A program made the translations under genes and the position numbers. A stretch of 64,000 nt of DNA, taken from NCBI GenBank assembly GCA_947625205.1, contig CANQNN010000011.1, positions 1 to 64,000 on the forward strand, read 5' to 3'. The notes under the pieces were generated by a model. It was not told the origin of the DNA. It searched no databases and saw only the letters and a program-made list of their open reading frames with translations. This document shows positions 1-64,000 of the stretch, one piece after another; the first letter of the stretch is position 1; the number at the start of each line of letters is the position of its first letter. This DNA comes from an uncultured Lachnospiraceae bacterium. GTDB taxonomy: Bacteria > Bacillota > Clostridia > Lachnospirales > Lachnospiraceae.

Positions 1-117
1 TATACAGCGTCACAGAGGGAAGCCATGAAATATGCGGAAGTGCTGCATGGCAGCATAGCAGAGGGCTCCACAGTGCGCAAGATCCTCGCGATCCGGGAGC
101 AGATCGGGAATCTTTAA
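1..117 (+). CDS. C-terminal tail of an unidentified protein (5' end outside window)
   Basis: Frame 1 is open from the first base to a TAA at 115-117, giving 38 residues that end in REQIGNL. The stretch is polar and looks helical, with no membrane segment and no motif I recognise. It precedes the promoter at 243-270, so it is probably the last gene of the preceding transcription unit. A closing gene of the same surface-glycan locus is possible but unproven. Family unknown. Confidence 0.5.
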   Translation, partial: YTASQREAMKYAEVLHGSIAEGSTVRKILAIREQIGNL

Positions 118-242
118 CTTGTAAAAAGAGAATAGCAGTTGTATGATCAAGAAAACAGGTCTAAGATCATCTTTCTTTAGGAACAATCTTTTTCATGTCA
201 ACTGACAATTCGTTTACTTCATCATTACTGTCGGGGTCATTA

Positions 243-270
243 TGGACAAGCACCTGAATTATGATATAAT
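243..270 (+). promoter_or_regulatory. Sigma-A-type promoter with extended -10
   Basis: TGGACA at 243-248 (5 of 6 to the TTGACA consensus) is followed after 16 bases by a perfect TATAAT at 265-270 preceded by TG, an extended -10. Predicted transcription start is near 277, which leaves a short leader before the AGGAGGAG ribosome site at 311-318 and the ATG at 325. The rest of the 118-324 gap is AT-rich and holds nothing else I can support. This is the best promoter in the window and probably drives the first multi-gene operon. Confidence 0.7.
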
Positions 271-324
271 AAAACTATACTATCTTATGTTTCATGGTAT
301 TGGTCGACTTAGGAGGAGCAGGAT

Positions 325-1278
325 ATGCTTTATTGTGTAATGTATCATTATGTGCGAGATTTGGCATACAGCAGATATCCGAAGATGAAGGCGATGGATA
401 TTAATTTGTTTCGCCGCCAGATAGCGTTTTTGAAAGAACAATTTCAATTTGTTACAATGGAACAAGTTTTGGATGCCATTGACGGACACACTGAACTGCC
501 GGATAGAGCAGTGCTTCTTACATTTGATGATGGGTATATTGATTGTTATACTTATGCATTCCCGATTTTGGAGGAAGCAGGTATACAGGGGACTTTTTTT
601 ATTCCTGCGAAAACGCTTGTCACTCATGAACTTTTGGATGTAAATAAACTGCATCTTATTCTGGCTGCTGCAGATGAGGATGCGCTGTTAAAGGATGTAT
701 TTGAACGGCTGGATTTTTATCGCGCGAGGGGGGGGGAGTATCCGGACAATGCAATCCTGTGGCAGAAGTATAGCGGTTTAAATCGTTATGATACAGAGAA
801 AATAAGTTTTATGAAACGCATTTTACAAACTGTACTGCCGGAAAATGTAAGAAAGAGCATTACGAGCGATTTGTTTGAACGATATGTAGGCGTGACGGAA
901 GCACAGATGTCACAGGAATTATATTTGACACCGGAACAGATCCGCGTGATGCGGCGTCATGGGATGTACTTCGGATTGCATGGCTATGATCATTACTGGC
1001 TGGGAGATTTGACGAAGAAACAGATGCAGGAGGATATTTCCAGAGGATTACAGATTTTGAGCCGGGAAGGCGTATTGGATTCCGACTGTTGGGTGATGAG
1101 TTATCCTTATCAGAGCTATAATGCGGAAGTGCTGAGTTATATTAGGCAGAAAGGATGTAAGGCGGGTTTTACGGAAGAAGTCAGAACGGCAAATCTTACG
1201 AAAGATAATCCCTATCTGCTGCCGAGATTTGATTGCAATGATTTGCCGCCCAAAAACGAAAATTTTTTATGCCAGTAG
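325..1278 (+). CDS. Polysaccharide deacetylase (NodB/CE4-like), with poly-G tract
   Basis: The 317-residue protein begins with a YHYVRD-type segment typical of the polysaccharide deacetylase superfamily. It carries the TFDDG metal/catalytic motif at residues 66-70 and a later GLHGYDHYW segment that resembles the second His-containing motif. Family members remove N-acetyl or O-acetyl groups from amino sugars using a divalent metal. No signal peptide or membrane segment is seen, so a cytoplasmic role on a precursor or lipid-linked sugar is inferred. ATG 325 follows AGGAGGAG with 6-base spacing. A nine-G tract (728-736) encodes part of R135-G136-G137-E138. Gain or loss of one G would shift the frame and truncate the protein in its second half. 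The next gene starts 8 bases after the stop. Confidence 0.85.
   Translation: MLYCVMYHYVRDLAYSRYPKMKAMDINLFRRQIAFLKEQFQFVTMEQVLDAIDGHTELPDRAVLLTFDDGYIDCYTYAFPILEEAGIQGTFFIPAKTLVTHELLDVNKLHLILAAADEDALLKDVFERLDFYRARGGEYPDNAILWQKYSGLNRYDTEKISFMKRILQTVLPENVRKSITSDLFERYVGVTEAQMSQELYLTPEQIRVMRRHGMYFGLHGYDHYWLGDLTKKQMQEDISRGLQILSREGVLDSDCWVMSYPYQSYNAEVLSYIRQKGCKAGFTEEVRTANLTKDNPYLLPRFDCNDLPPKNENFLCQ
728..736 (+). repeat. Poly-G tract (9 G) inside the deacetylase gene, in frame
   Basis: Nine consecutive G in the coding strand. At nine the frame is open; with 8 or 10 G, stops follow within about 20 codons (by-eye reading). Candidate slipped-strand phase-variation site. Confidence 0.85.
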
Positions 1279-1286
1279 GAGAAGAT

Positions 1287-2381
1287 ATGGATAACAGACG
1301 ACTTGCACAGGTTGCTGCAATGTATGAAAAGCGGTATGAGATACGTTTTTGCAGAAAGGAAGAGGCCGACGTATTGATGGCATTTCTTGACCGGTATTGG
1401 AAAAAAGGACATATTCTATCTAAGAATAAACGGTTGTTGGACTGGCAGTATCTGGATGAACGTTATGAACGGTATAATTTTATTCTGGCTGTCTGCAGAG
1501 AGGATGGAGAGATCCATGGTATTATGGGATTCATACCTACGGATCTGTTTGATGCTGAGATTGCGACGCCGATGAGGTGGGGAGCAATCTGGAAAGTGCG
1601 GGAGGATGTCGCCACAAAAGGCTTGGGATTGGCGATGAAATTTTATATGTATCAATATGCTCCAGCCCCCTATGCGGGTGGGATAGGTCTGTCTGCTTAT
1701 TCAAAATCCATCAACGCAAAGCTGGGAGAGGAGATGGGCGTTTTAAAGCATTATTATATGATCAACAACGAAAAGAAGGAGTTTTGTCTCATTAAAAACC
1801 TGACGTCCTGCTGTCAAATACCGGTCAGGGCAGACGGCCCGGCTTTTCTGGAAACAGACGAACAGAGTTTTTCAAATCATGAACGGGATTATGCGCAATA
1901 TCTGTTGCCATATAAATCCACACGGTATTATATTAATCGTTATTTTCGTCATCCGATGTATCAATATCATTGCGGAAGTTTGCAAAATGAACGGGGTGAG
2001 AACGCTTTTTTGTTTTATAGACTTTGCTGTCACGATGCTGCGCGATGCATTATGGTGGTAGATTTTATAGGGCAGGAGTCCGCATTGCAAGGGGCAGAAA
2101 GCGCCTTTGCCAAATTATTGGTGCAATATGATGCAGAATACCTGTCTTTTTATGAATATGGTATGGATGATGCTGTCTTAACAGCTGCTGGCCTGTCGCT
2201 GAAAACAGACACGGAAGATGGGGTGATCCTGCCTCTGTATTATGAGCCTTTTGTGCAGAAAAATGTTTTGGTAGATTATCATTATTTTAACGATGATTCC
2301 GTGGTGAGAAAGGTATTCTTTTTCAAAGGGGATGCTGATCAGGACAGACCTAACGAAGAGAGGGAGAATGCTGAGGCATGA
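1287..2381 (+). CDS. GNAT/FemAB-like acyltransferase, glycan-cluster type
   Basis: The protein has 364 residues from ATG 1287, which has AGGAGA at 1277-1282; an in-frame ATG at 1269 overlaps the previous gene and is less likely. The N-terminal third (an FCRKEEAD opening, a DWQYLDERY segment, then an IHGIMGFIP strand) has the look of the GNAT N-acetyltransferase proteins found in clostridial capsule and glycan loci. The C-terminal half is less recognisable and may be a second GNAT-like fold. The stop overlaps the next gene by 4 nt (ATGA), so it is translationally coupled to the AMP-ligase/carrier fusion. That pairing suggests transfer of a carrier-bound acyl or aminoacyl group onto an amino sugar, which is inference. 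No membrane segment. Confidence 0.65.
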   Translation: MDNRRLAQVAAMYEKRYEIRFCRKEEADVLMAFLDRYWKKGHILSKNKRLLDWQYLDERYERYNFILAVCREDGEIHGIMGFIPTDLFDAEIATPMRWGAIWKVREDVATKGLGLAMKFYMYQYAPAPYAGGIGLSAYSKSINAKLGEEMGVLKHYYMINNEKKEFCLIKNLTSCCQIPVRADGPAFLETDEQSFSNHERDYAQYLLPYKSTRYYINRYFRHPMYQYHCGSLQNERGENAFLFYRLCCHDAARCIMVVDFIGQESALQGAESAFAKLLVQYDAEYLSFYEYGMDDAVLTAAGLSLKTDTEDGVILPLYYEPFVQKNVLVDYHYFNDDSVVRKVFFFKGDADQDRPNEERENAEA

Positions 2382-4105
2382 GTGGATTGGGAGAATATTT
2401 GGAAAGAGCCGCATCAAAGAATCCGGATGGGCTTGCCGTGCTGGATGAAGTGCGGACATGCAGCTGGCGGCAGCTGGAGAAAAGTGCTTTGGCCATCGCC
2501 GCACAACTTCGTCAGTTCGGCGTTAAGAATCAGCCGGTGATTGTGGTCAGTGAGAGAGACAGCAGATGCATAGAATTGTTTTGGGGAATTATACTGAGCG
2601 GTAACTTTTATGTCGCTTTGAACTATAAAAATGAAAAACAGTCTTTTGCGGCAATATTGGAACGCATACAGCCGTTGGGTGTCCTGTTGTGCGGGCAGAA
2701 TCAGGAAATTGCAGATATATGTGCCGAATGCGGGATATATTGTAATGTGTATGCTGAACTGGTAAAGCGGTCGGATGTGGCGGCCATGTATGATAGCCGG
2801 ATATTGGATTCGGATCCGGCTTATATGGTTTTTACTTCAGGGACAACAGGAATGCCCAAAGGAGTCGTAAAATCGCACGGATCCGTCAAGGCGTTTGTGG
2901 AAAGTTTTGGCAGGGTCTTTCCACTGTCCGCACAGGATGTATTGGGGAATCAGGCAGAGTTTGATTATGATGTTGCGGCCAAGGATATTTATCTGTCTGC
3001 ATGTTTTGGTCTGCCGATGGCGATTATACCGAAGAAATGTTTTCTGATGCCGGCAAGGTTGATGGATTTTCTGGCATCGCATCAGGTTACGGTATTGATA
3101 TGGGCCTTTGCGGCTATTCGGATGGTTGCACAAAGCGGCTGCTTGGAGCGGGCCGGAGATTTGCCGCGGTTGCGGGCAGTCTTTTTTTCGGGTGAAACGC
3201 CGGAAGTTTCAGATATAAATCAATGGCTGGCTTATTTCCCGAAAACAATTTATGTGAATCTTTATGCGCCTAGCGAGGTGGCTGGTAACTGTATGTATTA
3301 CGTGATGCAAGGGGATGATTTGCCGAACAGGATTCCATTGGGAGAGACATTTGATAATGCGGAAGTCATGGTTTTAAATGATGAAAACCATAGGATCCAA
3401 GAAGGAGATATAGGAGAAATTTATGTGCGCGGCGATTTTATTGCGCTCGGATATTACAAACAAAAAGACGAAACAGATGACAGATTTGTTCAGAATCCTT
3501 TGCATGCCGATTACAGAGATATCGTGTATCGCACAGGCGATTTGGCTCGATTGGAGAAGGGTATGCTGTACTTCGCCGGGCGCAGGGACGATCAGGTTAA
3601 GTTTATGGGGCATAGAATCGAACTGGGAGAGATTGACCACACATTTCAGGATATGGGCATGGGAAACTGCGCCTGTTGTTTTTTGAGTGAAAAGAACGAG
3701 TTGATTCTATTTTATGAAGCTGATCTGCAACCCGCGGAAATCATGAAAAAATTATTGGAACGACTTCCCAAATATAAGGTACCCACCAAATATTACAGAG
3801 TAGAAAGTCTGCAACATAACGAAAGAGGAAAGATAGATAAAAGGCTGATGCAGATTCAGTATCAGAGGAGGATGGATATGAGAGAAAGATTGCAAACGAT
3901 ATTGCAGGGGATCAGGCCGGATATCGATTATGATACGACGAAAGGGCTGCTCACCGAAGAAATACTGGATTCGTTTGATATCCTAGCGCTTTTGGCACAA
4001 ATAGAAACAGTCTTCGGCATACAGCTGGATGTTGCGGATGTCAGTGAAGAACATTTTGATTCGCTGGATCAGATGGTGTCTTATATAGAGGGGGAGCAGG
4101 GCTGA
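2378..4105 (+). CDS. AMP-forming acyl/amino-acid ligase fused to a C-terminal carrier-protein domain
   Basis: The 575-residue protein is an adenylation domain of the ANL superfamily (DltA/NRPS A-domain like). It shows the P-loop TSGTTGMPKG near residues 153-162, an A5-like YAPSE segment, an A7-type YRTGDLARL, the A8 hinge GRRDDQVKFMGHRIELGEID and a C-terminal RGKIDK with the catalytic lysine (A10). Residues about 500-575 resemble an acyl/peptidyl carrier domain, with DSFD placing Ser532 as the likely 4'-phosphopantetheine site. The enzyme should activate a carboxylic or amino acid and load it on its own carrier domain. The specificity code cannot be read reliably by eye. It overlaps the GNAT gene by 4 nt and the methyltransferase gene by 1 nt, so the three form a compact module. 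Confidence 0.85.
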   Translation: MSGLGEYLERAASKNPDGLAVLDEVRTCSWRQLEKSALAIAAQLRQFGVKNQPVIVVSERDSRCIELFWGIILSGNFYVALNYKNEKQSFAAILERIQPLGVLLCGQNQEIADICAECGIYCNVYAELVKRSDVAAMYDSRILDSDPAYMVFTSGTTGMPKGVVKSHGSVKAFVESFGRVFPLSAQDVLGNQAEFDYDVAAKDIYLSACFGLPMAIIPKKCFLMPARLMDFLASHQVTVLIWAFAAIRMVAQSGCLERAGDLPRLRAVFFSGETPEVSDINQWLAYFPKTIYVNLYAPSEVAGNCMYYVMQGDDLPNRIPLGETFDNAEVMVLNDENHRIQEGDIGEIYVRGDFIALGYYKQKDETDDRFVQNPLHADYRDIVYRTGDLARLEKGMLYFAGRRDDQVKFMGHRIELGEIDHTFQDMGMGNCACCFLSEKNELILFYEADLQPAEIMKKLLERLPKYKVPTKYYRVESLQHNERGKIDKRLMQIQYQRRMDMRERLQTILQGIRPDIDYDTTKGLLTEEILDSFDILALLAQIETVFGIQLDVADVSEEHFDSLDQMVSYIEGEQG

Positions 4106-4785
4106 TGACAGAATATAGCAGAGACAATAATAAACAGAAAGAATTATGGGCAGCCGATAGGAAACAGCATGGGTTGCGGTATCCGGATGAAAATGTGATC
4201 CGCTTCCTGAAACGGACTTTTGAGGACGGTTCGGGAGTGCGCCTGATGGATTTCGGATGCGGCAGCGGAAGAAACGAAACGGTAATGATGGATATGGGGT
4301 TTGAGATTTATGCTGTGGATTATAATGAGAAATGTTTGAATATGACCCGGGAAGTAGCGGAAGAGCGTAAATATAATAAGATTCGTTATATCCTTAATGA
4401 CAAAACAGATATTCCTGTAGATGATGGTGTGATTGACTGCTTTGTCTCTCTGGGCGGTTTGTTTTATTTTAACAGAGAAGAACGCGATAGATTCTGGAGT
4501 GAAATGCATAGAATTCTCAGGCGGGGGGGGGTAGTGTTCGCCGATTTCCGCGCCGTGGATGATAGTATGTACGGGAAAGGGATAAAACTGGAAAAGGACT
4601 TCTATTGTCTGGAAGACAGTGGGAGTCTTTCGGGTATCAATTATTGGTTTTGTGACGAAAAAACATTGCGGGATCTGTTTTCCGACCATGGATTTACCAT
4701 ATACAATCTTGAAAAAAGAGATTATTACAGAGATAATATGAACCGGAGAAATTCACATTATTTTGTGTATGCGCGAAAAGAATAG
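4105..4785 (+). CDS. Class I SAM-dependent methyltransferase, with poly-G tract
   Basis: The 226-residue protein has a clear SAM-binding motif I (LMDFGCGSGRN, about residues 46-56), an acidic motif near AVDYN and a downstream RILRRGGVVFADF strand typical of small-molecule methyltransferases (Methyltransf_11/25 type). The substrate is presumably a sugar or the acyl group loaded by the neighbouring ligase. Its ATG overlaps the stop of that ligase by one base. The tract of nine G at 4523-4531 encodes the RGG of the RILRRGG turn. Loss of one G would put a TAG directly after the tract, and gain of one G reaches a stop within about 15 codons. The enzyme is in the ON frame here. Confidence 0.85.
   Translation: MTEYSRDNNKQKELWAADRKQHGLRYPDENVIRFLKRTFEDGSGVRLMDFGCGSGRNETVMMDMGFEIYAVDYNEKCLNMTREVAEERKYNKIRYILNDKTDIPVDDGVIDCFVSLGGLFYFNREERDRFWSEMHRILRRGGVVFADFRAVDDSMYGKGIKLEKDFYCLEDSGSLSGINYWFCDEKTLRDLFSDHGFTIYNLEKRDYYRDNMNRRNSHYFVYARKE
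4523..4531 (+). repeat. Poly-G tract (9 G) inside the methyltransferase gene, in frame
   Basis: Nine consecutive G. With eight the next codon is TAG, so slippage is an efficient OFF switch for this methyltransferase. Confidence 0.85.
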
Positions 4786-4820
4786 AAAGTAGATCGGGTC
4801 TTTCTGAAAATTGAAAAACG

Positions 4821-6287
4821 ATGAAAAGGATATTGGAAATGGCTAAGGATCATCATTCCGTGACAGAGCCGGAATTGCTTGAGAAATTTCTGCAGTTTGA
4901 AAATGAAGGGAAAGTGCTATCATATTTTTACAGCTATAAAAATATGCTGATTTGGCCTTTTGTCAGAAACGCCGTGTGGAATGCTGTTTATAAGAGTGTA
5001 TATGGGAACGATACCGGGTTGCTTGACATGACAGCGCAGGGGATGACGCGGGGGAGGCTGCGCAGTTACAAATGGTCGCAGTTTTTCAGGTTGCACCGAA
5101 ATCCTCTTTTTGGCTGTGGGCATAAAGATATTTTGTATTTATATCATGTAATAGGTAATATACAGGATCAGGAGGGGGTTTATTATAACCGTATTTATGA
5201 CGATTTTGTCGGATTGTATGACAATACAGCGATTATAGAGAGCGCTCCTTTATTTCACCATTTTTATCCCAAAAAGTACGAGACATATGATGCTGATTTT
5301 ATCGAGATATTGTGTGCTTTTCATGAGAAAATCGCGCCTTTGGGAAAACAGGATCGGGAGACGGTTCATCGTTTTCTCGCCTATTTAAAAAAAGAGCTTC
5401 CGTTTGCGGTTAAAGCACAATGTTGGCAGACCATACGGACGGAAACGGAAAGATATGCTAAAAATATGCGGCTCATATATGGCTATTATAAGTTGGTTTT
5501 TCAGCGTATCATGCCCAAAATTGTATTTGTTGCGCAGGGATGCGACGGTTCACATATGGCATGCAAACTTAAAGTTTTGCGGGATCTAGGCATACCGTCT
5601 GCAGAAATACAACACGGACTGATCAGCAGGGCACATTTCGCATATAATTATGCGCCTACTGTCTGCCACAGTACCATATATAAAGAGTATATGCCGGATT
5701 TCATGATGCTGTTTGGCACATTCTGGAAAGATTTGGTCAGAATGCCTGTCCAATTGGAAGTGTTGGGAAGCGCAAATTTTAATCGTAACTTTCATGCAGA
5801 AAGCAGGGAAGAAGAAAATATTGAGGATAGAAACAGTGTTTTAATTCTGCCGTCCGATTTGGATCGGTATATGGGGTTGATTTCTTACATCCATCAGGAA
5901 TTACCGGAGGCGAAGCTGTATATTAAAGTTCATCCGACGAAAAAACCACAATATGATGTCCTGAGAAAAATGGAGAATGAGCAAATTCGGGTTTATATCA
6001 AGGAAAATATCTATGATTTTCTCAAGAGGACGAAATTCGTTATAGGGGATGACAGCACTGTGCTGTATGAGGCGGCAGCCATGGGTAAAAAAGTATTCAT
6101 CTGGAAGAGCGTACATAGCGCGTCTTTTGATCGGAGAATTGGCATATGGTTTTCGGATCAGAGAGAAGTTGTACGATTATTACAGAATAACTGCGCGGAT
6201 GTAGAAATGAAAATTGCACCGGAAGACATCTTTGCGCGCAACAGTGCGGAACGATATCGTGCATTTATAGCCGAATATGTACAGTAG
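4821..6287 (+). CDS. GT-B-like glycosyl/polyol-phosphate transferase (capsule-synthesis type, QHG motif)
   Basis: The protein has 488 residues. The C-terminal half has the signature layout of capsule-type or CDP-glycerol-type GT-B enzymes: an AEIQHGLIS segment, a strand/helix ending in KLYIKVHPT, then GDDSTVLYEAAAMGKKV, which fits a nucleotide-sugar binding site. No signal peptide or transmembrane helix is seen, so a membrane-associated cytoplasmic enzyme is likely. The same architecture recurs at 14322-15800 and, more distantly, at 29880-31382. The donor is unknown; a nonulosonic acid or amino sugar made in the cluster is plausible. ATG 4821 lacks a good ribosome site, whereas ATG 4839 has AAAAGGA at suitable spacing, so the true start may be six codons downstream. 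Confidence 0.7.
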   Translation: MKRILEMAKDHHSVTEPELLEKFLQFENEGKVLSYFYSYKNMLIWPFVRNAVWNAVYKSVYGNDTGLLDMTAQGMTRGRLRSYKWSQFFRLHRNPLFGCGHKDILYLYHVIGNIQDQEGVYYNRIYDDFVGLYDNTAIIESAPLFHHFYPKKYETYDADFIEILCAFHEKIAPLGKQDRETVHRFLAYLKKELPFAVKAQCWQTIRTETERYAKNMRLIYGYYKLVFQRIMPKIVFVAQGCDGSHMACKLKVLRDLGIPSAEIQHGLISRAHFAYNYAPTVCHSTIYKEYMPDFMMLFGTFWKDLVRMPVQLEVLGSANFNRNFHAESREEENIEDRNSVLILPSDLDRYMGLISYIHQELPEAKLYIKVHPTKKPQYDVLRKMENEQIRVYIKENIYDFLKRTKFVIGDDSTVLYEAAAMGKKVFIWKSVHSASFDRRIGIWFSDQREVVRLLQNNCADVEMKIAPEDIFARNSAERYRAFIAEYVQ

Positions 6288-6313
6288 ACGTTGGCAGAGC
6301 GGAGAGAAGACTT

Positions 6314-8194
6314 ATGTGTGGAATATGTGGCGTGTACGATTATGACAATGCGATTGATCATGAACTGTTTGAGCGGATGGTTGATGTCGTTGCGTATCGA
6401 GGGCCGGACGACAGGGGGACATTTTACGGAGAGGGTATTGCACTGGGGCACAGACGGCTGGCGATTATCGATTTAAGCGATGAGGGACATCAGCCTTTCC
6501 GCTATCGAAACAGATATCATTTGGTATATAACGGAGAGATATATAATTATGTGGAATTGCGGGAGCAACTGCAAAAGAAGGGATATGTCTTTGCTACTAA
6601 AACAGACACGGAAGTGCTGGCCGCTATGTACGACTGCTATGGAGAAAACTGTGTCAAACAGATGAATGGTATGTGGGCATTTGCTGTTTTTGATGAACAG
6701 AAGAAGATTTTGTTCTGTTCAAGAGACCGATTTGGCATCAAACCGTTTTATTATTATCAGGAAGAAAAAAAGCTGATCTTTGCTTCGGAAATCAAACAGA
6801 TCGTGTTAATGGCGCAAAAAGATATGTATGTGAATCGGCAGCGATTGCTGGATTTTCTGATTATGGGAGATTTAGATCATACGGAAGAAACAATGTTTCG
6901 CGATATCCGCCAATTAAGGGGCGGTTATAATTTGATTGTAGATATGCAAAACGGCGTATGTATACGGAAAAAATACTATGATCTTGGCGAAACAGTGTTT
7001 GGCAAACAGAGTTATAAAGCGGCTTGCCGTGAGTTTCACAAGTTGTTTGAAAAGTCGGTAAAATTGCGGTTGAGGGCAGATGTGCCAATAGGGTATTGTC
7101 TGTCAGGCGGCTTGGATAGTTCGGCGATCGTCTGTATGGCTGACACTATCCTTAAATCCGGAGGCAAGGAAATAAAACAGCATACGATCTCTGCCTGCTG
7201 TGATGATAAAGAGTATGATGAACAGGAGTATATCGATGAAGTGGTGAGACACACACGAGTCGATGCACACAAAATATTTCCGAAAGAGGAAGAACTCTTT
7301 GCACATTTGGATGAAATTATCTGGCATATGGATGAACCGTTTGGATCCACATCTATGTTTGCACAGTGGAATGTTTTTCGGTGTGCAGGAGAACAGGGCC
7401 TGACCGTTATGCTGGATGGTCAGGGAGCAGACGAACAGCTGGCAGGATATACGGATTTTTACAGTGTGGCGTTGGCCCATTTCTTAAGGCATTTTCGATT
7501 GCTGACCTTTGCCAGAGAACTTCATGCCTATTGTAAAAGCCGCCGTGTGTCAGAAAAATATGTATCTGCGTTTGATGTTATAGCCAATGCCGTTGTCTCT
7601 GCTTTTGTGCCGGATGGTCTGAAAAAATATGTCAGGCGTAAATTGAAATATGGCTGTAAAGACTTGCCTTTTCCGGAAAAAATGATAGAAGAGACGCTTC
7701 AGAGACGGAAGAGATATGATGTCGGAAATCCGCGGCAGTATTCATTGGATCGCATGCAGTGTAGTATGGCGGCACTGCTCCATTATGAAGACAGAAATTC
7801 CATGGCATTTTCCATAGAATCCCGTGTGCCTTTTTTGGATTACAGACTTGCGGAGTGCATCTATTCCATGCCCATCTCCTATAAGGTTCGCAACGGAATG
7901 ACAAAGGCTGTGATGCGAGACGGACTGACAGGCATTTTGCCGGATAAAATCAGGCATAGAGTCAGTAAATTGGGCTTTGTGACGCCGGAAGATAAGTGGA
8001 TTAACAACAATTTCGAAAAATATCGGGCAGAAGTTTTGCAGGCCTGTGAGCAATTAAAGCCCGTCGTGAACCAAAAACGTGTTATGGAGTGGTTCGATAA
8101 GAATGCGCATGGCATAAAACGCGGAGATTATCTGGCATGGCGCTTGATTTGCGCGGGTCATTGGATACAGATATACAAGGTGAAGTTTGAATGA
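6314..8194 (+). CDS. asnB: Asparagine synthase (glutamine-hydrolysing) family
   Basis: The 626-residue protein begins MCGICGVYD, placing the catalytic N-terminal nucleophile Cys2 of the class II glutamine amidotransferase domain. The domain continues with RGPDDRG and an NGEIYN segment. The second half carries the ATP-pyrophosphatase loop LSGGLDSS and the downstream DGQGADEQLAGY motif of AsnB-type synthetases. Enzymes of this family amidate carboxylates with glutamine nitrogen. In glycan clusters they may amidate uronic or nonulosonic acids rather than aspartate. With the WbpBED uronic-acid genes just downstream, a uronamide product is an attractive inference. GGAGAG lies 7 bases before the ATG. 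Confidence 0.9.
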   Translation: MCGICGVYDYDNAIDHELFERMVDVVAYRGPDDRGTFYGEGIALGHRRLAIIDLSDEGHQPFRYRNRYHLVYNGEIYNYVELREQLQKKGYVFATKTDTEVLAAMYDCYGENCVKQMNGMWAFAVFDEQKKILFCSRDRFGIKPFYYYQEEKKLIFASEIKQIVLMAQKDMYVNRQRLLDFLIMGDLDHTEETMFRDIRQLRGGYNLIVDMQNGVCIRKKYYDLGETVFGKQSYKAACREFHKLFEKSVKLRLRADVPIGYCLSGGLDSSAIVCMADTILKSGGKEIKQHTISACCDDKEYDEQEYIDEVVRHTRVDAHKIFPKEEELFAHLDEIIWHMDEPFGSTSMFAQWNVFRCAGEQGLTVMLDGQGADEQLAGYTDFYSVALAHFLRHFRLLTFARELHAYCKSRRVSEKYVSAFDVIANAVVSAFVPDGLKKYVRRKLKYGCKDLPFPEKMIEETLQRRKRYDVGNPRQYSLDRMQCSMAALLHYEDRNSMAFSIESRVPFLDYRLAECIYSMPISYKVRNGMTKAVMRDGLTGILPDKIRHRVSKLGFVTPEDKWINNNFEKYRAEVLQACEQLKPVVNQKRVMEWFDKNAHGIKRGDYLAWRLICAGHWIQIYKVKFE

Positions 8195-8214
8195 CAGATT
8201 CAGTTGGCGGTTAG

Positions 8215-8243
8215 TTGCGGATTATATAAAAATGTTATATAAT
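8215..8243 (+). promoter_or_regulatory. Possible internal promoter
   Basis: TTGCGG at 8215-8220 (weak -35, 3 of 6), 17-base spacer and a perfect TATAAT at 8238-8243 lie in the 81-base gap between asnB and the GT4 gene. It could give an independent start for the 8.3 kb onward genes. The -35 is poor, so confidence is modest. Confidence 0.4.
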
Positions 8244-8275
8244 CAAGAAGATTTCCGAGCACGGAGAGATAATCA

Positions 8276-9397
8276 GTGAAAGCATTGTTTGTTATTCATG
8301 AAAGTTCCTTCATATATGGCTCGAACCGAAGTATTATGGGGCTGTTAAAAAATCTGGATTATGATTATGACTTGATGATCTGCAGGAGTTTTACCAGAAA
8401 GATTGACAGTGTGAGTCTGAAGAAAGATCTTGGACAGCATTTGCAACAAATACATGAGGTATGGCTGCCGCGCTATCGCTGTCAATATTATGACAGAGTC
8501 AGCATGGTTAGCGAAATTTCACATATTGTCAATAATATCATGGCATGGCTGGGATCCGGTAAGCGAAAGAAACTGATATCAGCCGGGAAATATGATTATG
8601 TACATCTCAATTCACTGGTATTGTTTCCAGTTGTTGACAAAAATGCCAGATATATCATGCATGTACGTGAAATTATCAATCCACGCTATCACCTCCTGCA
8701 TGGGCTGATTAGGGCATTGAAGCAGACGGCAGGGCTCATTTATATTGATGAAGCGACAAAAATGCCGCTGGAGCATTACATCGGTCGACACAAGTCACTG
8801 ACCCTGAACAATCCGTTTGATATGACACATGTGCGGAATATAGCGCCGGAGGCCTGTTTAAACGAATATGGATTATCCGGGCAGAATGTGATTTTTTCCA
8901 TGCTTGGTCAGGTGGGCGACAATAAAGGTTCTAAGTTTGTACTTCGTGCATTTATGGGGCAAAATGATCCGAACAGTAGGCTTTTGATCGCGGGAAATAA
9001 TAATCATGCATATGGACGTGAATGCAGGGAAATGGCCCGTCATGATTGCCGTATTATTTTTTGCGGCGAACTGCAGGATACTGCTCCGATATATAGGATC
9101 AGCGACTATATCATACGCGGGGATGCCCAATTTTGTATTGGAAGAACAATTTATGAGGGACTTTTTGCGGGAATCGGTGTGATCATTCCGGGGCAGACAG
9201 AAAACCTTAAGCAGATGCAGTTTGGGGAAGAACTACGGGATAAGATCTGTTTTTATCAGCCAGGAGATCTTCAGAATCTTACGAACGTGATTTCCTCTTG
9301 CGCCGTGCATAAGCAGAATGACAGAGAGTATCGAAGCAATCAGGCAGAATATATGGAACAATATAATAAATTTATCAATGAGATTATGACAGAATAA
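8276..9397 (+). CDS. Glycosyltransferase, GT-B fold (GT4-like)
   Basis: The 373-residue protein starts at GTG 8276 after GGAGA at 8263-8267. The N-terminus KALFVIHESS and an early GSNRS loop look like the acceptor domain of GT4-type enzymes. Mid-protein it has MLGQVGDNKGSKFVLRAF, and near the end GRTIYEGLFAGIGVIIP, corresponding to the donor-binding E-x7-E region. It should transfer a sugar from a nucleotide donor to a growing glycan at the cytoplasmic face. The donor is unknown, but the following three genes make a diacetamido-uronic acid nucleotide. The next gene begins 11 bases downstream. Confidence 0.75.
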   Translation: MKALFVIHESSFIYGSNRSIMGLLKNLDYDYDLMICRSFTRKIDSVSLKKDLGQHLQQIHEVWLPRYRCQYYDRVSMVSEISHIVNNIMAWLGSGKRKKLISAGKYDYVHLNSLVLFPVVDKNARYIMHVREIINPRYHLLHGLIRALKQTAGLIYIDEATKMPLEHYIGRHKSLTLNNPFDMTHVRNIAPEACLNEYGLSGQNVIFSMLGQVGDNKGSKFVLRAFMGQNDPNSRLLIAGNNNHAYGRECREMARHDCRIIFCGELQDTAPIYRISDYIIRGDAQFCIGRTIYEGLFAGIGVIIPGQTENLKQMQFGEELRDKICFYQPGDLQNLTNVISSCAVHKQNDREYRSNQAEYMEQYNKFINEIMTE

Positions 9398-9408
9398 GGG
9401 GATAAAGT

Positions 9409-10494
9409 ATGAAATACGCATTGATCGGCTGCGGACGCATATCACCGAACCACGTTGTGGCAGCGCAAAACAATCATTTAGATATCGTGGCATTATGTGA
9501 TATTGAGCCTAAGAACAGTAAGGATAAAATATTAAAATTTGATCTGCCTAAGGATATTCCGCAGTATACGGATTATCGGGAAATGCTTGAGCGGGAAGCA
9601 CCGGAACTGGTGGCGATAGCTACGGAAAGCGGAAAACACGCAGCAATCGCGTTGGACTGTATCGATGCGGGCTGTAACGTCATTATTGAGAAGCCGATCG
9701 CCCTGTCTCTGGAAGATGCCGATGCCGTTATTATGCGTGCAAAAGAGAAGGGTGTCAAGGTATGTGCCTGTCATCAAAACCGCTTCAATAAGTCTATTCA
9801 GAAGATACGCGAGGCGGTAGAGAAGGAACGCTTTGGACGTCTGCTGTATGGAACGGCGCATATACGCTGGGCGAGAGATTATGAATACTATGCACGGGCG
9901 AAATGGCGCGGTACTTGGGAACAGGATGGAGGAGCGCTGATGAATCAGTGTATTCATGATATTGATCTGCTGCGCTGGATGATGGGAGACGAGATCGACG
10001 AGGTGGTAGGCTTTACCGATCGTTTGAAGCATGAATATATTCAGGCGGAGGATCTGGGAATTGCCCTGATTAAGTTTACAAATGGTGCATATGGCATTAT
10101 CGAGGGAACAACCGATATTTTTCCGAAGAATCTGGAAGAGACTCTTTATTTATTCGGGGAGAAGGGGACAGTGAAAGCCGGCGGCGAGGCAGTCAATATC
10201 ATAGAGGAATGGAGATTTTCCGATTATTTGGACGATCCTAATGAAGTGAAGAAAGAGTGCCATGAGTTGCCGCCTAATGTATACGGGTTCGGGCATAGCA
10301 AGCTGTATGCGGATGTGATCGATGCCATTCAAAATAACCGTCCGCCTTATGTGGATGGAGAGGCCGGCAGGAGAGCTTTGGAACTGGTATTGGCGATCTA
10401 TCAGTCAGCGGCCACGGGACAAAGTGTGAAACTGCCGTTAAAAAAGTGCGCAACCGTTGATTTCAAGGGAAGATTTGGCAATGGAATTTATTGA
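9409..10494 (+). CDS. wbpB: Gfo/Idh/MocA dehydrogenase, WbpB/WlbA type (UDP-GlcNAcA 3-dehydrogenase)
   Basis: The protein has 361 residues with an N-terminal Rossmann fold (ALIGCGRISPNHV, about residues 3-15) and the family lysine motif IIEKPIAL near residue 92, followed by CHQNRFN. It resembles WbpB/WlbA, which oxidise the C3 hydroxyl of UDP-N-acetylglucosaminuronic acid using NAD. The assignment is strengthened by the WbpE-type aminotransferase and WbpD-type acetyltransferase that follow, the same set used to make UDP-2,3-diacetamido-2,3-dideoxy-glucuronic acid. The upstream UDP-GlcNAc 6-dehydrogenase (WbpA) is not recognised in this window and may lie elsewhere. The 3' end overlaps the next gene by 14 nt. 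Confidence 0.8.
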   Translation: MKYALIGCGRISPNHVVAAQNNHLDIVALCDIEPKNSKDKILKFDLPKDIPQYTDYREMLEREAPELVAIATESGKHAAIALDCIDAGCNVIIEKPIALSLEDADAVIMRAKEKGVKVCACHQNRFNKSIQKIREAVEKERFGRLLYGTAHIRWARDYEYYARAKWRGTWEQDGGALMNQCIHDIDLLRWMMGDEIDEVVGFTDRLKHEYIQAEDLGIALIKFTNGAYGIIEGTTDIFPKNLEETLYLFGEKGTVKAGGEAVNIIEEWRFSDYLDDPNEVKKECHELPPNVYGFGHSKLYADVIDAIQNNRPPYVDGEAGRRALELVLAIYQSAATGQSVKLPLKKCATVDFKGRFGNGIY

Positions 10495-11611
10495 TTTGAA
10501 GGCGCAGTACGCCGCATTAAAAACAGAGATAGACGAAAACATAGCCAGTGTGTTGGCCGACACGCATTTTATTCTCGGGGAAAAGGAACAGGAGTTTGAG
10601 GAAAAGCTGGCTTCTTATGTCGGGGTGAAGCATGTTGTCGGCTGCTCCGACGGAACAGCCGCTTTGCAGTTGATCTATATGGCTTATGGTATCGGGCACG
10701 GAGATGCCGTATTCTGTCCGGATATGACATTTGTGGCTTCAGTCGAACCGGCCTGTATGTTGGGGGCAGAACCGATTTTCTGTGATATCGATCCGAGAAC
10801 TTATAATATCGCGGCAGATAGTTTGGAACAGCAGATCAAGGCTGTGTTGGCGGAAGGAAGATTCACGCCTAAGGCGATTGTAGCCGTTGATTTTATCGGC
10901 AATCCCGCTGACTATGATAAGATCAGAAAAATTGCCGATGAATACCACCTGCTTTTGATCGAAGATGCGGCGCAGGGTATGGGCGCGTCCGTGCAGGGCG
11001 TTAAGTGTGGGGCACTGGGAGATATAGCGGCAACATCGTTTTTTCCGTCGAAACCGTTGGGCTGTTACGGCGACGGCGGTGCTGTATTCACCAATGATGA
11101 CGATATGGACCGCTTGCTGCGGTCTATCCGTGTACATGGCAAAGGAAAGAGCAAATACGATAATCAGCGGATCGGTCTGAACGCCAGACTGGACACGATA
11201 CAGGCGGCGATCATGCTGCCAAAGCTGAAAGTATTGGATGAGGAGATAGCAGCCCGTCAGACCATAGCGGCAAGATACGATCAGGCTTTTGACGGGAAAT
11301 TTCAAACACCCTATATTATGGATGGTATGGTTTCTTCCTATGCACAGTATGCGCTGTTGGCTAAGGATAATAAGCAGCGGGACGATATTATACGGGTATT
11401 GAAGGAGAACGGCATTCCGTCGTTGGTCTATTATCCCGTGCCGCTGCATCAGATGAAGGTATTTGAAGGGTGTTTTATGGGTGAAGAAACGTTTGCGCAT
11501 ACGATCGATTATGCGCAGCGGACATTTTCGTTGCCGTTCTCGGCATATCTGACGAAAGAGGATCAGGAAAGGATTATTGAGGCGGTTTCTGCCGCGGCGA
11601 GTCAGAATTAG
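10481..11611 (+). CDS. wbpE: DegT/DnrJ-family PLP aminotransferase, WbpE/WlbC type
   Basis: The 376-residue protein starts at ATG 10481 with AAGGGAAG just upstream. The opening MEFIDLKAQYAALK is characteristic of the WbpE/WlbC subgroup. It shows GCSDGTAALQL (PLP phosphate loop), an IEDAAQGMGA segment carrying the Asp that pairs with the pyridine nitrogen, and FFPSKPLGCYGDGGA with the Schiff-base lysine. It should convert the 3-keto sugar produced by the preceding dehydrogenase to the 3-amino-uronic acid. A role as LegC of the legionaminic route was considered, but the N-terminus fits WbpE better. Confidence 0.85.
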   Translation: MEFIDLKAQYAALKTEIDENIASVLADTHFILGEKEQEFEEKLASYVGVKHVVGCSDGTAALQLIYMAYGIGHGDAVFCPDMTFVASVEPACMLGAEPIFCDIDPRTYNIAADSLEQQIKAVLAEGRFTPKAIVAVDFIGNPADYDKIRKIADEYHLLLIEDAAQGMGASVQGVKCGALGDIAATSFFPSKPLGCYGDGGAVFTNDDDMDRLLRSIRVHGKGKSKYDNQRIGLNARLDTIQAAIMLPKLKVLDEEIAARQTIAARYDQAFDGKFQTPYIMDGMVSSYAQYALLAKDNKQRDDIIRVLKENGIPSLVYYPVPLHQMKVFEGCFMGEETFAHTIDYAQRTFSLPFSAYLTKEDQERIIEAVSAAASQN

Positions 11612-11644
11612 CAATCATATACATGTGGGAGAGCGATTTGTAGC

Positions 11645-11860
11645 ATGATAGAAGATAAGACAAACTACTTTAGATCTTGCGAAAAAATATACGTCCCTAT
11701 TTATTCCAAACCATGGTGGTTGGATGCTGTCTGCGGTTCGGGAAATTGGGATGTATGGCTTTATCGGAGTGGAGAAGACATATTGGCTGCCATGCCATGC
11801 TATAAGGAGAGGCGGGCAAGTATCGGGAGGTGGCATGATGGGGCGTTATTATGTGCATGA
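11645..11860 (+). pseudogene. Remnant of a FemAB/GNAT-like gene (N-terminus only)
   Basis: A 71-residue frame from ATG 11645, with GGAGAG upstream, reads YVPIYSKPWWLDAVCGSG and then WDVWLYRSGEDILAAMPCY. This matches the opening of FemAB/BioF2-like acyltransferases common in glycan loci, which normally run to 300 residues or more. Homology stops around 11815, exactly where the ribosome site of the wbpD-type gene begins, so most of the gene has been deleted. The stump may still be translated and overlaps the start of the next gene. The call rests on motif recognition only. Confidence 0.5.
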
Positions 11861-12428
11861 AACCAGCTTGATTGGCGATCGTGTTCGCGTTGGTGACGAT
11901 ACGAGAATATGGCAATTTTGTAATATTATGGACGACGTTGAGATAGGCGAAAACTGTAATATTGGCCAGAATGTATTTATTGAAAGTGGTGTCAAACTAG
12001 GAAATCATGTCAAAGTCAAAAACAATATATCGCTGTATCAGGGTGTGGAATGTGAAGATGATGTCTTTTTGGGGCCGAATTGTGTTTTTACGAATGTCAA
12101 CAATCCTCGCAGCTTTATCGAGAAAAAAGATCAAATAAAAAAAACAATTGTTCACAAAGGGGCGACGATTGGCGCGAATGCCACAATCATATGCGGACAC
12201 AGTATCGGGCGATATGCTTTTGTAGGAGCTGGCAGTGTGGTTACAAGAGATGTCAAAGATTATGAATTGGTAGTGGGTAATCCGGCTAAAGCAATCGGAT
12301 ATGTTTGTAAATGCGGGCAGGTATTGAATGCAGAATTACAGTGTACGATCTGTGGCAGAGAATATGAGCAAGGTTTGGATAAGAAACTGCTTTGTAGGGA
12401 GGATAGGGATATTGATGAAGATAAATAG
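11838..12428 (+). CDS. wbpD: Left-handed beta-helix N-acetyltransferase, WbpD/WlbB type, with C-terminal zinc-ribbon-like tail
   Basis: The protein has 196 residues from ATG 11838, with GGGAGG at 11825-11830 (an adjacent ATG at 11835 is equally possible). Hexapeptide repeats run from about residue 10 to 150, including DDTRIWQFCNIMDDVEIGEN and a GPNCVFTNVNNPR loop typical of WbpD/WlbB. The enzyme should acetylate the 3-amino group of UDP-GlcNAc(3NH2)A with acetyl-CoA. The tail adds CKCG and CTIC pairs that could bind zinc, a frequent extension in this subgroup. It completes the wbpB-wbpE-wbpD trio. Confidence 0.85.
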   Translation: MGRYYVHETSLIGDRVRVGDDTRIWQFCNIMDDVEIGENCNIGQNVFIESGVKLGNHVKVKNNISLYQGVECEDDVFLGPNCVFTNVNNPRSFIEKKDQIKKTIVHKGATIGANATIICGHSIGRYAFVGAGSVVTRDVKDYELVVGNPAKAIGYVCKCGQVLNAELQCTICGREYEQGLDKKLLCREDRDIDEDK

Positions 12429-12509
12429 ATGGAATTCGGAGATCATGCGCAGAGACGGAACGTACGATTGCTGAGAATGCATAAAAGGAGATAAATTTTC
12501 AAAATTGAT

Positions 12510-14306
12510 ATGATGGAAAAATGGAAGAATGTAAAGGCAATCTATAGCAAGTTTAGTTATATCTTAACTTCAAAACAGAAACGATCCGCTGTCTTGGTTT
12601 TTGCGATGACAATACTTGGCGCTGTATTTGAAATGCTTGGGGTTTCTGTTATTGTTCCTTTTGTGCAGGCAATCATGAATCAGGAGGAAATGTTGGAAAA
12701 ACAATGGATCCGGGGCATTTATGATGGACTGCATATCCAAACGTCAGAATATATCGTTTTATTAGTGGGTATTGTCATTATTTTCATCTATCTGATCAAA
12801 AATCTATACCTATCCCTTCTCTCCTATGTAAGGGCCAATTTTTCAGCAAAGATACAGAGAGAATTAAGCGTCCGGTTAATGCAGTCTTACATGAAACGCG
12901 ACTATACCTTTTTTACTGCTGTGAATACAGGAGAACTGCTCCAGGGGATTGGGGGCGATATTTCCGCAGTCTATCAAATGTTATACAGTATCTGTCGTGT
13001 GATTGCGGAAGTGATCACCATATTGGTGATCAGCATGTATGTATTGATTACGGATTTCGCAATGGCATTGGTCATGGTTATGCTGGCCTTGCTGTGTTTT
13101 GGGGGATTGGTGCTTGTATTCCAGAAACCTATGAGCAGGTTGGGAAAGGCATTTAGGAGCAGCGGCGCCAAAGTCAATCAATACGGTATTCAAGCATTTC
13201 AGGGAATCAAAGAGATCATTGTTACTCACCGACAGCAATATTTTACGGATGCCTATGAGAGGGCTACGGTAGAAAGGCAGAAAAGCACAATATGGCAGGC
13301 AGTTGCCAGTGAGACGCCTGCCTATATCATCGAAGCGGTCTGCGTGGTCGGGCTGATTCTGGCAGTTGCGCTTCGCAATATGGGCGCAGGTAATGTGGAA
13401 GAGTATATTCCGCAATTAGCCTCTTTTGTTGTGGCGGCCTTTCGGATTCTTCCGTCGCTTGGCAGGATCAGCAGCGGCTATAATACATTTATCTATTACA
13501 GTGTTTCTTTGGACTCCGTGTATAAGAACCTGAAGGAAGTGGAGCAGTATGAAAACGAACTGGCTTCAAGGCCGGCCGGTGCCGGACAGAGCTTGCAGCA
13601 GCACTGTTCGGAGACGGCGGGATATCTGACGGTGGAGAATGTGACATGGCAGTATCGTAACAGTGAGAGCCCTACGTTAGTGTCACTTGATTTGAATATA
13701 CAGGAAGGAGAGTCTGTTGCACTGATCGGGCATTCCGGCGCCGGCAAGACAACGCTTGCGGATATTATCATGGGATTGTACCACCCACAGCAAGGCAGCG
13801 TAAGGTATAGAGGATGCGATATACAGACAATGCAGGAAGAATGGTGCCGCTTGATAGGATATATTCCGCAGTCTGTATATATCTTGGATGATACTATCAG
13901 GCGCAATGTGGCTTTTGGTATAGAAGATAGCAAAATAGAGGATCAGTTGGTCTGGAGCGCGCTGGAGCAGGCGCAGTTGAAAGAATTTGTGCAGAATCTG
14001 CCCAATCAGTTGGAGACAATGGTTGGCGAGCGAGGCGTTCGCTTTTCGGGCGGACAGCGTCAGCGGATTGCGATTGCAAGGGCACTGTATTATAACCCGG
14101 CAATTCTGGTTTTGGATGAGGCCACTTCCGCCCTGGATACAGAGACGGAAAAAGCGGTAATGGAAGCGGTAGATCGTTTTCAGGGACAGAAGACTTTAAT
14201 CATTATTGCGCATAGACTGACTACGATAAAGAACTGTGATACTATTTATGAGGTTTGCGGCGGCAAGGCGGTATTGCGTGATAAAAGAGAAGTTTTTGAA
14301 GAATAG
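12510..14306 (+). CDS. ABC transporter, fused permease and ATPase (PglK/WlaB-type glycan flippase)
   Basis: The protein has 598 residues. The N-terminal half contains about six transmembrane helices, the first around residues 20-45 (AMTILGAVFEMLGVSVIVPF). The C-terminal half is a nucleotide-binding domain with Walker A GHSGAGKTTL (about residues 407-416), signature FSGGQRQRIAIARAL, Walker B ILVLDEATSAL and a switch His in IIAHRLTT. This organisation matches PglK/WlaB, which flips lipid-linked oligosaccharides for protein glycosylation. A second, Wzx-type flippase is encoded at 34318, so the cluster may export two glycan intermediates. The AAAAGGAG at 12483-12490 is about 19 bases from ATG 12510, longer than usual, so the start is uncertain by a few codons. 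Confidence 0.88.
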   Translation: MMEKWKNVKAIYSKFSYILTSKQKRSAVLVFAMTILGAVFEMLGVSVIVPFVQAIMNQEEMLEKQWIRGIYDGLHIQTSEYIVLLVGIVIIFIYLIKNLYLSLLSYVRANFSAKIQRELSVRLMQSYMKRDYTFFTAVNTGELLQGIGGDISAVYQMLYSICRVIAEVITILVISMYVLITDFAMALVMVMLALLCFGGLVLVFQKPMSRLGKAFRSSGAKVNQYGIQAFQGIKEIIVTHRQQYFTDAYERATVERQKSTIWQAVASETPAYIIEAVCVVGLILAVALRNMGAGNVEEYIPQLASFVVAAFRILPSLGRISSGYNTFIYYSVSLDSVYKNLKEVEQYENELASRPAGAGQSLQQHCSETAGYLTVENVTWQYRNSESPTLVSLDLNIQEGESVALIGHSGAGKTTLADIIMGLYHPQQGSVRYRGCDIQTMQEEWCRLIGYIPQSVYILDDTIRRNVAFGIEDSKIEDQLVWSALEQAQLKEFVQNLPNQLETMVGERGVRFSGGQRQRIAIARALYYNPAILVLDEATSALDTETEKAVMEAVDRFQGQKTLIIIAHRLTTIKNCDTIYEVCGGKAVLRDKREVFEE

Positions 14307-14321
14307 TGGAGAGGCATTTCT

Positions 14322-15800
14322 ATGAACTTGGATCATTTGTTGGCGATAGAAACTAAATATGATATGCTTGCGAAGAATATAGATGGGTTTGCTTACTGGA
14401 CCTTTTTCCGCCAGCCGTTATTGGAAGAATTACATGTCTCAGCCGGATATGGGATTGCGCATACGAAACCGAAATTTTCAAGAAAAAGACAGATGGCTAC
14501 TCGTTTGAACATGATCAAGAATGCACTGCTGTACGGAAATGGTTTCAAACGAAAATGTGATATCCTGATATTGAATGACGAGCGTAGAAAATGGATGGGT
14601 TCACATTATGAAAGCGTGTTTACGGACTGGGTCGCCGCAGCGTATCCGAACAGTATCGTTTTGGAACGACCTTATAATCAGCAGCATTTCCGGCCAGTCA
14701 TGACAAGACGGCTGGTCTATACCGATTATATAGAAATCAAAGCTATGGCATCTTATGTCTGGCATCAGAAATTTGCGGCGTCTAAGATGCGACAAATAAG
14801 AAAACAAATAGAAGAAAACGTGCGAGTGCCGATCCGCGAATTGTGTGAAATAGAGGGAATTGATTATGATATTTCACGCATTGTAGATATGATGCTGTGC
14901 GGATATTATGTGTATAAGGTAAAAAAGCGGGAATATACAAAAATCCTGAATAGGTATCGCCCCAAGCTGGTTTTGGAAATATGCGGATACAATCTGGATT
15001 GTATGACGGTCAATGAATTGACAAAAGAGAGGCAAATTCCGAGCGTAGAATTGCAGCATGGATATACGGGGATGGAACACACGGCATATAATTATCCTGA
15101 AATGGTCGATATAGAACAATTTCCTAAATATTTTTTCGCCTTTTCCGATTACTGGATCAAGTCGGCACGGTATCCGATCCCGGAAAGCAATCTTAAGGCG
15201 GTGGGTTTCCCTTATCTGGAACGGGAAGCCGCTAAAGCCAAATCGAAAGTTACGAAAGGAAAAATGAAAAAGATTATTTTCATTTCTCAGGGACCGATAG
15301 GACTGCTGCTTTCCAAGATTGCCGTAGATTTGAATAAGCTGTTGGATAAAGAGCAATATAAGATTATATATAAGCTTCATCCGGGAGAGTTTGTAGACTG
15401 GCGGGAACGCTATGTTGAACTTGCAAGATCGGGGATCATGGTTGCAGACAGCAATAAGTATAATCTCTACGAACTGTTTGCTGAATCGTCATTTCAGGTG
15501 GGAGGATACGGTTCGACAGCGACTTATGAGGGATTTTATTTCGGACTCGAAACATTTATTTTGCGGGAAAAAGCGGATGCGGAGCTGATTGCATTGTGTA
15601 AATCAGGGGTTGCCAAGTGTTTTGACACGGCACAGGAATTATATCAACTGATTATCGAGGCAGCAGGCAAAGAGGAAAAAGTTTTTCCGATACAGTTTTG
15701 GCAGGAAGATGCAGAAAACAATATCAGGCGGGAACTGGATCATCTGCTGGAACGATACAGCGGCGATACATCATACAAAAATGCAGACGGAGCAAGTTGA
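14322..15800 (+). CDS. GT-B-like transferase, paralogue of the 4.8 kb gene (QHG motif)
   Basis: The 492-residue protein has no signal peptide or membrane helix. The first 200 residues are basic and unrecognised. The second half contains SVELQHGYTG, a FISQGPIG segment, YKIIYKLHPGE and VGGYGSTATYEGFYFGLETF, the arrangement expected for a GT-B capsule-type or glycerophospho-type transferase. It parallels the 4821-6287 protein in length and motif order. It follows the ABC flippase by 15 bases with GGAGAGG at its start. It probably transfers a cluster-made sugar to the lipid-linked or protein acceptor. Donor and linkage are unknown. Confidence 0.65.
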   Translation: MNLDHLLAIETKYDMLAKNIDGFAYWTFFRQPLLEELHVSAGYGIAHTKPKFSRKRQMATRLNMIKNALLYGNGFKRKCDILILNDERRKWMGSHYESVFTDWVAAAYPNSIVLERPYNQQHFRPVMTRRLVYTDYIEIKAMASYVWHQKFAASKMRQIRKQIEENVRVPIRELCEIEGIDYDISRIVDMMLCGYYVYKVKKREYTKILNRYRPKLVLEICGYNLDCMTVNELTKERQIPSVELQHGYTGMEHTAYNYPEMVDIEQFPKYFFAFSDYWIKSARYPIPESNLKAVGFPYLEREAAKAKSKVTKGKMKKIIFISQGPIGLLLSKIAVDLNKLLDKEQYKIIYKLHPGEFVDWRERYVELARSGIMVADSNKYNLYELFAESSFQVGGYGSTATYEGFYFGLETFILREKADAELIALCKSGVAKCFDTAQELYQLIIEAAGKEEKVFPIQFWQEDAENNIRRELDHLLERYSGDTSYKNADGAS

Positions 15801-15878
15801 TATCTTGCAAAGAATGTATTATGATATTATAGTATGACAGCATTCATCCAATCAGATTTGAAACAGGAGGGCAGGACA

Positions 15879-17000
15879 ATGCGATATTGTACAAAATGCG
15901 TAATGCCGGATACAAGACCGGGAATTACTTTCAACAGCGAAGGCGTGTGCAGCGCCTGTATCAATTATGAGAATAGAAAGAATGTTGACTGGGAGGCTCG
16001 TTTCAGGGAATTTGAACAGCTATGCGATAAATACCGAGGTATGAATGGGGGGGGGTATGATTGCGCAGTTGCAGTATCCGGGGGCAAAGACAGCCATTAT
16101 CAGGTACATATGTTGAAAGAAGTAATGGGGATGCATCCTATTCTCTTCAGCGTGGAAGATAATTTTCCTATGACGGAAGCGGGAAGGCATAACCTGCAGA
16201 ATCTGAGCGAAGAATTTAAGTGTACGATCATCAGCTGCAAACCTAACATAAGCGCGCAAAAGAAACTGATGCGAGCTTGCTTTGAAAAATACGGAAAGCC
16301 GACATGGTATATTGACAGGCTTATCTATACCTATCCGTTGCATATGGCATTGAAGTTCAATACTCCGCTGCTCTGTTATGGAGAGAATGTAAGCTATGAG
16401 TATGGCGGAGCATATGGGGAGGAGACCTACTCTGCAAAGGATCAGATATTGAATGGCGTAGCCGGTGATATTGCAATGGAAGAATTATTGGCTTACGGTG
16501 TAGAAGAAGATGAAATTGAATTGACCAAAGCGCCCGCTGCATCGGAATTGGATAAATTGGATCCTTTCTATATGAGTTATTTTGTGCCATGGAATAGTTA
16601 TTATAATTATAACTTTGCTAAAAGCCGTGGATTTCACGACTTATCGCATGAGTGGGACAGGTCTCATCATGCGGAGAACTTTGATCAGGTTGATTCCAGA
16701 GCATATCTGGTACATTCATGGATGAAATATCCTAAGTTTGGGCACGGTTCAGCAACAGACTATATGGCTAGATTTATTCGCTATGGACTTGCGACCAGAG
16801 AAGAGGCCATACAGATAGTGAAAGCGAGAGATGCCCATTTGGATTCGCTCAGCGTAAGAGATTTCTGTAATTTTTGCGGATACAGTGAATCGGAATTTTG
16901 GAAGATTGTGGATAGCTTCTATAATCCGGATCTTTTTACCAAAAATGAAATGGGTCAATGGGAGTTAAAAGATCCTATTTGGAAGCAGAACGATGCTTGA
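15879..17000 (+). CDS. N-acetyl sugar amidotransferase (WbpG/PseA family), with poly-G tract
   Basis: The protein has 373 residues from ATG 15879, which follows AGGAGG at 15865-15870; in-frame ATG 15834 lacks a site. It opens MRYCTKCVMPDTRPGI with the paired cysteines typical of the family and a second CSAC pair. It has the PP-loop ATPase motif SGGKDS at residues 67-72. Family members (WbpG, PseA) convert an N-acetyl group of a sugar to an acetamidino group with ATP and ammonia. A dedicated HisH/HisF-like ammonia supplier is not visible here. The nine-G tract at 16047-16055 encodes G57-G59, eight residues before the PP-loop. With ten G the frame ends at TGA two codons later, so slippage would abolish the enzyme. 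The gene is in the ON frame here. Confidence 0.88.
   Translation: MRYCTKCVMPDTRPGITFNSEGVCSACINYENRKNVDWEARFREFEQLCDKYRGMNGGGYDCAVAVSGGKDSHYQVHMLKEVMGMHPILFSVEDNFPMTEAGRHNLQNLSEEFKCTIISCKPNISAQKKLMRACFEKYGKPTWYIDRLIYTYPLHMALKFNTPLLCYGENVSYEYGGAYGEETYSAKDQILNGVAGDIAMEELLAYGVEEDEIELTKAPAASELDKLDPFYMSYFVPWNSYYNYNFAKSRGFHDLSHEWDRSHHAENFDQVDSRAYLVHSWMKYPKFGHGSATDYMARFIRYGLATREEAIQIVKARDAHLDSLSVRDFCNFCGYSESEFWKIVDSFYNPDLFTKNEMGQWELKDPIWKQNDA
16047..16055 (+). repeat. Poly-G tract (9 G) just ahead of the PP-loop of the amidotransferase, in frame
   Basis: Nine G encode three glycines. Ten G give GTA TGA immediately after the tract; eight G give a stop within about 25 codons. Candidate phase-variation switch for acetamidino modification. 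Confidence 0.85.
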
Positions 17001-17033
17001 TGTATGCTGTTTCCGACAGAAGTGGTGCGGCCA

Positions 17034-18083
17034 ATGGAGATGAAGCAATATATCATATCGGAAAATACTACAATAAGAGAGGCGATGCGGATCGTAGATG
17101 CACGATCCGGAAGCAATCTGTTCGTGTGCAGGGACGGGATACTGCAAGCATCTGTTTCAGACGGCGATATCAGAAGATATATGCTGATAAACGGCGATCT
17201 CGAAATGCCGGTCAGCCATATTGCCAATTATAAGCCGATCTATCTGTATACGTATGATGACATTAAACAGAGCCGCTCCATTATGGAAAACCACGGGATC
17301 AATGCTCTGCCTATCGTTACGGCTGACATGCGCCTTGTACAGATCGAATTTCTCAAAAAGCCAGTAGTTCATGTACAGCCCCTGCATATGCCGGTCGTTA
17401 TCATGGCAGGCGGTAAAGGGACAAGATTGCAGCCTTATACGCAGATCCTCCCTAAGCCGCTTATACCGGTGGGCAATGTGACGATCACGGAACACATCAT
17501 GACTAAGTTTGAAGAGTATGACTGCCGCCATTTTGATATGATTGTCAATTATAAAAAGAATCTTATTAAGTCTTATTTTCAGGATAATGAGATAGCGCAT
17601 GATATCAGTTTTGTGGAAGAACCGGAGTTTTGGGGGACAGCCGGCGGGCTGAAACTTCTTCAGGGCAAATATCAGGGCACTTTTTTTGTGACGAACTGTG
17701 ATATTGTCGTGGAGGCAGATTATGCCGATATCTATCGATATCACAGAGAGCGCGGAAATATTATCTCTCTGGTATGTGCGAGAAAACGGACGGTGATTCC
17801 TTACGGAACGGTGGAAGTCAACGAGCAAAATGAGATCATTAGTCTTAAGGAGAAGCCGGAATATGAATTTTTGACCAATACAGGGCTCTATCTTGTCGAG
17901 CCGGAGTTTCTGGACTACATACCCGAGAATACCTTTATTCACATTACGGATGTGGTACAGAAATGCATGGCAGAGCACAGGAAAGTCGGAACATATATTA
18001 TTGAGGAAAACGCGTGGATGGATATGGGGCAGTTGGAAGCGTTAGAACAGATGCAGACGAGAATGCGGAAGGATTCCCATTAA
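17034..18083 (+). CDS. CBS-domain sugar-1-phosphate nucleotidyltransferase (PtmE-like, probable GlcN-1-P guanylyltransferase)
   Basis: The protein has 349 residues if started at ATG 17034; ATG 17004 in frame is an alternative and neither has a strong ribosome site. Residues about 1-115 are two CBS repeats (the SDGDIRRYML segment closes the first). Residues about 125-345 are a nucleotidyltransferase with MAGGKGTRLQPYTQILPKPL, the classic G-x-G-T-R/PKP motif, and EEPEFWGTAGGL. CBS-nucleotidyltransferase fusions of this kind include C. jejuni PtmE, which starts the GDP-linked legionaminic-acid route. Neighbouring LegB, LegG, LegI, LegF and LegH-like genes support that role. The stop is 8 bases before the acetyltransferase ATG. 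Confidence 0.82.
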   Translation: MEMKQYIISENTTIREAMRIVDARSGSNLFVCRDGILQASVSDGDIRRYMLINGDLEMPVSHIANYKPIYLYTYDDIKQSRSIMENHGINALPIVTADMRLVQIEFLKKPVVHVQPLHMPVVIMAGGKGTRLQPYTQILPKPLIPVGNVTITEHIMTKFEEYDCRHFDMIVNYKKNLIKSYFQDNEIAHDISFVEEPEFWGTAGGLKLLQGKYQGTFFVTNCDIVVEADYADIYRYHRERGNIISLVCARKRTVIPYGTVEVNEQNEIISLKEKPEYEFLTNTGLYLVEPEFLDYIPENTFIHITDVVQKCMAEHRKVGTYIIEENAWMDMGQLEALEQMQTRMRKDSH

Positions 18084-18091
18084 GGCGAGAT

Positions 18092-18745
18092 ATGATGGAA
18101 CAGATTATTCTGGTCGGTTTTGGCGGTCATGCCAAAAGCGTTATAGATTGTATGGAAGCATCGGGGCAATATGAGATCGTCGGTTATACGGATCCGGCAG
18201 CCGACAGCGGATATCGGGGGTATCGCTGTCTCGGGACGGACGAGGTCTTGCAGAGATACTACGATGAAGGGGTCGCGAATGCTTTTGTCTCGGTGGGTTA
18301 TATGGGAAAAGGAGATCTGCGGCTGCGCCTCTACCGGCTGTTGAAAACAATAGGTTATACGCTTCCGTCGATCATCGATCCTGCGGCGGCGGTGGCGGCG
18401 GATGCCGTTATAGGCGAGGGATGTTTCGTCGGGAAAAACGCAGTGATCAATGCAAGCACTACAGTGGGCGAAATGTGTATCGTCAACAGCGGCGCGATCG
18501 TGGAACATGACTGTGCGGTTGGCGGTTTTTCACATATAGCGGTAGGTGCAGTCTTGTGCGGGAATGTCAGAGTCGGCAGAGCGGCTTTTATCGGAGCGAA
18601 CGCTACCGTGATTCAGGGCAGAAACGTCGGTGATGGCTGTATTATCGGCGCAGGAGAAGTCTTGCGGCAAGATTTGGAGGGAAAACATATGTTTAGCAGG
18701 AATACGGTGCAAAAGATTTCAGGGGGGGGGAGTAAAAGAATATAA
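18092..18745 (+). CDS. NeuD/PglD/LegH-like sugar O/N-acyltransferase, with poly-G tract in its last codons
   Basis: The 217-residue protein starts at ATG 18092 or 18095. It has an N-terminal Rossmann-like PglD_N domain (IILVGFGGHAKSVIDCME, about residues 4-21) followed by left-handed beta-helix hexapeptides with a catalytic-type His in VEHDC. Relatives acetylate the C4 amine of a 4-amino-6-deoxy sugar (PglD, LegH). In this context LegH of the legionaminic pathway is the best guess. The nine-G tract at 18722-18730 encodes GGG five codons before the stop. Slippage would not destroy the fold. Ten G ends the protein after SGGGE. Eight G adds a hydrophobic tail of about 25 residues ending at a TAA near 18802. 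Confidence 0.8.
   Translation: MMEQIILVGFGGHAKSVIDCMEASGQYEIVGYTDPAADSGYRGYRCLGTDEVLQRYYDEGVANAFVSVGYMGKGDLRLRLYRLLKTIGYTLPSIIDPAAAVAADAVIGEGCFVGKNAVINASTTVGEMCIVNSGAIVEHDCAVGGFSHIAVGAVLCGNVRVGRAAFIGANATVIQGRNVGDGCIIGAGEVLRQDLEGKHMFSRNTVQKISGGGSKRI
18722..18730 (+). repeat. Poly-G tract (9 G) at the 3' end of the LegH-like gene, in frame
   Basis: Nine G near the stop codon. Length changes would swap the C-terminal tail rather than inactivate the enzyme: short acidic end with 10 G, long aromatic tail with 8 G. Confidence 0.8.
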
Positions 18746-18867
18746 GTTTATCTGCTTTTATTATATTGCGAATCATTCGTGCCATTATAAACGACGAATA
18801 TAAATGAGGGTTTCACTGATGACTCAAGTTGCAAAAAGCAATACATTTATTTAAACGGAGACGGATA

Positions 18868-19860
18868 ATGGGCGAAATGGAAAACGTATGTAAAGGATTC
18901 TATACAAAGCAGGAATTGTTGGACATCGGGTTTGCCAAAGTGGGCGATAATGTTTTGATAAGTAATAGATGTAGTATTTATCAGGCAGATCAAATGGAAA
19001 TAGGTAATAATGTCAGGATTGACGATTTTTGCATATTGATTGGCAGGATTGTTTTAGGCAATAATATACATATAGGTGCTTTTTGCCATTTGAGCGGGGG
19101 AAGCGGTATTATTATGGAAGATTTTTCGGGACTTTCCCAACGATGTTCGCTTTATACTCAAAGCGATGATTATAGCGGTGAATCATTGACTAATCCCACG
19201 ATCCCGAATCAATATAAAAACATCAAATCCGGAAGGATCAAAATAGGAAAACATTCGATTATCGGGGCATCTTGTGTTATATTACCGGATGTTGTGATTG
19301 GGGAAGGCGTATCTGTAGGGGCCATGAGTTTAATCAATAGGTCGATAGATGCATGGACTATTAATGCGGGTGTGCCATGTAAAGTAATACGAAGTAGAAA
19401 TAAGAAGGTTCTTGAACTTGAAAAACAATATGAAGAACAGAAAAAGAAATTAAACAATAGATTTTTTGTGGGTCAAAAAGTATCCGTTAAAAAGAAGATA
19501 ACGCAAGAAGATGTTGAGAAATATGCGAAGTTAAGCGGAGATTATAACGGATTGCATGTAGATGAGCAGGTTGCTTCAAGATCCATGTTTGGAAGAAGAG
19601 TATGCCATGGTATGCTGATTGGGTCATACATCTCGGCAGTTCTCGGAATGAATCTTCCGGGCGAAGGCAGTATATATTTGTCGCAGGATATGGATTACAA
19701 AAAACCGGTTTATTTTAACGATGAGATCACTATTACTGTTGAAATAGAGGAAATTATAGAAAGAAATGATATTATATGTTTGCGAACAGATGTTATGAAA
19801 CAAGACGGAACATTAGCTGTTACGGGCAAGGCAAAAATTATGTTTAAAGAAATTTCTTGA
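18868..19860 (+). CDS. Fusion: left-handed beta-helix acyltransferase + MaoC-type (R)-hydratase domain
   Basis: The protein has 330 residues from ATG 18868 with GGAG at 18857-18860. Residues about 20-180 are hexapeptide-repeat beta-helix (IGNNVRIDDFCILIGRIVLG, later VIGEGVSVGAM and GVPCKVI), the fold of sugar acetyltransferases. A charged linker rich in Lys/Glu (about 185-205) leads to a hot-dog MaoC domain with the hydratase motif YAKLSGDYNGLHVDE, in which D225 and H230 give the catalytic D-x4-H pair. MaoC domains of this sort hydrate enoyl-CoA to (R)-3-hydroxyacyl-CoA. The fusion suggests an enzyme that makes and transfers a 3-hydroxybutyryl-type group to an amino sugar, a known decoration of legionaminic and pseudaminic acids. 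The 122-base gap upstream shows AT-rich sequence and no convincing promoter. Confidence 0.85.
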   Translation: MGEMENVCKGFYTKQELLDIGFAKVGDNVLISNRCSIYQADQMEIGNNVRIDDFCILIGRIVLGNNIHIGAFCHLSGGSGIIMEDFSGLSQRCSLYTQSDDYSGESLTNPTIPNQYKNIKSGRIKIGKHSIIGASCVILPDVVIGEGVSVGAMSLINRSIDAWTINAGVPCKVIRSRNKKVLELEKQYEEQKKKLNNRFFVGQKVSVKKKITQEDVEKYAKLSGDYNGLHVDEQVASRSMFGRRVCHGMLIGSYISAVLGMNLPGEGSIYLSQDMDYKKPVYFNDEITITVEIEEIIERNDIICLRTDVMKQDGTLAVTGKAKIMFKEIS

Positions 19861-19876
19861 TTTGGAAGGAAGTACA

Positions 19877-20875
19877 ATGGAAAAAATCTTTATCATCGCG
19901 GAAGCGGGCGTTAATCATAACGGCGATATCGGCATTGCCAGACAACTGGTCGATGCGGCGGCTGCAAGCGGCGCAGATGCCGTGAAGTTTCAGACTTTTA
20001 TCGGCGAAAAGTGTATTTCTGCCCATGCGGAGAAAGCCAATTATCAGAAAGAAACGGTTGGAGAAGCTGGAAGCCAACTCGCTATGATCAAAAAGCTGGA
20101 ACTGAGTTTTGATGATTTTCGTGAATTAAAGACATATTGTGAGGAAAAAGGGATACTCTTTATGTCTACGGCTTTTGACATAGACAGCGCCCGTTTTTTG
20201 AATGAACTGGGACTGACGATATATAAGATCCCTTCCGGAGAAATCACCAATTATCCGCTATTGAAGACGATCGCACAATTTGGCAGGAAGGTGATCATGT
20301 CCACGGGTATGAGCGAGCTGGAAGAGATCGGCAGGGCGATGGAGGTATTGCGGCAGTTTGGCACGACGGATATCTCACTCTTACACTGCAATACACAATA
20401 TCCGACGCCTATGGAAGATGTCAATCTGCGGGCGATGCACAAATTGGAAGAACTGTTCCAAGTGCCTGCAGGCTATTCCGATCATACCTTGGGGATCGAG
20501 ATACCGATCGCGGCCGCGGCTCTTGGCGCAACTGTTATTGAAAAACATTTTACACTTGACAGAGACATGGAAGGGCCTGATCACAAGGCCAGTCTCGAAC
20601 CCGATGAACTGAAAAGCATGGTCAAAGCGATACGCAATATAGAAATGGCTATGGGGGATGGAATAAAAAGGATAACGGCTTCGGAAAAAGAGAATCTGGA
20701 CATTGCACGTAAGAGCATCGTGGCAGCCAGACCGATCAGGCAGGGAGAAACCTTTACGGAAGCGAACATTGCTGCGAAGAGACCGGGAAACGGGATCTCG
20801 CCAATGAGGTGGAATGAAGTGATCGGGCAAAGCGCAATAAGGGATTTTAGAACAGACGAGTTGATCGAATTATGA
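19877..20875 (+). CDS. legI: NeuB-family nonulosonic acid synthase (probable legionaminic acid synthase)
   Basis: The 332-residue protein starts at ATG 19877, six bases after GGAAGGA. The N-terminal TIM barrel opens FIIAEAGVNHNGD, continues with DAVKFQTF and carries the HCNTQYP and YSDHTLG segments that line the NeuB active site. The C-terminal region (about 275-332, KSIVAARPIRQGETFTEANI, then KRPGNGISP) is the antifreeze-like SAF domain of this family. It condenses PEP with a six-carbon amino sugar to a nine-carbon acid. The linked LegG, LegB and LegF genes point to legionaminic acid. It overlaps the LegG gene by 4 nt. Confidence 0.88.
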   Translation: MEKIFIIAEAGVNHNGDIGIARQLVDAAAASGADAVKFQTFIGEKCISAHAEKANYQKETVGEAGSQLAMIKKLELSFDDFRELKTYCEEKGILFMSTAFDIDSARFLNELGLTIYKIPSGEITNYPLLKTIAQFGRKVIMSTGMSELEEIGRAMEVLRQFGTTDISLLHCNTQYPTPMEDVNLRAMHKLEELFQVPAGYSDHTLGIEIPIAAAALGATVIEKHFTLDRDMEGPDHKASLEPDELKSMVKAIRNIEMAMGDGIKRITASEKENLDIARKSIVAARPIRQGETFTEANIAAKRPGNGISPMRWNEVIGQSAIRDFRTDELIEL

Positions 20876-22041
20876 AAAAAGTGTGCATCATTACAGGGAC
20901 AAGAGCGGAATATGGTTTATTAAAACCGGTTATCGACAAAGTGTACCATAGTGAAGAACTGGAACTTCGACTGGTTGTGACGGGAATGCATCTGTCAGGT
21001 GAATTTGGTTGGACATATCGAGAAATCGAGGGGGACGGCTATCCTATCGATGCGAAGATAGAAATGCTGCTCAGTTCCGATACGCCCGTTGGGATTACAA
21101 AGTCTATGGGAGTAGCATTGATTGGATTTGCCGATTATTTTGCAAGCCACAGACCGGATATTGCAGTGATCTTGGGAGACCGCTATGAGATGCTGGCGGC
21201 GGCTTCCGCGGCTATGACGGCAAGGGTTCCGATTGCGCACATACATGGTGGGGAGAAAACCGAAGGCGCGATGGACGAGGCAATCAGACATTCGATAACC
21301 AAAATGAGCCAGATACACTTTACGGCAACGGAAGAATATCGAAGAAGAGTCATACAGCTTGGGGAACAACCGGATACCGTATACAATGTGGGCTCTTTAG
21401 GCGTCGAAAACGTCAAGAACATTAAGCTGTTAAAGCAAGACGAGTTAGAAGAATCTATGGGATTCCGATTTACGGACAAGACGCTCATGATCACATACCA
21501 TCCGGTGACGTTGGAGACATATACAGCCGCGGAGCAGTTTAAAAATATTTTGTCGGTCATTGATGCCCACCGAGAGTTGTCGGTGATTTTTACCAAGGCG
21601 AATGCGGATACGGACGGTAGGATCATCAATCAAATGATTGATGAATATGCGGCAAAGAACGGCGAGCGGTGCAAGGCATATGCTTCCCTCGGACAAGTCC
21701 GGTATCTTAGTGCTTTACAGTACTGCGCGGCAGTTATAGGCAATTCTTCCAGTGGAATTGCGGAAGTACCGTCCTTTGGAATCCCTACGGTGGATGTCGG
21801 AGACAGGCAGAGAGGAAGACTCAGTGCAGAATCGGTCATTCACTGTGGCAGCAGCGCAGCCGAGATCAATACAGCACTGACGACGGCGCTGTCTGCAGAA
21901 TTTAGGGATAGCCTTGATGATATCAGCAATCCTTATGAAAAAGCCGGAACATCGGATATGATAGTTTGCACGATTAAAGAATTCCTGCAGGTGGGAATTG
22001 ACATGAAAAAAAAGTTTTACGACATACGATGGGAGATATAA
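20872..22041 (+). CDS. legG: Hydrolysing NDP-sugar 2-epimerase (NeuC/LegG)
   Basis: The 389-residue protein begins CIITGTRAEYGLLKPVI, the NeuC signature, then shows AVILGDRYEMLAAA, IAHIHGGE and the late GNSSSGIAEVPSFGIP with VDVGDRQRGR. These are the UDP/GDP-binding motifs of hydrolysing 2-epimerases with a GT-B-like fold. It releases nucleotide and inverts C2, producing the free sugar used by the upstream synthase. In the legionaminic route this is LegG acting on GDP-2,4-diacetamido-2,4,6-trideoxy-glucose. NeuC acting on UDP-GlcNAc is the alternative. The ATG overlaps the synthase stop, so the two are translationally coupled. Confidence 0.87.
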   Translation: MKKVCIITGTRAEYGLLKPVIDKVYHSEELELRLVVTGMHLSGEFGWTYREIEGDGYPIDAKIEMLLSSDTPVGITKSMGVALIGFADYFASHRPDIAVILGDRYEMLAAASAAMTARVPIAHIHGGEKTEGAMDEAIRHSITKMSQIHFTATEEYRRRVIQLGEQPDTVYNVGSLGVENVKNIKLLKQDELEESMGFRFTDKTLMITYHPVTLETYTAAEQFKNILSVIDAHRELSVIFTKANADTDGRIINQMIDEYAAKNGERCKAYASLGQVRYLSALQYCAAVIGNSSSGIAEVPSFGIPTVDVGDRQRGRLSAESVIHCGSSAAEINTALTTALSAEFRDSLDDISNPYEKAGTSDMIVCTIKEFLQVGIDMKKKFYDIRWEI

Positions 22042-22044
22042 AAC

Positions 22045-23025
22045 GTGAAAAAAGTATTGGTGACCGGCGCAGACGGATTTATTGGAAGTCATCTGGCGGA
22101 GAGTTTATTGGAAAAGGGATATGATGTCAAGGCCTTTGTCCTGTATAATTCTTTCAACACATGGGGGTGGTTGGACACCTTTCCGAAAGAAAAACTGAAA
22201 GAAATTGAGATATTCAGTGGAGATATCCGGGATCCGAACGGTGTCAAAGAAGCTATGAAGGGAGTAGACGGTGTTTTTCATCTTGCAGCGCTGATTGCGA
22301 TTCCGTTCAGTTATCATTCACCGGATTCCTATGTGGATACGAACATCAAGGGCACGCTGAACGTCCTGCAGACGGCCCGGTCTCTGGAAACGGAAAGGGT
22401 CATGGTCACATCAACGTCCGAAGTATACGGCACGGCGCAGTATGTTCCTATTGACGAGCAGCATCCCTTTCAGGGGCAGTCGCCTTACTCTGCCACTAAG
22501 ATAGGGGCCGATCGGCTGGCTGAGAGTTTTTACAGGAGTTTTGATCTCCCGGTCTCCATTGTGAGGCCGTTTAATACCTATGGACCGCGCCAATCTGCGC
22601 GGGCGGTGATTCCGACGATTATCACACAGCTTTTGGCGGGACAGACCGAAATCAAACTTGGGGCGTTGACACCGACGCGGGATTTTAACTATGTAAAGGA
22701 TACGGCAGACGGATTTATTGCGATCGCGGAATCCGACAGCACCGTTGGTGAGGAGATCAACATAGCGACAGGGAGGGAGATTTCTATCGGCGCACTGGCG
22801 CAGGAGATTATCGCACAGATCAATCCGGAAGCAAAGATCATCTGCGATGAGGATCGCCTCAGGCCGGAAAAAAGTGAGGTAAACAGGCTGCTGGGAAGTA
22901 ATGAAAAACTCAAGCGGCTTACGGGGTGGAGTCCAAAGTATACGTTTGAACAGGGTATTGCCGAAACGATCGCATGGCTGCGGGATCATCTGGATTCCTA
23001 TAAGAGCGATATTTATAATATATAG
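22045..23025 (+). CDS. legB: NAD-dependent 4,6-dehydratase, LegB type
   Basis: The 326-residue protein starts at GTG 22045 after GGGAGA. It is an extended SDR with the NAD motif VTGADGFIGSHL at residues about 5-16, an AALIAIPFSYHSP segment, the active-site TSTSEVYG strand and YSATK carrying the catalytic Tyr-x3-Lys. The NSFNTWGWLD segment near residue 37 is typical of the LegB/GDP-GlcNAc 4,6-dehydratase subgroup. It should convert GDP-GlcNAc to the 4-keto-6-deoxy sugar, the step after the PtmE-like nucleotidyltransferase. The aminotransferase that should follow it (LegC) is not adjacent and is not clearly identified in the window. Confidence 0.85.
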   Translation: MKKVLVTGADGFIGSHLAESLLEKGYDVKAFVLYNSFNTWGWLDTFPKEKLKEIEIFSGDIRDPNGVKEAMKGVDGVFHLAALIAIPFSYHSPDSYVDTNIKGTLNVLQTARSLETERVMVTSTSEVYGTAQYVPIDEQHPFQGQSPYSATKIGADRLAESFYRSFDLPVSIVRPFNTYGPRQSARAVIPTIITQLLAGQTEIKLGALTPTRDFNYVKDTADGFIAIAESDSTVGEEINIATGREISIGALAQEIIAQINPEAKIICDEDRLRPEKSEVNRLLGSNEKLKRLTGWSPKYTFEQGIAETIAWLRDHLDSYKSDIYNI

Positions 23026-23074
23026 CGGCAGCTTACGGAACATATGCGTAATGGCGGAGTGGAGATCAGACAAG

Positions 23075-24049
23075 ATGACGATTTGGATAATAGGTCTTGG
23101 GTCAATGGGCAAAAGGCGGATACGTCTGATACGACAAATGTATCCGGGCACTGTGTTGATTGGGATCGACAGTGCAGAAGAGAGGCAGAATGATGCGGCA
23201 AGGCAGTTTGGTATCGAGTGTTTCCTGTCGATGGAAGCGGCGGCGGAACATCACAAACCGGACTGCGTGTTTGTGTGTACATCGCCTCTGTCACATGCAG
23301 ATCTGATCCACAGATCTCTGGAGAAAGGCTATCATGTTTTTACGGAGATCAATCTGGTCGCGGACGGATACAGAGAGAATATGGCATTGGCAAAACAGAA
23401 AGGGCTGACATTATTTCTCTCGTCTACGCCCATCTATCGTGATGAGATGCGCAGCATTACGGAGTTGGTGGCTGCTGACGGCCATAAGGTGAGTTATGTT
23501 TATCATGTGGGGCAATATTTGCCGGACTGGCATCCGTGGGAGACATACAAGGATTTTTTCGTTGGGAAAAGAAAGACAAATGGCTGCAGAGAAATACTGG
23601 CAATCGAGCTTCCGTGGATGTGCAGAGCGTTTGGCGAAATAGAGGATATTCAAGTGATGTCCGCACATTTGACGGATCTTGACATCGATTATTGCGATCA
23701 GTATATGGTACAGATTGCTCACACAAACGGTAATGTAGGCACTTTTATTGTGGATGTGGTGTGCAGAAAAGCAGTGCGTCGGCTTGAAGTCTACAACGAA
23801 GATCTGTATATTGAATGGGAAGGGACGCCGCAGACACTCAGAAAGTTGGATATTCACAATGCTCGCATGGAGGAGATACCTGTTGGAAAATATCACAATG
23901 AGCCGGGGTACAGTGAGTTTGTAAATGAATATGCCTATATGAACGAAATACGAGCTTTCTTTGAGACGCTGCAAGGCGCGAAACCTTTGTACACGATGGT
24001 GGACGATGAAAAGATCCTTGCATGGATCGACCGAATAGAGAAAGGGTAA
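23075..24049 (+). CDS. Gfo/Idh/MocA-family oxidoreductase in the nonulosonate block
   Basis: The 324-residue protein starts at ATG 23075, ten bases after GGAG. The N-terminal Rossmann domain opens WIIGLGSMGKRRIRLI, with a CTSPLSHADL strand and HVFTEINLV in place of the usual EKP lysine motif. The replacement of EKP by TEIN means the canonical catalytic lysine may be missing, so activity or substrate could differ from typical members. The C-terminal half is the Gfo/Idh/MocA alpha/beta sheet domain. Oxidoreductases of this family accompany legionaminic clusters in Campylobacter (ptm genes) with poorly defined roles. It sits 17 bases before the CMP-synthetase gene. Confidence 0.75.
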   Translation: MTIWIIGLGSMGKRRIRLIRQMYPGTVLIGIDSAEERQNDAARQFGIECFLSMEAAAEHHKPDCVFVCTSPLSHADLIHRSLEKGYHVFTEINLVADGYRENMALAKQKGLTLFLSSTPIYRDEMRSITELVAADGHKVSYVYHVGQYLPDWHPWETYKDFFVGKRKTNGCREILAIELPWMCRAFGEIEDIQVMSAHLTDLDIDYCDQYMVQIAHTNGNVGTFIVDVVCRKAVRRLEVYNEDLYIEWEGTPQTLRKLDIHNARMEEIPVGKYHNEPGYSEFVNEYAYMNEIRAFFETLQGAKPLYTMVDDEKILAWIDRIEKG

Positions 24050-24066
24050 GATGAGAGGATAATGGC

Positions 24067-24828
24067 ATGAACGTACTTGTAACTGTATGCGCCCGAGCGG
24101 GTTCCAAGGGGGTAAAAAGTAAAAATGTCAGGGATTTTTGCGGAAATCCTTTGCTGTATTATACGTTAGCAGCTTATAGGAATTTTCTCAGGCATAAACC
24201 GGCGCAGACGGAAGAGATACGGCTTGCGTTAAATACGGACAGCCGTGAACTGCTCCGGCAGATGGACAATACCGGCGAAGCCTATCTCATGATCGAAAGG
24301 GCTGATACGTTGGCGGGCGATACCGTATCAAAATTTGATGTCATCAAGGATACGCTGCTAAAGAGTGAGAAGATGACGGGGCTGATGTATGATGTGGTGT
24401 TGGATCTTGACCTGACGTCTCCGATACGGACTTGGGAAGATATTGTAGGGACACTGGATGCACTGCTGCGGGAAGATAGGGCGGATATTGCATACAGTGT
24501 GACTGAGGCTAGGCGATCTCCGTATTTTAATATCGTCTGTCAAAAGGAAAACGGATTTTATGCACCTGTGCTGGCAAGTAGGGCAGTGGCGAGGCAACAG
24601 ACACCCGTGTGTTATGATATGAACGCTTCGATCTATGCTTATAGAAGATCGCATTTGATGACGGGTACGATGCATGATAGGAATGCGGTGGTGTGGGTCA
24701 TGAAAGATACCGGCATTCTTGACATCGATCATGAAGGGGATCTGGAATTGATGGAAGTGATTTTTCGATATTTTGTCAATACGGACGCAAAGTTTAACAA
24801 ACAATATGCCGATCTGCTCGATCTGTAG
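24067..24828 (+). CDS. legF: CMP-nonulosonate cytidylyltransferase (NeuA/LegF family)
   Basis: The 253-residue protein begins NVLVTVCARAGSKGVKSKNV, matching the ARxGSKG-KN CTP-binding motif of CMP-sialic acid synthetases. It continues with an LDLTSPIR segment where family members coordinate the metal and sugar. Its length is close to LegF/PtmB. It activates the nonulosonic acid as CMP-sugar, the donor for glycosyltransferases. A second cytidylyltransferase domain is encoded at 25834 as part of a fusion, implying two CMP-activated products or a division of labour. Confidence 0.87.
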   Translation: MNVLVTVCARAGSKGVKSKNVRDFCGNPLLYYTLAAYRNFLRHKPAQTEEIRLALNTDSRELLRQMDNTGEAYLMIERADTLAGDTVSKFDVIKDTLLKSEKMTGLMYDVVLDLDLTSPIRTWEDIVGTLDALLREDRADIAYSVTEARRSPYFNIVCQKENGFYAPVLASRAVARQQTPVCYDMNASIYAYRRSHLMTGTMHDRNAVVWVMKDTGILDIDHEGDLELMEVIFRYFVNTDAKFNKQYADLLDL

Positions 24829-24838
24829 GAGAACCGTT

Positions 24839-25768
24839 ATGAAAGTGTGTTTTGTAGGAAGCGGCTCTATTGGAAGACGACATATGAAAAATCTGCATGA
24901 TCTCTGTCAGGATAGCGGGGAGGAGCTGAACCTTCATGTACTGCGCAGCGGGGCGCGGGGCGCGCTGCCGTCGGAACTGACCGGTATCGTACGACGGGAG
25001 GCGTTTTCTTCCTGCGAACTCGATCCTGATTACGATGCTGTTTTTATCTGTAATCCGACGTTTCGGCATTATGACACTATATGTGGGTTGAAAAATCATT
25101 CACGCTGCTTTTTTGTGGAAAAGCCGGTATTTGACCGCACGGATTATCGGCTTGAGGATATGGAACTGCCGTCGGGTAATCAGTATTATGTCGCGTGTCC
25201 TTTGCGCTACAGCAGGGTATTGATGAGAGCCAAAGAGATTTTGCGGAACAGAAGGGTAGTCAGCGCACAGGCAGTATCGTCCTCTTATCTGCCGGATTGG
25301 CGGGAGGGAGTGGACTACAGACAGACCTATTCCGCTAAAAAGGAAGAAGGCGGCGGCGTGCGGATCGATCTGATCCATGAGTGGGATTATCTGGCGGATC
25401 TGTTCGGACAGCCGGAAGAAGTGTTTTCGCTGTCGGGGAAATATTCTGACCTCGAGATCACGAGCGAAGATCTGGCGGTCTATATAGCCCGTTATTCGGA
25501 CAAGCTTTTGGAACTGCATCTCGATTATTTTGGCAGACAGCCAAAACGGTATCTGCGGGTATGGACTTCCGAAGAAGAGTATCTGTTTGATATCCTGAAC
25601 GGCAGCATATATACAGACGGCGTCATGACCGAATCTTTCCATGAGGAAAGGAATGAGATGTATCTGAGAGAAATGGCGTATTTTATGGAGTTGATAGATG
25701 GAAAGGTCAAGGACAGTAACACTCTGGAACATGCTTATCAGACAATGAAAATAGCCATTCTGAAATAA
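24839..25768 (+). CDS. Gfo/Idh/MocA-family oxidoreductase (second)
   Basis: The 309-residue protein starts at ATG 24839 with AGGAG seven bases upstream. It shows KVCFVGSGSIGRRHMKNL (Rossmann dinucleotide motif), a VFICNPTFRHYD strand and CFFVEKPVF, which retains the family EKP lysine, unlike the oxidoreductase at 23075. Later segments GGGVRIDLIHEWDYL match the substrate-site region of the family. It likely performs an NAD(P)-linked oxidation or reduction on a sugar or free nonulosonate. Position between two CMP-synthetase genes ties it to nonulosonate tailoring. A short AT-rich gap of 65 bases follows. Confidence 0.8.
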   Translation: MKVCFVGSGSIGRRHMKNLHDLCQDSGEELNLHVLRSGARGALPSELTGIVRREAFSSCELDPDYDAVFICNPTFRHYDTICGLKNHSRCFFVEKPVFDRTDYRLEDMELPSGNQYYVACPLRYSRVLMRAKEILRNRRVVSAQAVSSSYLPDWREGVDYRQTYSAKKEEGGGVRIDLIHEWDYLADLFGQPEEVFSLSGKYSDLEITSEDLAVYIARYSDKLLELHLDYFGRQPKRYLRVWTSEEEYLFDILNGSIYTDGVMTESFHEERNEMYLREMAYFMELIDGKVKDSNTLEHAYQTMKIAILK

Positions 25769-25833
25769 TGTTTATACATTTTTGCTATTATAAAATGGGA
25801 AAATAGAAAAATATAGAAAATAGGGTATATGAG

Positions 25834-27468
25834 ATGAGGATTATTGCAGTGATCCCTGCAAGAGGAGGCTCCAAAGGGATACCAAGAAAAAATATAAGAC
25901 TGATGAACGGGCACCCGTTGATAGCTTATGCCATTATGAACGGTTTGCGTGCCGAGTGGATATCAGATGTACTTGTCAGTACAGATGACGACGCAATTGC
26001 AGATATCTCTGTTATGTATGGGGCTAAGGTCATTCGCAGACCTGCCCATCTGGCAGGGGATGATGTGACGTTGGATCCCGTTATTTACCACGCAGTGGAC
26101 TGTTATGAAAAGGAACACGGCAGTGTAGATGTGGTGATCACTATGCAGCCGACTTCACCGCTTTTGCGGGGCGAAACGCTTGATGGGGCGTTGCGAGCGT
26201 TTTTTGATATGGACGTAGATACGATCATTAGTGCCGTTAACAGACCGCATCTATCGTGGGGAGAAAAAGACGGGGCGTATTATCCGCTCTACGAGAAACG
26301 GCTTAACCGTCAGTATCTGCCGAAACATTTGATGGAGACGGGCGCGTTTGTCATTACAAAACGAAAGTTTGTCAAAGAAAATACCAGATTAGGCAGCAAT
26401 ATATATTTATTTGAAGTGCCGGATCAGGAGTCGGTGGATATTGACGATTATGCGGACTGGACGATTTGTGAGATGCGTCTCAAATGTAAAAAGATCGTTA
26501 TCAGGACAGATGGATATCCGCAGATCGGGCTGGGACATATTTATCGCAGTATACTTCTTTTTGACAGCCTGACAGAGCACGATGTCAGCATAGTCGTATC
26601 GGACAAGTCGAAATTAGGGATGCAGAAACTGGATCAACGTTTTATACAGTATGAAGTGGTACGGAATGACGAAGAATTTGCTGCACTGTTGAAACGTGAA
26701 AGGCCTGATATCCTAATCAATGATATGTTGGATACGACAAATGAATATATGCGGCTTGTCACTCCCTATACAAAACGGACGGTCAATATCGAAGATATGG
26801 GCGAGGGTGGGCGCCTGGCGGATGCCGTGATCAATGCGCTTTACGAAAAACAGACTTTGGATGCAAAATATTTTTGGGGTCACAGATACTATTGCCTGAG
26901 AGATGAATTCTTGATCACGAAGTCAAAGGCTTTTTCATCGGAAGTCAGACAGGTACTGATAGTTTTTGGCGGTACCGATCCGGGGCGATATACGGAAAAA
27001 GTTTTGCATGTGATCCAATCCATGCCGGTGGAACTATCCATTGTATATCAGTTTGTTCTAGGACTTGGATTTGACAGGGATGCGGAATTCATGGATGCCG
27101 TGTCAAAGTGTAAACAGGAAATCCGGGTAATCAAGGATGTACAGCTCATTTCCAACTATATGGCCAAAGCGGATATTGCAATCTCCTCACAGGGCAGAAC
27201 GATGTATGAACTTGCGACCATGAAGGTGCCAACGGTTATTCTTGCCCAGAATGAGCGGGAGAAAACGCATGAGTTCGGCTATATGAAAAATGGTTTTATC
27301 AATCTCGGAAACGGAAATGAAGTTCAGGAAAATACGTTGCGGGAGACACTTTTATGGCTGATCCACACACCACAGATCAGGGCGCAGATGAGAGAAAACA
27401 TGGAGCGCTTGAATCTGTCTGACGGCATTAGGCGTGTGAAGAATATCATTCTGGAGAATGACAAATAG
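25834..27468 (+). CDS. Fusion: acylneuraminate cytidylyltransferase + PseG-like NDP-sugar hydrolase
   Basis: The protein has 544 residues. Residues 1 to about 217 are a NeuA/PseF-type cytidylyltransferase (IAVIPARGGSKGIPRKNIR, then QPTSPLLRG). From about residue 219 (KKIVIRTDGYPQIGLGHIYR) the protein becomes a PseG-like GT-B hydrolase with the G-x-GH catalytic-His loop, FGGTDPGRYT and SSQGRTMYELATMKVP. PseG removes UDP from a 2,4-diacetamido sugar before synthase action, and the cytidylyltransferase acts after it. The fusion thus joins steps that bracket the NeuB reaction. With the second NeuB at 28835 it could define a second nonulosonate pathway. PseB/PseC-type genes are not seen here, so the sugar precursor source is open. 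Confidence 0.85.
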   Translation: MRIIAVIPARGGSKGIPRKNIRLMNGHPLIAYAIMNGLRAEWISDVLVSTDDDAIADISVMYGAKVIRRPAHLAGDDVTLDPVIYHAVDCYEKEHGSVDVVITMQPTSPLLRGETLDGALRAFFDMDVDTIISAVNRPHLSWGEKDGAYYPLYEKRLNRQYLPKHLMETGAFVITKRKFVKENTRLGSNIYLFEVPDQESVDIDDYADWTICEMRLKCKKIVIRTDGYPQIGLGHIYRSILLFDSLTEHDVSIVVSDKSKLGMQKLDQRFIQYEVVRNDEEFAALLKRERPDILINDMLDTTNEYMRLVTPYTKRTVNIEDMGEGGRLADAVINALYEKQTLDAKYFWGHRYYCLRDEFLITKSKAFSSEVRQVLIVFGGTDPGRYTEKVLHVIQSMPVELSIVYQFVLGLGFDRDAEFMDAVSKCKQEIRVIKDVQLISNYMAKADIAISSQGRTMYELATMKVPTVILAQNEREKTHEFGYMKNGFINLGNGNEVQENTLRETLLWLIHTPQIRAQMRENMERLNLSDGIRRVKNIILENDK

Positions 27469-27488
27469 GAAATTTGTAGGAGAGGGCA

Positions 27489-28787
27489 ATGATGAATGGT
27501 CAGGATATGATGGATCTTGCTGTGAGAATTTTTCCAATCTGCAGAAGCATTACGGGAGACGGTGTCAGGAAGACACTGAAGATCCTGCAGGAATATTGTG
27601 AAGATTTACAGATATATGAAGTATCTTGCGGTACACAGGTGTTTGACTGGACGATTCCCGATGAATGGAATATTACCGAGGCGTATATCGAGACTGAAGA
27701 CGGACATAGGATCATTGATTTCGAAGATAATAATCTCTATGTTGTAGGATATTCCCTGCCGATGGATGCGTGGTTGGATCTGGCGGGACTAAAGCAATAC
27801 ATCCATACCCTGCCCGAACAGCCGGATCTGATCCCTTATGTCACATCTTATTACACCAAAAGGTCAGGCTTCTGTATGTCTCAGACAATGCTTGACGGAC
27901 TTCCCGAGGGAAAGTATCATGCGGTTATCAAAAGTACGTTAGATCCCCAAGGCAGTCTGACATATGGAGAGATCATCATTCCTGGAACAAAAGAGCCGGA
28001 TAAAGAAATATTTTTTTCCTCTTATGTCTGTCATCCGTCTATGGCTAATAATGAGTGTTCCGGTCCATGTGTATTGACTGCCTTGGCAGATTATATTCGC
28101 AGTATGTCTGACAGGCGATACAGCTATCGGCTGATCTTGATACCGGAAACGATCGGTTCGATTACATATTTGAGCAGAAATTTACAAAAGATGCAGGAAC
28201 GGATTATTGCAGGATTCAATTTAACCTGTGTTGGTGATGATATGCAGTATACGATCGTGCATTCCAGATATGCGGATACGCTTGCCGACAAGGTATTGAT
28301 GAATGTGCTGCGCTATCGCGGCAATGGTTTTAAAGAGTGTTCTTATCTGGAAAGAGGGTCGGACGAACGACAGTATTGCTTCCCGGGAGTGGATATACCA
28401 CTTTGTACTTTTTCAAGGACGAAATTCTATGACTATCCAGAATATCACACATCGGGAGATGACTTAAATCTGATCTCTGCACAAGGGCTTCAGGGCGCTT
28501 TTGATGTTATGGAAGAATGTATCAGAATATTGGAATATAATGATCGTTATCGGGTCAAATGCCTGTGCGAGCCCCAATTGGGAAGGCGCGGACTTTATCC
28601 CCAAGTCAGCAGAAAAGGAGTGTATGACGAGGTGCGCAAACTGCAGGACTTTATTCTGTACGCTGACGGGTGCAACGATTTAATAGATATCAGCAATATC
28701 ATAGATTATCCGGCTGTTAAACTGATCGATATGATACAGACATTGACTGAACATGGTCTGTTAGCCGGTAGCGGGCAGTACAAGTAA
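27489..28787 (+). CDS. DUF4910-type (M28 aminopeptidase-like) protein with C-terminal winged-helix region
   Basis: The 432-residue protein contains the hallmark SYVCHPSMANNECSG segment, the zinc-peptidase-like core (usual form CHPSxANDNxSG), and HTSGDDLNLIS near the end of the core. The N-terminal segment ICRSITGDGVRKTLKIL is also typical. Residues about 350-432 look like a winged-helix appendage. Proteins of this family occur in polysaccharide and nonulosonate loci, and structures show a zinc-aminopeptidase fold, but the reaction is not settled. A hydrolytic or deacylase role on an N-acylated sugar is only inference. AGGAGAGG precedes the start. An adjacent ATG at 27492 is an equal start candidate. 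Confidence 0.8.
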   Translation: MMNGQDMMDLAVRIFPICRSITGDGVRKTLKILQEYCEDLQIYEVSCGTQVFDWTIPDEWNITEAYIETEDGHRIIDFEDNNLYVVGYSLPMDAWLDLAGLKQYIHTLPEQPDLIPYVTSYYTKRSGFCMSQTMLDGLPEGKYHAVIKSTLDPQGSLTYGEIIIPGTKEPDKEIFFSSYVCHPSMANNECSGPCVLTALADYIRSMSDRRYSYRLILIPETIGSITYLSRNLQKMQERIIAGFNLTCVGDDMQYTIVHSRYADTLADKVLMNVLRYRGNGFKECSYLERGSDERQYCFPGVDIPLCTFSRTKFYDYPEYHTSGDDLNLISAQGLQGAFDVMEECIRILEYNDRYRVKCLCEPQLGRRGLYPQVSRKGVYDEVRKLQDFILYADGCNDLIDISNIIDYPAVKLIDMIQTLTEHGLLAGSGQYK

Positions 28788-28834
28788 TTCGGCCGAACAT
28801 AGAAGACTGCGTGTCGGAAAGGAAAACGTGAATC

Positions 28835-29872
28835 ATGAACAGACCTTATGTGATTGCAGAAATCGGTGTAAACTATTACGATACGGCAAGAGAATTAGGA
28901 ATCACACCGTTAGAAGCGGCCAAGAAATATATCTTCGAGGCAAAGCAGACAGGCGTAGATGCGGTAAAGTTTCAATCATACAAGGCAGATACGATTGTAT
29001 CAAAACAGTCACCTGCTTACTGGGATACCACTGAGGAACCGACGAAGACGCAGTATGAATTGTTTCGGAAGTTCGATAGCTTTAATGCAAAGGAATACGG
29101 CGAGTTGTGTCAATACAGCAGACAGATCGGCATTGACTTTATGTCTACGCCGTTTGATTATGCTTCGGCAGATTATCTGACAGATATGGTGGACATATTT
29201 AAAATATCTTCTTCAGATCTTACCAATCATCCGTTTCTGCGGTATATTGCCGGAAAAGGGAAACCGGTATACCTGTCTGTCGGTGCGTCCTATCTGTCGG
29301 AAGTAGAGGAAGCGGTGCGCGTTCTGCAGGATGCGGGGTGTCGGGATATTTGTCTGCTTCATTGTGTTTTGTCCTATCCGTGTAAAAAAGAAGACGCGAA
29401 CCTTAATATCATTAAGACGCTGAAGAAAATATTTCCGGATCTCAAAATAGGCTATAGCGATCATACTCTGCCGGATGAGACCATGACTATTCTGACGACA
29501 GCTTATCTGTATGGGGCGCAAGTTATAGAGAAGCACTTTACGTTGGACAAAACGCTTCGGGGCAATGATCACTATCATGCGGGTGATCCGCAGGATTTTG
29601 CTAAGGCAATTCGTAATTTTGAGCTGATTACACAGATAAGCGGGCAGGAAAAGAAGGAAGTCCTTCCCTGCGAAAGGATTTCCAGAAGAGAGGCCAGAAG
29701 GTCCCTGATTCTGACAAGGGACATGAAAAAGGGCGAGGTGATTACGCAACAGGATGTGATGGCAAAAAGACCGGGAACCGGCATTTCCCCCCGATATACG
29801 GATATTATATTAGGGAAAACCATGCAGTGTGACGCTGCGGAAGATACGGTGCTCACATGGGAGATGATATAG
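28835..29872 (+). CDS. NeuB-family nonulosonic acid synthase (second copy)
   Basis: The 345-residue protein has the NeuB barrel (YVIAEIGVNYYDTA, DAVKFQSYKADTIVS, HCVLSYPC, KIGYSDHTLP, IEKHFTLDK) and a C-terminal SAF domain (RRSLILTRDMKKGEVIT, then KRPGTGISP). It is clearly diverged from the synthase at 19877, for example carrying an insertion AYWDTTEEPTKTQY after the substrate loop. It is therefore not a recent duplicate. Combined with the CMP-synthetase/PseG fusion 1.4 kb upstream, it probably makes a second nonulosonate, pseudaminic-like or another isomer; the sequence alone cannot decide. It is followed by the capsule-type transferase 7 bases downstream. Confidence 0.85.
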   Translation: MNRPYVIAEIGVNYYDTARELGITPLEAAKKYIFEAKQTGVDAVKFQSYKADTIVSKQSPAYWDTTEEPTKTQYELFRKFDSFNAKEYGELCQYSRQIGIDFMSTPFDYASADYLTDMVDIFKISSSDLTNHPFLRYIAGKGKPVYLSVGASYLSEVEEAVRVLQDAGCRDICLLHCVLSYPCKKEDANLNIIKTLKKIFPDLKIGYSDHTLPDETMTILTTAYLYGAQVIEKHFTLDKTLRGNDHYHAGDPQDFAKAIRNFELITQISGQEKKEVLPCERISRREARRSLILTRDMKKGEVITQQDVMAKRPGTGISPRYTDIILGKTMQCDAAEDTVLTWEMI

Positions 29873-29879
29873 GAGAGAG

Positions 29880-31382
29880 ATGATGGTAAACCTTTTTCTT
29901 ACAAGTGTAATGTGGAAGTCGCTCACAATAGAGATGGTAGAGAAGGTGTTGACGGAGATCAGAGTGGACAACCTTTATATGATCGTAAATGATCGGGAGG
30001 AATTGCCGCTTTTTCAAAGACTTGGCGTCTGTTATCTGCGTGAAGATATCGTACAGGGAAGATTTACGGATGAGCAGATGAACGCGGCTGCGGACACACC
30101 GTTGGATGACACCGTTTTTGCATATATGAATCCTTATGTGATAGAAATACTGAACCAGCAGAGGCGACATGAGCAGGGTTGGGCCCACAGGATCAGTAAT
30201 ACCTGGGAGAATCATTATCAGATTTATATGCGTAATTTGTTCTTTTGGAATAGTATGTTGGAGCAAAAACAGATCACGCATGTTTTTTTCACAAGGATAC
30301 CGCATGAGGGATATGATGCGATTATTTATCATCTGTGCAAAATGAAGGATATTCCTGTCTTGATGGCATTTGCGTCTCTGATTCCGAATCGGGATTTTGC
30401 GCTTACGGATTATATGCGCACCGACGAAGAAATCCGTGCGGAATATGAACGGCTGAAAGTACAGTATAAGGACGCAACGGCGGACGAAATTGAACTGGAG
30501 GAAAACACCAAAGAAGAATTTGAAAAATGGGTTTCTCTGGATCCGACAAAAATGAAGCCTACATACATGAAAGGCAATAAGCTCAAGATCACTTTTCGGG
30601 CTCGATACGGGGAGACGAATCTGATCCGTGTCTGGCGCGGAATTCTCGGCAAGGAATATGAAAAGTACGGCGTTGGCGCGAAATTCCTCGGCGCGTCGTT
30701 TATGCGGATCCCCAAGCTCCTCAGCGTCATTGCGCCGACTTATCAATTATGGCGATATGCGAAACCATACTGGAAAGAGACCAAACGTGTCAATGCGTAT
30801 TATGAGAGCGTATCCGGAATGCCGCAGCCGGGTGAAAAATATGTCTATTTTGCGCTGCACTATCAACCGGAGGCAACTTCCAACCCATTGGGCGGCGGGG
30901 CATATACGGATCAGATTTTCCCATTGCAGATACTTTGCAGAAGTATACCGGATGATGTGAAGGTATATGTCAAGGCACATCCGGCACAGCTTTCTTTTTT
31001 TGGAGGGATGTCTTATTATCAGGATATGCTGCGGCTTCCCAATGTGCGTATGATCAAGATGGAGTGTTCCACGTATGAGCTGATCAAAAATGCCGTTGCG
31101 GTGGCATCGTTGACCGGGACGGCATGCTGGGAGTGCCAGTTTTATGGTGTACCGGCGATATTGTTTGGCTACTCCTACAAGAATGCGTCGCCTCTGTCCT
31201 ATCATGTGCGGACTGTGCAGGAGTGTAGGCAGGCGTTTGCCGATATTGCTGCCCATAAAAAGGCGGTGACTTTGAAAGAGTTAAAGTTATACACCAAGGC
31301 GGCTCATAATTTGTCTTATCATATTAAGGACAGAGATAAGGTGTTTCCGGAGCTGATTGTTAAGTTGGTGCGTGGAATGTAG
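29880..31382 (+). CDS. Capsule_synth-type GT-B transferase linked to nonulosonate genes
   Basis: The protein has 500 residues. The C-terminal part reads YFALHYQPEATSNPLGGGAY, then VKVYVKAHPAQ and a VASLTGTACWECQFYGVPAI strand-helix pair, the pattern of KpsS/capsule synthesis GT-B proteins that use CMP-linked acids. A charged mid-region (about residues 195-225) may be a coiled linker. Placement directly after the second synthase suggests it transfers the CMP-nonulosonate made by this block; that is inference. No membrane segment or signal peptide is seen. AGGAGAG overlaps the end of the synthase gene and gives ATG 29880, with a second ATG directly after. Confidence 0.72.
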   Translation: MMVNLFLTSVMWKSLTIEMVEKVLTEIRVDNLYMIVNDREELPLFQRLGVCYLREDIVQGRFTDEQMNAAADTPLDDTVFAYMNPYVIEILNQQRRHEQGWAHRISNTWENHYQIYMRNLFFWNSMLEQKQITHVFFTRIPHEGYDAIIYHLCKMKDIPVLMAFASLIPNRDFALTDYMRTDEEIRAEYERLKVQYKDATADEIELEENTKEEFEKWVSLDPTKMKPTYMKGNKLKITFRARYGETNLIRVWRGILGKEYEKYGVGAKFLGASFMRIPKLLSVIAPTYQLWRYAKPYWKETKRVNAYYESVSGMPQPGEKYVYFALHYQPEATSNPLGGGAYTDQIFPLQILCRSIPDDVKVYVKAHPAQLSFFGGMSYYQDMLRLPNVRMIKMECSTYELIKNAVAVASLTGTACWECQFYGVPAILFGYSYKNASPLSYHVRTVQECRQAFADIAAHKKAVTLKELKLYTKAAHNLSYHIKDRDKVFPELIVKLVRGM

Positions 31383-31429
31383 TGGTCAGGACGGAATATT
31401 GACGAAACAGAACAGGATGGGATGAGAAA

Positions 31430-32230
31430 ATGCAGATTGATGATACTGATGCATATATTCGCTTCCAAGATATCGCGAAGCAGATCGACATTGATCGCGG
31501 CGATACGCTTTTGGTTTCATCCGACATGAGACATATCCTCTATCAGTGTCTGGAACACGGAGATGAGACAGACTTAAATATATTTCTGGACAGCCTTCAG
31601 GAGATTGTGGGATCGGAAGGCACACTTCTGCTACCGACATTTAATTGGGGGTTCTGCCAAGGAATAACATTTGACTATCATACGACTTCCTGCAGGACAG
31701 GCAGTTTGGGAAAAACGGCATTAAAGAGAGGGGATTTCATACGCACCAAACATCCGATCTATTCTTTCGCCGTGTGGGGGAAAGATGCCGGACTATTGTA
31801 TGAGATGGAAAATCGGGATGCTTTTGGGAAGGATTCCCCCTTTGCGTATCTGCACAGGATGGCGGCAAAAAACCTGTTCATTGACGTGAGCTACCAGCAC
31901 AGTTTTACGTTTGCCCATTATGTTGAGGAATGGGAAGGTAACGTTCCTTACCGCTATAATAAAGATTTTACTGCCGGATATATAGATGAAAACGGCGACG
32001 AAGAGCAAAGAACCTATTCCATGTTTGTGCGGGATCTGGAACGGAACGTGTATGTTACGCTCGACCCTATGGAATGTCTCTTTATCGGGCATGGGGCGGT
32101 GAAGACCTATCGGATCAATGGGATCGAGATGAAACTGCTTGCCTTAGATAAGGCGTATGAGTTGATCAAAGAAGACATTTTGTATAATCGAAGCAGAAAT
32201 CTGTGTACGTATGACGGACAGGATACATAG
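31430..32230 (+). CDS. AAC(3)-family N-acyltransferase
   Basis: The 266-residue protein has the antibiotic N-acetyltransferase (AAC(3)) pattern: GDTLLVSSDM near residue 24, GTLLLPTFNWGF, RTGSLGKTALKRGDFIRTKHPIYSFAVWG, then an HSFTFAHYVEE segment. In glycan loci these proteins acylate amino sugars rather than confer antibiotic resistance, and the location between a capsule transferase and a membrane transferase supports that. No resistance-gene context is visible. The donor is presumably acetyl-CoA or another acyl-CoA. Confidence 0.8.
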   Translation: MQIDDTDAYIRFQDIAKQIDIDRGDTLLVSSDMRHILYQCLEHGDETDLNIFLDSLQEIVGSEGTLLLPTFNWGFCQGITFDYHTTSCRTGSLGKTALKRGDFIRTKHPIYSFAVWGKDAGLLYEMENRDAFGKDSPFAYLHRMAAKNLFIDVSYQHSFTFAHYVEEWEGNVPYRYNKDFTAGYIDENGDEEQRTYSMFVRDLERNVYVTLDPMECLFIGHGAVKTYRINGIEMKLLALDKAYELIKEDILYNRSRNLCTYDGQDT

Positions 32231-32263
32231 GACGGTGGAGATTTGAAGAAATAGATTGTGAGC

Positions 32264-34309
32264 ATGAGAAAGGCAAAAACAATGGAAAGAAAGCACAAGG
32301 GATATCGCATTGTGTCATGGGTATTACTGTATAACATGTTATTTTCGGCTGTCAGCGTCTTGCTGAATGGGTGGTCATTTTCGGCGTATGTGAAACTTTT
32401 TTCATATCAGACGCTTTCTGTAGTTATACCGGGGATGGCGATGGTCCTTATCCTTCGAATCAAAATAGCATCGGATGTCGGATGGATCGGTTACTCGTTT
32501 GTCATGGGATATGTTTATAATATCCTTCTTTATTATGTCACTGTGCCGTTCGGTTTACAGATTTACGTGAAAGTCATTGGGGTGGCGGCAGCAGCGTTGA
32601 GTATGGTTCTCCTTTGGCTGAAAAGAAGTGATGTAATAGGGTGTGAACATGACGGAGCAGGGATGAAGATCTGTACGGTGGGAGTTATTGTTTATGCGGT
32701 ATTCATGTTTATTGCCTATAATGGCAATGGCCTCTCGCCGGCTCTGCTTGGCAGAACAGATTATTACACATATCATAGGGATATTCAGTATTGGATCGGC
32801 AATCTGCATTCGCTGATCAAGCAGTATCCACCGCTTAATCCGAGAGATTATGATGCAGGTATATTCAATTATCATTATTTTTCTTCTATACAATTGGCGG
32901 TGCAGGCGATCTGGACGGGAATCCATCCGGCAATGCTTTGTATGGGTGCCTATTTCCATGTGACTGTCGTAATGGTGGTTTTTGGCGCATATCTCTTTGC
33001 AAAAAGCGTGATTCCTGAGCAAAGACCGGTTGTGCTTGCGATGGGCGCGTTATTGTTGACATCGGGAATCGAAAATGTTACGATTGTCGAACATATATGT
33101 CATTATGCACTGGCAGCATTTGGAACGGATTATGGCCTGGGTGTTATGCTGTTTTTCATACTCGCACTATACCAATATAGTATGGGCACACAATCTGCTG
33201 TAAATGGTGGTGGGGGGGGGACAATATGTATTCTGTTACTTGCCGTTTTGACGGGCAGCAAAGGACCTTACGGCGCGGTTGCGCTTTGCGGGATCGGCGT
33301 GGTATGTTTGTATTGGTTGTGTAATCGGAAACCGCTTCGCGCCGTTGTATTCGGCATAACAGCCTTGTCTGTGTTTGGAATCATTTATTTCTTTGTATGT
33401 AATACGGCCGGTTATGTGGGTGATGGCAATTCGGCATCCATATATCATTTGGTCATCAGAACAGATCCGTCTATGTCTATACCGGAAGCATGTTTCAGAA
33501 AGCTGGTCAGGGAGGCTGTCAACATATTGTTGATGAAACCGGTTGTGCTTTGGCCGCTGGCCGTAATCGTATTTACGAAATTGTGCCGCAGACAGCGATT
33601 CTCCGTATTTGAATGGAGTTGTCTGGGAATGGCTTTTGTTGGCCTTTCGGTCAATGCGCTCATTAGAATCCCCGGAAATTCACAGGGATATTTTGCGTTG
33701 GCGGCGCTTGTGCCGGCGTGGTGCTGCGTTTTGTGTAACGTCAAATATGATAAGGATATTTTTGCACGATGGGGAAGCTGGAAATATATAGTGGCGGCCG
33801 TGATGCTCCTGATTGGCGTGGGTGGTTTCCTGTGGGGTTATAACAGAAACGGTAACAGATTCGGTGTTTTCTATAGTATATCTGACGGTATATATAACAT
33901 TGCGCATAGAATGACGGGACAGGAGATGCCTGTGCGGAGCGATGGAAAAATCGAAGATGGGAAAATGCTGGGGAAGCAAGAGTATGAGCAGCTGACTTCC
34001 CTATATGGGGATGGTGAGTTGGATGGCATTCTTTTATATAGCTTGCCGGAACAGAGAGCAGATTTGGCTCCGTTCCGCAAGAATTTGATTAGCAGTTTTA
34101 GCGGGAAATATATTTGGCAGAATACAGAGGCTGTCAATGCTTTTATCGAGGAAGATACAGAGCAGATGCAAGAGTTTTATGATATGGGTGTGAGATATCT
34201 GCTGGTTGATTTCGCGGCAGAAAGCGATATATCGATACCGGAGACGAACGCAGATATGATTTATGACAGCAGCGAGATGCGTATATACAAGATTTATAAC
34301 GGCTCATAA
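32264..34309 (+). CDS. Polytopic membrane protein, GT-C-like, with poly-G tract
   Basis: The protein has about 681 residues from ATG 32264 (GTG 32258 and ATG 32282 are alternatives; the start is not clearly marked). About a dozen hydrophobic helices fill residues 10 to about 530, and a soluble C-terminal segment of about 140 residues follows. The first long extracytoplasmic loop has acidic residues in YYTYHRDIQYW, as in GT-C glycosyltransferases that use lipid-phosphate sugars. The family is not recognised by name. The GT2 polyprenyl-phosphate type enzyme at 37107 could supply its donor. The nine-G tract at 33212-33220 follows GGTGGT and encodes part of a five-glycine loop. Loss or gain of one G would cut the protein about halfway. 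Confidence 0.7.
   Translation: MRKAKTMERKHKGYRIVSWVLLYNMLFSAVSVLLNGWSFSAYVKLFSYQTLSVVIPGMAMVLILRIKIASDVGWIGYSFVMGYVYNILLYYVTVPFGLQIYVKVIGVAAAALSMVLLWLKRSDVIGCEHDGAGMKICTVGVIVYAVFMFIAYNGNGLSPALLGRTDYYTYHRDIQYWIGNLHSLIKQYPPLNPRDYDAGIFNYHYFSSIQLAVQAIWTGIHPAMLCMGAYFHVTVVMVVFGAYLFAKSVIPEQRPVVLAMGALLLTSGIENVTIVEHICHYALAAFGTDYGLGVMLFFILALYQYSMGTQSAVNGGGGGTICILLLAVLTGSKGPYGAVALCGIGVVCLYWLCNRKPLRAVVFGITALSVFGIIYFFVCNTAGYVGDGNSASIYHLVIRTDPSMSIPEACFRKLVREAVNILLMKPVVLWPLAVIVFTKLCRRQRFSVFEWSCLGMAFVGLSVNALIRIPGNSQGYFALAALVPAWCCVLCNVKYDKDIFARWGSWKYIVAAVMLLIGVGGFLWGYNRNGNRFGVFYSISDGIYNIAHRMTGQEMPVRSDGKIEDGKMLGKQEYEQLTSLYGDGELDGILLYSLPEQRADLAPFRKNLISSFSGKYIWQNTEAVNAFIEEDTEQMQEFYDMGVRYLLVDFAAESDISIPETNADMIYDSSEMRIYKIYNGS
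33212..33220 (+). repeat. Poly-G tract (9 G) inside the GT-C-like membrane gene, in frame
   Basis: Nine G after GGTGGT. Encodes glycines in a loop between membrane helices. Eight G leads to a stop within about 12 codons; ten G to a later stop. Confidence 0.85.
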
Positions 34310-34317
34310 GGATTTTT

Positions 34318-35619
34318 ATGGAAAATGATCACTTGACCCTTCCAAAGGATTATATATGGAATACTGCCGCAGGACTCATCAATGCCGCCGAAGCTGTCGT
34401 GATGTCCATGGTCGTGACCAGAGTGACGGGACTGGCGGATGCCGGTCTGTTGACGGTCGCCTTTGCGGTCGGGAATCTGGCGATGACGATCGGCAAATTC
34501 GGTGTGCGCAATTATCAAGTGACAGACACCGAGAATCGCTTTACGACCGCCGTTTATTTCAAAGCAAGGGTCTTGACGGTACTGTTGATGATAGCTGTAG
34601 TGTGCGGATATTTGAGATATGCTGCGTGTCATCTCGGCTATGACCGCAGTAAAACCGTCATTGTTTTTGCGACATGCATGATCTATGCAGTGGAATCTTT
34701 GGAAGATGTAGTATGGGGTTACTATCAGCGCAAAGGCCGGTTATATATCGGTGCGCAGATGTTTTGCATACGCTGGGGCGGTATCCTGCTCGCTTTTCCG
34801 ATTGTGTTATATTTGAGTAAAGATTTGGCCTTTACTTTAACCTGTTGCCTTGGCATATGTATTGGGCTTTTCCTGATACTTTTGTGGCGGGTATTCAAAA
34901 AATATTCAAGCGATATTGTTTTGGATGTGTGGCGGTCAATGGTGATTAAGAAGGGCGATTGGATGCAGATTAGAAAACTGCTGCGGAGTGTCTTTCCGCT
35001 CTTTGCCATTTTGTTCCTTGGATTTTATGAGAACAATGCGCCTAAATATGCCATTGATGTCTGTCTGACCGCTGAGGAGCAGGCGTGTTACGGTTTTGTG
35101 GCAATGCCTGTGTTTGCTATTGAATTGCTGAATTCTTTTGTGTACCAGCCGACATTGGTTTTGATGGCGGTGGAATGGGAACGGAAAGATATACTCAAAT
35201 TCAGGAAACGAATCATCCGACAGCTTTTCATTATCGCAGGGATAGCGACCGTATGCATGATCGGTGCTTATCTGATAGGGATTCCGGCACTGTCGCTCTT
35301 ATATGATACGGATCTGTCCGGTTATAAAGATGAATTGATGCTCCTTCTTCTGACCAGCGCTTTTCTCGCAGTTTCCGGTTATCAAAGCGTTGTCCTGACG
35401 ATCATGCGGTGTCAGCGGTCTCTTCTGTGGCCGCAATGTGTTATTTCGTTGGCGGCGGCTGTCGGCATGAAAAGAGCTGTAAAACATTTTGGCACTATTG
35501 GAGCTGCCACTTGCTATTTGGTGTTAATGGTAGTATTATGTATATGCTATGGGATTATTTTGACAGTGTATATGAGAAAAGGTCAATACAAAAAAACTGC
35601 TAGTAGGATAAAAGAATGA
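34318..35619 (+). CDS. Wzx-like oligosaccharide flippase (MOP superfamily)
   Basis: The 433-residue protein has about twelve predicted transmembrane helices and the N-terminal IWNTAAGLINAAEAVVMSMV with VTGLADAGLLTVAFAVGNL typical of polysaccharide-transport MOP flippases. It should move a lipid-linked glycan across the membrane. It coexists with the ABC-type flippase at 12510, suggesting two export routes. AAGGA lies close before ATG 34318. The stop overlaps the start of the next membrane gene by 4 nt. Confidence 0.85.
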   Translation: MENDHLTLPKDYIWNTAAGLINAAEAVVMSMVVTRVTGLADAGLLTVAFAVGNLAMTIGKFGVRNYQVTDTENRFTTAVYFKARVLTVLLMIAVVCGYLRYAACHLGYDRSKTVIVFATCMIYAVESLEDVVWGYYQRKGRLYIGAQMFCIRWGGILLAFPIVLYLSKDLAFTLTCCLGICIGLFLILLWRVFKKYSSDIVLDVWRSMVIKKGDWMQIRKLLRSVFPLFAILFLGFYENNAPKYAIDVCLTAEEQACYGFVAMPVFAIELLNSFVYQPTLVLMAVEWERKDILKFRKRIIRQLFIIAGIATVCMIGAYLIGIPALSLLYDTDLSGYKDELMLLLLTSAFLAVSGYQSVVLTIMRCQRSLLWPQCVISLAAAVGMKRAVKHFGTIGAATCYLVLMVVLCICYGIILTVYMRKGQYKKTASRIKE

Positions 35620-37082
35620 AACGGTATTGGTATAGGAATTTATGCAGTGTATTCATCGTGTGTATGTTGACATTGTTCCTGTTTCATCTGCGCTATGATA
35701 TTCCGCTTTATGGGGATGATGTGGGCGGACTGACGATCAATGATCCAAACAATCATTATTTGGACGAAGTGGTGGCGCAGGGAGAATGTACATTGAATCT
35801 GGATCATTCTCTGAACGCTACATGGAATAGGGTAAAGTCTGCTTATTTTTTATGGGATGGACGCATTATCGCCAAGTTTGCGATGATACCTGTTTTGGCT
35901 TGCTTGTCGCTCCCTGACGGTATCAATTGGCTGTTGTATAGTATATATATCACTTCACTGCAGTTGTGTCTATTTGGAATTACTGTGTTCGTAGTTGCGG
36001 AGGGGGGGGGCAAGCACAAGATTCGGATTGGCAGACTTATGCCGCTGCTTTTATTGTTGATTGCCGTATTATTATTTTATAATCCAAGTTATTCTTATGC
36101 GTATATGACAAGGATATTGATGTGGACATTTACCAACATATATGTTATATCAGTCATTTTGTATCTCTGTCTGTATGCATTGCTCCGATATGTTATGGAA
36201 CACATGTGTGTTCCGCGCATCGGATCGATCATAAGCGTTAATATTCTAGGCTTTCTGGCGGGACTTTCCCATGAGGCATACGGAGTGATTTTCGGCATGG
36301 TACTTTTGGTGCAGTTAGCGCGGTTTATATTGCGGGATCATCCGACTAAGCTCTTGCGTTGGCTGTTCTTATATGCAGGATATCTGGTTGGTTTTGGGAT
36401 ATGTTTTTTTGCACCGGGTAATTTTCATCGTGCGAGTCAAAGCCATGAAGCAGCATTACAAACTATCCCATTGCTGGAGCGTATGACCAACAGCTTTTAT
36501 ATTCATATATATATCGCGTATAGATTGTGGATCGTACCTGTCGTTGCTGTGCCGATCTTGGTCATAGGAATCGCAGTATTGCTGAAAAAAAGGATTCTCA
36601 CATGGAAAGATATTTTCGGCGCAGTATGCAATAATCTGGAATGGCCGCTCGGTTTTGCCATGTCTGCGGTCACATGGGGGTTGGTTGCAAGAGTTGCCGT
36701 ATACGGTATGCTAGCAGCTAATGCGATGCTGATCATCGGCGTTATCAGAATCTTAGGAGAACTGTATTCTGCAACACAGCAGAATATTACGGCGCTTACG
36801 GGCAGATACGATCCGTATATTTGGAATGCGATGGCAGGATTGAGTGTGGCGGCAGTCCTAATCCTTGCGGGCATTAACTGGCAGCAGATCGCATCGGTGC
36901 ATCGGACAGCGGATATCTGGCGCACAAGTATCGCGCAGGCGCGGGCGAGTGGCGCAGCGGAGGTGGAAGTGCCACGGTATCCGGATGGCCTGAATTATAA
37001 GTTTTATGAAAGCACCATCAATGAGGGTTACGATAAGATATCGAGCAGAGTTGTATATCAAACCGCTATACGTGTAAACTGA
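35616..37082 (+). CDS. DUF6056-like polytopic membrane protein, with poly-G tract
   Basis: The 488-residue protein has roughly ten hydrophobic helices and a first loop DIPLYGDDVGGLTIND with paired acidic residues after the N-terminal helix, as in DUF6056 family members of glycan clusters, which resemble GT-C enzymes. It is coupled by a 4-nt overlap to the flippase gene. The nine-G tract at 36002-36010 encodes glycines in the cytoplasmic loop EGGGKHKIRIG. Slippage in either direction reaches a stop within about 30 codons. The likely role is membrane transfer of a polyprenyl-linked sugar, which is inference from topology and context. Confidence 0.7.
   Translation: MKRYWYRNLCSVFIVCMLTLFLFHLRYDIPLYGDDVGGLTINDPNNHYLDEVVAQGECTLNLDHSLNATWNRVKSAYFLWDGRIIAKFAMIPVLACLSLPDGINWLLYSIYITSLQLCLFGITVFVVAEGGGKHKIRIGRLMPLLLLLIAVLLFYNPSYSYAYMTRILMWTFTNIYVISVILYLCLYALLRYVMEHMCVPRIGSIISVNILGFLAGLSHEAYGVIFGMVLLVQLARFILRDHPTKLLRWLFLYAGYLVGFGICFFAPGNFHRASQSHEAALQTIPLLERMTNSFYIHIYIAYRLWIVPVVAVPILVIGIAVLLKKRILTWKDIFGAVCNNLEWPLGFAMSAVTWGLVARVAVYGMLAANAMLIIGVIRILGELYSATQQNITALTGRYDPYIWNAMAGLSVAAVLILAGINWQQIASVHRTADIWRTSIAQARASGAAEVEVPRYPDGLNYKFYESTINEGYDKISSRVVYQTAIRVN
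36002..36010 (+). repeat. Poly-G tract (9 G) inside the DUF6056-like gene, in frame
   Basis: Nine G within GAG GGG GGG GGC. Both one-base length changes give early stops. Confidence 0.85.
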
Positions 37083-37091
37083 TACGGTGAT

Positions 37092-37100
37092 GGGGGGGGG
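37092..37100 (+). repeat. Poly-G tract (9 G) at the translation start of a GT2 gene
   Basis: The tract begins as the G of an ATG at 37090-37092 and ends six bases before the TTG start at 37107. It sits where a Shine-Dalgarno should be; poly-G can pair with CCUCC by G-C and G-U pairs. With ten G the ATG at 37090 becomes in frame with the GT2 coding region. Confidence 0.8.
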
Positions 37101-37106
37101 ACAAAG

Positions 37107-38072
37107 TTGGCAGTTGATAGCAAGAAAAAAGTGTGTGTTACCGTGCCGTGTTATAATGAAGTCGGCAATGTTAAGCCGATGGCAGACACATTGACAAAGA
37201 TTATGCAGGAACTTCCGTACGATTATGAAATCCTTTTTACGGACAATTGTTCTACGGACGGTACGAAAGAGATATTGCGTTCACTGGCGGCGCAGGATAA
37301 ACATATCAAAGTATTGATGAACAACAGAAATTATGGAACGGATAGAAGAGCAAGTACAGGCTGCGGCAAATATGCGGAAGGAGATGTGTTCATAGCCATT
37401 GCCTGTGATTTTCAGGAGCCGCCTGAACTGATACCGGAATTTCTCAAATATTGGGAGCAGGGATACAAAGTGGTCTGCGGTCAAAAAACAAGTTCTAAGG
37501 AAAGCAGATTAAAATATGCATGCCGCTGCATATTCTACAAGCTGATCAATGAACTGTCGGACACGCCCCAGTATGAGAATATGTCCGGCATACTGTGTTT
37601 TGATAAAGAAGTTTATGAAGAATTAAAAAAATATGATTATGATGTTGATTTTAGGTTTATAGTGGCAGATGCTGGATATGAGGTCAAGCTGATTCAATAT
37701 CAACAGCAAAAGCGCCGGAGCGGTAAATCCAGTTATAATGTGTGGCGATATTTGACCTTTGCGATCACTTCTATGATAGCGACATCTACGGCACCGTTGA
37801 GGTTGATGACGGTTGCGGGATTTTTGATGTCAGTGATAAGTTTTGCGGCCGGGCTTGTTTACTTGATTGCCAAGTTGCTGTTTTGGTATCATTTTCAGGC
37901 CGGAATGGCGCCAATCCTTATAGGGATGTTTTTCATCGGATCCGTACAATTATTTTTTCTGGGAATCGTTGGAGAATATATCGGTGTGATTTTGCGGAGG
38001 GTAAGTAAAACTCCCGAGGCTATATTGAGTGAGAAACTTAATGTTGAGGAAATCCCGCCCGATGGCGAATAA
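37107..38072 (+). CDS. GT2 glycosyltransferase, DPM1/GtrB-like with two C-terminal membrane helices
   Basis: The protein has 321 residues when started at TTG 37107. The N-terminal GT-A domain shows VCVTVPCYNEVGNV and ILFTDNCSTDGT, then an IACDFQEPPE metal-binding region. Two hydrophobic helices near residues 230-290 anchor it. This architecture matches polyprenyl-phosphate glycosyltransferases (GtrB/ArnC type), which make undecaprenyl-phosphate sugars for GT-C enzymes such as the two membrane proteins upstream. No AGGAGG-like site is present; instead a nine-G tract occupies the site position. An ATG at 37090 would be in frame only if the tract had 10 (or 7) G, adding MGGGTK to the N-terminus. 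Initiation is therefore probably phase-variable. Confidence 0.85.
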   Translation: MAVDSKKKVCVTVPCYNEVGNVKPMADTLTKIMQELPYDYEILFTDNCSTDGTKEILRSLAAQDKHIKVLMNNRNYGTDRRASTGCGKYAEGDVFIAIACDFQEPPELIPEFLKYWEQGYKVVCGQKTSSKESRLKYACRCIFYKLINELSDTPQYENMSGILCFDKEVYEELKKYDYDVDFRFIVADAGYEVKLIQYQQQKRRSGKSSYNVWRYLTFAITSMIATSTAPLRLMTVAGFLMSVISFAAGLVYLIAKLLFWYHFQAGMAPILIGMFFIGSVQLFFLGIVGEYIGVILRRVSKTPEAILSEKLNVEEIPPDGE

Positions 38073-38096
38073 AAGCTGCCAAAGGAGACTATAGTA

Positions 38097-38876
38097 ATGA
38101 AACAAGTTTGTGTAATCTCGGATAACGAAGCTCTTTATCAGGCATTCAGAAAGATTATAGAAAAACAAGTTTTGACAAGTAAATATAAGTTTGCCTTTTT
38201 TACTTCAGAAAAGGAGATAAAAGATATCCCGCCCCGTTGGAATGATGAACTGGCTGTCATCAATCTAAAGGAAGAAAGCGATTTGTTTTTGCGGCAATAC
38301 GATCTGTTCATATCGCTGCACAGCAAACAGATTTTTCCTGCGGATATGGTGCAAAGATACCGATGTATTAATATACATCCGGGTTATAATCCGTACAACC
38401 GCGGGTGGTATCCACAGGTATTCAGTATCATCAATAAGAAACCTGTAGGAGTTACGATCCATGAGATGGATACACAGATGGATCATGGTCCGATTATTTA
38501 TAGAGAACGCATCGAGATAGAAGCGGCTGATACTTCCGGCAGCGTGTATCAGAAAATATATAAAAAGGAATGTGAATTGCTTGCGCTCCATTTAGAAGAA
38601 TTGATTGAGGGAAATTATAGAAAAAGCATGCCGGAAGCAGAGGGCAACATCAACTACAAGCAGGATTTTAAACAGCTCTGTTTGATCGATATGGATAAAG
38701 CAGCAACTTATAGAGAGGTGATAGATTTTTTGCGGGCGATGACTTTTGACGGCTATTACAATGCATATTTTATAGACGAACACGGTGATAAGATATATGT
38801 CAAACTGGATATGGACAAGCAGACGATGACCGCGGATTCTCCGAGGGGGGGGGAGATAACAAACGTAAGGGTTTAA
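38097..38876 (+). CDS. Amino-sugar N-formyltransferase (FdtF/QdtF/VioF-like), poly-G tract near 3' end
   Basis: The 259-residue protein has a formyltransferase core with INIHPGYNPYNRGWYPQVF (Asn and His of the catalytic triad, about residues 90-108) and MDTQMDHGPII (catalytic Asp). The NRGWYPQ segment is characteristic of dTDP-4-amino-4,6-dideoxyhexose formyltransferases, which use N10-formyl-THF. The DegT aminotransferase at 51573 could supply the amino sugar. The nine-G tract at 38845-38853 lies eight codons before the stop. Eight G ends the protein at once (RGGR-stop). Ten G extends it about 35 residues to a TGA that overlaps the ATG of the next gene. Confidence 0.85.
   Translation: MKQVCVISDNEALYQAFRKIIEKQVLTSKYKFAFFTSEKEIKDIPPRWNDELAVINLKEESDLFLRQYDLFISLHSKQIFPADMVQRYRCINIHPGYNPYNRGWYPQVFSIINKKPVGVTIHEMDTQMDHGPIIYRERIEIEAADTSGSVYQKIYKKECELLALHLEELIEGNYRKSMPEAEGNINYKQDFKQLCLIDMDKAATYREVIDFLRAMTFDGYYNAYFIDEHGDKIYVKLDMDKQTMTADSPRGGEITNVRV
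38845..38853 (+). repeat. Poly-G tract (9 G) near the 3' end of the formyltransferase gene, in frame
   Basis: At 9 G the protein ends at 38876. At 10 G reading continues to a TGA at 38954-38956, overlapping the WbqC start codon (ATGA), which would couple the two genes. Confidence 0.8.
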
Positions 38877-38952
38877 CAGCGGGAAATATCGTATTCTTGC
38901 ATATGGCCGGACTGTATGGTGACAGCCTGAGAAAATCAGGAGGAAGTTGCCT

Positions 38953-39663
38953 ATGAAGACGGCAATTATGCAGCCATATTTCCTCCCGTATATAGGCTAT
39001 TGGCAGTTGATTCATGCAGTGGATCAGTTCGTATTGTTAGATGATGTGAATTACATTACAAGAGGTTATATTAACCGTAACAGCATATTGGTCAACGGAC
39101 AGGAGCATCGCTTTACGATTCCGGTTCAGAAAGCTTCACAGAACAGATTGATCAAAGATACGGCGTTTGCATTTGACAGGGTAGAGAAAGACAGATTCCT
39201 GCGCATGATAGAAGATGCTTATAAAAAAGCGCCTCAATACCATGATGTAATGCCGCTGATCAGACAGATTGTTAATTGTGAACAGCAAGATGTCACGCAA
39301 TACGTATACAACAGCCTGACTGTGATCATGAATTATCTTGATATACAGACGGAACTTTATATTTCATCGGAGATCCCTAAAGATAACGATCTCCACGGGC
39401 AGGACAGAATCATTGAAATATGCCGGCAACTGCAAACTGATGTGTATGTTAATCCGTGCGGCGGCAGGAAATTGTATATGCCGGCTGCGTTTGAGAGAAA
39501 TAATATGAAATTATATTTTCTGGATACGCGGGGCGACAGCATCAGTTACAGTCAGGGTCGGCCGGAATTTCAAAGGAATTTATCGATCATTGATGTACTG
39601 TTCCGCAATAATGTGGATACGATCAAGATCTTTCTGGATGAATATGATTTGCACAGCGATTAA
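38953..39663 (+). CDS. WbqC family protein
   Basis: The 236-residue protein starts at ATG 38953 with AGGAGGAAG about seven bases upstream. It opens KTAIMQPYFLPYIGYWQLI and continues FVLLDDVNYITRGYINRN, the unmistakable start of the WbqC-like family found in O-antigen and glycan loci. The family is thought to take part in amino-sugar biosynthesis or modification, but the exact reaction is not established to my knowledge. It has no membrane segments. It sits between an N-formyltransferase and a methyltransferase, in a block of tailoring genes. Confidence 0.88.
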   Translation: MKTAIMQPYFLPYIGYWQLIHAVDQFVLLDDVNYITRGYINRNSILVNGQEHRFTIPVQKASQNRLIKDTAFAFDRVEKDRFLRMIEDAYKKAPQYHDVMPLIRQIVNCEQQDVTQYVYNSLTVIMNYLDIQTELYISSEIPKDNDLHGQDRIIEICRQLQTDVYVNPCGGRKLYMPAAFERNNMKLYFLDTRGDSISYSQGRPEFQRNLSIIDVLFRNNVDTIKIFLDEYDLHSD

Positions 39664-39680
39664 TCGGGAGGAATGATAAG

Positions 39681-40334
39681 ATGTCATATATAGATATTGT
39701 AGAGCATTATGAAGACTGTTTTAGAAAGTACGGCGATAATAATAAAGGTGTTGACTGGCCCAAAGAAGCGGATGCACAGACACGATACAAGGTAATGTTA
39801 GATATAGCTCGATTTGATCCGTATAGGAAGAAGGAAAAGTATTCCCTGTTGGATTTCGGGTGCGGTCTCGGACATTTAGACCAGTATATCTTGGATCATC
39901 GGATGAATATTGATTATGCCGGACTTGATGCCTCTGAGACCTTCGTGAATCAATGCAGACAAAAGTTTCCGGGCGTTCCGTTTTTTCATTGTGATCTAAT
40001 GAATGAAGAAGCCGAAACCTCGCTTCCTCAATATGATTATATTGTCATGAACGGGGTTTTTACGGAAAAATTAGCATGGGGCTATGACGAAATGCTCGAT
40101 TACTTTCAAAAATTGGTAACTAAAGTATATGAAAAATGTAATTATGGGATTGCTTTTAATGTTATGTCGAAGGATGTGGACTGGGAGAGGGATGATTTGT
40201 TTCATCTGCCTTTAAATGTGCTCAGCCGTTTCCTTACCCAAAATATAACGCGTGATTTTATCATCAGAAATGATTATGGATTGTATGAATACACGGCATA
40301 TGTGTATAAGCGCGGAAAGGAAGAAGCGGAATGA
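39681..40334 (+). CDS. Class I SAM-dependent methyltransferase
   Basis: The 217-residue protein has motif I LLDFGCGLGHLDQYIL near residue 55 and acidic motif YAGLDASE, typical of class I methyltransferases. The final third carries an FVN-MSKDVDW-like segment without further family clue. The stop overlaps the following formyltransferase gene by 4 nt (ATGA). Unlike the methyltransferase at 4105 and the three FkbM genes, this one has no poly-G tract. Substrate probably a sugar of the cluster. Confidence 0.8.
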   Translation: MSYIDIVEHYEDCFRKYGDNNKGVDWPKEADAQTRYKVMLDIARFDPYRKKEKYSLLDFGCGLGHLDQYILDHRMNIDYAGLDASETFVNQCRQKFPGVPFFHCDLMNEEAETSLPQYDYIVMNGVFTEKLAWGYDEMLDYFQKLVTKVYEKCNYGIAFNVMSKDVDWERDDLFHLPLNVLSRFLTQNITRDFIIRNDYGLYEYTAYVYKRGKEEAE

Positions 40335-40990
40335 GGTTTGCGTTTTATATGTCGGGCAAAGGCGGCCGGCTGCGCAAATTTCTTGCGCAGGCTACCGAAG
40401 AAGAAAAAAGGCAGATTGCATTGGTGGTTTCGGATAACGTTTTGCCTGATGAGACGGAGGAGATCATACAGCGCAGCGGGATCAGACACTGCACTTTTGA
40501 TTATAAAGAACTTACAGGCAGCAGCAATAAAGAAAAGAACATGGAATTATCCAACCTGATGCTTGAAAGCTTTGAAAGCGGCAAGATTGATTACTGTTTT
40601 TGCTTTGGCTGTCATATTTTGACAGGTGACTTGATTGAAAAGTACCGCCATAGAATGCTTAATTTTCATTCTTCTCTGCTTCCGATGTTTCCGGGGGTGA
40701 ACGCGATAGATAAGGCTGTTGAGTCAGGAACGGTATTTTTGCTTGGGAACACAGTTCATTTTATTGATGAGACGGTAGACGGAGGACCGATCATCATGCA
40801 GAGTGTGATACCTGTGCGAGCTTTTGAGGAGAGTGGCGGAGATTATGACGTAGTTTTGGATCTTCAGATAGAAATGATACAAAAGCTCATGGCACTTCTA
40901 AATGAAGACAGAATAGTCGTGGAAGAACGGAAAGTTAGGATTATCGGGGCAGATTATCAAAAGGGATATGTTTTCCCCGGCATAAACTAG
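40331..40990 (+). CDS. PurN-like formyltransferase family protein (second formyltransferase)
   Basis: The 219-residue protein has the glycinamide-formyltransferase-like fold: RFAFYMSGKGGRLRKFL at the N-terminus, FCFGCHILTGDLI, then MLNFHSSLLPMFPG (Asn/His catalytic pair) and FIDETVDGGPIIMQ (the Asp position is in this segment). It differs from the FdtF-like enzyme at 38097, lacking the NRGWYPQ segment. In this locus it should formylate an amino sugar rather than a purine intermediate. It overlaps the upstream methyltransferase by 4 nt, and a 32-base gap precedes the ThDP enzyme. Confidence 0.78.
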   Translation: MRFAFYMSGKGGRLRKFLAQATEEEKRQIALVVSDNVLPDETEEIIQRSGIRHCTFDYKELTGSSNKEKNMELSNLMLESFESGKIDYCFCFGCHILTGDLIEKYRHRMLNFHSSLLPMFPGVNAIDKAVESGTVFLLGNTVHFIDETVDGGPIIMQSVIPVRAFEESGGDYDVVLDLQIEMIQKLMALLNEDRIVVEERKVRIIGADYQKGYVFPGIN

Positions 40991-41022
40991 AAAAAGATAT
41001 TATGTAAGAGAATGTTGGGCGT

Positions 41023-42837
41023 ATGAAACTATCAGACTATGTCATTTATTATTTGGAACAACTGAATATCAAACACATGTTTATGCTTCCCGGTGGGGGT
41101 GCGATGCACTTGAATGATTCACTGGGCAATAGTAAGAAAATCGAGTATGTGACCTGTCTGCATGAACAGGCATGCGCTATTGCAGCGGAGGCCTATGCCC
41201 GTGTGACGAATCAGCCGGGTCTTTTGATGGTGACAACAGGACCGGGCGGGACGAACGCCATTACGGGAGTGGCAGCGGCTTACGTAGAATCTACGCCCAT
41301 GATCGTGATTTCCGGGCAGGTTAAGCTGGCAGATCAGATACGCGGTCAGGGCATACGTCAGCAGGGTATGCAAGAATTGGATATCGTCTCTATTGTAAAA
41401 CCTATCACAAAGTATGCTGTCATGGTGACAGAAGCCAGACAGATCAGGTATCATTTGGACAAGGCGGTATATGAAGCCGTCTCCGGACGCAAAGGCCCGG
41501 TATGGCTGGATATTCCGTTAGATATTCAGGCTATGGATATCGATCCGGATGAGTTGGCCGGCTGGGAACCTGACAAGATAAGCGCCATAGATGCTCAGGC
41601 ACAGCGGGAACGCTTGGAGAAGCAGGTGTTGGAGGTCATAGAGTGCTTCAATCAGGCTGAGAGGCCGGTGATTTTGGTCGGCAATGGGATACGGCTCGCG
41701 GAGGCACAGGACATATTTAGGCGATTGGTGGACGTACTGGGTATTCCGGTGCTGACGACATGGAACGGTATTGACCTGATAGAAGAGACGCATCCGCTTT
41801 TCTTCGGAAGGCCGGGCGGAATGGGACAACGCTATGCTAATTTTATCCAGCAGAATTCCGATTTTTATCTCTCTGTCGGCGCACGCCTGAATTTGCTGCA
41901 GACAGGGTATAATTTTGACGGCTTTGCGAGAAAAGCCGTCAGGGTCATGGTGGATATTGATGAAAACGAACTGCACAAGACCAATGTCAGACCGCACATT
42001 CCGATATGTGCCGATGCAGGAGAATTTATGGAATTGCTGCTGGCGCACAAAGACAGGATCCAAAATAAGGATCATACTAAATGGATTGCGTATGCCCGAA
42101 AGATGAAACAAAAATATCCGATCGTACAAAAAGCGCATTGGCAGCAGGAGAGGTTAGTCAATACCTATGCGCTGTTAGATACCATAACGGAACAGATGCA
42201 GCCGGATGATATTTATGTTTCCGGGAGTTCGGGCACTTGTATCGATGTGTCTATGCAGGTGTTCCGCGTCAAGAAGGGGCAGCGGGTTTTTTCGACGAAA
42301 GGGCTGGCGTCCATGGGTTTTGGCGTACCGGCTACCATCGGCGCATGTTTGGCGGGCAACGGGCGGCGGACGGTCTGCGTTTGTGGCGATGGTGGATTTC
42401 AGATGAATATACAGGAGCTGGAGACGATACGGCGGTTGAATCTGCCCATCAAGATATTTGTATTGAATAATCAGGGGTATGCGCAGATATATGCCACGCA
42501 GACCAATATTTTCGGCGGACATTATGTGGCATGCAATGAAGAGTCGCACCTGACATTGTCGCCGATCTCCGATGTGGCGGCGGCATACCGTCTCAAGACC
42601 GTCAGGATAAACGGCAATGAAGACTTACAGGATAAAGTGAAGACGGCATTGGAGTATCCGGGCCCTGTAATCTGCGAAGTAATCGTGCCTATTGAATTGA
42701 GCGCCTTGCCGAAGCAGGTGTCCTATAAGAGATCAGACGGGCAGATGGAATCTCTTCCGTTGGAATATATGAATCCTATGCTGCCTGAGGAAGAGTTGCG
42801 TGAAAATATGTTGATTCCGGTGTATGAGCGGCAATGA
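41023..42837 (+). CDS. Thiamine-diphosphate-dependent enzyme, acetolactate-synthase-like
   Basis: The protein has 604 residues in three domains. The N-terminal PYR domain has HEQACAIAAEAYARVT carrying the catalytic Glu. The middle domain follows with GNGIRLAEAQDIF. The C-terminal PP domain has GDGGFQMN with NNQGY, the GDG-NN metal/ThDP motif. Members of this family make carboligations or decarboxylations of pyruvate-type substrates. In surface-sugar loci, YerE-type enzymes attach a two-carbon unit to CDP-3,6-dideoxy-4-ketohexose. RfbF, RfbG and RfbH, which make that substrate, are encoded at 55-60 kb, so a branched-chain sugar role is a reasonable inference. A relocated amino-acid-type ALS is the alternative. 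Confidence 0.82.
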   Translation: MKLSDYVIYYLEQLNIKHMFMLPGGGAMHLNDSLGNSKKIEYVTCLHEQACAIAAEAYARVTNQPGLLMVTTGPGGTNAITGVAAAYVESTPMIVISGQVKLADQIRGQGIRQQGMQELDIVSIVKPITKYAVMVTEARQIRYHLDKAVYEAVSGRKGPVWLDIPLDIQAMDIDPDELAGWEPDKISAIDAQAQRERLEKQVLEVIECFNQAERPVILVGNGIRLAEAQDIFRRLVDVLGIPVLTTWNGIDLIEETHPLFFGRPGGMGQRYANFIQQNSDFYLSVGARLNLLQTGYNFDGFARKAVRVMVDIDENELHKTNVRPHIPICADAGEFMELLLAHKDRIQNKDHTKWIAYARKMKQKYPIVQKAHWQQERLVNTYALLDTITEQMQPDDIYVSGSSGTCIDVSMQVFRVKKGQRVFSTKGLASMGFGVPATIGACLAGNGRRTVCVCGDGGFQMNIQELETIRRLNLPIKIFVLNNQGYAQIYATQTNIFGGHYVACNEESHLTLSPISDVAAAYRLKTVRINGNEDLQDKVKTALEYPGPVICEVIVPIELSALPKQVSYKRSDGQMESLPLEYMNPMLPEEELRENMLIPVYERQ

Positions 42838-42889
42838 GACACCATTGCGGTTCTGCGTATCGGGGGAAACAGTGTTGGGAGGAGTGGCA

Positions 42890-43961
42890 ATGAACAGATC
42901 GGAATTGGAGACGCTGTTGCGTGAAAATGTGCCGGATATCACGGGAAAATCAGTGTGGATATGGGGCGCCGGGGATACCGCACAGTTATATCAGGAGGGC
43001 TTGAGGCGGCTGGAACCGGAAGGTTTTACTTTTGAGGGATATATTGACAGAAAAGCTGCCCGGATGCATTATACCTTTCATGGAAAGCCGGTGATGGCGC
43101 CGACAACCGCGAGGGGGGGGGCTATGTGTGCTGATCTGTACCATACGCGCAGACGTTATCGCGCAGGTTCGGAAAGAGTGCAGAGAGCTCGGCTTGGAAT
43201 GTTATCTGCTAGATGAAGTCATCCTAAAATCTCATGCTGCGCAGGTTATGGCGTGCTATGACATGCTGTGCGATCAGAAGTCAAAGGATGTCTATGCGGA
43301 GCTGATACGGTGGCGGGTTACAGGGATACAGCCGCAGGAAACGATACAGTCCGAAGACGAATATTTTGCTATGGACTATCTGCAAGGGGAATGTCCGGAC
43401 GATGTGTTTGTAGACTGTGGAGCGTGGGTCGGAGATATCGTATCGGAATTTATCAGGCATAGAAACGGTGTCTTTCGCAAAGTGATCGCTTTTGAGCCGG
43501 ATGCGGTGAATTATGGCCGTCTGGAGAAGACCGTGGAATGTGAATGCGCTAAATGGCAGCTTACCCGTTCACAGTTTGCGCTGTATCCGTATCCTGTTTC
43601 GGATGCACGTACGGCAGTGAGCTTTCAGCGGTATGGGGAGAATGACGGACAGGGGAGCAAGATCATAGATACGGCTGGCAAAAGCGAAGACGGTACCTAT
43701 ACGGTCGCGTTGGATGATTTTCTGCACGAACCGTATTCTTTTCTGAAGGCGGACATTGAGAGCTATGAATATAAGATGATACAGGGTGCGGCCGAGGGAA
43801 TCAGGCAATATAAGCCCAAATTGGCGATATGTATCTATCATAATTGTGTGGATATATACTCTATACCGTTATTGATAAAGCAGATCATGCCCGAATATCG
43901 GATATCGGTTAGGCATTACGCAGCGGATCTGACCGGAAGCGTACTCCATGCAATCGTATAA
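42890..43961 (+). CDS. FkbM-family methyltransferase, split by a 9-G tract (predicted phase OFF)
   Basis: The gene starts at ATG 42890 after GGGAGGAG. The first frame gives a Rossmann-like module (VWIWGAGDTAQLYQEGL, then FEGYIDRK). It passes the nine-G tract (43113-43121) and ends in unrelated sequence at 43216. The real continuation is in the +1 frame (from 43128, VLICTIRADVIAQV) and runs to 43961 through the FkbM methyltransferase domain (VFVDCGAWVGD, FLKADIESYEYKMIQGA). With eight G the two halves join as ARGGLCVLICTIR, giving an intact protein of about 357 residues. The expected role is O-methylation of a sugar. In this assembly it encodes only a 108-residue truncated product unless the downstream GTG is used. 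Confidence 0.85.
43113..43121 (+). repeat. Poly-G tract (9 G) that frameshifts the first FkbM gene
   Basis: Loss of one G (8) restores a full-length FkbM protein; nine G is the OFF length for this gene. Confidence 0.9.
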
Positions 43962-43984
43962 ATAATAAACACAGGAGGTGTAGT

Positions 43985-45028
43985 GTGAAATACGGACGGA
44001 AAGAAATTGAGAACAGGTTGCAGGATGAGGAGTCCCGCATTTTGTTTCAGGCAAGGTTGGATTATGCCGCAAATGGGGATCAGAAAGCCTACTTTGATGT
44101 GCTGGATACGCTGTATGATGACTGGCATATTTCGGAGGAACTGCGTGACCGGACGGCTGAGGGCGGTTTCAGCGGTATCATTATCTTCGGCTGTGCCTAC
44201 GGCGGAACGCGCATCCATACCTTGTTGGAACGAATGGGCTATAAGATAGACTGTTATTGCGACAACAACCACAGCGGAGAGACCGTCAAGGGCAAGAAGG
44301 TGTTGTCTGTGAAAGAGGTGGCGGATGCATATCGGGATTATCTGGTAATTATCGGCTCTTATGAGTGGGCAGATCAGATGTATCGGCAGCTTGTGGACTT
44401 GTCTTTCCCGGAAAAGAATATTTTTCGTCCTCGCAGCCGCATGCTGCAGTGGATGCGTGGCAGACAATACTTTGACGTCTTTCAGCCGGTGGAGGAGGAG
44501 GTCTTCGTGGACGCCGGAGCCTTTGATGGAGAGACAATGCTGGATTTTACAGACTGGTGTCACGGGAGCTATCGGCGGCTCAGAGAGATCGAACCGACAC
44601 GGGAAATGTGCGATGTGATACAAGAGAAAGCACGCACGCATCATTTGGATCATGTAGAGATCGTCAATCAGGCCGCTTGGGATCGGGAAGAAACGTTGTA
44701 TTTCGACGATGATGCCGGTTCTGCTTCCGCCGTGCGCGCAGGTGGCAGGGTACGCGTTCAGGGGGGGGGTATTGATCAGATACTGAGTGACAGGTATGCC
44801 ACCTATATCAAGCTGGATGTGGAGGGCAGTGAACTGCGGGCTCTGCAGGGAGCCAGAGAGACCATCCTGAACAGTCATCCAAGACTGGCGGTCTGTATCT
44901 ATCATCAGCCCCGTGATGTGATCGAGCTTCCGGCTTATATTTTAGGGCTTGTGCCGGATTATAAGTTCTATATCCGCCATTACAATTCTCATATGTGGGA
45001 GACAGTCATGTATGCGGCAATAGACTGA
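43985..45028 (+). CDS. FkbM-family methyltransferase, intact, with poly-G tract
   Basis: The 347-residue protein starts at GTG 43985, six bases after AGGAGG (43973-43978). Residues about 60-150 form a Rossmann-like module (IIIFGCAYGGTRIHTLL, then YCDNNHSG and YLVIIGSYEWA). Residues about 170-345 are the FkbM domain (VFVDAGAFDGETMLDF, YIKLDVEGSELRALQGA). The nine-G tract at 44761-44769 encodes QGGG just before the IDQIL strand of the FkbM domain. Ten G gives a TGA two codons later and eight G a TGA about five codons later. The gene is ON here, directly after an OFF paralogue, so the two enzymes could be expressed alternatively. Confidence 0.86.
   Translation: MKYGRKEIENRLQDEESRILFQARLDYAANGDQKAYFDVLDTLYDDWHISEELRDRTAEGGFSGIIIFGCAYGGTRIHTLLERMGYKIDCYCDNNHSGETVKGKKVLSVKEVADAYRDYLVIIGSYEWADQMYRQLVDLSFPEKNIFRPRSRMLQWMRGRQYFDVFQPVEEEVFVDAGAFDGETMLDFTDWCHGSYRRLREIEPTREMCDVIQEKARTHHLDHVEIVNQAAWDREETLYFDDDAGSASAVRAGGRVRVQGGGIDQILSDRYATYIKLDVEGSELRALQGARETILNSHPRLAVCIYHQPRDVIELPAYILGLVPDYKFYIRHYNSHMWETVMYAAID
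44761..44769 (+). repeat. Poly-G tract (9 G) inside the second FkbM gene, in frame
   Basis: Nine G in CAG GGG GGG GGT. Both neighbouring lengths give immediate stops. Its position in the catalytic domain differs from the tracts in the two other FkbM paralogues. Confidence 0.85.
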
Positions 45029-45130
45029 GCGGGATCCACAGGATAGGCGATCTCGTCAACAGAGGACACTTTCCGGGCATAGTACCGGGTGTAGATAGAT
45101 TCATTATACGAAACAAAAAGGAGAATGGAT

Positions 45131-46573
45131 ATGAAGATATGTCATAGAGGTTTGTATGTGCAAGTGATCGACGGTATCGGCACCGTGAGGGTTTGCAGTT
45201 GGGCAGGCTACTACCTGTTGGGCAACCTACGGGACAATACCATGGAAGAACTATATAACAATGAGGCAGCCAGAAAATTCCGCCAGACACTCATTGATGG
45301 AACTTATGATTTCTGTAATGAGGAGAATTGTCCCTACATGGCCAATCATACCTTGGAAGAGCATATGGTGGAGGTTGATGAGATTCCTGAATATCCGCGT
45401 GAACTCGCATTGGCTTATGATAACCATTGCAATTACTCATGTACTTGTTGTGTGAGTAAGTGTAATGACAGGACGGATCCTGAAGTGCAGCGCAAGATAG
45501 AGAGCGAGCTGCGCAAGGTCATTCCTCATGTTAAATATCTCACTGCTAACGGCTTAGGTGAATTTTTTGTGAGTAACAACATGATGAAACTGGTTGCTGA
45601 GTGGAATCCGAATGTGATAGAGGGCGCACAGTTTTCGCTTGAAACCAATGGTTCCCTGTTCAACAGACAAAATTGGGAGAAGATCAAGAACGTAGGGGAC
45701 AGTGACTTTAGCGTAGCCATTACCGTACATAGCTTTGATGAAGCAGCCTATCAGTGGCTTTCGGGCACGAAATTAAAGATAGACCAGATCATAGAGAATC
45801 TGCGGTTTGTCAAGAGTCTGCGCGAAGAGGGCATCATAAATTTCTTTGAGATTGCCACAGTTATGCAGGAGCGGAACTTCAGGACGCTGCCGGAGTTTGT
45901 TGATCGTTGCCTGAACGAGTTTGGAGCGGATCAGGTCAGGATCAGGAGATTTCTTCCGGAGAAAGCGATGGACGAGAATTACGAATGGTTCTTTGACATC
46001 CGTAATCCGCTGCATCCTTATCACCGGGAGTATCTGGAGATAATGCAGCATCCGATTTTCAAGGATCCGCGGGTCTTTATTTGGACGGGCGATCACCTGA
46101 GTAACCGCGGGGAACTGCCGGCCAAGGCAAATTACCGCGTGATGCGGAATCTGTTCCTTGGGGAGGGAGATATGGGCAGGAAGCTGTCGGATTATCTCAT
46201 CGCCCACGGCTATCCGAGAGTCATTCTCTATGCCATCACCGACATCGCGGAGGCGCTGGTCAAGCTGCTGCGCGACGAGGCAGTAGAGATACCGTATATT
46301 TATGACAGAAATACACGGCTGGAAGAGTGGAACGGCTACGAGGTGCGCAAGCCGCTGCATGAAGATCTGGTCAGAACAAGGGAGCCGTTGTTAGTTACCT
46401 TAGTGCCGCGGCACGGCGAGATGGAGGAGTTTCTGCGTCATCAGGGCTATACCGGTGAGATCCTTTGTCTGGATGCCATTATCAATGAGATATTGCAGGA
46501 AGACGGAGCATGCAGTACTGCGCGTATCGATCAATCTGTTGTTTGTGCAGGACACGTCACAAACAAGCCCTGA
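45131..46573 (+). CDS. Radical SAM protein with C-terminal Rossmann-like module (copy 1)
   Basis: The protein has 480 residues from ATG 45131 (ATG 45125 two codons earlier is possible). The N-terminal 80 residues carry VRVCSWAGYYLLGNLRDN and FCNEENCPYM, cysteines that look like a SPASM-type auxiliary cluster placed before the core. The radical SAM CxxxCxxC is C100-C104-C107 (CNYSCTCC). The last 120 residues (ILYAITDIAEALVKLL, then YIYDRNTRLEEWNGYEV) form a Rossmann-like module similar to those on the neighbouring FkbM proteins. The reaction is unknown; a radical modification of a sugar or a peptide acceptor is possible. A paralogue follows directly with a nearly identical 3' half. Confidence 0.8.
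   Translation: MKICHRGLYVQVIDGIGTVRVCSWAGYYLLGNLRDNTMEELYNNEAARKFRQTLIDGTYDFCNEENCPYMANHTLEEHMVEVDEIPEYPRELALAYDNHCNYSCTCCVSKCNDRTDPEVQRKIESELRKVIPHVKYLTANGLGEFFVSNNMMKLVAEWNPNVIEGAQFSLETNGSLFNRQNWEKIKNVGDSDFSVAITVHSFDEAAYQWLSGTKLKIDQIIENLRFVKSLREEGIINFFEIATVMQERNFRTLPEFVDRCLNEFGADQVRIRRFLPEKAMDENYEWFFDIRNPLHPYHREYLEIMQHPIFKDPRVFIWTGDHLSNRGELPAKANYRVMRNLFLGEGDMGRKLSDYLIAHGYPRVILYAITDIAEALVKLLRDEAVEIPYIYDRNTRLEEWNGYEVRKPLHEDLVRTREPLLVTLVPRHGEMEEFLRHQGYTGEILCLDAIINEILQEDGACSTARIDQSVVCAGHVTNKP
45863..46491 (+). repeat. Near-identical duplicated segment, copy A (pairs with 47377-48005)
   Basis: About 629 bases repeat at a constant offset of 1514 bases with only about four differences seen by eye. 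The segment covers the 3' half of the first radical SAM gene. Upstream of it the two genes diverge strongly, so homogenisation was local. Confidence 0.9.
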
Positions 46574-46644
46574 TTAGTTAGATCGTAAAGACTGCCTACG
46601 AAGATACCTCCTGCCATACCTAAAATCAAAATGGAGGAAAAAAT

Positions 46645-48042
46645 ATGAAAATTTGTAGGCAGGCATTGTATGTGCAAGTGATCGACGGTATTGGTACCGT
46701 GAGGGTTTGTGGTTGGGCGGGCTATTACCTGTTGGGCAACCTGCGGGACAATACCATGAAAGAATTATATAATAATGAGGCGGCCAGAAAGTTTCGCCAG
46801 ACGCTCATTGATGGGACTTATGATTTCTGTAATGAAGAGAACTGTCCATATATGGCAAACAATACGTTAGAGAGTCAACTGATAGAGATTGATAAAATTC
46901 CGGATTATCCCGAAGAAATCAGTCTTGCATATGATAGGCGCTGTAATTATGCATGCACGTGCTGTATTTCAAAATGTAATGACAAGCTAGATCCGGCAGC
47001 GCAGGAGAAAATAGAAAACGAAATACGCACGGCACTGCCTTATGTAAAACGCTTTTCAGCCAATGGGTTGGGAGAATTTTTTGTCAGTGACAGCATAATG
47101 AAATTGGTTGCGGAGTGGAAGCCAACTGAGATAGAGGGCGCTCAGTTTTTTCTTGAAACCAATGGTTCCCTTTTCAACAGAAGCAATTGGGAGAAGATCA
47201 AGAACATAGGAGACAGCGACTTTAACGTAGCCATTACCGTACATAGCTTTGATGAAGCGGCATACCAATATCTTTCCGGTACAAAATTAAAAATTACACA
47301 GATCATAGAAAACCTTCATTTTGTGAAAACATTGCGTGAAAAAGGCATTATTAACTTTCTGCAGCTTGGCTTAGTCATGCAGGAGCGGAACTTCAGGACA
47401 CTGCCGGAGTTTGTTGATCGTTGCCTGAACGAGTTTGGAGCGGATCAGGTCAGGATCAGGAGATTTCTTCCGGAGAAAGCGATGGACGAGAATTACGAAT
47501 GGTTCTTTGACATCCGTAATCCGCTGCATCCTTATCACCGGGAGTATCTGGAGATAATGCAGCATCCGATTTTCAAGGATCCGCGGGTCTTTATTTGGAC
47601 GGGCGATCACCTGAGTAACCGCGGGGAACTGCCGGCCAAGGCAAATTACCGCGTGATGCGGAATCTGTTCCTTGGGGAGGGAGATATGGGCAGGAAGCTG
47701 TCGGATTATCTCATCGCCCACGGCTATCCGAGAGTCATTCTCTATGCCATCACCGACATCGCGGAGGCGCTGGTCAAGCTGCTGCGCGACGAGGCAGTAG
47801 AGATACCGTATATTTATGACAGAAATACACGGCTGGAAGAGTGGAACGGCTACGAGGTGCGCAAGCCGCTGCATGAAGATCTGGTCAGAACAAGGGAGCC
47901 GTTGTTAGTTACCTTAGTGCCGCGGCACGGCGAGATGGAGGAATTTTTGCGTCATCAGGGCTATACCGGTGAGATCCTTTGTCTGGATGCCATTATTAAT
48001 GAGATCCAGCAGGATGACGGAGTGTGCAGCCGGTGTAAGTGA
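46645..48042 (+). CDS. Radical SAM protein with C-terminal Rossmann-like module (copy 2)
   Basis: The 465-residue protein is collinear with the previous gene without gaps from its ATG (offset 1514). It has the same N-terminal cysteines (VRVCGWAGYY, FCNEENCPY), radical SAM CNYACTCC and module. Residues about 75-244 differ at many positions (for example DYPEEISLAYDRRC versus EYPRELALAYDNHC). From MQERNFRTLPEF onward the two proteins are essentially identical until the last few residues. This mosaic implies recent gene conversion or unequal exchange, keeping the C-terminal module constant while the substrate-facing part varies. A paired role on two related substrates is inferred. Confidence 0.8.
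   Translation: MKICRQALYVQVIDGIGTVRVCGWAGYYLLGNLRDNTMKELYNNEAARKFRQTLIDGTYDFCNEENCPYMANNTLESQLIEIDKIPDYPEEISLAYDRRCNYACTCCISKCNDKLDPAAQEKIENEIRTALPYVKRFSANGLGEFFVSDSIMKLVAEWKPTEIEGAQFFLETNGSLFNRSNWEKIKNIGDSDFNVAITVHSFDEAAYQYLSGTKLKITQIIENLHFVKTLREKGIINFLQLGLVMQERNFRTLPEFVDRCLNEFGADQVRIRRFLPEKAMDENYEWFFDIRNPLHPYHREYLEIMQHPIFKDPRVFIWTGDHLSNRGELPAKANYRVMRNLFLGEGDMGRKLSDYLIAHGYPRVILYAITDIAEALVKLLRDEAVEIPYIYDRNTRLEEWNGYEVRKPLHEDLVRTREPLLVTLVPRHGEMEEFLRHQGYTGEILCLDAIINEIQQDDGVCSRCK
47377..48005 (+). repeat. Near-identical duplicated segment, copy B (pairs with 45863-46491)
   Basis: Second copy of the duplicated 3' half of the radical SAM genes. Identity drops in the final codons and in the preceding 500 bases. 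Confidence 0.9.
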
Positions 48043-48088
48043 GGGCAGGATAAAGCGAGACGGGACACAGAGCGGCAGATTGGAAGGG

Positions 48089-49304
48089 ATGACATGTGAT
48101 ATGAAAGAATGGGAAGATTTTATTAGACAGGCAAAAAATCAAGTGGTGGAATTTTGGGAAGAGCTTTGTGATGATGATATTGTGATTTTCTGGGGAAATG
48201 GAGCTCATGTACGGTTCTACTTGAAATATTTTGAGCAGCATGGCAGAACCCCCGATTATATTGTAGACAGGAATGCACCGGACATAGAAGCGCTTAGTGG
48301 GGGGGGGTATTCCGGTAGTTACCTGCGCTTATGTTCTTGAGCATTTAGATTTAAACAAGTCCCGATTTGTTATCACAGCCCCAAGCTGTATGGCAGCAAT
48401 TGAAAGAGAGATTAGGGAACAGGTTGGCGATGTTTCAATCTGGACTTTTGATGTAGGGCAGTTTTTGCAGGATCCTATGGAAAATACGGAGCGGTATCGA
48501 TCCTATCTGCTGAATCACTTGGAGGAATTGGAGAACATATATAACAAGTTGGCTGATGAGCGCTCACAACAGACGCTTCTGGATGTGGTGCGGGGATGGT
48601 TGACGGCTGATTTGTGGTATTTTATTCACAGTTATGTGCCGGATCAATATTTTCCGGCGGATGTGATCCGTCTGAATGATCATGAGACGATCGTGGAGTG
48701 TGGCTCGAATAATGGCGATACCCTGAAGGATATCGTACAGGTGACGGGCGGGCATTTCCACAAAATTATCTGTTTTGAGCCCAATATAGACTGTATTCGC
48801 CAGCTAAAAGACGCGATTCGACAGTGTCCGCAACCTATCGAATTGATTGAGAAGGGGGTGGGCAATGCCGTGGAGCAGATGTATTTCAAAGATGCGGGGA
48901 GTTCCTCTAAGATAGCTACAAAGGAAGATCATGACTATATGATCGAGGTTACAACGTTAGATGCAGAAATTCAAGAGGATGTTAGTTATATTAAAATGGA
49001 TATTGAGGGAGCGGAGCTGGCTGCTCTGCAGGGCGGTGAGAATTTGATTAGAAAGTGCAGCCCTCTATTGGCAGTTTGTGTCTATCATAAGATGTCAGAT
49101 ATCTTCAACATTGCAAGGTATCTGTGGCAACTCCAACCGGACTATCAGCTATATCTGCGGCATCATACCTGTGGCGCCGGTGAGACAGTTCTGTATGCGG
49201 TGTTACCTGAACGGTCTATAGAGGTGGGCAGCTCTCTGCCTGAAGATCTGACTAGAGGCAGAGAAGATGAGAAGCAGAGCGGCGGCAGACATGGCACGGG
49301 GTGA
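48089..49304 (+). CDS. FkbM-family methyltransferase (third), split by a 9-G tract (predicted phase OFF)
   Basis: The start is ATG 48089 or 48101. The first frame encodes an N-terminal Rossmann-like module (VIFWGNGAHVRFYLKYF, YIVDRNAPDIEA), enters the nine-G tract at 48299-48307 and stops at 48340. The continuation lies in the +1 frame: GIPVVTCAYVLEHL, then the FkbM domain (IVECGSNNGDTLKDIV, YIKMDIEGAELAALQGG) to 49304. With eight G the protein reads LSGGGIPVVT without a break, giving about 404 residues. A GTG at 48297 could start the second part without the module. Role expected as sugar O-methylation. Confidence 0.85.
48299..48307 (+). repeat. Poly-G tract (9 G) that frameshifts the third FkbM gene
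   Basis: Nine G spanning a line break in the numbering (two G at 48299-48300, seven at 48301-48307). Eight G restores the full-length frame. Confidence 0.9.
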
Positions 49305-49329
49305 AGAAGAGATAAGGAAGGGTCGTGCG

Positions 49330-50301
49330 ATGGAGTTTGAGATGAAAAAGGCCGTGGTGACAGGCGGCAGCGGACCGGTGGGCAGGGCGCTCATCCGGAA
49401 ACTCTTGGAAGAGAATGTGGAGGTCCTATTCTTATATCGGAAGGAGTCGGACAGATCGAAGTGGCTTCCTGCGCATAAGTTGCTACGGCAGGACTGCTGT
49501 TCCCTGCAGGAACTTAGCAGCTATATGCCGGATGCGCAGGATTATGATGTGTTCTTTCATCTTGGCTGGGCCAATACCTTTAAGACGGATAGAGAAGACC
49601 TTAAGATGCAGAATGAGAATGTGGCATATACATGCGATGCGGCCGAGTTAGCGCACCGCTTTGGCTGTCATACTTTTTTGGGGAGCGGAAGCCAGGCAGA
49701 ATATGGGCGTCACATGGAGGCGCTGAGGCCGGATACTCTGTGCATTCCGGAGAGCGCATATGGCGTCATGAAGCTGTGCGCGTGTCACGCATCTCGGGTG
49801 ATATGCCGAAAATATGGTATGCGCCATATGTGGCCCAGGATCCTGAGCGGATACGGATATTATGACAATGTATATTCCGTCCTGATTTCCACGATCGTCA
49901 ATAGCCTGAACGGGCGCAGTCCCGTGTTCTCCAAAGGGGAGCAGATATGGGATTTTGTGTATATGGATGACATCGCAAACGCATTGTTTTTGATTGCCCG
50001 GAAAGGAACAGACGGTGTGTGCTATCCGATCGGAAGCGGTGATGCGAAGCCGCTTAAAGAGTATCTTATCGTTTTGTGTGAGAAATTGGGCAACATGGAG
50101 AAAGCGGAGTTTGGAGCTCTGCCTTACGGAGACTCTCAGATCATGCATCTGGAGGCGGATATCAGCCGGCTGCAGACAGACACCGGATGGAGGCCGTTGG
50201 TGTCTTTTGAAGAAGGTATCACAAGAACCATAGAATTCTATAGAAAGCGGCTGGCTGAGGATAGAAATGCCTTTGCCACACTGTACCGTAAGGAGGAATG
50301 A
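49330..50301 (+). CDS. Extended SDR, nucleotide-sugar epimerase/reductase (possible CDP-4-keto-3,6-dideoxyhexose reductase)
   Basis: The 323-residue protein starts at ATG 49330 after AAGGAAGGG; ATG 49342 is an alternative. The NAD(P) motif is VVTGGSGPVGRALIRKL, the active-site region GSGSQAEYG and SAYGVMKLCACH (Tyr-x3-Lys). It resembles the SDRs that finish CDP-3,6-dideoxyhexoses (RfbJ/abequose synthase group) or reduce the branched ketone in yersiniose synthesis. RfbFGH encoded 5-10 kb downstream make either plausible. Residue-level assignment to one product is not possible by eye. Its stop is 4 bases before the next ATG. Confidence 0.75.
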   Translation: MEFEMKKAVVTGGSGPVGRALIRKLLEENVEVLFLYRKESDRSKWLPAHKLLRQDCCSLQELSSYMPDAQDYDVFFHLGWANTFKTDREDLKMQNENVAYTCDAAELAHRFGCHTFLGSGSQAEYGRHMEALRPDTLCIPESAYGVMKLCACHASRVICRKYGMRHMWPRILSGYGYYDNVYSVLISTIVNSLNGRSPVFSKGEQIWDFVYMDDIANALFLIARKGTDGVCYPIGSGDAKPLKEYLIVLCEKLGNMEKAEFGALPYGDSQIMHLEADISRLQTDTGWRPLVSFEEGITRTIEFYRKRLAEDRNAFATLYRKEE

Positions 50302-50305
50302 ACGG

Positions 50306-51550
50306 ATGGATGATAAGATCATGGTGTCAGTAGTCATGTTGGCATATAATCATGAAAGATATATACGCGAAGCATTAGAAAGCGTGTTGGCTCAGAAGGC
50401 AGATTTTACAATGGAAATCCTTATCCATGATGACGCGTCCACAGATCGCACCGCAATGATCATCAAGGAGTATGAAGATCGCTATCCGAATATAATCAAA
50501 GCAGTATATGAAAAAGAGAATCAATGGTCTAAGAATCTATATCATTTTAAAAAGATGATCTTTAACGAAAAAATCAAAGGAAAGTATTTTGCGTTATGCG
50601 AAGGCGATGATTATTGGACGGATGATGGTAAACTGCAGAAGCAGATCGATTTTTTGGAAACGCATCCGGAACATTCCATGTGCATGTCTAATGCATTAGT
50701 GCTGAATACTGGCACCGGGGAAGTGAAGCCGATGAATACATTCCCTGTGGAAGGTACATATTCGCAGGAAGAACAGATCAAGGCAGGGCTTGGATCTAGC
50801 TTCCCGGCAACCGCTTCATTCGTATTCAGAACGGAATTTCTCAAGGATATGCCGGATTTTTTCTACGAATGCGGCCCTTTTGATTACCCATTGCGCCAGT
50901 ATTATGCCGATCGGGGAAGCGTATATTATTTTGAAAAGCCTATGACTGTATACCGCACTGCGGTTTCCGATTCTTATATGAGCCGTATTAAGGAAGATGT
51001 GGCTTTTTATAATGATTATACAGTCGGCACGATTATTTTCTTTGAAAAATTTAACGACTATACGGAACAGAAATTCGATCACATTTTAGCCGATAAGATC
51101 ATCTCGGATTATCTTGGGTTTTGTCTGTCGATAGAATATAAAGAAGGACTGGCAAAGGCAGCTGCGGCTGGCTTGGATATGGATAAGATAGCAGCATGTT
51201 ACGACTGCCTGTCTGTGGATCATGTGAAACGTTGTATCTTGGATCTGGAAGATGCGACAGATCATCTATTTATTTATGGAGCCAGTAAACTTGCGATAGT
51301 CTGCAAGAACCGGTTGAAAGAGGCCGGAATAGACTTTGAAGGGTTTGTTGTGACGGACGGGCAGACGAAACCGGAGCAAGTGGAAGGTGAAAGAGTATTT
51401 TATCTGAGTGAAGCGATAAAGTTATATGCCCACCCGGGTTTTCTGTTGGCGATCCAGCCTGTCAATGAAGAAGTTATTCTTGACATATTAAAAAAATATA
51501 ATGTTGTTAACTATGGTAATCCGTATGCACTGAAAAATTACAGACATTGA
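50306..51550 (+). CDS. GT2 glycosyltransferase with C-terminal Rossmann-like module
   Basis: The protein has 414 residues from ATG 50306 with AGGAGG at 50291-50296. Residues about 5-240 are a GT-A fold of family 2 (VSVVMLAYNHERYIREAL, LIHDDASTDRT, CEGDDYWTDDGK). After a helical linker, residues about 310-410 form another small Rossmann-like module (LFIYGASKLAIVCKNRL, FEGFVVTDGQ, GFLLAIQP) with the same layout as those on the FkbM and radical SAM proteins upstream. The donor is unknown. The 3' end is only 4 bases from the poly-G tract at the start of the aminotransferase gene. Confidence 0.82.
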   Translation: MDDKIMVSVVMLAYNHERYIREALESVLAQKADFTMEILIHDDASTDRTAMIIKEYEDRYPNIIKAVYEKENQWSKNLYHFKKMIFNEKIKGKYFALCEGDDYWTDDGKLQKQIDFLETHPEHSMCMSNALVLNTGTGEVKPMNTFPVEGTYSQEEQIKAGLGSSFPATASFVFRTEFLKDMPDFFYECGPFDYPLRQYYADRGSVYYFEKPMTVYRTAVSDSYMSRIKEDVAFYNDYTVGTIIFFEKFNDYTEQKFDHILADKIISDYLGFCLSIEYKEGLAKAAAAGLDMDKIAACYDCLSVDHVKRCILDLEDATDHLFIYGASKLAIVCKNRLKEAGIDFEGFVVTDGQTKPEQVEGERVFYLSEAIKLYAHPGFLLAIQPVNEEVILDILKKYNVVNYGNPYALKNYRH

Positions 51551-51554
51551 AAAT

Positions 51555-51563
51555 GGGGGGGGG
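51555..51563 (+). repeat. Poly-G tract (9 G) at the translation start of the DegT aminotransferase gene
   Basis: The first G completes an ATG (51553-51555) and the last lies nine bases before ATG 51573. No other ribosome site is present, so the tract itself is the likely Shine-Dalgarno. With ten G the upstream ATG is in frame (MGGGIIFMDDR). Confidence 0.8.
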
Positions 51564-51572
51564 ATCATATTC

Positions 51573-52682
51573 ATGGACGATAGGATATTGGTGACTCGTT
51601 CGTCGATGCCGCCATACGAAGAATATATAGAGGCGATTAAACCGCTGTGGGATACACATTGGCTGACGAATATGGGACAGTATCATCAGCAGTTAGAGAA
51701 AGAATTGAAGGAATATCTGGGCGTTTCGGGATTGTCGCTAATGGTCAACGGTCATATGGCGTTGGAATTGGCTCTTCAGGCTTTTGATTTTCCGGAGGGT
51801 TCGGAGGTAATCACGACTCCGTTTACTTTCATATCTACGACGCATGCGATTGTTCGCAATCGCTTACAGCCTGTATTCTGTGATGTCAAATCGACGGATG
51901 GAACGATAGACGAGACGCGGATCGAGGATCTGATTACGGAGAAGACAGTTGCAATCCTGCCGGTACACGTATACGGTAATGTATGTAATATCGAAGGGAT
52001 ACAGAAAATAGCGGATAAATATGATCTACGGGTAATCTATGATGCTGCCCATGCTTTTGGCGTGAAGTATAAAGGGAGAGGCATCGGTAGCTACGGCGAT
52101 GCTTCAATATTCAGTTTTCATGCCACTAAGGTGTTCAATACTATAGAGGGCGGCGCGGTATCTTTTGCCGAACGAAGATTGTATGATAAGTTATATTATC
52201 TGAAGAACTTTGGCATACAGAATGAGGAGATTGTCAGCAGTGTCGGCGCGAATGCCAAAATGAACGAATTCGCAGCCATTATGGGTTTGTGTAATCTGAA
52301 GCATATAGGGGAAGCTATCGCTGAACGTAAGAAGCGATATGATCTGTACCGGGAGAGGTTATCGCGGAAGGGCATACGATTTTTTACGCCTACTCAGGAT
52401 GCAGACGGCAACTATGCCTATCTGCCGATTTTGATAGAAGAAGGATGCCGTATGACGAGAGATGCTCTGTATGAGGAACTGAAGCAATATGGTATCTATA
52501 CGCGGAAATATTTTTATCCGTTGACATCTGATCAGGCATGTTTTAAGAATCAATACAAGAGAGTGGCACTGGATACTGCGCGGAAGCTCTCTGACGAGGT
52601 GCTGGTACTGCCGCTCTATGATACTTTGTCTGTGGAGAGCATTGAGAGGATATGCGAACTCATTTCAGAAAGAGAAGGGTAA
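51573..52682 (+). CDS. DegT/DnrJ-family PLP aminotransferase (VioA/QdtB-like)
   Basis: The 369-residue protein has the family opening (VTRSSMPPYEEYIEAI, WDTHWLTNMGQYH), the PLP phosphate loop VNGHMALELAL, VIYDAAHAFGVKY with the ring-nitrogen Asp and FSFHATKVFNTIEGG with the Schiff-base Lys. The N-terminus resembles 4-aminotransferases acting on dTDP-4-keto-6-deoxyhexoses, whose product is the substrate of FdtF/VioF formyltransferases such as the one at 38097. LegC activity is an alternative. Translation seems to depend on a nine-G tract in place of a ribosome site, so expression may vary with tract length. Confidence 0.83.
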   Translation: MDDRILVTRSSMPPYEEYIEAIKPLWDTHWLTNMGQYHQQLEKELKEYLGVSGLSLMVNGHMALELALQAFDFPEGSEVITTPFTFISTTHAIVRNRLQPVFCDVKSTDGTIDETRIEDLITEKTVAILPVHVYGNVCNIEGIQKIADKYDLRVIYDAAHAFGVKYKGRGIGSYGDASIFSFHATKVFNTIEGGAVSFAERRLYDKLYYLKNFGIQNEEIVSSVGANAKMNEFAAIMGLCNLKHIGEAIAERKKRYDLYRERLSRKGIRFFTPTQDADGNYAYLPILIEEGCRMTRDALYEELKQYGIYTRKYFYPLTSDQACFKNQYKRVALDTARKLSDEVLVLPLYDTLSVESIERICELISEREG

Positions 52683-52690
52683 GATCAGAT

Positions 52691-54304
52691 ATGGACAGAA
52701 AAATAGAATTATTGGATTGTACGTTGCGGGACGGCGCCTATATCGTAAACGCTCATTTTGGTACACCGGCGATTACGGGTATCATCAAGAAAATGCGGGA
52801 TGCCAATATTGAGGTGATTGAGTGCGGTTGGCTGAAAGATACGGAGCATCAAGAAGGAACTTCTTTTTATCATGTGCCGGCAGATTTGGAGAGATATCTG
52901 CCGCAGAATAGGGGACGCGCCTCCTATGTCGCCATGATCGATTGGGACCGGTACAATGTGGACGCACTGCCGGCATATGACGGCAGAACGTTGGATGCGA
53001 TTCGGGTGGTGTTTCCGTGTAACAGGCATAAGGAAGGAATCGAAGTTGGACGCAAGATTGCCGGGAAAGGGTACCGGGTCTACTATCAGGCGGCGAATAC
53101 GCTGGCTTACAGTGACGAGGAGCTTCATGCATTGGCGACGGAAGCCAACGCTGCTTCGCCGGTCGCTTTGTCGATTGTAGATACATTTGGCGCAATGTAT
53201 CAGGAAGATCTGGAGCGGATCGTGGGAATTTTGGACAGGGAGCTTGACCCGAAGATTCGGCTGGGTTTTCATTCCCACAATAATCAGCAGTTGTCGTTCG
53301 CCTTGACGATGCATTTTGTGGAATTGTTACAGGATTCGGCACGAAGGTGTATTGTGGACGCAAGCCTGTGCGGCATGGGACGCGGTGCGGGCAATGCGAC
53401 GACGGAATTGGTCGCCAATTATTTGAACAGGACAGCGCACCATAATTACGACATGAATCAGATCATGGATGCCATTGATATGTATATGGGTTATTTTCAG
53501 GAAAATTATACTTGGGGATACTCCACGCCGTATTTTATCGCGGGGATGTATGGCTGCCATGTGAATAATATTGCGTATCTGCAGAAAAATCATCGCACAA
53601 ATGCGCAAGATATGCGCAATATTATCGAGTCTTTGACGCCGGAAGAGCGAACTCATTACGATTATGATCTACTGGAGGAAAAATATATAGAGAACCAGAA
53701 CAGGATTGTGGACGACGAACAGACGTTGGAGGTGTTGTCGCGGGAGATGGAGGGACGTCCGATTCTTCTGATTGCGCCCGGCAAGAGCGGACAGACGCAG
53801 ACAGATCGGGTGAAGCAATATATTGCAGAGCATAAGCCGATTGTCATTGGAGTCAACGCAATCAATCCCTTGTATGAATTTGACTACTTGTTTATGATCG
53901 GTGTGGTACGCTATAATTATGCCAAGGAAGTATATCCCGATCAGTTTCGGGAGACTAAAAAAATCCTGCTGTCCAGTATTAAGACCAAGCCGGACGATAA
54001 TGAAGTGATTGTCAATTTCAATCGCGTGGTGAAGCGGGGGTGGACGTATTTTGACAATGCAGTCATTGATTTGTTGCGCTTGTTGGACAAACTTCAAGTG
54101 GGGCATGTTGCATTGGCAGGATTTGACGGATTTAAACATAAGTATAATGAAAGTTATGCGGATCAGTCGCTCCCTACGTTGAATCCGGATAATCAATGGG
54201 ATATGCTGAATGAGGAGATCATGGATATGTTTCAGGATTTTAAAGTATCCACAAAAGGGACGATGGATATAGAATTTGTTACAGAGAGTATCTTTGATCG
54301 ATAA
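52691..54304 (+). CDS. Aldolase (HMG-CoA-lyase/DRE-TIM-like) fused to an uncharacterised C-terminal domain
   Basis: The protein has 537 residues from ATG 52691. Residues 1-290 are a DRE-TIM metallolyase barrel: LLDCTLRDGAYIVN, IEVIECGWLKD, LSIVDTFGAMY, GFHSHNNQQLSFA and DASLCGMGRGAGN, with the metal-binding Asp and His pair. Relatives are 4-hydroxy-2-oxovalerate aldolase and isopropylmalate synthase. Residues about 355-537 (PILLIAPGKSGQTQTDRV, VIGVNAINPLYEFDYLFMIG) form a second domain I do not recognise; it looks nucleotide-binding. Proteins of this architecture occur in surface-glycan loci. An aldol chain extension of a sugar is a possible role and would fit the ThDP enzyme at 41 kb. Confidence 0.75.
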   Translation: MDRKIELLDCTLRDGAYIVNAHFGTPAITGIIKKMRDANIEVIECGWLKDTEHQEGTSFYHVPADLERYLPQNRGRASYVAMIDWDRYNVDALPAYDGRTLDAIRVVFPCNRHKEGIEVGRKIAGKGYRVYYQAANTLAYSDEELHALATEANAASPVALSIVDTFGAMYQEDLERIVGILDRELDPKIRLGFHSHNNQQLSFALTMHFVELLQDSARRCIVDASLCGMGRGAGNATTELVANYLNRTAHHNYDMNQIMDAIDMYMGYFQENYTWGYSTPYFIAGMYGCHVNNIAYLQKNHRTNAQDMRNIIESLTPEERTHYDYDLLEEKYIENQNRIVDDEQTLEVLSREMEGRPILLIAPGKSGQTQTDRVKQYIAEHKPIVIGVNAINPLYEFDYLFMIGVVRYNYAKEVYPDQFRETKKILLSSIKTKPDDNEVIVNFNRVVKRGWTYFDNAVIDLLRLLDKLQVGHVALAGFDGFKHKYNESYADQSLPTLNPDNQWDMLNEEIMDMFQDFKVSTKGTMDIEFVTESIFDR

Positions 54305-54324
54305 AACTACTGGCGAAATTCTTA

Positions 54325-54353
54325 ATGACAAAAATAAAATAAAATAGTATATT
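54325..54353 (+). promoter_or_regulatory. Probable sigma-A promoter for the rfbF region
   Basis: ATGACA at 54325-54330 (5 of 6), a 17-base spacer and TATATT at 54348-54353 (5 of 6) lie in the AT-rich 97-base gap before the AGGAGG-preceded ATG at 54402. It would start a transcript for the CDP-sugar genes. Confidence 0.5.
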
Positions 54354-54401
54354 ATCTGTATTGAATGGTCTGCGCGTGCAGCAGATATTCAGGAGGGAAG
54401 A

Positions 54402-55181
54402 ATGAAAGTAGTCATTTTGGCAGGCGGTATGCAAAGTTCGATCAGCAACGAGGCAGAGGGAATTCCTAAACCTATGGTGGATATAGGCGGGAAGCCTCTG
54501 CTTTGGCATATCATGAAATATTTTTCACAGTATGGATTAAATGAGTTTATTGTCTGTGGCGGATATCGCGTGGATATGATCAAAGAGTATTTTATGGATT
54601 ACTATATCTATGCCTCTGACATCACGGTCGATCTGCGCACGAATACTGTCGAAGTGCATAATAAGAAGACGGAAGACTGGAAGGTCACTGTGGTGGACAC
54701 AGGACTGTTTTCCGCTACCGGGCAGCGAGTGGGAATGATAGAAAAATACATTGATGAAGAGAACTTTATTGTTACCTACGGGGATTGCTTGACAGACATA
54801 GATATACGGGAATTGATCAATGTGCATATGTTACAGAAAACACTTGCCACAGTAGTCATGGCAAAGCCGACAGGAAGAAATCAGTTGCTTCCGTTGGATG
54901 ATACCGGTAAACTCTGTTACGATCGGCCGCCACAGGTGTCCAATGACGTGGCTTGGGTGAACGGCAACTGTTTCGTTTTCAATAAAAAGATTTTTACCCA
55001 TCTGGTCGGCAATTATGATTTGGAAAAACAGCTCTTCGCAAAGCTCTCTGCGCAGCAGCAACTGTCTACATATCGGCATGACGGATACTGGGCGGCGATA
55101 GAGACAAAGCGGGATCTGGTCGATGCAGAGACTCTGTGGAATGCGGGCATCGCTCCGTGGGCTAAGAAAGTGACGGTTTAA
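54402..55181 (+). CDS. RfbF-like nucleotidyltransferase paralogue with a degenerate nucleotide loop
   Basis: The 259-residue protein aligns over its whole length with the RfbF at 55198 (start KVVILAGG, LWHIMKYFSQYG, WVNGNCFVF, DGYWAAIETKRD). However, the signature loop AGGKGTRIS is AGGMQSSIS here: Gly11-Thr12-Arg13 are replaced by Gln-Ser-Ser. Those residues normally contact the nucleotide triphosphate. The PKP lysine segment (GIPKPMVDIGG) and YGD metal Asp (VTYGDCLTDID) are kept. The protein may be inactive, regulatory, or have a changed nucleotide specificity. The frame is intact with AGGAGG upstream, so it is probably expressed and under some selection. Confidence 0.8.
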   Translation: MKVVILAGGMQSSISNEAEGIPKPMVDIGGKPLLWHIMKYFSQYGLNEFIVCGGYRVDMIKEYFMDYYIYASDITVDLRTNTVEVHNKKTEDWKVTVVDTGLFSATGQRVGMIEKYIDEENFIVTYGDCLTDIDIRELINVHMLQKTLATVVMAKPTGRNQLLPLDDTGKLCYDRPPQVSNDVAWVNGNCFVFNKKIFTHLVGNYDLEKQLFAKLSAQQQLSTYRHDGYWAAIETKRDLVDAETLWNAGIAPWAKKVTV

Positions 55182-55197
55182 AGAGGAGAGAAGCGGT

Positions 55198-55974
55198 ATG
55201 AAAGTAGTCATTTTGGCCGGCGGGAAAGGCACACGCATCAGCGAGGAATCAGTTTTAAAACCGAAACCCATGATAGAGATCGGCGGTATGCCGATCCTTT
55301 GGCATATCATGAAGCTGTATTCTTACTATGACTATCACGACTTTGTTATCTGCTGCGGATACAAGGGACAGATGATCAAAGAATATTTCATCCACTACGC
55401 TGCGTATCAAGCGGACAGTACGTTCTCACTGGCGGATCATAGCGTGACAGTGCATAAAAGCCATGCAGAGCCGTGGAGGGTCACCTTAGTCAACACAGGG
55501 CTCCACACATTGACGGCAGGACGCATATTAAAGATCAGGGATTATATAGGTGATGATGAAGAGTTCTTTCTGACATATGGAGATGGAGTTTCAAATGTCA
55601 ATATTCCGGCATTATTGGATTTCCATCATCAGAAAGGCAAGACGGTGACGATAACCACAACTCAGCCATTAGGCCGGTTTGGCGCACTCAAGATCGATCG
55701 GGAAGATCGTGTGAAGGGATTTAAGGAGAAAGCAAGAGCTGATTCGGCTTGGGTGAATGCCGGTTTTATGGTTATGAACAGGCGGGTCTTTGATTATCTT
55801 GGCGATGGCAGTGAGATGTTGGAGGCAGGACCGTTTGAGACAATAGCTGCCGCGGACGAAATGACAGCATATAAACATGAGGGATTTTGGTCGCCGATGG
55901 ATATGATGCGCGACAAAGCATATTTGGAAGAATTGTGGAGCAGCGGACAAGCGCCATGGAAAATATGGCAGTGA
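55198..55974 (+). CDS. rfbF: Glucose-1-phosphate cytidylyltransferase
   Basis: The 258-residue protein has the full motif AGGKGTRISEES at residues 7-18, KPKPMIEIGGMPILWHIM, FFLTYGDGVSNVNI and a closing HEGFWSPMDMMRDK, all characteristic of RfbF. It makes CDP-glucose from glucose-1-phosphate and CTP, the first step to CDP-3,6-dideoxyhexoses. RfbH (57979) and RfbG (59331) follow after a membrane protein gene. It lies 16 bases after its degenerate paralogue with an AGGAGAG site. Confidence 0.92.
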   Translation: MKVVILAGGKGTRISEESVLKPKPMIEIGGMPILWHIMKLYSYYDYHDFVICCGYKGQMIKEYFIHYAAYQADSTFSLADHSVTVHKSHAEPWRVTLVNTGLHTLTAGRILKIRDYIGDDEEFFLTYGDGVSNVNIPALLDFHHQKGKTVTITTTQPLGRFGALKIDREDRVKGFKEKARADSAWVNAGFMVMNRRVFDYLGDGSEMLEAGPFETIAAADEMTAYKHEGFWSPMDMMRDKAYLEELWSSGQAPWKIWQ

Positions 55975-56005
55975 ATAGAGATATCACGATGAAGGAGGCA
56001 TGATC

Positions 56006-57935
56006 GTGAATAGTAAAAAGATTTTCATATCATGTATTATAGGGGGGGGGCATTTCGATTGCCTTTTTCAATTGTGTGCATGAAAGCGATTTTTGGCGGG
56101 GAATAACGGGAGAACACAATCTTGTACAGTATATGCTTACCTGTGTCTCCTTTGTGATATTTTTCGGACTTTTTTATATTTTGTTTCATGCGGCTGTATT
56201 TGATAAGTTTTATTTGGTCGATATCCTATGCGCTGCCGCGTGTCTTGGCGTATTGATTTTTCATTATATTACTTGGGAACAGGAAGTGAATGTGCTGGCC
56301 GGAAAGGCGGGTAATTATATATGGCATCGATATCCCGGGCTGCTGGTGTTTGCCATTGTGCTTGGCCTTACCGCTTTATATAAAATTGTAACGGCCCATA
56401 TGAGCATTGATCATGGACAGGCGACAAAGATACTTCTGTTGTATTATGCCGTAATCATCGTCTTATGCGGTTATTTGAATTATTATCCGGAATATCTGAC
56501 AACAGATTATTATCACGGCAGCGCTATTTTTAATTCCGTATATAATGTGCTGCATGGGATCCCATATAATGAGATGAGTAACAGTATTTATGGCAACTAT
56601 GCGATCATTCTTGCGATTCCCATGAAAATACTGGGTATGGGAGAATATTTTGATTTCGCAAGACTCATGGGATTATTTACGTCTCTAACGACCATGTTTG
56701 CCATATATGTGATACACAATGTGATAAAGAACAAGGCTGTCCGGGTACTGTGCGTTTCGGTGTTGCCATATCAGGCCGTTTTCAGCACTTCAAATTATTG
56801 GCAGGAGTATCCGCTGAGAACTTTGTGCCCGTTGCTTCTTATAGCTTGGGTGATCTTTACAGACAGGCATCGGAAATGGAGCAGCAAAAGCAGATACCGC
56901 AAAGTTTGCATGAAATTGGTCACTTATATGATTTTAACTTTTTCGCTCGTATGGAATAAGGAGAGCGGCGTTGTCTGCCTGATTGCTTATGTATCATTTC
57001 TGACTTTGCAATACATCCTGTATGCATCCAAAGATGTTAAGCTGCTTTTGAACGGTTTGTTGGAAATGTTGCTGATGATGACCAGCGTGGCGGCGGCTTT
57101 ATGCATAGTTAGTCTTTACAATCTGATCGTCGCGGGCCAATGGGTCACATGGGATACTTTTTTCTTTCCGCTTTTTGTAAATAGCTATCGCGATGGTTTG
57201 ATGTTGCCTTTAGAATCAGGGATCTGGCCGTGGATGGGAGTGGTTTTACTTTTCCTCGGTATGTTTACATGCATGGTTCTCAGAGCGTTCTATGGAACAG
57301 GTCTTACGCCGGAGGAGTCCGCGTACCTGTTAGCCGCGATCACGGGACTTGGTCTGATGACTTATTTTATGAATAGGCCGGCTTATGGCAATATGTTTAT
57401 TTGTTTCTTTGAAGCCGTTATATGCATCGGGGGCTGTTCCGAACTGCTGATGCAGGGTGACGGTGCCGGAGATTTGAATAAATTTGTAGAAACTATGGCT
57501 TCCATGATACTGATTGCGCTTATAGCAGGGGAAGTATTGCAGATCGAGAACTCGTTGGCTTCCAATGCTTATGCAGGCTTAAATTCCTACAAGAAGGATT
57601 TCCTGGAACTGCGCGACCGGATAGCGCGGGAGGTAGAGCCGGATACCTATGCGTTTGGCATAGACATTCCCGAACTGTACAGTGTGTTGGGGTGGAATAA
57701 CCGAAGCCATACAAGTGGCTGGGGAGAGATTGGCGATGTATACGGAGACCGCGTAGCGGCACTGTACACGGATCTGGAGCGGGAAGATACCCTTATGACG
57801 ACCAGCAGTACGATGTCGAGATGGCCGGAAGTATCTGAGTATCTCAGGACAAAATATTATATCGCCAAGATATATACTTATCAAAACAGTGTGGATAGTG
57901 TTAAATTTTACCTGATGAAAAGAAGACCGGAATAG
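56006..57935 (+). CDS. Polytopic GT-C-like membrane protein, split near its N-terminus by a 9-G tract (predicted phase OFF)
   Basis: GTG 56006 follows GAAGGAGG (55991-55998) with good spacing; ATG 56000 is in the same frame. The frame reads VNSKKIFISCIIGGG, then runs out of frame after the nine-G tract and stops at 56081-56083 after 25 codons. With eight G it continues as GGGISIAFFNCVHESDFW into the long frame ending 57935, about 642 residues. The long frame has roughly a dozen hydrophobic helices and a soluble C-terminal region of about 120 residues, as in the membrane protein at 32264. A GT-C-type sugar transfer role is inferred. The tract lies inside the first membrane helix, so slippage controls nearly the whole protein. 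Confidence 0.8.
56042..56050 (+). repeat. Poly-G tract (9 G) that frameshifts the 56-58 kb membrane protein gene
   Basis: Nine G thirteen codons after the GTG start. Eight G restores the frame and completes a first transmembrane helix. Confidence 0.9.
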
Positions 57936-57978
57936 CCGGATGGCGGCACTGCCAATACAAAATGAGCGAGGTATGGAT

Positions 57979-59322
57979 ATGTTTGCAAACAAAACACAGG
58001 AACAGGCAAGAGAAGAGATACTGGATCTGGTGAGAGAGTACTGCGATACTTACCACAATGTCAAAAAGCCGTTTCGGGAGGGGCAGAGGATTCCCTATGC
58101 ATCCCGAGTTTACGACAGCGCGGAGATGGTCAATCTGGTGGACAGCGCGTTGGAGTTCTGGCTGACATCGGGAAGGTATACGGAAGAGTTTGAGAAGAAA
58201 CTGGCTGCCTATCTCGGCATTCGTTACTGCTCTCTTGTCAATTCCGGCTCTTCTGCCAATCTGCTCGCGTTTATGGCGTTGACCTCGCCGCTGCTCGGCG
58301 ATCGGGCGATCGCAAGAGGTGATGAGGTGATCACGGTAGCGGCGGGATTCCCGACGACGGTTGCGCCGATCATTCAGTATGGAGCGGTTCCGGTCTTTGT
58401 GGATGTGACGATCCCGCAGTATAATATTGACGCAGCACAGCTGGAGGCTGCTTTGTCTGAACGGACCAAGGCCGTTATGATCGCGCATACGCTCGGCAAT
58501 CCTTTTGACCTTAAGGCAGTGAGCGATTTCTGTAAGCGGCACGGTCTCTGGCTGGTGGAAGATAACTGTGACGCACTGGGCTCGGAATATCAGATAGACG
58601 GGAAGACCAAGCTGACAGGTACGGTGGGCGATATCGGCACATCGAGTTTCTATCCTCCGCATCATATGACGATGGGGGAAGGCGGTGCGGTCTACACGGA
58701 CAATCCGCTTTTACATAAATGTATCCGTTCGTTCCGGGATTGGGGACGCGACTGCGTCTGCCCGTCAGGGCGCGATAACCTGTGCGGACACAGGTTTGAT
58801 CAGCAGTACGGAGAGCTGCCGTTGGGGTATGACCATAAGTATGTATATTCTCATTTCGGATATAATCTGAAGGCGACGGATATGCAGGCAGCCATCGGCT
58901 GCGCACAGCTGGAGAAATTCCCTTCTTTTGTGGAGCGCAGGCGCCACAATTTCGACAGACTTCAGGAGAAGCTGTCGGCGGCCGGCGTGTCGGACAAGAT
59001 TATCCTGCCGGAGGCCTGCAGGGATTCGCGGCCCAGCTGGTTTGGATATGTGATTACCTGCAGGGAAAATGCGGAGCGCAATCATATAGTACCCTATCTG
59101 GAGGAACACGGTATACAGACCAGAATGCTCTTTGCGGGAAATCTTGTCAAACATCCCTGCTTCGACGGGCTGCGCGCGCGCGGGGAAGGATACAGGATTG
59201 TGGGCGGGTTACGCAATACGGATCGCATCATGCGCGATACGTTTTGGGTCGGTGTGTATCCCGGCATGACAGATGAGATGATCGACTATATGGCGAAGAT
59301 GCTGTGCCGGGCGGTCGGATAG
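57979..59322 (+). CDS. rfbH: CDP-4-dehydro-6-deoxyglucose 3-dehydratase (RfbH/E1)
   Basis: The 447-residue protein starts at ATG 57979 with GAGG seven bases upstream; ATG 57973 also possible. It is a PLP-fold enzyme of the DegT family with RfbH hallmarks: FREGQRIPYASRVYD, SLVNSGSSANLLA, VEDNCDALGSEY and SSFYPPHHMTMGEGGAV, where His replaces the usual PLP-binding Lys. The GRDCVCPSGRDNLCGHRF segment provides the cysteines of the [2Fe-2S] cluster. It removes the C3 hydroxyl of CDP-4-keto-6-deoxyglucose with a reductase partner (RfbI/E3), which is not visible in this window. Confidence 0.93.
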   Translation: MFANKTQEQAREEILDLVREYCDTYHNVKKPFREGQRIPYASRVYDSAEMVNLVDSALEFWLTSGRYTEEFEKKLAAYLGIRYCSLVNSGSSANLLAFMALTSPLLGDRAIARGDEVITVAAGFPTTVAPIIQYGAVPVFVDVTIPQYNIDAAQLEAALSERTKAVMIAHTLGNPFDLKAVSDFCKRHGLWLVEDNCDALGSEYQIDGKTKLTGTVGDIGTSSFYPPHHMTMGEGGAVYTDNPLLHKCIRSFRDWGRDCVCPSGRDNLCGHRFDQQYGELPLGYDHKYVYSHFGYNLKATDMQAAIGCAQLEKFPSFVERRRHNFDRLQEKLSAAGVSDKIILPEACRDSRPSWFGYVITCRENAERNHIVPYLEEHGIQTRMLFAGNLVKHPCFDGLRARGEGYRIVGGLRNTDRIMRDTFWVGVYPGMTDEMIDYMAKMLCRAVG

Positions 59323-59330
59323 GAGAACGG

Positions 59331-60428
59331 ATGGGCGATTTTGATTTCGGACTTGAATTTTATCGAGGGAAAAAGGTACTGGTGACGGGACATACCGGTT
59401 TTAAAGGCACATGGATGTGTATGCTGCTGCATCGTTTTGGCGCGCAGGTGACCGGATATGCGTTGGAGCCGTTAACCAATCCAAATGTGTATGAGATCAG
59501 CAGTATTGGAGACAAGATCCGTTCAGTCATAGGAGACGTGCGGGATCTGCCGCATCTGACGGCAGTGTTCGATGAAACGCAGCCGGAGATTGTTATCCAT
59601 ATGGCAGCGCAGCCGATCGTGAGAGAATCCTATCGTGCTCCGGTCTATACGTACGAGGTTAATGTGATGGGAACCGTCAATGTATTGGAGTGCGTCAGGA
59701 CGCATCCTTGTGTCCGATCTGTGGTGAATGTGACAACGGACAAAGTATATAGGAATCGAGAGTGGGCTTGGGGATATCGCGAAAATGAGGAATTAAACGG
59801 TTATGATCCCTATTCGAATTCAAAGTCTTGTTCAGAATTGGTAACGAGCAGTTATCGGAACTCTTTTTTCAGCGATAATCCACGGAATAGTGGAAAGGCA
59901 TCTGTGATGCTTTCTACTGTCCGGGCGGGTAATGTGATCGGAGGCGGAGACTTTGCCGCAGACAGAATCATTCCCGACTGTGTCAGAGCGGCGTTGAACG
60001 ACGGAGAGATCGTTGTCCGCAATCCTTATTCTACAAGGCCGTATCAGCATGTGCTCGAACCGATCTCCGTTTATCTGATGTTGGCAGCGCGCCAGTATCA
60101 AGAATGTAAATATGAGGGAAGCTATAATGTAGGGCCGGAGGAGTCGGACTGTTACGCCACGGGTGAGTTGGTCACGATGTTTTGTGAAAAGTGGAATAGT
60201 GCGATGAACCGGCAGATCACGTGGAAGAATAAATATGATGGAGGTCCGCATGAAGCGAATTTTCTTAAATTGGACTGTTCCAAATTAAAAACCGTTTTTG
60301 GTTGGAAACCGGTCTGGACAGTTGAGGAAGCGGTAGAAAAGATCGTGGAGTGGACCGCCGCCTATCGAAATGGTCAGGATATGGCACGGATCATGGAAAA
60401 GCAGATCGGCGAATTTTTGGGAAAGTAG
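59331..60428 (+). CDS. rfbG: CDP-glucose 4,6-dehydratase
   Basis: The 365-residue protein starts at ATG 59331, just after AGGAGA. It has KVLVTGHTGFKGTWMCMLL (NAD motif of the RfbG subgroup), IHMAAQPIVRESYRAP, VNVTTDKVYRNREW and YDPYSNSKSCSELV with the catalytic Tyr-x3-Lys. It converts CDP-glucose to CDP-4-keto-6-deoxyglucose, the RfbH substrate. Gene order rfbF-(membrane protein)-rfbH-rfbG differs from the Salmonella rfbFGH order. Confidence 0.93.
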   Translation: MGDFDFGLEFYRGKKVLVTGHTGFKGTWMCMLLHRFGAQVTGYALEPLTNPNVYEISSIGDKIRSVIGDVRDLPHLTAVFDETQPEIVIHMAAQPIVRESYRAPVYTYEVNVMGTVNVLECVRTHPCVRSVVNVTTDKVYRNREWAWGYRENEELNGYDPYSNSKSCSELVTSSYRNSFFSDNPRNSGKASVMLSTVRAGNVIGGGDFAADRIIPDCVRAALNDGEIVVRNPYSTRPYQHVLEPISVYLMLAARQYQECKYEGSYNVGPEESDCYATGELVTMFCEKWNSAMNRQITWKNKYDGGPHEANFLKLDCSKLKTVFGWKPVWTVEEAVEKIVEWTAAYRNGQDMARIMEKQIGEFLGK

Positions 60429-60491
60429 TAGCAGAAGCCTACAGGGTGTAGAAGAAGCTGAAACAGTCACAGTGATTCCGGAGTTTACAAT

Positions 60492-61283
60492 ATGCAGAAA
60501 GTATCTTTACTTGTGACAACTTATAATGCGTGCAAATACCTTCCGGCTACGCTGGCGAGTATTGAGGAGCAGGATTACGGGAATATAGAAGTCGTGATCG
60601 TAGACGGCGTGTCCAAGGACGGAACGGCAGAACTGATTCGCAAGTTTGCGCGCAGACATACCGGACAAGCTGACGGCAGTATCGTTGTCCGTTGGATATC
60701 TGAACCTGACAATGGGCTTTATGATGCCATGAACAAGGCATTGTCTATGTGTAGCGGCGATATTGTGGCGGTCTGTAACGACCGATTGTGTAAATCGGAT
60801 GCGATTACGAAACTGGTTCGCGCAATCGAACAGTGCGGTGACGGCTGTGTCGGAGCGCATGCTGATCTGGTTTACGTGGACGGTACACGTATCGTCAGGA
60901 GTTGGCATATGGGCGAGGGAAGACTTGTGCAGGGCTGGATGCCGGGACATCCGACTCTTTTTTTGAAGCGGGAAATATATGAGCGGTATGGCTGTTATGA
61001 TACCGATTACCGATGCGCTGCCGATTATGAATTTATGGTTCGTTTTCTCAAAGACGAAAATAATCGGCTTGCGTATGTGCCGGAGGTGCTGATTGCGATG
61101 TTCTACGGCGGGACAAGCAATGCAGGACTTCGCAACTATCTCGTTTCTTTCAAAGAAGGGTATCGCGCATTGCGAAAAAACGGTGTGCCGTATCCGCTCG
61201 CTGTCACGGTGAAAAGAACGTTCCGGGTGCTGCGGCAGTTTGGAAAACATGACAGGTTTTCACGTGAACGGGCCTCCTCTTGA
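60492..61283 (+). CDS. GT2 glycosyltransferase (WcaA-like)
   Basis: The 263-residue protein is a GT-A family 2 enzyme: SLLVTTYNACKYLPATLASI, IEVVIVDGVSKDGT, ISEPDNGLYDAMNKAL (DxD-like region), and MPGHPTLFLKREIYERYG, typical of the WcaA/colanic-type subgroup. No membrane helices. It likely adds a hexose or a CDP-dideoxyhexose-derived residue. It is preceded by CCGGAG about eight bases from ATG 60492. A 253-base gap follows. Confidence 0.85.
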   Translation: MQKVSLLVTTYNACKYLPATLASIEEQDYGNIEVVIVDGVSKDGTAELIRKFARRHTGQADGSIVVRWISEPDNGLYDAMNKALSMCSGDIVAVCNDRLCKSDAITKLVRAIEQCGDGCVGAHADLVYVDGTRIVRSWHMGEGRLVQGWMPGHPTLFLKREIYERYGCYDTDYRCAADYEFMVRFLKDENNRLAYVPEVLIAMFYGGTSNAGLRNYLVSFKEGYRALRKNGVPYPLAVTVKRTFRVLRQFGKHDRFSRERASS

Positions 61284-61311
61284 AATTCCTATCGCAATTA
61301 TGTATGAGATT

Positions 61312-61320
61312 TGATATAAT
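61312..61320 (+). promoter_or_regulatory. Possible extended -10 promoter upstream of the UDP-glucose dehydrogenase gene
   Basis: TGATATAAT (TG-n-TATAAT) is a perfect extended -10 like the one at 262-270. The -35 region at about 61292 is poor. Transcription from here would leave a leader of about 210 bases before ATG 61537. The leader contains a 15-codon reading frame at 61364-61411 preceded by AAGGAA; no other feature is seen in this gap. Confidence 0.4.
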
Positions 61321-61536
61321 AATCATGGATTCGTACTTTAAATGTGCGGTCTAAGGAACTTATATGTACAAGAACACTGCTGTGTCCGTTTGCTGCCTAT
61401 GGCTTATTTGACGAGGGAAAAGCGCGGCGTAATCATGGGCTAGGAATATGGATGCAGATCTGGCGCAGACCGAACCGATTGGTAGGTAGAGAGTTATATT
61501 GATACGATGCCGGCAGAAGTGAATGGAGGATAGATC

Positions 61537-62847
61537 ATGAAAATAGCAGTTGCGGGAACGGGGTACGTCGGGCTTGTGGCCGGCGTCTGTTTCGCGGAGA
61601 AGGGACATGACGTCACCTGCGTGGATGTGGACGCGCAGAAGGTGAAGCTGATGGAAGCAGGGATATCGCCTATCTACGAGGCCGGCTTGGAAGAGCTGAT
61701 GCGGAAAAACAACGCCACCGGCCGTCTGCATTACACGACTGATCATCGAAGCGCATACCGGGACGCCGAGGCTATTTTTATCGGCGTGGGAACGCCTGAG
61801 CAGCCTGACGGCTCCGCCGATCTGAGTTATATCGCCACGGTGTCCAGACAGATCGCGGAATCCGTGGAGCGGGATTGTCTGGTGGTAGTCAAATCCACGG
61901 TTCCGGTCGGTACGAACGATAAGGTGGAGCAGTTTATCAGGGATTTCCTGAAGCGGGACGTGAAGATCGAGGTCGCCTCCAATCCCGAATTTCTGGCGCA
62001 GGGCTCCGCGGTGCATGATACGCTGCATGCCGCAAGGATCATTATCGGCACGGAGAGCAAGGAGGCGGAAGAGACGCTCAAGAAGATCTATGAGCCTTTC
62101 GGTTTGCCGATCGTGTCCGTCAACAGGCGCTCGGCCGAGATGATCAAATATGCCTGCAACGATTTCCTTGCATTGAAGATCTCCTATATGAATGATATTG
62201 CGAATCTCTGCGAACTGGTGGGCGCGGATATAGGCGCCGTGGCGGAGGGCATGAGTTATGATGCGCGGATCGGCGCAAGATTTCTGAATGCCGGTGTGGG
62301 ATACGGCGGGAGCTGTTTCCCGAAAGATACGAAGGCACTGAAATATCTGGCGCAACAGAACGGTTATACGCTGCGCACCGTGGAAGCGGCGGTGGCGGTA
62401 AATGAAGAGCAGAAGACGAGGCTGTTTCGCAAGGCGAGCAACCGCATGATCACTTTCCAGAATCTGAAGGTGGCGGTGCTGGGACTCGCTTTTAAGGCGG
62501 GCACTGACGATCTGCGGGAAGCGCCCTCATTGGACAATGTCAAGCTGCTGTTGGAGAGCGGCGCGGACATTTGCGCCTATGACCCTGTCGCGGTCAATAA
62601 TTTTAAGAAAAAATATCCGGAGGGCCGGTGCGGCAGGGGCACGATACAGTATGCAGACGATCCGGCCGCAGCGCTTCTTGAAGCCAATATCTGTTTTATT
62701 TTTACGGAATGGGACGAGATCCGCAGGATCGCACCGGAAATTTATCAAGAAAAGATGCAGATACCGCTTGTATATGACGGCCGGAATCTTTATGATCCCG
62801 CCAAAATGCGGGCAGCGGGCATCGAGTATTACAGCATCGGCCGTTAG
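61537..62847 (+). CDS. ugd: UDP-glucose/GDP-mannose dehydrogenase family, probable UDP-glucose 6-dehydrogenase
   Basis: The 436-residue protein has the N-terminal NAD motif KIAVAGTGYVGLVAGVCFAE, VVKSTVPVGTNDKVEQ, SNPEFLAQGSAVHD, GVGYGGSCFPKDTKAL with the catalytic Cys, and GLAFKAGTDDLREAP in the C-terminal domain. This pattern fits UDP-glucose 6-dehydrogenase making UDP-glucuronate. The UDP-glucuronate 4-epimerase gene starts 14 bases downstream, which supports the substrate. The GC content of this gene and the next looks higher than in the 0-50 kb genes. GGAGGA precedes the start. Confidence 0.9.
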   Translation: MKIAVAGTGYVGLVAGVCFAEKGHDVTCVDVDAQKVKLMEAGISPIYEAGLEELMRKNNATGRLHYTTDHRSAYRDAEAIFIGVGTPEQPDGSADLSYIATVSRQIAESVERDCLVVVKSTVPVGTNDKVEQFIRDFLKRDVKIEVASNPEFLAQGSAVHDTLHAARIIIGTESKEAEETLKKIYEPFGLPIVSVNRRSAEMIKYACNDFLALKISYMNDIANLCELVGADIGAVAEGMSYDARIGARFLNAGVGYGGSCFPKDTKALKYLAQQNGYTLRTVEAAVAVNEEQKTRLFRKASNRMITFQNLKVAVLGLAFKAGTDDLREAPSLDNVKLLLESGADICAYDPVAVNNFKKKYPEGRCGRGTIQYADDPAAALLEANICFIFTEWDEIRRIAPEIYQEKMQIPLVYDGRNLYDPAKMRAAGIEYYSIGR

Positions 62848-62861
62848 AAAGCGGAGGAGAT

Positions 62862-63857
62862 ATGAATCCATTGCATGTTGACAAGACCTATCTTGTGACG
62901 GGCGGGGCGGGATTTATCGGTTTTCACCTGTCCAAGAGCCTGTTGGCAAAAGGGGCAAAGGTCATCGGTTTTGACAATTTGAACGATTACTATGATGTGC
63001 GGCTCAAAGAGGACAGGCTGGCAATACTGAGAAAGTACGGCAATTATACGTTTGTGAAAGGCGATCTGGCCGATAAGGAGAGCGTATTCGCGCTTTTTCG
63101 GGAATATGCGCCGCAGATCGTGGTCCATCTCGGGGCACAGGCCGGAGTGCGTTACAGCATAGACAATCCGGATGCCTATATACAGTCCAATATCATCGGG
63201 TTTTTCAATATCTTGGAAGGCTGCCGGCACTTTCCGGTCGAGCATCTGGTCTATGCGTCCTCCAGCTCCGTCTACGGAGGCAATGAGAAGATCCCGTTCT
63301 CCACGGAGGATAAGGTGGACGAACCGGTGAGCCTTTATGCCGCGACCAAGAAGTCCAACGAACTCATGGCGCATGCGTACAGCAAGCTGTATAAGATCCC
63401 GGTGACGGGGCTTCGGTTTTTTACCGTATACGGCCCCTTCGGCAGACCGGACATGGCGTATTTCAAATTCACACAAAAGATCATGGCGGGCGAACCGATC
63501 CAGATCTACAACAACGGCGATATGTACAGGGATTTTACCTATATTGACGATATCGTGTACGGCGTGGAGAATATCCTCTGTAATCCGCCTGTGCAGAATG
63601 AGAAGGGGGTAAGCTATAAGCTGTACAATATCGGCAACAATCGGCCGGAAAAGCTGATGGACTATATCGAGACGCTGGAGCGGTGTCTTGGCAGGAAAGC
63701 GGTGAAAGAGTTCCTGCCGATGCAGCCGGGCGACGTGTATCAGACATACGCGGATGTGACGGAGCTGATGCGGGATTATGATTTTAAGCCGGATACGACG
63801 ATCGCGGAAGGACTCGGAAAGTTTGCTGCGTGGTATCGGGAGTATTATAAGGTGTAG
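62862..63857 (+). CDS. UDP-glucuronate 4-epimerase family SDR
   Basis: The 331-residue protein is an extended SDR with YLVTGGAGFIGFHLSKSLL, FDNLNDYYDVRLKEDRL, HLGAQAGVRYSIDNPDAY and SLYAATKKSNELMAHAYS (Tyr-x3-Lys). The NDYYDVRLK and AGVRYS segments are diagnostic of bacterial UDP-glucuronate 4-epimerases (LspL/Cap1J group). Together with the dehydrogenase upstream it would give UDP-galacturonate. GGAGGAGA lies directly before ATG 62862. Confidence 0.9.
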   Translation: MNPLHVDKTYLVTGGAGFIGFHLSKSLLAKGAKVIGFDNLNDYYDVRLKEDRLAILRKYGNYTFVKGDLADKESVFALFREYAPQIVVHLGAQAGVRYSIDNPDAYIQSNIIGFFNILEGCRHFPVEHLVYASSSSVYGGNEKIPFSTEDKVDEPVSLYAATKKSNELMAHAYSKLYKIPVTGLRFFTVYGPFGRPDMAYFKFTQKIMAGEPIQIYNNGDMYRDFTYIDDIVYGVENILCNPPVQNEKGVSYKLYNIGNNRPEKLMDYIETLERCLGRKAVKEFLPMQPGDVYQTYADVTELMRDYDFKPDTTIAEGLGKFAAWYREYYKV

Positions 63858-63907
63858 GGCCGAAGGCAGCCGTTTTTACATTATGAAATAGAGAGGTACG
63901 ATGGAGT

Positions 63908-64000
63908 ATGCGTGAAGAGGGATCAAGAGAGCGGACGATACCGGTGCTGTATCTGGTAGTGCCCTGCTATAATGAGGAGGAAGTCATCGAGAAGTCGGCG
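63908..64000 (+). CDS. GT2 glycosyltransferase, N-terminal part (continues beyond window)
   Basis: From ATG 63908 the frame is open to the window end (31 codons) and reads VLYLVVPCYNEEEVIEKSA, the standard start of a family 2 GT-A enzyme. An ATG at 63901 is closed by TGA after four codons. The best ribosome site is AGAGG at about 63892-63896. The DPM1-like subgroup is likely from the PCYNEEEV motif. The remainder lies outside. Confidence 0.75.
   Translation, partial: MREEGSRERTIPVLYLVVPCYNEEEVIEKSA

What the first reader, a model, noticed from the sequence alone, without database searches (positions are those of the whole stretch)
728..56050. Thirteen nine-G tracts across one glycan cluster: a candidate multi-gene phase-variation system
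Poly-G runs of exactly nine occur at 728, 4523, 16047, 18722, 33212, 36002, 37092, 38845, 43113, 44761, 48299, 51555 and 56042, all as G on the coding strand and all within or at the start of genes. A back-of-envelope estimate with 25% G gives well under one such run expected in 64 kb, and I see no C9 run. Flanking bases share no common sequence, so they are not copies of one element. Hypermutable poly-G contingency loci in glycan genes are established for Campylobacter and Helicobacter, and finding a dense set in what looks like a clostridial locus is unexpected. The combination could produce thousands of surface glycoforms. The uniform length of nine is itself odd: it may be a stability optimum or a consensus-calling effect.
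Basis: partly seen in the sequence, partly recalled or inferred. Interest (0 to 1): 0.95.

Follow-up and report, generated by a model that had tools for sequence, protein, structure and literature searches.

The report
Genome-wide nine-G switches in Lachnospiraceae
This bacterium, likely a gut commensal of the Lachnospiraceae, carries 78 runs of eight to ten Gs, 60 of them exactly nine long and 13 of them packed into one stretch of sugar-coat genes, and they are predicted to act as random on/off switches for surface genes, a kind of many-switch genome so far described mainly in pathogens.

Summary
The whole genome has 0 G7, 12 G8, 60 G9, 6 G10 and nothing longer: the window is a 7.6-fold hot spot of a genome-wide set, and nine is the mode of a narrow 8-9-10 peak. 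The peak recurs in a clade of sister species; two are named uncultured Lachnospiraceae MAGs.

The tracts look like contingency loci. Of the 13, six lie well inside an intact frame, two just before a stop, three where two frames meet, two at gene starts. One split methyltransferase aligns to intact homologues in two frames that change at the tract. Orthologous tracts persist between species at nine Gs even in another codon phase. Of 184 tracts in four genomes, 11 sit between near-consensus -35 and -10 boxes (1.2 expected; none on the opposite strand). MutS and MutL are present.

The phase-variation reading is supported, not proven: reads were not available and no within-species length change was seen. 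Kind: known (simple-repeat phase variation). Lineage, number of tracts and sharpness of the length peak are unusual.

The parts
728..736 (+). G9 inside a 317-aa polysaccharide deacetylase gene (325-1278), in frame
   Evidence: a 58%-identical sister gene has its own G9 at another place
4523..4531 (+). G9 inside a 226-aa methyltransferase gene (4105-4785), in frame
16047..16055 (+). G9 inside a 388-aa gene without Pfam match (15834-17000), in frame
18722..18730 (+). G9 12 nt before the stop of a PglD-like acetyltransferase gene (18014-18745)
33212..33220 (+). G9 inside a 683-aa gene without Pfam match (32258-34309), in frame
36002..36010 (+). G9 inside a DUF6056 gene (35616-37082), in frame
37092..37100 (+). 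G9 overlapping an ATG just upstream of a family 2 glycosyltransferase frame (37107-38072) that lies in another frame
38845..38853 (+). G9 20 nt before the stop of an N-formyltransferase gene (38097-38876)
43113..43121 (+). G9 where two frames meet: 42824-43216 upstream and FkbM methyltransferase frame 43128-43961 downstream
44761..44769 (+). G9 inside an FkbM methyltransferase gene (43985-45028), in frame
48299..48307 (+). G9 where two frames of one FkbM methyltransferase gene meet (upstream frame ends 48340, downstream frame 48297-49304)
   Evidence: homologue P0002 aligns 2-61 to frame +2 ending at 48277 and 72-366 to frame +3 from 48309
51555..51563 (+). G9 overlapping an ATG just upstream of a DegT aminotransferase frame (51573-52682) that lies in another frame
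56042..56050 (+). G9 near the 5' end of a 619-aa frame (56076-57935, no Pfam match); the short upstream frame and the downstream frame differ
325..60428 (+). + strand run of glycan-type genes: two NeuB synthases (19862-20875, 28835-29872), UDP-GlcNAc 2-epimerase (20872-22041), cytidylyltransferases, aminotransferases, formyltransferases, methyltransferases, glycosyltransferases
   Evidence: genes after 57935 were not scanned (one search failed)

Best explanation
The 13 nine-G runs are the densest group of a genome-wide set of 78 G8-G10 tracts that most likely work as slipped-strand phase-variation switches, chiefly of surface and glycan genes. Shown: positions, lengths, the 8-9-10 peak, frames that change at tracts, the Pfam classes affected, tracts kept at orthologous places in sister species, and tracts in promoter spacers. 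Inferred: during replication a tract gains or loses a G; inside a gene or on its start codon this would change the reading frame and turn the product on or off, and between the -35 and -10 boxes it would change the spacer and so promoter strength. Nine is read as the length where gains and losses balance, not as a codon requirement, because orthologous tracts stay at nine in different codon phases. Cells of one population would then differ in combinations of acyl-, methyl-, formyl- and glycosyl-transfer to the envelope.
For: Exact counts G7 0, G8 12, G9 60, G10 6, none longer, cross-checked by 228 overlapping G7 windows, while A and T runs fall off smoothly in 238 kb. Hot spot of 13 of 78. Same peak in sisters: G8-G9-G10 10-63-8 in G014, 8-81-6 in G005, 4-60-4 in G010; 25 of 48 genomes of the genus have more G9 than G7, against 1 of 31 from other families of the order. 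All 7 genomes with at least 20 G9 and at least 5 times the G7 count fall in one clade of 8 in a MutS tree, support 95/89. FkbM gene split at 48299 with homologues whole; an acyltransferase domain cut by a G10, profile 2-187 and 174-325 in two frames. DUF6020: same tract place, one frame in G014, two in own genome, both G9. Tracts sit in loops that vary among homologues. Promoter spacers: 11 of 184 tracts with at most 2 mismatches, 1.2 expected from slid positions, 0 on the opposite strand. Contig ends: 11 tracts within 500 bp, 3.0 expected (hand tally, contig counts of two genomes rounded), as mixed lengths or poor G-tract reads would give.
Against: No within-species length change was seen; reads and other strains' DNA were not reached. 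Representatives of two protein clusters of this species or a near one (P0122, 21 members, 4 contigs; P0241, 21 members, 3 contigs) show the same state as the window's genome (members themselves not seen), so those loci may be fixed. 18722 and 38845 are near gene ends and would change little. Mismatch repair genes are present. The peak is sharper (77% at nine) than published C. jejuni rates give (43%; PMC8224891 Table 2), which slippage alone does not explain here. The 11 promoter tracts include two likely orthologous pairs (L022/L195, L197/L210) and one inside an open frame (L032), so fewer are independent. Only 3 of the 11 are in the own genome and none in the window.
Confidence: 0.8

Rival explanations
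1. Assembly or base-calling artefact: real homopolymers of various lengths are written as nine, so the frame breaks are errors.
For: All are consensus assemblies, the sisters likewise MAGs; a B. breve study found that database G-tract lengths can differ from true ones (PMC9187656, passages). Tracts lie near contig ends more often than expected.
Against: G8 and G10 are called in the same assemblies; the tracts' places (promoter spacers, start codons, lipobox ends, orthologous positions) cannot come from length errors; A/T runs show no such peak. A cultured isolate assembly, Schaedlerella arabinosiphila DSM 106076, has 18 G9, with only 1 G8 and 1 G10 in 260 kb picked around them. Single ON/OFF calls may still be wrong.
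Confidence: 0.08
2. RNA-level slippage or programmed frameshifting: the DNA stays at nine and RNA polymerase or ribosome slips on the G run, so each gene is partly expressed whatever its frame.
For: Length is nine in both in-frame and broken genes; the DUF6020 representative P0122 keeps the broken reading.
Against: Does not explain tracts in promoter spacers, nor why G8 and G10 occur; no stimulatory structure was looked for.
Confidence: 0.06
3. Neutral by-product: a replication or repair bias of this clade makes G9 runs, which stay where they do little harm.
For: Enrichment is concentrated in one clade; tracts lie in tolerant loops; some relatives of the L047 protein seem to have an interrupted tract (protein rows P0243, P0247; DNA not seen).
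Against: A bias should leave a gradient of G6-G8, which is missing. Tracts cluster 7.6-fold in one glycan locus, lie in promoter spacers and were gained at different places of the same deacetylase gene in two species.
Confidence: 0.06

Closest known systems
Campylobacter jejuni poly-G/C phasome (29 loci of seven or more in NCTC11168; PMC4965091 abstract and passages)
   Same: Many G tracts in surface-glycan genes, modal lengths 8-10, frame switching
   Different: Here about 78 tracts of G8-G10 in a Lachnospiraceae-type genome, a sharper peak at nine (77% against 43% from published rates), MutS and MutL present; switching not demonstrated
Neisseria meningitidis porA-type promoter tracts (poly-G between -10 and -35; PMC3899988 passage)
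   Same: G tract as part of the spacer between -35 and -10 boxes (11 of 184 tracts)
   Different: Effect on transcription untested; spacers at nine Gs are mostly 16 or 19
Bifidobacterium breve G-tract pilus switches (PMC9187656, passages)
   Same: Gut commensal, G tract joins or separates two frames of a surface gene, slippage measured there
   Different: One or two loci per genome there; dozens here, with glycan and signalling targets
Invertible-promoter phase variation in gut bacteria and Clostridioides difficile (PMC11868660, passages)
   Same: Random switching of surface and c-di-GMP genes in gut anaerobes; here GGDEF-EAL and histidine-kinase genes also carry tracts
   Different: Site-specific recombination there, simple repeats here

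Membership tests
Simple-sequence-repeat (homopolymer) phase variation | Repeat tract far longer than chance in or before a gene | tested here: met
   13 G9 in the window against 0.43 expected; 78 genome-wide
Simple-sequence-repeat (homopolymer) phase variation | Tract placed so that a length change alters frame or promoter spacing | tested here: met
   Frames change at tracts; promoter spacers. Two of 13 in the window are near gene ends
Simple-sequence-repeat (homopolymer) phase variation | Both ON and OFF states found | tested here: met
   In-frame and split genes in one genome; one orthologous gene whole in G014 and split in own genome. Between species, not between cells
Simple-sequence-repeat (homopolymer) phase variation | High-rate reversible length change | not testable with these tools
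   Needs reads or passaged clones
Campylobacter/Helicobacter-type phasome | MutS/MutL mismatch repair lacking (recalled, not from a call) | tested here: not met
   MutS 935-aa open frame and MutL 632-aa open frame in own genome
Neisseria-type promoter-spacer switch | G tract between -35 and -10 boxes at workable spacing | tested here: met
   L022 TTGACA-19-TATAAT in own genome, L195 in G012; 11 of 184 against 1.2 expected. Not met by the window's 13 at 3 or fewer mismatches
Neisseria-type promoter-spacer switch | Transcript level follows tract length | not testable with these tools
   No expression data

The most novel reading that the evidence does not exclude
A clade of uncultured Lachnospiraceae, mismatch-repair proficient and probably harmless gut residents, runs one of the largest simple-repeat phasomes known: up to about 80-95 poly-G switches per genome held at exactly nine by an unusually sharp mutational balance, working at both translation and promoter level, with surface-glycan clusters as combinatorial hot spots.
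Probability: 0.5. Interest if true: 0.8.

Novelty: new member of a known kind. Interest (0 to 1): 0.66.

Why it matters
[quoted passage not shown] A commensal-type Lachnospiraceae clade with dozens of poly-G tracts per genome bears directly on it. If it switches, much of the envelope diversity of such gut bacteria, as met by antibodies and phages, would be made by slippage, and gene calls in their MAGs would take switched-off genes for pseudogenes. A named isolate with 18 G9 tracts (Schaedlerella arabinosiphila DSM 106076) makes it testable in culture.

Tried and rejected
Codon-phase requirement as cause of nine: rejected; the L047 family reads its tract as RGGGQ in own genome and KWGGVN in G012, both G9. 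Common element around tracts: none seen by eye. Coding-strand rule: the longest nearby ORF lies on the G strand for 49, on the C strand for 11 of 65 own tracts, 5 have none of 100 aa (sisters 73, 32, 14 of 119), so a bias by a crude measure, not a rule. Loss of mismatch repair: rejected. Naming by 16S: none found in the assembly. Promoter-spacer reading for the window's 13: none at 3 or fewer mismatches. The single genome-contig scan gave no close relative of the 48299 gene (best 40%; near records may be left out by the tool), so same-species DNA was not reached.

Literature: ten searches. Among the papers listed, none was on simple-repeat phase variation in Lachnospiraceae; several lists were capped (20 of 139: 20 of 197: 15 of 27: 10 of 14), and only open-licence PMC text is held. 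Papers were seen as listings, abstracts or passages, none whole.

Rows dropped or weak: in the MutS tree G021 gave a wrong 600-aa frame and an absurd branch, G003's stretch is cut, and G008 and G024 were left out for lack of a full MutS. Reading context was examined for 65 of 78 own tracts (60 of 60 G9, 3 of 12 G8, 2 of 6 G10) and 119 of 199 in G010, G012, G014. G7 and G9 were counted in all 79 relatives, G8 and G10 in 15 of them.
Full report
OBSERVATION. All 13 G9 runs are exact, on the + strand, with no G6-G8, no G10+ and no C7+ in the window. A first-order Markov model of the window expects 0.43 runs of nine or more and about 20 of six to eight, of which there are none; it also overpredicts G4 and G5 runs, by 1.6 to 1.9 times. 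In the whole genome (2,908,702 bases, 44 contigs) exact counts are G7 0, G8 12, G9 60, G10 6 and none longer. The 228 overlapping G7 windows equal 12x2 + 60x3 + 6x4. The window thus holds 13 of 78 tracts in 2.2% of the genome (1.72 expected, P 1.6e-8). In 238 kb of the same genome (the window plus stretches chosen around tracts) A and T runs fall off smoothly (A6 126, A7 31, A8 9, A9 1), while G and C runs together are 3 of six, 0 of seven, 2 of eight, 41 of nine and 2 of ten.

WHICH ORGANISM. Two sister genomes are named through loci: G014 is isolate Lapin-023__bin26 (5,765 of 5,765 compared bases identical to L053) and G012 is Lapin-012__bin100 (same 45 tract positions), both titled uncultured Lachnospiraceae bacterium. 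A third such record, Lapin-021__bin26, has 53 G9. That Lapin means rabbit, and that the source is gut, is inference.

SPREAD. Of 48 genomes of the genus (own included) 25 have more G9 than G7; of 31 genomes from other families of the order 1 has (G057, 7 against 2). Summed, the genus has 653 G9 and 336 G7, the other families 55 and 776. The richest are G005 81, G014 63, own 60, G010 60, G012 45, G019 39, G031 31, G020 25. In a MutS tree of 50 rows, own, G005, G010, G012, G014, G019, G020 and G026 (14 G9) form one clade (95/89); G031, G023 and G032 (31, 22, 20) lie outside it. Sister G014 has an equally dense stretch, C4 about 91-155 kb, with 11 G9, 2 G8 and 2 G10; 10 proteins at its tracts include a pyruvyl transferase, glycosyltransferase 61, UDP-GlcNAc 2-epimerase, FemAB-like, GDSL, radical SAM and a weak FkbM match, and 3 without match.

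GENES. The part of the window scanned (325-57935) is a + strand run with two NeuB synthases, UDP-GlcNAc 2-epimerase, cytidylyltransferases, PglD, DegT aminotransferases, formyltransferases, three tract-bearing FkbM methyltransferases and glycosyltransferases. Of 40 proteins scanned at tracts elsewhere in the genome, 13 had no Pfam match; the rest are mostly envelope- or glycan-type (acyltransferases, methyltransferases, hexapeptide and GNAT acetyltransferases, formyltransferase, radical SAM, a LytR-CpsA-Psr protein, DUF6056, DUF6020, DUF2142, a large glycosyltransferase-pyruvyltransferase protein), with GDPD, carboxylesterase, GGDEF-EAL, histidine kinase and AlbA_2 besides.

STATES. Six of the 13 tracts lie well inside one open frame (728, 4523, 16047, 33212, 36002, 44761); two lie inside a frame but 12 and 20 nt before its stop (18722, 38845); three lie where two frames meet (43113, 48299, 56042); two overlap an ATG just upstream of a gene in another frame (37092, 51555). 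At 48299 homologue P0002 (54%) aligns with residues 2-61 to frame +2 ending at 48277 and 72-366 to frame +3 from 48309; 15 of 120 homologues hit the region in two frames at the threshold used, the rest hit the downstream frame only. The tract sits where homologues vary in sequence. In L031 one acyltransferase domain is cut by a G10, profile positions 2-187 in one frame and 174-325 in another. Genome-wide, by a crude rule, 34 of 65 own tracts are in one frame. Of in-frame tracts in longer genes (own and sisters, n 65) the median position is a third of the way in.

CROSS-SPECIES TESTS. 119 sister tracts (46 of G012, 63 of G014, 10 of G010) were compared with 65 own tracts. DUF6020 is 89% identical with the tract at the same residue; it is one frame in G014 and two in own genome, with nine Gs in both, because the flank differs; the genome search returned the own pieces as query 1-102 and 92-543. 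Homologues outside the two species lack the Gly run: 5 of 122 aligned rows have GGG there. TylF (88%) keeps Shine-Dalgarno, ATG and tract in both species, in both with the ATG frame ending after a few codons. The L047 protein (69%) keeps the tract in a different codon phase, and some relatives seem to have it interrupted, judged from protein only. The deacetylase at 728 and its 58% sister each have a G9, at different places. So length nine is stable while frame and place are not.

PROMOTER TRACTS. Of 184 tracts in four genomes, 11 lie between boxes with at most 2 mismatches in total to TTGACA and TATAAT; 0.7 are expected from random and 1.2 from slid positions, and the opposite strand has 0; at 3 mismatches it is 16 against 7.9 and 5. 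Three of the 11 are in own genome. Spacers at nine Gs are 16 in five, 19 in five and 17 in one. The DUF4854 lipoprotein has TTGACA-19-TATAAT around a G9 in own genome (L022) and in G012 (L195), and in G012 a second G9 follows the lipobox cysteine of the same gene.

AGAINST. No within-species length change was seen. The representatives of clusters P0122 and P0241 (21 sequences each, members not seen) show the window genome's state. MutS and MutL are present. C. jejuni rates (PMC8224891 Table 2) give a broader stationary distribution, 43% at nine against 77% here, so the sharp peak needs its own explanation.

VERDICT. A known mechanism in an unexpected place and number: most likely a multi-locus poly-G phasome in Lachnospiraceae, with a hot spot in a glycan gene run. 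Switching itself remains to be shown.

Noticed in passing
L022:1502 (own genome, - strand); L195:1502 and 1678 (G012): One DUF4854 lipoprotein gene has a G9 in a consensus promoter spacer in two species, and in G012 a second G9 right after the lipobox cysteine: a possible double switch.
   Followed up: partly
11 promoter-type tracts in own and sister loci: At nine Gs the -35/-10 spacer is 16 or 19 in ten of 11, not the usual 17, as if nine were a weak-promoter state.
   Followed up: partly
L303 (Schaedlerella arabinosiphila DSM 106076, C1:1640000-1659999): Four tracts (three G9, one G10) within 11 kb, one in an MBOAT acyltransferase gene, three at frame breaks of long genes without Pfam match.
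   Followed up: partly
window 51555-51573 and 37092-37107: The G run also lies 6-9 nt before a possible start codon and could serve as a ribosome binding site of variable spacing.
   Followed up: no
window 31430-32230: Gene of the aminoglycoside 3-N-acetyltransferase Pfam family inside the glycan run; here more likely a sugar acetyltransferase (inference).
   Followed up: no
contig ends of G000, G012, G014: At least 11 tracts lie within 500 bp of a contig end, 3.0 expected by a hand tally.
   Followed up: partly
L039:1214-4918 (own genome): A 1,235-aa frame with a G9 combines two glycosyltransferase domains, an F420 dehydrogenase beta-like part and a polysaccharide pyruvyl transferase.
   Followed up: no
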